Source: Dunaliella salina (Eukaryota; Chlorophyta; Chlorophyceae; Chlamydomonadales; Dunaliellaceae). Taken from it: DNA of 18,910 bases. Below, piece by piece: positions 1 to 18,910 of the stretch. The DNA is taken from assembly GCA_002284615.2 (NCBI GenBank), contig MU069513.1, forward strand, positions 72,284 through 91,193. The letters are read 5' to 3'. The position numbers were made by a program, and so were the translations under genes. How positions within the stretch are numbered: position 1 is the stretch's first letter; each line of letters begins with the position of its first letter. The notes under the pieces were generated by a model. That model was not told where the DNA came from. It did not search any database and was given only the letters and a program-made list of their open reading frames with translations.

Positions 1-17
1 CACACACACACACACAC
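1..17. repeat. (CA)n microsatellite at window edge
   Basis: A pure CA dinucleotide tract continues off the left edge. In the minus-strand transcript it reads as (UG)n and lies about 50 nt downstream of the 5' splice site of exon 67-200. This is the opposite orientation to the other long dinucleotide tracts here, which read as CA in the transcript. Confidence 0.9.
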
Positions 18-66
18 TCTTGCGAGGAGGTTACATGAGCTTTGATGGACCCTGCACACAACTTAC

Positions 67-200
67 GAGAGTGGTTCAGCGCGCTGTGGTTGCTGTGTAC
101 AGCCTCCGCCATCATTGTGTCTGTGGAGCAGCCCTGGGTTGTCGGATGGCTGCTCCTGTCCAGAGGCACTAAGCCATCCATGCCTGGTGCAAAGTTGCCA
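67..200 (-). CDS. Exon 11 of the minus-strand gene (last in window)
   Basis: This is an internal exon of 134 nt. The minus-strand acceptor is CTCTACCTCTGCAG at 201-214 and the donor is CTC|GTAAGT at 61-66, both close to consensus. It enters in phase 2 and leaves in phase 1, with 44 full codons and no stop. The peptide begins GNFAPGMDGLVPLDRSS and ends AVHSNHSALNHS. It is Ser/His/Asn/Met-rich and looks disordered. Its first base completes the AG left over from exon 859-1001 to a Ser codon, giving ...QQAIS-S-GNFAPG... I see no junction-copy array on its upstream side; its downstream side is cut off by the window edge. The product is unknown, and the coding call rests on splice sites, frame and phase match. 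Confidence 0.6.
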
Positions 201-257
201 CTGCAGAGGTAGAGGGAGTGGGCAGGTGTGTCAGGCTGCCCATACACAAATGTGAGT

Positions 258-262
<5 letters not shown>

Positions 263-325
<63 letters not shown>
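263..325. repeat. (TG)n microsatellite, about 63 bp
   Basis: A nearly pure TG tract on the plus strand, CA in the minus-strand transcript. It ends about 63 nt upstream of the acceptor of exon 67-200. Confidence 0.95.
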
Positions 326-328
<3 letters not shown>

Positions 329-501
329 CGCTTTCACGCACTTTCTCCTCATTATTGATATCCACTTCACCAACCTTGTGGATGAGGGCATGCCAGAGAC
401 GGGGGGCAGCAGAACAGCTACAGTTACAGGGGTAAGGTACAACGAGGGAAGGTCACAAGCTACAGTTATGGGGTTGCGGGAGGCATCAGGGTGCAAGAAA
501 G

Positions 502-849
502 TTACAGCAAAAACTTCATGATCATGCTCGTCAATGAGGCTTCCATCTCAACATCCACCTCACTCTCAGATGATAGGCTCCAGCCCTGGCAAGGCCACCT
601 TTGCTTCCATCTCAACATCCGCCTCACTCTCAGATGATAGGCTCCAGCCCTGGCAAGGCCACCTTTGAGGACAGAGCCAACAAGATTCAGACGATGCGGG
701 TTCCAGCTTACCTGGAGATGGCCTGCTGAAATCAAATACCGCCACGCATGGGCTCCAGACCTGGCAAGGGCACCTTTTAGGACTGGGGCAACGGATTTCA
801 GACGAGACGGGTGCCAGCTTTCCTAGAGATGCATTTTGTGTAAACCTGT
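502..849 (-). repeat. Degenerate copies of the 3' end of exon 859-1001
   Basis: The clearest copy is 712-760. It has the same length (49 nt) as the source segment 859-907 and keeps both a CCAG|GT acceptor-like edge and a CCAG|GTAAGC donor, but carries an in-frame TGA in the frame used by the source exon. It lies 147 bp from the source. Two more partial copies start at 649 and 585 (minus-strand reading GCCAG|GGCTGGAGCC). They are 64 bp apart and nearly identical over that unit. An open frame through the last copy (peptide SLSSESEVDVEMEAS, stop at 502-504) probably reflects the repeat and not a terminal exon. Confidence 0.6.
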
Positions 850-858
850 AGCCCTTAC

Positions 859-1001
859 CTGGAGATGGCTTGCTGAAATTGGAAATCGCCAGGCGTGGGC
901 TCCAGACCTGGCAGGGACAGGCTTGTGGGTAGAGGGCCCAGAGATGGGAGCCCCTTGGGGTCCAACTTGCCAGTGAGCGCAAAGGGGTCCGGCACTTGCT
1001 G
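859..1001 (-). CDS. Exon 10 of the minus-strand gene
   Basis: A 143-nt exon, phase 0 in and phase 2 out. The proposed acceptor is AAGGGGCAG|CAGCAAG, and the donor at 853-858 is CCAG|GTAAGG, close to consensus. The peptide starts QQVPDPFALTGKLDPKG and ends TPGDFQFQQAIS. It is Pro/Leu/Gly/Gln-rich, consistent with a disordered C-terminal region. The open frame continues upstream of the proposed acceptor, so the 5' edge could lie up to about 35 nt further out; GAAG|GGG is an alternative. A (CA)n tract in transcript sense begins about 35 nt upstream. The last 49 nt plus the donor are copied downstream in the intron. No family is recognised. Confidence 0.6.
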
Positions 1002-1033
1002 CTGCCCCTTCGCACCAGAAAGGCACAACACAG

Positions 1034-1035
<2 letters not shown>

Positions 1036-1115
<80 letters not shown>
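1036..1115. repeat. (TG)40 microsatellite
   Basis: An uninterrupted TG tract of 80 bp. It reads as CA in the minus-strand transcript and lies just upstream of the acceptor of exon 859-1001. Confidence 0.97.
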
Positions 1116-1117
<2 letters not shown>

Positions 1118-1576
1118 TTGCTGCTCACATGCTGCTCATACCCTCACCAGTGTCCGATTGCAGTTGGATGAGTGAAGAAGATGAAGTCAAAAAGGATGGT
1201 GTCCCCGGGGATGACTCTGTATTTTACCTGCAGCAGTACATTAGTGTTGCACGTGGTCCAGCTGTGTTGCAAGAGAGGGTTGCTGGTACCTTTTGCACAA
1301 AGTGAAGTCTAACGAGACTATGTGAGCAGCTTGCACATTTTAACAGGGTTCACGGGATAAACCATCAGTCACACAGTTTGACTGCTAGGCTGGCAATGAA
1401 GATGCAATAGAGTGCAAAATGAAAAAGCAGCTGGCTTAGTTGTTAAACTTGCATGCAGTCTGCCTGACTGCTTGTATTCCTAATCATAGTCCATGCTGCA
1501 CAGCAAAGATTTATGTGCACCTGCACCAACAATGCTTCTGGAGTTCTGCGCCTGGACATGCTCTCTCCTCTTGCAG

Positions 1577-1731
1577 GTTCCAAGGGTGGATGAGTGCCAA
1601 GACAGCATTGAGCTTGATGAAAAGCTGTGTTCAAATTGATAAGTTTCTCCTCTGCAGGTAACAAGGTACCCAAGCCTGAAGACCGAAATGCATTCCTGGT
1701 CATGACCCACAGAATCCACAAAGGCGCGTAA
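1577..1731 (+). other. Possible plus-strand exon pair or gene relic inside an intron
   Basis: Two coding-like blocks lie on the plus strand. The first follows CTCTCCTCTTGCAG (ending 1576) and reads VPRVDECQDSIELDEKL before a possible donor. The second follows TTTCTCCTCTGCAG (ending 1657) and, entered in phase 1, reads NKVPKPEDRNAFLVMTHRI...GA followed by TAA at 1729-1731. An acidic open stretch upstream (about 1167-1304, containing SEEDEVKKDGVPGDDS) could belong to the same unit. All of it sits in the intron between the minus-strand exons at 1962 and 1001. It could be a nested gene, a transposon relic or chance. No family is recognised. Confidence 0.25.
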
Positions 1732-1817
1732 ACCCTTCGCACAGTTGTAGGATCCCTTGCAAGTTTGGCACAATGCTCACTGGATCAATTAACATGCTTG
1801 CTCATCATTCATGTACA

Positions 1818-1850
1818 GGCACAACACTCACAAAACCTGTGAATGCTTGA
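1818..1850 (-). repeat. Copy of the 5' splice-site region of exon 1962-2126
   Basis: The minus strand reads ATTCACAG..TTT|GTGAGTGTTG here. The genuine junction 130 bp upstream in the transcript reads CTTCACAGACTCT|GTGAGTGTTT. The copy keeps a full GTGAGT donor. Confidence 0.55.
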
Positions 1851-1961
1851 GCGTGTTTCATGGACATGCATAACACAATATGAACCAGTAAATGTTTGGA
1901 AATCAATCACAAACAGGGCCGGCATTGTCACTGCTTCCTAGCTCATACTAAAAACACTCAC

Positions 1962-2126
1962 AGAGTCTGTGAAGGTGCGCGCATCGTTCACGTGGAGCGT
2001 GACTACTTGTTGGTTCCTGCTGAAACGCCAGCCACTGGTTTGCTCTGGGGAGTCCAGCAGGGCGTACCACCGCCCATTATTGTGGTACAGGTTGGTGTAC
2101 ATGCAGTGTGAATTATCACATTGCAT
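1962..2126 (-). CDS. Exon 9 of the minus-strand gene; possible GT61-like strand region
   Basis: A 165-nt exon (55 codons), phase 0 in and out. The acceptor is CACCCCTTGCAG|ATGCAA and the donor is GACTCT|GTGAGT. The peptide contains CMYTNLYHNNGRWYALLDSP, then WRFSRNQQVVTLHV. The N-x-G-R-W-Y pattern followed by short beta-strand-like segments weakly recalls GT61-type glycosyltransferases, but no catalytic motif is visible and this is resemblance only. Because the exon is symmetric (0-0), exon 3332-3486 would also join exon 859-1001 in frame without it. It could therefore be a cassette exon or part of another transcript. Both edges are copied in the flanking introns (2325-2395 and 1818-1850). 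Confidence 0.62.
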
Positions 2127-2324
2127 CTGCAAGGGGTGTAATGCGGGGCGCAGGCAAACATATTGCAGCTGAAACGGTTGAGGGTGAGAAGGCCTGGATG
2201 GTGTTGCTAAAGTTTAAATTGGTCTGAGCACAATGTAAGAGTAATCACAATGCCCTTGCAAAGGTGTGGTACTGCTCTTAAGCGCAAATGTGCAGCCACA
2301 GGAATTCAGAGCAAGCAGCCCCGC

Positions 2325-2395
2325 AAGACTATTGTTGCCATGCAAGTTGCAGTACACGCAGTGCAATGCATTATACTGCATCTGCAAGGGGAGCA
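2325..2395 (-). repeat. Copy of the 3' splice site and start of exon 1962-2126
   Basis: The minus strand reads CTCCCCTTGCAG|ATGCAGTATAATGC and continues into CACTGCGTGTACTGCAAC, matching the genuine CACCCCTTGCAG|ATGCAATGTGATAATTC and CACTGCATGTACACCAAC. The offset is 255 bp. The copy keeps a strong acceptor and about 55 nt of recognisable exon sequence. Confidence 0.65.
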
Positions 2396-2478
2396 ACATT
2401 GCACCAGGATGAAAACATGTCATTCGCAAGGTAAAAACAGGCAGAAAGCAAAGATACGGACATGCAGCCAAGGAGTAG

Positions 2479-2480
<2 letters not shown>

Positions 2481-2562
<82 letters not shown>

Positions 2563-2575
2563 NTGTGTGTGTGTG
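2481..2575. repeat. (TG)n microsatellite with an N
   Basis: About 95 bp of TG with one ambiguous base at 2563 and a phase slip there, which suggests assembly or base-calling uncertainty in tract length. It reads as CA in the transcript and lies 350 nt upstream of the acceptor of exon 1962-2126. Confidence 0.95.
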
Positions 2576-3119
2576 CAGCCATTACTTTCAACTCTGAGGG
2601 CAGTGACCGCAAAGTCATCAACCAATGTGCAAGTGTTGCACACAAACAATGCACGCAGTAGCACACTGGCGTGTGCAGATTTTTATACACATTGGCTCAA
2701 GGGAATATCAAGGGGGCGAGCTTGAGGTTTGCCGTGCAACCAAGGCTTCAAGGATGTGACATGCGGGTCCAGCACTCTTGCCGCAATTGTAAGGTTGCAA
2801 TGTAAGATTGCAACACATTGCTGGGGTTCAGCACTTCTTTAAGACTGCCATTGTAAAGAGGTCAAAACATGTGGGTGTGGCCATTAATGTCAGGCGTCAC
2901 TTGATTCATTTCCTTGATTTATTTCATGTATCGCTTCCCTTCGATTCGCAGAAGGCAAGCCCCATTGCCTCCCTGTCTTTGAACTAAAACAGCAGTGATT
3001 GCCTGTGTGTTTTGAAACCACACAAGCCACCACCTTTTCCTTTTCAGGGCATCCCTCAAGCCACCACGCCAGCTGAAACCATCTGGTCAAAGCACAAAGC
3101 ACACATTGAGCAACTATCC
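2576..3119. other. Intron sequence without a supported gene
   Basis: I find no convincing exon here. Small imperfect repeats around AAGGTTGCAATGTAAGATTG (2790-2820) and a pyrimidine-rich run ending CCTTTTCAG on the plus strand (3034-3046) are present, but no coding block with two splice sites follows. Confidence 0.5.
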
Positions 3120-3331
3120 CACGGAATGAGCCCAAATGAAAAGCCCACTTGCCAGTTATTGGGACAGATTCTGCTACAGGAGCAGAGGTGCATGCAACGA
3201 GTGTCCCAGGGAGGGATTGAGCCCAGGTGAGAAGCCCACTTACCGGTCATTGGCACAGATTATGTTGCAGGAGCAGAAGGTGCATGTAACGAGCTTCCCA
3301 GGGATTGAGCCCAGGTGAGAAGGCCACTTAC
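3120..3331 (-). repeat. Tandem copies of the 3' end and 5' splice site of exon 3332-3486
   Basis: Two extra copies of the exon tail plus donor lie at spacings of 88 and 91 bp. The donor edges in minus-strand reading are CCG|GTAAGTGGGC (3238-3243, a perfect donor) and CTG|GCAAGTGGGC (3147-3152, a GC-type donor). The genuine edge is CCG|GTAAGTGGCC (3326-3331). Each unit continues with TTCTCACCTGGGCTCAAT before the next copy of the glutamine-rich tail (CTCCTGCAACATAATCTGTG). Confidence 0.75.
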
Positions 3332-3486
3332 CGGCTGTTGGCACAGATTCTGCTGCAGCTGCAAGAGCAGTAGCTGTTGCTGCTGTTGCTGCTGTTGCTG
3401 TGTAGCGCTAGTGCCCTGCACACCGGACATGCCCACTCCAGCCCCCACGTCAAAGGGTGCCACACCTCCAAACAGCATCGGCAAGC
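3332..3486 (-). CDS. Exon 8 of the minus-strand gene, with poly-Gln run
   Basis: A 155-nt exon, phase 1 in and phase 0 out (51 codons). The acceptor is CTAATTGCAG|GC and the donor is CAGCCG|GTAAGT, both strong. The peptide begins LPMLFGGVAPFDVGAG, passes through GVQGTSAT and then nine consecutive Gln encoded by mixed CAG/CAA, followed by LLLLQLQQNLCQQP. Gly-rich then Gln/Leu-rich composition is typical of disordered regions of transcription factors or cofactors, which is an inference. The first codon is completed by the G left from exon 5143-5236 (Gly), giving ...SQDS-G-LPMLFGG. The tail and donor are reiterated downstream, and a diverged copy of the head lies at 4092-4140. Confidence 0.75.
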
Positions 3487-3764
3487 CTGCAATTAGTGCA
3501 AGATGCAGGTATCGTGGTCAGGATCGAGCATTACCGCAAGACTCCAAACTCCTTGAAAAGATAGAGGATCCTGGTGAAGACATGGAAGAATCTAATGATG
3601 ATACACGCGAGTGCAGACAGCCTCTTTGGCCTTGCCATGGCAAAGGAAGACATCAAGTTGTGAGCATGCACGGGTCTGCAATTTTGCACAGGCAGCAGTC
3701 TGTGGTGCACCTGTGTGGGTGACAGCGCGGCAAACAGCACACAGGCTCCAGTGGGGGCAGTTGA
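3487..3764. other. Intron with an acidic plus-strand open stretch
   Basis: On the plus strand 3530-3615 reads DSKLLEKIEDPGEDMEES followed by NDDTREC. This is protein-like in composition but has no convincing splice or start context. It could be a transposon relic or chance. Nothing else is supported. Confidence 0.25.
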
Positions 3765-4025
3765 TTGGCATTGATTGTTATTGGTTGGCAATTGGCATTG
3801 ATTGGCATTGATTGGCAATCAACCAACTTGGTTGGCAATTGGCAATTGGCATTAATCGGCATTGATTGGCAATCAACCAACTTGATTGGCAATTGGCAAT
3901 TGGCATTAATCGGCATTGATTGGCAATCAACCAACTTGATTGGCATATGGCAATTGGCATTGATTGGCATTGATTGGCAATCAACCAACTTGATTGGCAA
4001 TTGGCATGGATTGGCAATCAAACCA
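3765..4025. repeat. 54-bp tandem minisatellite (about 4.5 copies)
   Basis: Units start at ATTGGCAATCAACCAACTTG at 3811, 3865, 3919 and 3973 (exact 54-bp spacing), with a truncated unit at 4010. The unit is built from TTGGCAA/TTGCCAA words and is internally palindromic. Since 54 is divisible by three, both strands are open through it (WQLALIGIDWQSTNLIGN on the plus strand). I read this as a repeat artefact and not a protein. Confidence 0.9.
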
Positions 4026-4091
4026 GCTCTACTCATTTCAATCAAGTTTTGTCGAGAGAATCAAACGGCATCGGAAAATGACTACAGTAGA

Positions 4092-4140
4092 GGTGAGCAG
4101 AAAAGGCCCCATTCCTGCCGACAGCGTTGGCAAGCCCACG
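4092..4140 (-). repeat. Diverged copy of the start of exon 3332-3486
   Basis: The minus strand reads GGCTTGCCAACGCTGTCGGC then AGGAATGGGGCCTTTT. It is alignable without gaps to the exon start GGCTTGCCGATGCTGTTTGG then AGGTGTGGCACCCTTT (about two thirds identical; peptide GLPTLSAGMGPF against GLPMLFGGVAPF). The AG of the acceptor has been lost (CGTG|GGC). The offset is about 650 bp. Confidence 0.45.
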
Positions 4141-4195
4141 AGGCATGGCCCATTGGGAAGGGACATGCATACCGCCTCAGGCCTGGGTAAGCTTT

Positions 4196-4262
4196 TCCAT
4201 TCTTTCTTCATTCCTTTCTCTCCCTCCATTCTTCCTCTCTCTCTCCATTCCTTCTTTCTCAT
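4196..4262. repeat. CT-rich tract
   Basis: A pyrimidine-rich run (TTCCATTCTTTC...CTCTCTCTCCATTCC) on the plus strand, purine-rich in the transcript of the main gene. No gene is associated. Confidence 0.7.
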
Positions 4263-4319
4263 GACAAGGCACTGGCAATTGGAAATGGACTCATGGCAGT
4301 TGGGAATGGACTCATCCTC

Positions 4320-4384
4320 AGCCTGAGAGTGCGGGGGTGTCTCCACTACCGGAAGAGGCTCATCGAAGCTTGCAGAGCCGAGGC
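4320..4384 (-). other. Possible extra exon, unsupported at its 3' end
   Basis: After TTTCTTGGCAG on the minus strand, phase 1 reading gives LGSASFDEPLPVVETPPHSQ, which looks protein-like. Phase 1 entry would fit exon 5143-5236. I find no GT donor that restores phase 1 for exon 3332-3486, so I leave it out of the gene model. It may be another diverged copy of the 3486 exon edge. Confidence 0.25.
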
Positions 4385-4739
4385 CTGCCAAGAAAGCTCA
4401 GACTCTGAGCATCCTTTCACTGACGCTTTCATGCTGTGAGCAATGGTAAGACAAAACTATTTGTTTGCCCACCGCTGTCTGGGAGGGGGGCAGGTTGCCA
4501 CATATGTTCAGACTAATTGATTTACAACCAGCGTCATGCTCGCAAAGAACTTGCTTGGCTAGGCCTGCATGCGAAGCCCCTGCAGCCTCACCCACACAAA
4601 TGGAGGCAATCATGCTGTACACCCAAACCCCCACCAGTAAGTGGATAAACCAAAAAATGGCCGTTTTGCGGCAGCGTCATTACCTGGGCTTGAGTGCGAG
4701 CATGCCAGAGCCTTAGTGTGGACTGATGTGACCGTGCAG

Positions 4740-5142
4740 TTTATCTGAGTCCACAAAGCACGTCCTGAGAAGGTTGGTACTCTGGAATCACCCTGTTTGG
4801 TCATTCCTTGCCTGAGTCTGCCATCCTCATCCGTGCCAACCTTCTTCGGATGAGAAGGTTGGTGCTCTGTCAATTCAGATCCTTACCAGAATCGTGCTTG
4901 CTCATCCTGAGAAGGTTTGTGCCCTGTCTTTTTGGGGTGACCTCTCAACTGAGTCTTGGCTGCAGGGCTCATCTTTTACTGCTGCCGCTGAAGAGGGCGT
5001 ACTGCCTCACGTGTCGCCCATGGCATCACACCACAATACCACAGATACAGCCTGGAAAGGCCCTCCTGACCCTGTCCTGTTTGGTGATTCCCCACGTGCA
5101 ATTCTCAGGTTAGTGTCCTGTCTTTTTTGGGTGACTTCTCAC
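4740..5142 (-). repeat. Copies of the 3' end and 5' splice site of exon 5143-5236
   Basis: The best copy (about 4930-5006) repeats the second half of the exon and the intron start with a 194-bp offset. It reads TACGCCCTCTTCAGC, then GCAGCCAAGACTCAG, but the donor has decayed from TCAG|GTGAGA to TCAG|TTGAGA. Further short copies of the intron-start word (AACCTTCTCAG and variants) occur near 4765, 4855 and 4910. Confidence 0.7.
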
Positions 5143-5236
5143 CTGAGTCTTGGCTGCGGGGTTCATCCTTCACTGCCGCTGCTGAAGAGGGCGTACTCCC
5201 GCCTCTGCTGCTGCGATGCGCGCTGCGCTGCGGGCG
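5143..5236 (-). CDS. Exon 7 of the minus-strand gene
   Basis: A 94-nt exon, phase 0 in and phase 1 out (31 codons). The acceptor is ACATCCGTCTGCAG|CGC and the donor is GACTCAG|GTGAGA. The peptide begins RPQRSAHRSSRGGSTPSS and ends AVKDEPRSQDS. It is basic then Ser/Ala-rich, with a VKDEP sequence that fits the core of a SUMOylation site (psi-K-x-E), a suggestion from motif only. It joins the preceding exon 5641-5760 and the following exon 3332-3486 in phase. The downstream intron contains a copy of its tail with a mutated donor. Confidence 0.68.
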
Positions 5237-5640
5237 CTGCAGACGGATGTGCAGGAGATAGGATGTGGTAACGAGCAAAAAACAGCTAACAACAACAACA
5301 ACAGCAACAACAGGACAATTGACAAAGAAACAACAACAACAGCCACAGAAGAAGCGGGTACACGCGTACGCATTTAATGCCCAGCAATGCCTATCTGCTA
5401 GCAGCTGATAGAAACAGGCAAGCAGCTGATACGATAGGCAAGCCTTGCGTCCCCCTCCGACCATCAAAAAAAGGAAACAGTTGAGTTTGAGCTCTGGTTA
5501 TTACGACAGGCGTGGAGGATTTGCGCGGAGGAATTCGTACGAAGGAGACCAGGATGCCAAAATATGTTTCAAACATGACAGTTGTTTTTTTTTCTGATGA
5601 GAGCTGGTGTGAAATACCCTCAGCCTTCCACATCACAAAC
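5237..5640. other. Intron with (CAA)n-like tract
   Basis: From 5284 to 5345 the plus strand is CAA/CAG-rich (AACAACAACAACAGCAAC), which gives a T/G-rich stretch about 50 nt upstream of the acceptor of exon 5143-5236. No coding block with splice sites is supported in the rest. Confidence 0.55.
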
Positions 5641-5760
5641 CTGCGAGGAGTTGCTGGGCGAGGGCGGCTGCATGACGCCGGTAGGAGGGGAGCACATCGA
5701 GCTCACACCATTTGCATTTCCTGGCACAATGACTGAGGGCTGCGAGCCGCCAATCAGCTC
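5641..5760 (-). CDS. Exon 6 of the minus-strand gene
   Basis: A 120-nt exon (40 codons), phase 0 in and out. The acceptor is TTTGTGTGTTTGCAG|GAG and the donor is TCGCAG|GTTTGT. The peptide runs ELIGGSQPSVIVPGNANG, then SSMCSPPTGVMQ and PPSPSNSSQ. It is Ser/Pro/Gly-rich and likely disordered. The first ~46 nt plus the acceptor are duplicated twice immediately upstream at an exact 101-bp period. The genuine exon differs from both copies by having a CAG codon where they have TAG, which supports selection on this copy alone. Confidence 0.75.
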
Positions 5761-5990
5761 CTGCAAACACACAAATACATAGCAGCTGGACCTCATGCAC
5801 AGCAGTGCCCATGCGCATTTCCTGGCACAATGGCTGAGGGCTATGAACTGCCAATCAGCTCCTGCAAGCACACAAACACATAGCAGCTGGATCTCATGCA
5901 CAGCAGTGCCCATGCGCATTTCCTGGCACAATGACTGAGGGCTATGAACTGCCAATCAGCTCCTGCAAACACACAAACACATAGCAGCAG
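5761..5990 (-). repeat. Two upstream copies of the 3' splice site and start of exon 5641-5760
   Basis: Copies begin at 5861 and 5962 (period 101 bp). Each keeps TTTGTGTG(C/T)TTGCAG|GAGCTGATTGGC and the word CATTGTGCCAGGAAATGC. In both the seventh codon is TAG (E-L-I-G-S-S-stop) where the genuine exon has Gln. The acceptors look as strong as the genuine one. Confidence 0.85.
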
Positions 5991-6036
5991 GATCTCATGT
6001 GTAGCTCTTGCAACTGCAATTGCAAAACAGCTTTAC

Positions 6037-6162
6037 TTCACTCATAGCTCTCGCACCACAACTGGCCCCAGCAATCTAGCCTGCAGAGAGCAGCAGCACT
6101 TCACTCACACCTCCTGCACCACAACCGCCCCCAGCAATCCAGCCGGCAGAGCAGCCACATTT
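6037..6162. repeat. 62-bp tandem duplication
   Basis: Two copies start with CTTCACTCA at 6037 and 6099 and share ACCACAAC.G.CCCCAGCAATC. They lie upstream of the exon-6 copies in the same intron. I cannot tie them to an exon edge. Confidence 0.65.
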
Positions 6163-6399
6163 TCACCAGTAAACCAGGAGAGGAGGATGGAGGCAGCAGC
6201 TCTTTAAACAGAGTGCATGCAATGCAGCACAAAAGCATGGCATGGCGATTCAGCCCTCAGGCGCAGACATGTTTCAAGCTCTTGTTGGGGGTTCAAAATC
6301 CTTAGCGCGGATGTAGGGTTCAATTCCAGCTTTGAGGCTTCAAGATTACAGGAGTCAGGTCTTCGGGGCTCAGAATTCTCAGTATGGATGGAGGATTTT

Positions 6400-7071
6400 A
6401 TTCCAGCCAGGGTGCGCAGGCTGCATCTCCTGCACTAACCCCACCATCCACAGTACATGCCCGACCACCTCTGTTGCGCGCCCGACCATGCAGTTCGCAT
6501 GAGTGCCCAGCCAGGGTGCCCAGGCTGCACCCGCGCTGCACTCACCCCACCACATCCACAGTACGTGCTCCATCACCCATGTTACATTCCCTACCATACA
6601 CTCCGTCACTAGTGCACAGCCAGGGCGCCCAGGCTGCACCCGCGCTGCACTCACCCCACCACATCCACAGTACGTGCTCCATTACCCATGTTACACGCCC
6701 TGCCATACAATCCGTCACTAGTGCACAGCCAGGGCGCCCAGGTGGCGCCCAGTGCACTCACCCCGCCACATCCACAGTACACGCTCCACCACCCATGTTA
6801 CATTCCCTACCATGCAGTCCGTCACTAGTGCCCAGCCAGGGCGCCCAGGCTGCACCCGCGCTGCACTCACCCCACCACATCCACAGTACACGCTCCGCCA
6901 CGCATGTTACATTCCCTACCATACACTCCGTCACTAGTGCCCAGCCAGGGCGCCCAGGTGGTGCCCAGTGCACTCACCCCACCACATCCACAGTACACGC
7001 TCCACCAACCACGTTACATTCCCTACCATGCAGTCCGTCACCAATGCCCAGCCAGGGTGCCCGGGTTGCAC
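6400..7071 (-). repeat. 107/109-bp array seeded from the 3' end of exon 7072-7187
   Basis: The plus-strand marker GTGC(C/A)CAGCCAGGG recurs at 6503, 6612, 6721, 6828, 6937 and 7044 (spacing 109, 109, 107, 109, 107). In minus-strand reading each unit contains GG|GTGCAGCCTGGGC, matching the exon junction TGG|GTGCAACCCGGGC. Most units also carry a consensus-like G|GTGAGTG. The intron contains one donor-like site roughly every 50 nt. Confidence 0.8.
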
Positions 7072-7187
7072 CCATGCATGCTCCGCAGCAGTCCTCCAGG
7101 CTTTGAGCGTTTCGGCCGCCATGCCCTCTGGCTGGGTGAACACTTGCAGCACTGTCTGCATGCCCTGCTGCGTGCGCTGGAGCAGAC
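7072..7187 (-). CDS. Exon 5 of the minus-strand gene
   Basis: A 116-nt exon, phase 1 in and phase 0 out (38 codons). The acceptor is TTGTTCGTATGCCAG|GT. The donor is proposed as GCATGG|GTGCAA. The open frame continues beyond it, so ATG|GTAGGG (also phase 0) is an alternative 3' end. The peptide begins LLQRTQQGMQTVLQVFTQPE and continues to TLKAWRTAAEHAW, an amphipathic-helix-like segment. Phase 1 entry gives Gly after exon 9093-9120. The exon is flanked on both sides by arrays built from its own edges. The genuine acceptor (CCAG) is the best match among the five upstream copies. Confidence 0.62.
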
Positions 7188-7810
7188 CTGGCATACGAAC
7201 AAGAGGAGGGGGAGGAGGAAGGGTTGTGCATGCAAAATGCTTGAAGACAAACACACACTTGCAGCACAGTCTGCATGTCGTGCTGCATGCGCTGGAGCAG
7301 ACCTAGCATATGAACAATAAGAGGGGGAAGAGGAAGTGTAGTGCACACATTTTGATTGAAGACAAACGACTTGTGGCACATTCTGCATGCCCCACTGTGT
7401 TTGCAGGAGTAGACCCAGCATACAAACTAGAGGAAGGGAGGAGGAAATGTAGTGCAAAAATTTTGAAGACAGACAAACACTTGCAGCACAGTCTGCATGC
7501 CCTGTTGCGTACGCTGGAGCAGACTTAGCATAAGAACAAGAAGAGGGGGAAGAGGAAGTTTATGCACACATTTCGATTGAAGACAAACAATGAACTTGCA
7601 GCACAGTCTGCATGCCCTGCTGCGTGCGCTGGTGCAGACCTAGCATATCGAACAAGAGAAGGGGGAGGAAGAAGGGCATTGCACACATGAGATTAGGTTA
7701 TACCATGTATTGGTATTTTGATTGAAGACGAGCACTTGCAGCACAGTCTGCATACCCTGCTGCGCTAGAACAGACCGAGCATACAAACAAGAGGAAGGAG
7801 AAAAGGAAGG
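7188..7810 (-). repeat. Five upstream copies of the 3' splice site and start of exon 7072-7187
   Basis: Copies of the acceptor region and about 50 nt of exon (word CATGCAGACTGTGCTGCAAGT) have their junctions at 7302, 7414, 7524, 7639 and 7775; the genuine one is at 7187. The spacing is 110-136 bp. Junction words in order are CCAG|GT (genuine), CTAG|GT, CTGG|GT, CTAA|GT, CTAG|GT and CTCG|GT, so three of five copies have lost the AG. Each copy is preceded by a C/T-rich stretch (TCCTCTTCCCCCTCTT). Confidence 0.88.
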
Positions 7811-7904
7811 GTGGTGCACACATTTTGAGTGAAGACAGATGAGAGTAGACGTGCACACGGTCACAATTCTGTCTACTTACGCCCCAAGGATCTCAAAGGT
7901 ATCC

Positions 7905-8632
7905 CAGGGATGGGTAATACGCGGGTTCAGGAGGAGCCGTGCGCGTTCAAACTTATTAGACACTTGTATGAACCTAAAACATGCAATTTAAGAGGGCCAT
8001 TTGGGTCATGGGGTCCTAAGTGGTTGGGGCCCCCCGAGAGAGTCCCAACCAAGCACCAACCAACCCCCCTGGGCTCCTAGGGAAGTATACATTAAGCAAG
8101 CCCAAAGATAAGGGTCCGGATGATATAATGCCACAGTGGCAGAGAGATGCAGGAGGGGAGAGCAAGGGGATGACGCAAAAGGGGAGCACGTCCACAGCAA
8201 CAGCAAGCTTGCTGTTCTTAAGAGCAGACTGACTGCCAACACTGCCAGGGACCCCGTGTGGCTGTGCAGCGAGCTGCGCTTGCTCAAGCGCACCCAGGAC
8301 CTGGAGCAGTTTGGAAAGGTTCAGTCTTGGATGGCTGTGGATGAGGAGGAGGGGGAGGAGGAGGAGGAGGAGGAGGAGGAGGAGGAGGAGGAGGAGGTGG
8401 GGCAGGAGGGGTCAGCAGCGAGGGGGAGGAGTGGTTCACAGGGGATGAGGACAGTGCAGAGTTTGGGGCACATCAGCGAACATGGAACGAAAGGCCCAGG
8501 ACCGGCCTGCGAGGCACTGCCTGCCGGTATACTTTTGAAGTTTTGCAAACGGCCATTTTTAAGATACGCGTCTAAAATGTCAATTTTTTTCGATGCGTTA
8601 AATCAAGCGTTTTCACGTATGACCCATCCCTG
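7905..8632 (+). mobile_element. hAT-like non-autonomous DNA transposon
   Basis: Terminal inverted repeats start CAGGGATGGGTAATACG (left) and CAGGGATGGGTCATACG (right, reverse complement), 16/17 identical and then decaying. CAGGG ends are typical of hAT elements. The flanking 8-mers AGGTATCC and GTACATCC share only the last four bases, so the target duplication is degraded or absent. The element is 728 bp. Inside, the plus strand has an open stretch (8136-8672) with TANTARDPVWLCSELRLLKR, then QDLEQFGK, then a (GAG)n-encoded Glu run at 8341-8397. I do not recognise this as transposase; it may be captured coding sequence. Confidence 0.6.
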
Positions 8633-9092
8633 GTACATCCAGAAGTGCACTGAAACAATTTGGCACCAGTGACGAGATACGAACAAATGCTTGACACAAT
8701 GAACACAAAGCACTCCACAAGAGGGCACTAGCACACTGGCGCCCGCAGCAGTGGGGTGACATGCCCTTCTCAGGAGGGTTCATGTGCACCACACAGAAGG
8801 GTGCAACCTACAAAAGGCGTACTTTGCGCCACCTTCGGAGTGACTCGAAGGGGCGGTGCTCTTGCGCCCGGAGGTGCACGATGTGTGCCGTTGCGTGCTT
8901 TGTCTGTGGGCAACGCTCACAGACAAGTATCCAAGATGCGATCAAATACTCTGCATGCTAGAACACTCGCAAGAGCTCACCAGCACCAGCTTGGGCAGCT
9001 CCAGACTGTGACACTAGCGACCGCATTGCATTACGTAGCTCACTCATGTAAGGGCTTGTCCAAGCTCACTCACTATATCAAAGATCACTCAC
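8633..9092. other. Intron with a copy of the exon 9093-9120 tail
   Basis: At 9045-9068 the minus strand repeats GTGAGCTTGGACAAGCCCTTA of exon 9093-9120, but the donor has changed from TTAG|GTGAGTG to TTACATGAGTG. A further coding-like stretch at 8975-9000 (minus, LELPKLVL then GTGAGC) is probably a more diverged copy. The rest (8640-8960) has no supported gene. Confidence 0.4.
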
Positions 9093-9120
9093 CTAAGGGC
9101 TTGTCCAAGCTCACTTGTGC
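9093..9120 (-). CDS. Exon 4 of the minus-strand gene (28-nt microexon)
   Basis: Acceptor CTGCCCATGCAG|GCA, donor CTTAG|GTGAGT. It has nine codons, AQVSLDKPL, phase 0 in and phase 1 out. It is supported because it supplies exactly the phase change needed between exon 11494-11649 (ends phase 0) and exon 7072-7187 (starts phase 1), and because its tail is copied 46 bp downstream like those of the other exons. Such a short block is the least certain of the model. Confidence 0.42.
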
Positions 9121-9129
9121 CTGCATGGG

Positions 9130-9335
9130 CAGCAATTAGTGACCCAATGGTGTACATGTTTACATATACTTTTGACATAGTAATGTAAAAATGTCAAGTG
9201 ACCAAATGTTGTAAATGATTAGTGACTCAATGATGTATATAACATACACATTGACCTAATGAAGACCAGATAATGTTGATGTTCACATGTCAAGATGATC
9301 TTGATATTCACACACTGAGATGATGCTTACATATA
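9130..9335. repeat. AT-rich imperfect repeat block
   Basis: Short degenerate repeats around (T/A)GTGAC(C/T)CAATG.TGTA(C/T)AT occur at 9137, 9195 and 9224, with ATGTCAAGTGACC and ATGTCAAGATGATC. Base composition is clearly more AT-rich than the surroundings. No gene is seen. Confidence 0.4.
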
Positions 9336-9439
9336 ACTGCAGCAAGCCGCTAGGGATGCTTGCATTGTTGGAAGCCTAGGGGATGCGCTACAACAAGCCA
9401 ATACATCGCATCCGCAGGCGTCAGGGCATGCGCTGCACC

Positions 9440-9700
9440 ATAGAGCAGGTGCGTCAAATGCATTGCATGCACGTCCAGGCGTCACAACGTGCGCTGCTCC
9501 ACTGAGCAAACACATTTGCTAGTGCATGCAATGCGCACACAGCATGCATGCGATGCATACCCTTCGTGCCAATGCATCAGGCATGCAATGCATCGCACGA
9601 AGGGTATGCACTGCATGAAATGCAGCCATGCATTTCGTGACTGCATCAGGCATGCGATGCATTATCACGAAGGGTATGCACCGCATGAAATGCAGCCATC
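9440..9700. repeat. GCATGC/ATGCAT palindrome-rich block
   Basis: Dense, overlapping GCATGC, ATGCAT and TGCATGCA words, with a repeated phrase CGAAGGGTATGCA at 9599 and 9669 and GCATGAAATGCAG at 9612, 9682 and 9714. Local hairpins are possible. No coding evidence. Confidence 0.6.
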
Positions 9701-9930
9701 AAGAGTATGCATCGCATGAAATGCAGTCATCAAGAGTATGCACCACCTGCGGGTGCTATGCAGTCAGCAAGAGTATGCACCACCTGTGGGTGCTATGCAG
9801 TCAGTGAGAGTCTGCACCAACTGTGGGTGCTATGCAGTCATCAAGAGTTTGCACCACCTGTGGGTGCTATGCAGTCAGCAAGAGTATGCACCACGTGCGG
9901 GTGCTATGCAGTCAGCGAGAGTGCACACCG
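9699..9930. repeat. 37-bp tandem minisatellite
   Basis: Units built on GTATGCACCACCTGTGGGTG followed by CTATGCAGTCAGCAAGA start at 9736, 9773, 9810 and at 37-bp steps after that. In minus-strand reading each unit contains CACAG|GTGGTGC, an abutted AG|GT. No source exon is identified, so a link to the splice-junction arrays is unproven. Confidence 0.88.
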
Positions 9931-9989
9931 CATTGAACGGACTAATCATATGCTTCCAATGTACATGCCTTCATGTGCTCTCAATGCAT

Positions 9990-10345
9990 AGGCGTCGTGA
10001 GCGCGCGCTGCATCACTGAAAAATACACTGGGTGCCTCTAATGCTGTGCGCAAGCTGTTCAGCGCGCAATGCAAGGATGCAGTTGCGCCTGTGTGCACCA
10101 TTACACACAAGCACAACGGTGCATGTGTGTATGCACCACGGTGCACGCACACTGCCGAGCACGTGCACCACTGCGAGCATGTTGGACCCTTCACGCACAC
10201 CACCATGCACACGCACCACTGTGCCCACGCATACATGTCCGCTTGCACCTCCAAGCACATGCAGACATGTCTGCATGCACCTCCATGCACATGCACCACT
10301 GAACATGCGCACCACCGTGCAAATGCGCTGCCATGGGCACGCACC
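9990..10345. repeat. Degenerate CACCAC/TGCAC-rich minisatellite
   Basis: Irregular recurrence of words such as TGCACCAC, GTGCACGCAC and CATGCAC with no fixed period. It gives long open frames of Cys/His/Thr composition on both strands, which are artefacts of composition. Confidence 0.5.
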
Positions 10346-10350
10346 GTACA

Positions 10351-10506
10351 AAGGGATCGGCGTTGGCATAAAGCGCTATATAGCGTATAGCGCTAAATAG
10401 CGCTATATGCCGATCTATAGGTCGGTATAGTGCTATACTTAATTAACGATATAGCGCTATATAGTGCTTTAGGTTTTGCCCATATAGCGCTATATGCTGA
10501 TCTCTA
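10351..10506. mobile_element. 156-bp hAT-type MITE
   Basis: The flanking 8-mers are ACCGTACA (10343-10350) and ACCATACA (10507-10514), one transition apart, as expected for an old 8-bp hAT target duplication. Ends are AAGGGATCGGC and, reverse-complemented from the right, TAGAGATCAGC (8/11 identical). The interior is dominated by palindromic AGCGCTATAT words. It has no coding capacity. Confidence 0.6.
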
Positions 10507-10514
10507 ACCATACA

Positions 10515-10890
10515 CATGCAATGGCGGATGTGGCCATCCAGTCAAGTAATCAACAAGACCCTTGCACAAACACACGTTTCCACCAGCAGAGCCAAAAGCT
10601 GCAATGCCACGACTGCGCAGGAAGAGGGGGAGCACCATTAATGGCTTGCACACAGCATCAGGGCCTGCCTACAACATCTGCCGGTGCCTGCCGCACACAA
10701 ACAAACAGAGAGCAAGCATGAGTGTGTTTGCAGCTGTTTGCAGCCCAGGCTTATTCCTTGCCTGTTGTTTGCGCCTCACCTATCCCTGGCCCTCCTCTCC
10801 TGCACATGCCAATCCAGAATTTCCATGTTTTATGTGCGTGACTTATGCACGCCCATCAGCAGCTTTGCTACCTGTGCCAACTGCAGCAAT
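10515..10890. other. Intron sequence without a supported gene
   Basis: A plus-strand open frame runs through (peptide AMPRLRRKRGSTINGLHTAS) but has no start or splice context that I trust. On the minus strand GTGTGCGGCAG and TTCCTGCGCAG are acceptor-like, but no following block stays open with a donor. Confidence 0.4.
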
Positions 10891-10899
10891 GGGCAAACC

Positions 10900-11180
10900 G
10901 CCCCCCTTTGCGCATCATACATCCCATGTTGCGCATCATACATCGCATCCCATGTTGCGCTATCCCATGTTGCGCTATCCATGTTGCGTTATCATACATG
11001 CATACCATTACCGTTATCATACATGCGTGCCATGTTGCGCTATCCCATGTTGCGTTATCATACATCCCATGTTGCGCATCATACATCGCATCCCATCATA
11101 CATCCCATGTTGCGCGTCATACATCCCATGTTGCGTTACAACCTCACCATACATCCCATGTTGCGTTACAATCTCACGCA
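10900..11180. repeat. CATCCCATGTTGCG minisatellite
   Basis: About 15 irregular copies of (ATCATACATC)CCATGTTGCG with spacings of 15-40 bp. It lies directly downstream, in transcript order, of the array of exon 11494-11649 tail copies. No exon homology is seen. Confidence 0.85.
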
Positions 11181-11182
11181 CA

Positions 11183-11493
11183 CTTGCTTGCAGGCGCGCA
11201 CCAGGCCTTGAGACATGTTGGTGCCTCAAACAGCGTTGAGTTACGAAACATGCACAACTGCTTGCAGGCATACACCAGGCCTTCAGACATGTTGGCATCT
11301 CAAAATAGAGCGTGACGTTATAGAAATATGCACACTTGCTTGCAGGCGCGCACCAGGCCTTGAGAATGTCGGCATTAAAAAAAAAAAAAGTTACACTATA
11401 ACAACACACACACACCTGGTTGCAGACGCGCACCAGGCCCTGAGAAAAGTTGGCATCTCAAAATAGAGCGTGACGTTATAGAAACATGCACAC
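11183..11493 (-). repeat. Four copies of the 3' end and 5' splice site of exon 11494-11649
   Basis: Unit of about 74-80 bp. Minus-strand junctions are AAGCAG|GTGTGC (genuine, 11493), ACCAG|GTGTGTG (11415), AGCAA|GTGTGC (11335), AGCAG|TTGTGC (11257, GT lost) and AGCAA|GTGTGC (11183). Each copy keeps the exon-tail words CAAGGCCTGGTG and CGCCTGCA and is followed by TTTCTATAACGTCACGCTCT-like intron sequence in several units. A 13-A run interrupts the array at about 11377-11389. Confidence 0.88.
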
Positions 11494-11649
11494 CTGCTTG
11501 CAGGCGTACACCAGGCCTTGAGACATGTTGGCGTCGGCATACCACGCGCGGTGTGCCTGGTCGTCGTACACCACCCTCTCCAGCAGTATGTTGCGCAGGT
11601 ACACCCATTTGTGTTTGTGCTTGCCCTTCATGTTCAGCAGGTCCAGCAG
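11494..11649 (-). CDS. Exon 3 of the minus-strand gene
   Basis: A 156-nt exon (52 codons), phase 0 in and out. The acceptor is TCTTGCGTCTGCTGCAG|CTG and the donor is TGCAAGCAG|GTGTGC. The peptide begins LLDLLNMKGKHKHKWVYLRN, continues ILLERVVYDDQAHRAWYA and ends NMSQGLVYACKQ. It is a dense mixture of charged and aromatic residues with G/C third positions, the best-looking folded segment in the window. The family is not recognised. It is flanked on both sides by arrays of its own edges. The upstream array stays open in this frame, so the true 5' boundary could lie in any 72-bp step. Confidence 0.75.
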
Positions 11650-12350
11650 CTGCAGCAGACGCAAGAGTGGTGGGCACAAGCATAGTAGGTTCAACAGCTG
11701 CGTGTTTAGCAGGTCCAGCAGCTGGAGCAAAAGCAAGAGTAGTGGGCACAAGCATAGTAGGTTCAACAGCTGCGTGCTTATCAGGTCCAGCAGCTGGAGC
11801 AAAAGCAAGAGTCGTGGGTGCAAGTACTGTGGATTCAACAATTGTGTGTTCAGCAGATTCAGCAGCTGCAGCAGAGGCAGGAGTTGTGGGCACAAGCGTG
11901 GTGGCTTCAACAGCTGCATGTCCAGCAGGCCCAACAGCTGCAGCAGCCGCAAGAGTCGTGGGCACAAGCATAGTAGGCTCAACAGCTGCATATCTCGCAG
12001 GTTCATTTGCCGCTGCAGTCGTACAATTTGTGGGCACAAGCATTATAGGTTCAACAGCTGCACATTCAGCAGGTCCAACAGCTGCAGCAAAAACAAGAGT
12101 TGTGGGTACGTGTTCAGCAGGTTCAAGAGCTGCAACGGACACAAAGTTGTGGGCACAAGCACAGTGGCTTCAACATCTGCTTGTTCAGCAGCTGCAGCAG
12201 AAAAAAAGGTGTGTAAGGATGTCTTCTGCAAGTCAACCGGCTGCAGCAGAAACAAGAGTTGTGGGTATGCGTTCAGCAGGTCGAGCAGCTGCAGCAATGC
12301 GAGGGGTGGGCACCTATTGAGCAGCTACAGCAACTGCAACAGATAAGAGT
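11650..12350 (-). repeat. 72-bp array built from the 3' splice site and start of exon 11494-11649
   Basis: The plus-strand word (T/C)TCAA(C/G)A(G/A)(C/T)TG recurs at 11690, 11762, 11834, 11906, 11978, 12050 and 12122, exactly 72 bp apart with no indels. Each unit in minus-strand reading holds CTACTATG (branch-point-like), a C/T-rich stretch, and GCTG/CCAG|CTGCTGGACCTGCT, which matches the exon start. Since 72 = 24 codons, frames stay open on both strands: in exon frame LLDLLNTQLLNLLCLCP, in another minus frame VEPTMLVPTTLAFAPAAGP. Whether any unit is translated cannot be decided from sequence alone. Confidence 0.88.
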
Positions 12351-13296
12351 AGGGGGCATGTGTCCAGCACGGCGTGCTGACCCCACACCAAGAAATTGTC
12401 AGCAGGTCCCGCGTCTGCAGCAAGTTGAATTAAGGAAAATTAGACTGACTTGCCTTAATTCGACTTGCTGCGGGCACACAATCATACAGTCTGGTTTGCC
12501 TTGATTCAACTTGCAGTCTGATTTGCCTTCATTCAGCTTGCTGCAGGCACACAGTCACGCAGTCTGGTTTGCCTTGATTCAACTTGCAGTCTGATTTGTC
12601 TCAGTTTGAATTGCTGCAAGCACACGACCACGCAAGGGCAAGCCTGAAACACAAGGGCTGGTCTGCCTTAGTTCCACTTGCTGCAAGCACGCAATCATGA
12701 GGCCTTAAACATGAGCACTGATTTGCCCTAGTTCCACTTGCTGCAAGCACACTGTCATGCAAGGGTAAGCCTGAACCACGAGGGCTGGTTCGCCTCAATT
12801 CAACTTGCTGCAGGCACGCAATCATACAGTCTGGTTTGCCTTGATTCAACTTGCAGTCTGATTTGCCTTAATTCAGCTTGCTGCAGGCACACAGTCACGC
12901 AGTCTGGTTTGCCTTGATTCAACTTGCAGTCTGATTTGTCTCAGTTTGATTTGCTGCAAGCACACGACCACGCAAGGGCAAGCCCGAAACACAAGGGCTG
13001 GTCCGCTTTAGTTCCACTTGCTGCAAGCACGCAATCATGAGGCCTTAAACATGAGTAGGGTTCGCACAAACATTATAGTTATATATATATATAACGTTAT
13101 ATTTATAAGTATATAACCCGTATATTTAAGTTTGGATCTTGTTATGTTATACGTTATAAAGTTATACGTTATATATAACGTTATAAATAACGTTATATCA
13201 CGTCATACTCGAAGAAGTTCACACTGAAGTTTCACGATTTCGTGGTTGCAACCCTTTGAGTATCGTGACTGTGAGGTGCTCAGTCAAATTGATTAG

Positions 13297-13713
13297 GATG
13301 AGGAATTTGGAAGTGGTGCTGAGGCAGGTTTGGGTGACGAGGGAGAGGTGGAGGATGAAGAAGAAGAGGCCAGGGATGACAAGGAGAAATTTGAGGCGCA
13401 GGAAAGTGCAGCACAGCTTAGGCAGGCTAAGCTGAGCTCTATGTCCAGTGGTGGGAGAGTCTGCGCTGAGTATTGGGCACGTTTGAAGCCTGTGTTGATG
13501 AGGAAAGGCCCAGGCAAGCCTTTGCAGTGCAGGCTGGTGTGCAACAGGGGCGGGGAGGCAGTGTGTGGGAAGGACCTGGCCAGTGACAACCCTGCCAAGT
13601 CTGCCAGGGACCACTTCACCGTGTGGATGCAAGGGCCTACATGGAAGCAGGCCAAGCATCTCTGCGCGTTGAGCCTGGCAAGGAGCAGCAAGGGCAGCAG
13701 CAGCAGATGCTAG
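13297..13713 (+). pseudogene. Transposase-like N-terminal fragment in the hAT element
   Basis: An open stretch of 138 codons ends at TAG 13711-13713. It has no in-frame ATG and is preceded by AATTGATTAG, so it is either an exon or a truncated gene. It begins with an acidic run (GEVEDEEEEARDDKEKFE), then GGRVCAEYWARLKPVLMRKG, then LQCRLVCNRGGEAVCGKD and SARDHF. The Cys/His spacing loosely recalls the BED-type zinc finger found at the N-terminus of hAT transposases. The catalytic core and dimerisation region are absent, so the element would depend on a transposase in trans. Confidence 0.4.
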
Positions 13714-13951
13714 GCAAGCGCACTTTCACAGGGAGCTTTGTATAAGGATGTTTTATGCGCTTGGCGCAAACTCTGACTTTCAGACACTCTTTTTTAATCA
13801 CCATCTCATTTTTTGCTCAAAGTAAATTGGGTTAACGCCGTTAATAACGGTCTCTACTCATTGAGAGCTATCCAGTGATACCCTTGAAGTTGCGATTTGC
13901 TGAACTTGAAATCTGAGTATACAACGTATATAACATTTTTAACGTTATATA

Positions 13952-14545
13952 CCGTAGCGACACTAAGGGTTTTACGATTAATTAAATAATTATTGAGGCA
14001 TCTCGTAATATGGAGTGACTTTGAAAATTAATTTTTTTAAGGGCTCGTAAAAGATGCGGGTTTGTATCAAGCAATTAGTAAGGCTGCACAATGCAGCCAC
14101 ATGTCCCTAGGGACAAAGAACCTGTTTGACATGGAAGCTGCCAAGCATGCAAGATGTGGCAGCTAAGGCTGCTGCAGGTGTGGGGGAAGCAGGCAGGGGA
14201 AGCGTGCTTGGAGGAGCTTGCAGGTATTGTTCAGGAATTCATGGACCCCACTGCTCAGGGCGAGGGGACAGGCAGGGGCAGAGGGCTTCCACTGAGGAAA
14301 GCCTTCCACTGGAAGTTCCAGGAACAGATGAAGGGTCTGAGGTCATCACAGAATCCTCAAATGAAGAGATGGAAGAGGCGAGTAGAGACAATGAGCCCAT
14401 GTTGGAGACGCAAAAGCGCAGGGGTTCGCAAACTTTGACTTGTTTTGGCGGACCTCGTTTACCCATAATGCTCGCAAATTAATTAATGAAATTACTTTGG
14501 GACCTCGTAATAAATCAGTGTCGTAATACGATAGTGTCGCTACGG
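13952..14545. mobile_element. Possible nested inverted-repeat element within the hAT
   Basis: CCGTAGCGACACTA at 13952-13965 is perfectly inverted at 14532-14545. Each copy is flanked externally by TA and by AACGTTATA words, and CTCGTAA-like words recur just inside both ends. This fits either a nested TA-target element or internal structure of the hAT itself. The enclosed open frames (14126-14482, with TESSNEEMEEASRDNEPM) are not recognised. Confidence 0.4.
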
Positions 14546-15304
14546 TAACGTTATATAACGTGAAAACATTTCGCCACATAACGTTTGTGCGAACCCTGAA
14601 CATGAGCACTGATTTGCCTTAGTTCCACTTGCTGCAAGCACACTGTCATGCAAGGGCAAGCCTGAAACACGAGGGCTGGTTCGCCTCAATTCAACTTGCT
14701 GCAGGCACACAATCATACAGTCTGGTTGGCCTTGATTCAACTTGCAGTCTGATTTGCCTCAATCCAACTTGCTGCAAGCACACAGTCACGCAAGGGCAAG
14801 CCTGAAACACGAGGGCTGGTCTGCCTTGATTCATGAGGCCAAAAACATGAGCGCTGGTTTGCCTTAGTTCAACTTGCTGCTGGCAGACGATCATGCAAGG
14901 GCAAGCCTGAAAATGAGGGCTGGTCTGCCTTGATTCATGAGGCCAAAAACATGAGCGCTGGTTTGCCTCAATTCAACTTGCTGCTGGCAGACGATCATGC
15001 AAGGGCAAGCCTGAAAATGAGGGCTGGTCTGCTTTAATTCATGAGGCCTGAAACATTTGAGCGCTGGTTTGCCTCAATTTAACTTGCTGCAAGCACACAG
15101 TCACGCGAAGGTAAGCCTGACACAAGAAGGCTGGTTTGCTTTCATTTATGAGGCCTGAAGTATGAGCGCTGGTTGCCTCAATTCAACTCGCTCCTGGTAA
15201 ACGATCATGCAAGGGCAAGCCTGAAACGAGTGACTCGAACAAAGCGACGTAGTGCAGGCAACGGCCACGCCAGAGCGACGAAAAGATGTTTTGGATTTTG
15301 GATG

Positions 15305-15464
15305 TTTTGAACACATTTCAGCTTGTCTGTTATGCGTTCACTGCTCTCCCATTGATGCGGACCATGACATGCTGCTTTGGAAAAACAGTCAAAGCAGCAT
15401 GTCATGGTCCGCATTAACGCCAGAGCAGTGAACGCACAACAGACAAGCTGAAATGTGTTCAAAA
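15305..15464. ncRNA. Long near-perfect hairpin: candidate small-RNA precursor or foldback element
   Basis: Arms 15305-15379 and 15390-15464 are each 75 nt with a 10-nt loop (GAAAAACAGT) and 70 of 75 positions complementary. Four of the five mismatches cluster in one internal loop (left CCCATTG against right-arm complement GGCGTTA), leaving stems of about 43 and 25 bp. Long intronic hairpins of this kind feed Dicer in green algae (known for Chlamydomonas). It lies in the intron between exons 15600 and 11649 and could be processed from either strand. No target duplication is visible, so a foldback insertion is not excluded. Confidence 0.55.
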
Positions 15465-15599
15465 ACGCAGCTTGCCTAGGGATTGCTAGTTCCAGACATG
15501 AAAGCCACATGTCTCCATTTGCTTGTGGAAAGAAAGCTGAATACGGTGCATGTGTACGGCTTGACCATTTACAACTCTGCGCACGATGGAGGAGCCTAC

Positions 15600-15658
15600 C
15601 TTGTTCTCGACAGCCCGGTTCTGGTCCGCGTACAGAATCAAATGCTTCATCTGCTCCA
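15600..15658 (-). CDS. Exon 2 of the minus-strand gene
   Basis: A 59-nt exon, phase 1 in and phase 0 out. The acceptor is CACCTGCTGTTCTTGCAG|TG and the donor is GAGAACAAG|GTAGGC. The peptide EQMKHLILYADQNRAVENK has strong G/C third positions that stop at the donor. The first two bases join the G of exon 18707-18869 to make Val (GTG). The plus strand is also open here (YNSAHDGGAYLVLDSPVL), which lowers certainty. The minus strand is preferred for the pyrimidine-rich acceptor, codon bias and phase match on both sides. Confidence 0.6.
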
Positions 15659-16045
15659 CTGCAAGAACAGCAGGTGCAAAGATAAGGAGCTCACAAAGAG
15701 GGCAGAAGGTGCTTCATGTACGCCTTCAAAAGAACAGCAGGTGCAAAGGAAGTGGAGCTTACAGAAAAGGCAGGAGGTGCTTTACCTGGACGCAGGAAAA
15801 GGAGCTTACAAAAAGGACGGGTATTTTGTTGTGCTCTATTGCAAGGGCAGCTGGAGGGAGCGAGGAGGGGCCCACAGAAAGAACAGGAGGTGCTTCATCT
15901 TGCTCCAATGCACGGAGAGTGCAAAAAAGAAGGGGATCAATAACAGGACAGGACTGTGCTCCATGTTCTTCAAAAGGACGGCAGGTGCGAAGGAAAAAGA
16001 GCTTCAAAAAGAGCAGGGGGTGCTTCATTTTCACCGAAAATAGGG
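15659..16045 (-). repeat. Pyrimidine-rich array of 3' splice-site copies upstream of exon 15600-15658
   Basis: About six units of 48-70 bp. In minus-strand reading each has C/T-rich sequence with CTTTGCACCTGCTGTTCTT, an AG or decayed AG, and the exon-start word (A)TGAAGCACC, compared with TGAAGCATTTG in the genuine exon. Examples are TTGAAG|GCGTACATGAAGCACC and CATTGGAGCAAGATGAAGCACC. The genuine junction has the best acceptor (TTGCAG). The array makes the transcript almost purely pyrimidine for about 350 nt. Confidence 0.75.
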
Positions 16046-16428
16046 ATGACAAATCAGGAGATCATGTCAGCTTGAAATGAGCAGCTTCATTGGCAGGAGA
16101 TCCATCCGCATGAAAGGGAGAGCTTCTTCAGGAGGAAAGATGCGAAAAGAAAGACAAACCAACCATCTAATCATGGCTCTGCGAGAGCACCACCTCAAAC
16201 TCCATTTGGCCCGCTGTTGCAGCACCCCCCATCATCCTTTTGCACACTCGCCTAAGACAGAGCATTTGCTTCAGGGATGGCATTAATTGACAAGTGACTT
16301 TCTTTTGGAAACTTACAACCAAACGAAGCTTCCACACTGGCTCTGCACCTAAATGAAATAAAGTCAACGCTTGGTAGGAATGCCCACCTGAACGTCCAGA
16401 ACCACCTTTACCTTTTCGTCAATGAGTT
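16046..16428. other. Intron with weak minus-strand coding-like stretches
   Basis: Two minus-strand stretches look coding-like: QLIDEKVKVVLDVQ before CAG|GTGGGC (about 16396-16435) and MMGGAATAGQMEFEVVLSQ ending in a stop at 16167-16169. Neither fits the phase chain between exons 18707-18869 and 15600-15658, so I do not include them. Confidence 0.3.
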
Positions 16429-16671
16429 GACGCCCCTAGGCGTTTCGGCAGCTCAAAGGTGTCGGTTTGACACCAGAACGCGCACGATCCACGTGTCCCG
16501 CAATCCTCCTGATTCCCCTGATCCACTTGTCTCTGGTGATCAATCCTCTCCCAGTCCCTCCTGTCCCAATCCTCCTGATCCACCTGATCCACCTGTCCCT
16601 CAACCAACAGGGATCAGGCATTCTGGGGTGATACTGACACCTAATGAGCCGCCAAAGCGCCGAGGGGCGTC
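16429..16671. mobile_element. 243-bp inverted-repeat (MITE-like) element
   Basis: The arms at 16429-16481 and 16619-16671 are inverted copies, starting GACGCCCCTAGGCGTTTCGG and, reverse-complemented from the right, GACGCCCCTCGGCGCTTTGG. They continue through GCTCA..AGGTGTC.GT and CACCAGAA at roughly 75-80% identity. The core is C/T-rich (CCTGATCCACCTGTCC). I see no convincing target duplication, so the superfamily is unassigned. Confidence 0.6.
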
Positions 16672-17589
16672 GAAACCTGTGAGGCTGTAGCTCCTGGCCC
16701 CACCAGGTGTGCCTGTGCAATGCACACGCTTCAGCGCCTGTGCCACCCTTGCTGCACCTGGGGTGCTGCAAAACGCTCTTGGCCTCATTAGGTGTGTCTG
16801 AGTGATGCGCACGTGCTGCAGCACCTGTGCTGCCCTTGCCTTACCTATGGTTCTGAACGCCCCCCAGTGCACATGAGCAACGCGTCTATGCTGGAGTGAT
16901 TGTGGCACTCCTGCCGCACATGATGAAAAGGCTCTGGAGGGCACGTATGAGCCCAGGGGTGCCTGAGCAATGCACACGCTTCAGCGTCTGTGCCACCCTT
17001 GCTGCACCTGTGGTGCTGCAGCTGCTGGCCCCGCCAGGCGTGCCTGAAAAATGCACCTGGTGACGCACCCGCAAAACGCTCACCCATGGCGCTGCTGACA
17101 ATTTCCACAACAGGGCCCACCAGGTGCGCCTGAGCAATGCACCTGTTTGTGCACCTGCACAACGCTGACCAATGGTGGTGCACCCGCAAAACGCTGACCA
17201 GTGGTGGTGCACCCGCAAAACGCTGACCAGTGGTGGTGCACCCGCAAAACGCTTACCAGTGGTGGTGCACCCGCAAAACGCTTACCAGTGGTGATGTTGC
17301 TGCAGGGCGCGTCAGGGCCCAAGTGCGCAACGCATCCATTGATGCACCAGCAAAACAATGCTAACCAGTGGTGCTGCTGCTGACATGCACAACAGGGCCC
17401 AGGTGTGCCTGAGCAATGCACCTGTTTGTGCACCAGCACAATGCTTACCAGTGGTGGTGCACCCGCAAAACGCTTACCAGTGGTGATGCTGCTGCAGGGC
17501 GCCTCAGGGCCCAAGTGCGCAACGCATCCATGAATGCACCAGCGGGAGATTGCTTACCAGTGGTGCTGCTGCTGACGTGCACAACAGGG

Positions 17590-17880
17590 CCCACCAGGTG
17601 CGCCTGAGCAATGCACCTGTTTGTGCGCCCCCAAAACCAGAGCTGCTGCTTACCAGGGGTGGTACTGCGGAAGGGCGCGTCGGGGCCCACCAGGTGCGCC
17701 TGAGCAATGCACCTGTTTGTGCGCCCCCAAAACCAGAGCTGCTGCTTACCAGGGGTGGTACTGCTGAAGGGCGCGTCGGGGCCCACCAGGTGCGCCTGAG
17801 CAATGCACCTGTTTGTGCGCCCCCAAAACCAGAGCTGTAGCTTACCAGGGGTGGTACTGCGGAAGGGCGCGTCGGGGCCC
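17590..17880 (-). repeat. Homogenised 96-bp triplication within the exon-tail array
   Basis: The phrase CACCTGTTTGTGCGCCCCCA starts at 17614, 17710 and 17806, exactly 96 bp apart, with only a few substitutions. Each unit holds one complete pseudo-exon with acceptor and donor. Near-identity indicates recent amplification or gene conversion. Confidence 0.93.
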
Positions 17881-18054
17881 ACCGCGTGCGCCTGAGCAAT
17901 GCACCCATCGATGCACCCACCTTTGCATGCTCAGGCACCAATGCAGCATCGTGCACAATGCTGACCAGTGGTGATGCTGCTGAAGGGTGCGCATGTGCAC
18001 TCAGGTGCGTCACGGTTGCAAAGGGTGCTCAGAGCCCAGGGCCGCCCAAGGAAA

Positions 18055-18360
18055 GCACCTGTTGATGCATGATACCATGTTGATGCCCCCATGATGCCCC
18101 CATGATGCCCCATGATGCATGATGCCATGTTGATGCATGATGTCATGTTGATGCATGATGCCATGTTGGTGCCCCCATGATGCCCCCATGATGCCCCATG
18201 ATGCATGATGCCATGTTGATGCCCCCATGATACCCCCATGATGCATGATGCCATGTTGATGCATGATGCCCCCATGATGCCCCCATGATGCCAAGCAAGG
18301 CACCTGTTGATACATGATGCCCCCATGATGCATGATGCAGGATGCCCACAGCCCTATTGA
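18055..18360. repeat. ATGATGCCCCC/ATGATGCATG simple satellite
   Basis: Irregular alternation of CCCCCATGATG and GCATGATGCCATGTTGATG over 300 bp, inserted between units of the exon-tail array. Open frames of Met/His/Ile/Gly composition are artefacts. Confidence 0.93.
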
Positions 18361-18706
18361 TGTACACCCCTTACCAGTGGTGACATTGCTGAAGGGCACG
18401 TCAGGGCCCAAGTGAGCATGATAAGCAACGCACACGTCAATGCACCCACAGAACACCTGCCAGTGGTGAAGCACCCGCAAAACGCTCACCAGTGGTGATG
18501 CTGCTGAAGGGCGCGTCGGGGCCCAGGTGCGCCTAAGCAATGTATCCATTCATGCACCAGCAGAAAAATGCTTACCAGTGGCGATGCTGCCGAAGGGCAC
18601 ATCGGGGCCCAGGTGGGCCTGCGCATCACACCTATTGTTACACCTCCATCTTGCATCATCGCACGCATTCCTCAGGCACCAATGTAGCATCATGCACAAC
18701 GGTCAC

Positions 18707-18869
18707 CAGTGGTGATGCTGCTGAAGGGCGCGTCGGGGCCTAGGTGCGCCTGGATGTCACGCAGCCGCTGCGCAGTGATGTTGCCCACAAACTTGAGCTT
18801 GGTCAGCTCGTCCTTGTAGTGTGGGTACTCGCACTTGCGGTAGTCGGAGATGGCACGTTGGGTCTTGAC
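18707..18869 (-). CDS. Exon 1 in window of the minus-strand gene
   Basis: A 163-nt exon, phase 0 in and phase 1 out (54 codons). The acceptor is CATGCATGTGCAG|GTC, a few nt after a (CA)n tract, and the donor is ACCACTG|GTGACC, which is weak at positions +3 to +5. The peptide begins VKTQRAISDYRKCEYPHYKD, continues ELTKLKFVGNITAQRLRDIQ and ends APFSSITT. It is charged and helical-looking with GC-rich third positions. No family is recognised. Its last 43 nt, including an internal CCAG|GCGCACC that could act as an acceptor, seeded the 2-kb downstream array. The gene starts outside the window. Confidence 0.75.
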
Positions 18870-18878
18870 CTGCACATG

Positions 18879-18880
<2 letters not shown>

Positions 18881-18910
<30 letters not shown>
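18881..18910. repeat. (TG)n microsatellite at right edge
   Basis: A TG tract runs off the window. It reads as CA in the transcript and sits about 12 nt upstream of the acceptor of exon 18707-18869. Confidence 0.95.

Follow-up and report, generated by a model that had tools for sequence, protein, structure and literature searches.

The window analysed here, an 18,910-nucleotide stretch of the Dunaliella salina genome, raises the question of why chunks of exon edge and splice site recur in the adjacent introns, and of whether splice junctions are a special target of the duplication. A preliminary description had placed eleven exons, ten of them with one or both edges reiterated in the neighbouring intron. 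Protein homology supports exons at 18869-18707, 15658-15600, 11649-11494, 3486-3332, 2126-1962, and 1227-1148, while support for 9120-9093 (E4) is weak, with three of nine residues identical to GQINMDRPI of relative P0002 in an end-to-end alignment. The homology search was empty for the proposed exons at 7187-7072, 5760, and 5143, and near 859 it gave just 13-16-residue matches. The exons at 2126-1962 and 1227-1148 belong to a second gene. The alignment of P0021 to the 3332-3486 exon stops at LCQQP. The first gene may resemble CBP60 proteins and the second may resemble a GT61 glycosyltransferase. Neither the joined exons nor the relatives P0002, P0014, P0019, and P0021 gave a Pfam domain above the cut-off, and a search of Rfam returned nothing at gathering scores.

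Table 1. Exons and repeat arrays of the window, listed from the high-coordinate end
Feature	Positions	Strand	Remarks
Exon E1 (KTQRAISDYRKCEYPHYKDELTKLKF...SSITT), donor G|GTGACC	18707..18869	-	70% identity, Tetrabaena socialis P0002
Intron 1 array, copies of E1 tail and donor, many GTAAGC	17149..18706	-	16 copies at E<=0.05
Copies of intron 1 end and E2 head, acceptor AG missing in 3/3	15659..16028	-	
Exon E2 (VEQMKHLILYADQNRAVENK)	15600..15658	-	homology to P0002, P0003, P0005, P0015
72-bp unit array, intron 2 end and E3 head, 11 copies (AG in 10)	11650..12422	-	
Exon E3 (LLDLLNMKGKHKHKWVYLRNILLERVVYDD...CKQ)	11494..11649	-	67% identity P0002, 85% P0004
~78-bp unit array, E3 tail and donor, 4 copies (GT in 3)	11164..11493	-	
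Tentative exon E4 (AQVSLDKPL), 28 nt, donor GTGAGT, one short downstream copy	9093..9120	-	
~115-bp unit array, copies of proposed 7187 head (AG in 2/5)	7188..7835	-	
109-bp array adjoining proposed 7072 tail	6403..7071	-	poor donor, score -8.4
101-bp array including proposed 5760 exon head, 2 more copies	5714..5999	-	
Exon GLPMLFGGVAPFDVG...LCQQP, donor GTAAGT	3332..3486	-	85% identity P0021
88-bp array, tail and donor of 3332 exon, 2 more copies (donors GTAAGT, GCAAGT)	3117..3358	-	
Second-gene exon (QCDNSHCMYTNLYHNNGRWYALL...)	1962..2126	-	P0019/P0020; one diverged head copy at 2382
Second gene, next exon (VKYRVIPGDTILFDFIFFTHPTAIGHW)	1148..1227	-	79% identity P0019
Repeats about proposed 859 tail, putative exon	500..930	-	P0021 matches weak, 13-16 aa

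Within the window, the repeated chunks are 71-92% identical to the exon edge and its splice site and lie on the intron side as direct copies in gene orientation. Per-edge copies were counted from gapped local alignments across the junction (E<=0.05). Crossing copies were found at the tails at 18707 (16), 11494 (4), 7072 (3), 3332 (2), 5143 (1), and 859 (1, a 63-bp copy that reaches just 5 nt past the junction) and at the heads at 11649 (11), 7187 (5), 15658 (3), 5760 (2), and 2126 (1, with 71% identity over 66 bp). Eight reiterated tails had been described; six were thus recovered, whereas 1962 was hardly confirmed by a match of 38 bp (71%) and 9093 gave no match in the gapped search and one adjoining copy (32/40 bases) in an ungapped scan. 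Five of the heads described as copied were likewise recovered, but the head at 3486 had no crossing copy in the gapped search. No copy of the E2 tail was found in the scan of exon edges. A crossing copy is present at 6 of the 13 homology-supported window junctions, or at 10 of 18 when the five unsupported edges are included. The copies nearest E1 lie at 18577, 18491, and 18376, and at E<=0.001 the intron 1 array holds seven copies, all with GT.

The arrays run head to tail with mismatches, and their units of 72, 78, 88, 101, 109, and 115 bp fall within the ~10-150 bp of intronic minisatellites; several extend over a coding exon edge together with its splice site, as tandem repeats at exon-intron boundaries do. 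Each exon has its own units, which supports the earlier view of a repeated process rather than a single dispersed repeat; the units at the two ends of intron 1 are unrelated. Window positions 1-2000, used as a genome query in a search that passes over common words, gave five further matches of 53-65 bp. Within the copies, exon sequence runs directly into intron sequence, so that either DNA or unspliced RNA served as template; reverse-spliced intermediates, one of the origins previously suggested, do not account for copies with the exon tail joined to the intron head, while slippage-like duplication, another, is compatible with the data. Chance is excluded as the origin of the copies: when 12 loci were simulated with a third-order Markov model, crossing copies were found at 0 of 2706 points, and opposite-strand matches at the junctions of the same 12 loci numbered 0. 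The copy unit had been said always to span a junction. However, a local copy is present in 830 of 1879 sampled 120-bp windows (44%), and arrays that touch no junction include 9670-9922, 10908-11177, 12445-12625, 14749-15226, 18060-18291, and 3785-4006.

The junction rate was determined for 105 predicted junctions from the window and 19 short loci of the D. salina genome (20 loci, not a random sample), the sampled genes outside the window being those for kinesin, dynein, TCP-1, and P-type ATPase. We positioned the junctions by eye, using the edges of homology matches together with GT/AG (one GC), some less certainly than others, for example the first head of L035 and tentative E4. Some matches were left out (kinesin, 4/27; dynein, 1/12; TCP-1, 1/12; ATPase, 1/5). 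Edges that were unclear or outside the data were excluded before the count, namely the first-exon head of L027, the first- and second-exon heads of L028, and the last tail of L033; also excluded were the last tail of L035 (gene end), the second-exon tail of L037, the first heads of L039 and L040, and, in the window, the E1 head and the five unsupported edges (7187, 7072, 5760, 5143, and 859). As a control, 4335 intron-interior points were used, stratified by locus. A crossing copy was found at 28 of the 105 junctions, compared with 27.9 predicted by the interior points of the same loci (observed/expected ratio, 1.00; 95% interval, 0.77-1.31), and stricter cut-offs gave ratios of 1.00, 0.90, and 0.87. 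In the coverage profile (32 introns and 39 exons from 12 loci), intron coverage increased with distance to the nearest junction from 0.28 at 0-50 nt to 0.65 beyond 1200 nt, without a junction peak. Since the junction rate equals the interior rate and coverage is not raised near junctions, junctions are not special. The preliminary description had seen them as the target, and had held that this would be refuted if junction windows were copied no more often than random intron windows; in this modest sample, rather than genome-wide, they were not copied more often.

A junction hot spot, in which duplications seeded at splice junctions by R-loops, stalled replication, or repair would spread into the intron, is nevertheless suggested by the 28 junctions with copies and by a window that is striking to the eye. 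The interval also leaves room for a modest enrichment of up to 1.3-fold, a caveat for any account that gives junctions no role. Against a hot spot stand the equality of the junction and intron-interior rates, the lower coverage near junctions than deep in introns, and the several arrays that reach no junction, and on the observed/expected ratio and the coverage profile we rejected it as quite improbable. Very probably, the copies are instead tandem duplications of the ordinary minisatellite type, which can arise at any place in the genes regardless of junctions and are purged from exon bodies. Tandem duplication, presumably through slippage or unequal exchange, would strike genes irrespective of where their splice junctions lie; selection would remove the duplications that fall inside an exon body, and those within an intron would be neutral, their copies decaying neutrally. 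A duplication spanning a junction would be nearly neutral, being tolerated because the exon-attached copy retains its splice site and can still be spliced, and correct splicing from that copy would be the choice with the shortest exon. The surplus copies of exon edge and splice site would end up in the intron, so that exon edges look reiterated outward and introns grow longer.

Every one of the 68 crossing alignments, which involve 25 junctions, runs outward from the exon. Copy coverage declines across ~60 nt into exons (0.30, 0.26, 0.19, 0.10, 0.06, and 0.07 at 0-15, 15-30, 30-45, 45-60, 60-90, and 90-150 nt), and deeper inside exons, 60 nt or more from an edge, a copy crosses 10 of 261 points, all 10 in L032. 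Coverage rises with intron length (Spearman, 0.64; P = 8e-5), and the nearest copy lies at 67-144 bp for 21 of 24 junctions. With supported and unsupported edges pooled, the exon parts of copies are 82-83% identical to the junction and the intron parts 77-79%, the difference to be expected when the functional copy does not change. These findings suggest that introns in this genome lengthen through tandem duplication that is blind to splice junctions and copies them too.

The copies might alternatively be decoys maintained by selection for a role, such as splicing regulation or the addition of in-frame protein repeats. Splice dinucleotides are retained in 54 of 65 copies, and the mean retained per junction exceeds that in matched intron controls for both GT (0.77 versus 0.53; P = 0.012; 13 junctions) and AG (0.85 versus 0.63; P = 0.025; 11 junctions), an excess that counts against duplication blind to junctions. 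At 14 of 24 junctions the best decoy equals or outscores the exon-attached site, presumed to be the true one, the splice-site core is better conserved than the remaining unit at 16 of 24, and the nearest decoy to a head lies at a multiple-of-3 distance in 8 of 11 cases (9/13 with two added junctions). However, the overall retention is near the ~78% expected from mutation of the free copy alone, which makes selection for decoys, another of the origins previously suggested, unnecessary. We set aside the excess over controls as a sign of function, arguing post hoc that drift affects just one copy because selection preserves the reference. Moreover, the AG is gone from all three copies of the E2 head and from three of five at 7187, junction arrays are not in excess, and the multiple-of-3 pattern is itself post hoc and is not seen at tails (3/13; 3/14 with one added). 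Maintenance of the copies by such selection is quite improbable on this evidence. Among decoy segments, 26 of 54 added lengths are divisible by 3, and 11 of these are open in at least one frame; open frames were rejected as evidence because they are uninformative, the array at 11629-12134 being open in several frames on both strands.

An assembly artefact or misplaced exons would fit the four proposed exons without convincing homology and one copy pair in L034 that is 97.5% identical. However, misassembly of one sequence would not account for the 8-34% divergence of most copies from the junction, and conserved genes, those for kinesin and dynein among them, show the same pattern, making this explanation highly improbable.

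For splicing itself, the decoys often match the exon-attached site in strength and would make the intron shorter, yet it is the exon-attached site that must yield the normal protein. Splicing may thus obey an exon-definition rule in which the shortest exon is chosen, whereas intron definition has been proposed for Volvox and Chlamydomonas, and decoy acceptors may at times be used in frame; this is a tentative and rather doubtful reading. The arrays could offer a natural experiment for telling exon definition from intron definition, the exon-attached site giving the shortest exon, and as a natural decoy series they would let the choice among similar splice sites be read from RNA. They are also a warning for gene prediction, since the exon-attached site is equalled or outscored by a copy at 14 of 85 junctions in the profile sample.

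Local tandem duplication is a known route to new introns, on which Hellsten (2011) and Zhuo (2007) are cited in PMC4974935 and PMC2812944. In the available portions of two reports (PMC4974935, PMC2891723), introns are created by duplication of exonic sequence or, in potato, of an intron-exon unit. As in those cases, splice signals are copied locally and the protein can stay intact; unlike them, existing introns here gain copies of their own edges, and the ends of intron 1 are unrelated. Among open-licence PMC titles and abstract openings, no description of genome-wide junction copies was found, and the available portions of two papers on Chlamydomonas introns and repeats (PMC8226300, PMC8633747) do not mention junction copying. 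According to the accessible part of a study of human segmental duplications (PMC2812944), minisatellites with ~30-bp units occur in exons or at their boundaries in ~7% of genes, and new introns at boundary minisatellites are backed by RNA evidence. The D. salina arrays resemble these in lying over exon-intron boundaries and duplicating splice signals, but they involve ~27% of sampled junctions, have longer units, and are known from genomic sequence alone. Introner elements, as far as the available portion of PMC9860276 describes them, likewise give introns composed of repeated sequence; they are, however, families dispersed over many genes, whereas the units described here vary between exons.

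The genes in the window lie on the minus strand. The joined first exons encode a protein 67% identical to P0002, a hypothetical protein of Tetrabaena socialis, over 70% of its length, and the alignment spans the proposed junctions ITT|VEQ and ENK|LLD and, weakly, CKQ|AQV. The match points to kinship with volvocine green algae. A further protein, P0021, matches the 3486-3332 exon at 85% identity, with the alignment stopping at the donor; EukProt files P0021 under Pelagomonas calceolata, and its source may be a green alga present in that sample. Two further exons match a different protein (P0019/P0020), and the window therefore holds at least two genes. No upstream exons of this second gene are recognisable in the window; it is possibly a fragment, or a gene with diverged first exons. 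Convincing homology was not found for the proposed exons 7187-7072, 5760, 5143, and 859.

Features of the window, in window coordinates (head, acceptor-side exon edge; tail, donor-side exon edge)
Feature	Position	Strand	Details
Tail array of E1 (18869-18707)			16 copies
Head array of E2 (15658-15600)			3 copies
Head array of E3 (11649-11494)			11 copies, period 72
Tail array of E3			4 copies, period about 78
Second gene (P0019/P0020)	1148-2126	minus	two exons, 2126-1962 and 1227-1148
Element with inverted ends (AGGGTTCGCACAAAC...)	13058-14598		within the intron 2 repeat array, dividing one tandem array in two
Open frame in this element	13297-13713	plus	138 aa, presumably zinc-finger-like
Stretch with inverted ends (CCCAGGGATGGGTAATACG ... 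CGTATGACCCATCCCTGG)	7898-8640		probably a further DNA element
AT-rich palindromic stretch	10350-10510		AGCGCTATATAGCG-like units
Imperfect long inverted repeat	15330-15470		hairpin possible

The preliminary description held that exon edges and their splice sites recur as copies inside the neighbouring introns. Each 120-bp junction window was aligned with gaps against the sequence, and copies running unbroken across the junctions were found, with identities of 71-92% and with repeat units that differ among introns 1 to 3. Matches numbered 0/2706 in simulated loci and none on the opposite strand at 85 junctions. The description itself is largely borne out. Of the copies it listed, those at 3486 were not found, and only a 38-bp match at 1962 and a short neighbour at 9093 were recovered.

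Further junctions from the same genome (285-Mb assembly, 1403 contigs) were placed through matches to conserved families (kinesin, dynein AAA_6, TCP-1, and E1-E2 ATPase), with calls based on match edges, reading frame, and GT/AG in the gene stretches that were accessible; edges that were ambiguous or ran beyond the data were excluded from the counts. Junction copying was also seen in these genes. At one locus, L027, a single 1388-nt intron holds 11 copies of its own donor, with GT in 11/11. An apparent GC donor (GAG|GCAAGT) was noted at the exon ending GATGCCGAG in the TCP-1-like gene L037.

The proposal that duplication is specific to junctions was not supported by comparison with intron interiors. 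A crossing copy, continuous across the point examined, was present at 10/37 junctions versus 224/733 interior points (31%) in kinesin, 8/21 versus 203/627 (32%) in dynein, and 6/13 versus 761/1504 (51%) in the window (10/18 window junctions when five unsupported edges are included). Across all 20 loci the counts were 28/105 junctions and 1450/4335 interior points; stratified by locus, 27.9 junctions were expected (ratio, 1.00; bootstrap interval, 0.77-1.31), and stricter cut-offs gave ratios of 1.00, 0.90, and 0.87. Donors (15/54) and acceptors (13/51) behaved alike. Local copies were found at 830/1879 sampled points in the window (44%, or 48% once the inserted transposon-like element is excluded), at 15-39% of points in three other stretches of the contig, and at 1-41% in five other loci. 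With so high a background, a copied junction is often to be expected.

Arrays that nucleate at junctions and then spread would predict coverage dropping with distance, and the opposite was observed: copy coverage was 0.28 at ≤50 nt from a junction and 0.65 at >1200 nt, because repeat-rich introns are the long ones (Spearman, 0.64 between intron length and coverage; 32 introns, 12 loci). Exon coverage was 0.30 in the first 15 nt, equal to the intron level, and fell to 0.06 at 60-90 nt; crossing copies occurred at only 10/261 exon-interior points. This profile is what blind duplication combined with selection on exons predicts. Since the copies keep exon and intron sequence contiguous, spliced RNA and excised introns are ruled out as templates. 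The simplest source would be minisatellite-like tandem duplication through slippage or unequal exchange, the duplicating step itself being proposed.

Splice-site copies inside introns (decoys) were scored for 65 copies at 24 junctions in 12 loci, leaving out L038-L045. GT or AG was kept in 54/65, and the best decoy equalled or outscored the exon-attached, presumably true site at 14/24 junctions. Per-junction mean retention was 0.77 for GT and 0.85 for AG, versus 0.53 (P = 0.012) and 0.63 (P = 0.025) in matched intron controls. The dinucleotide of the functional copy presumably cannot mutate, so drift would affect only one of the two copies; at a flank divergence of about 23%, roughly 78% retention is expected versus 83% seen, and on that argument no selection for or against decoys is apparent. 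In 28/54 cases, the sequence added by decoy use would not be a multiple of 3 nt long. In a small, post hoc count over the 24 junctions, the nearest decoy lay a multiple of 3 nt upstream at 8/11 heads and a multiple of 3 nt away at only 3/13 tails.

Every one of the 68 crossing alignments, found at 25 junctions, lies to the intron side of its exon edge; choosing the exon-attached site thus makes the exon as short and the intron as long as the copies allow. For the short introns of Volvox, one study (PMC4378016) argues for intron definition as the probable recognition mode, an idea that the present decoy arrays would test. The arrays are a useful by-product for splicing research.

The Dunaliella junction copies vividly illustrate a type of sequence change that is already known. 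Its relatives include tandem repeats located where exons meet introns in human genes (PMC2812944) and intron gain via tandem duplication (PMC4974935 and PMC2891723). The present arrays differ from these in abundance and in that introns here acquire copies of their own edges and are not created by them.
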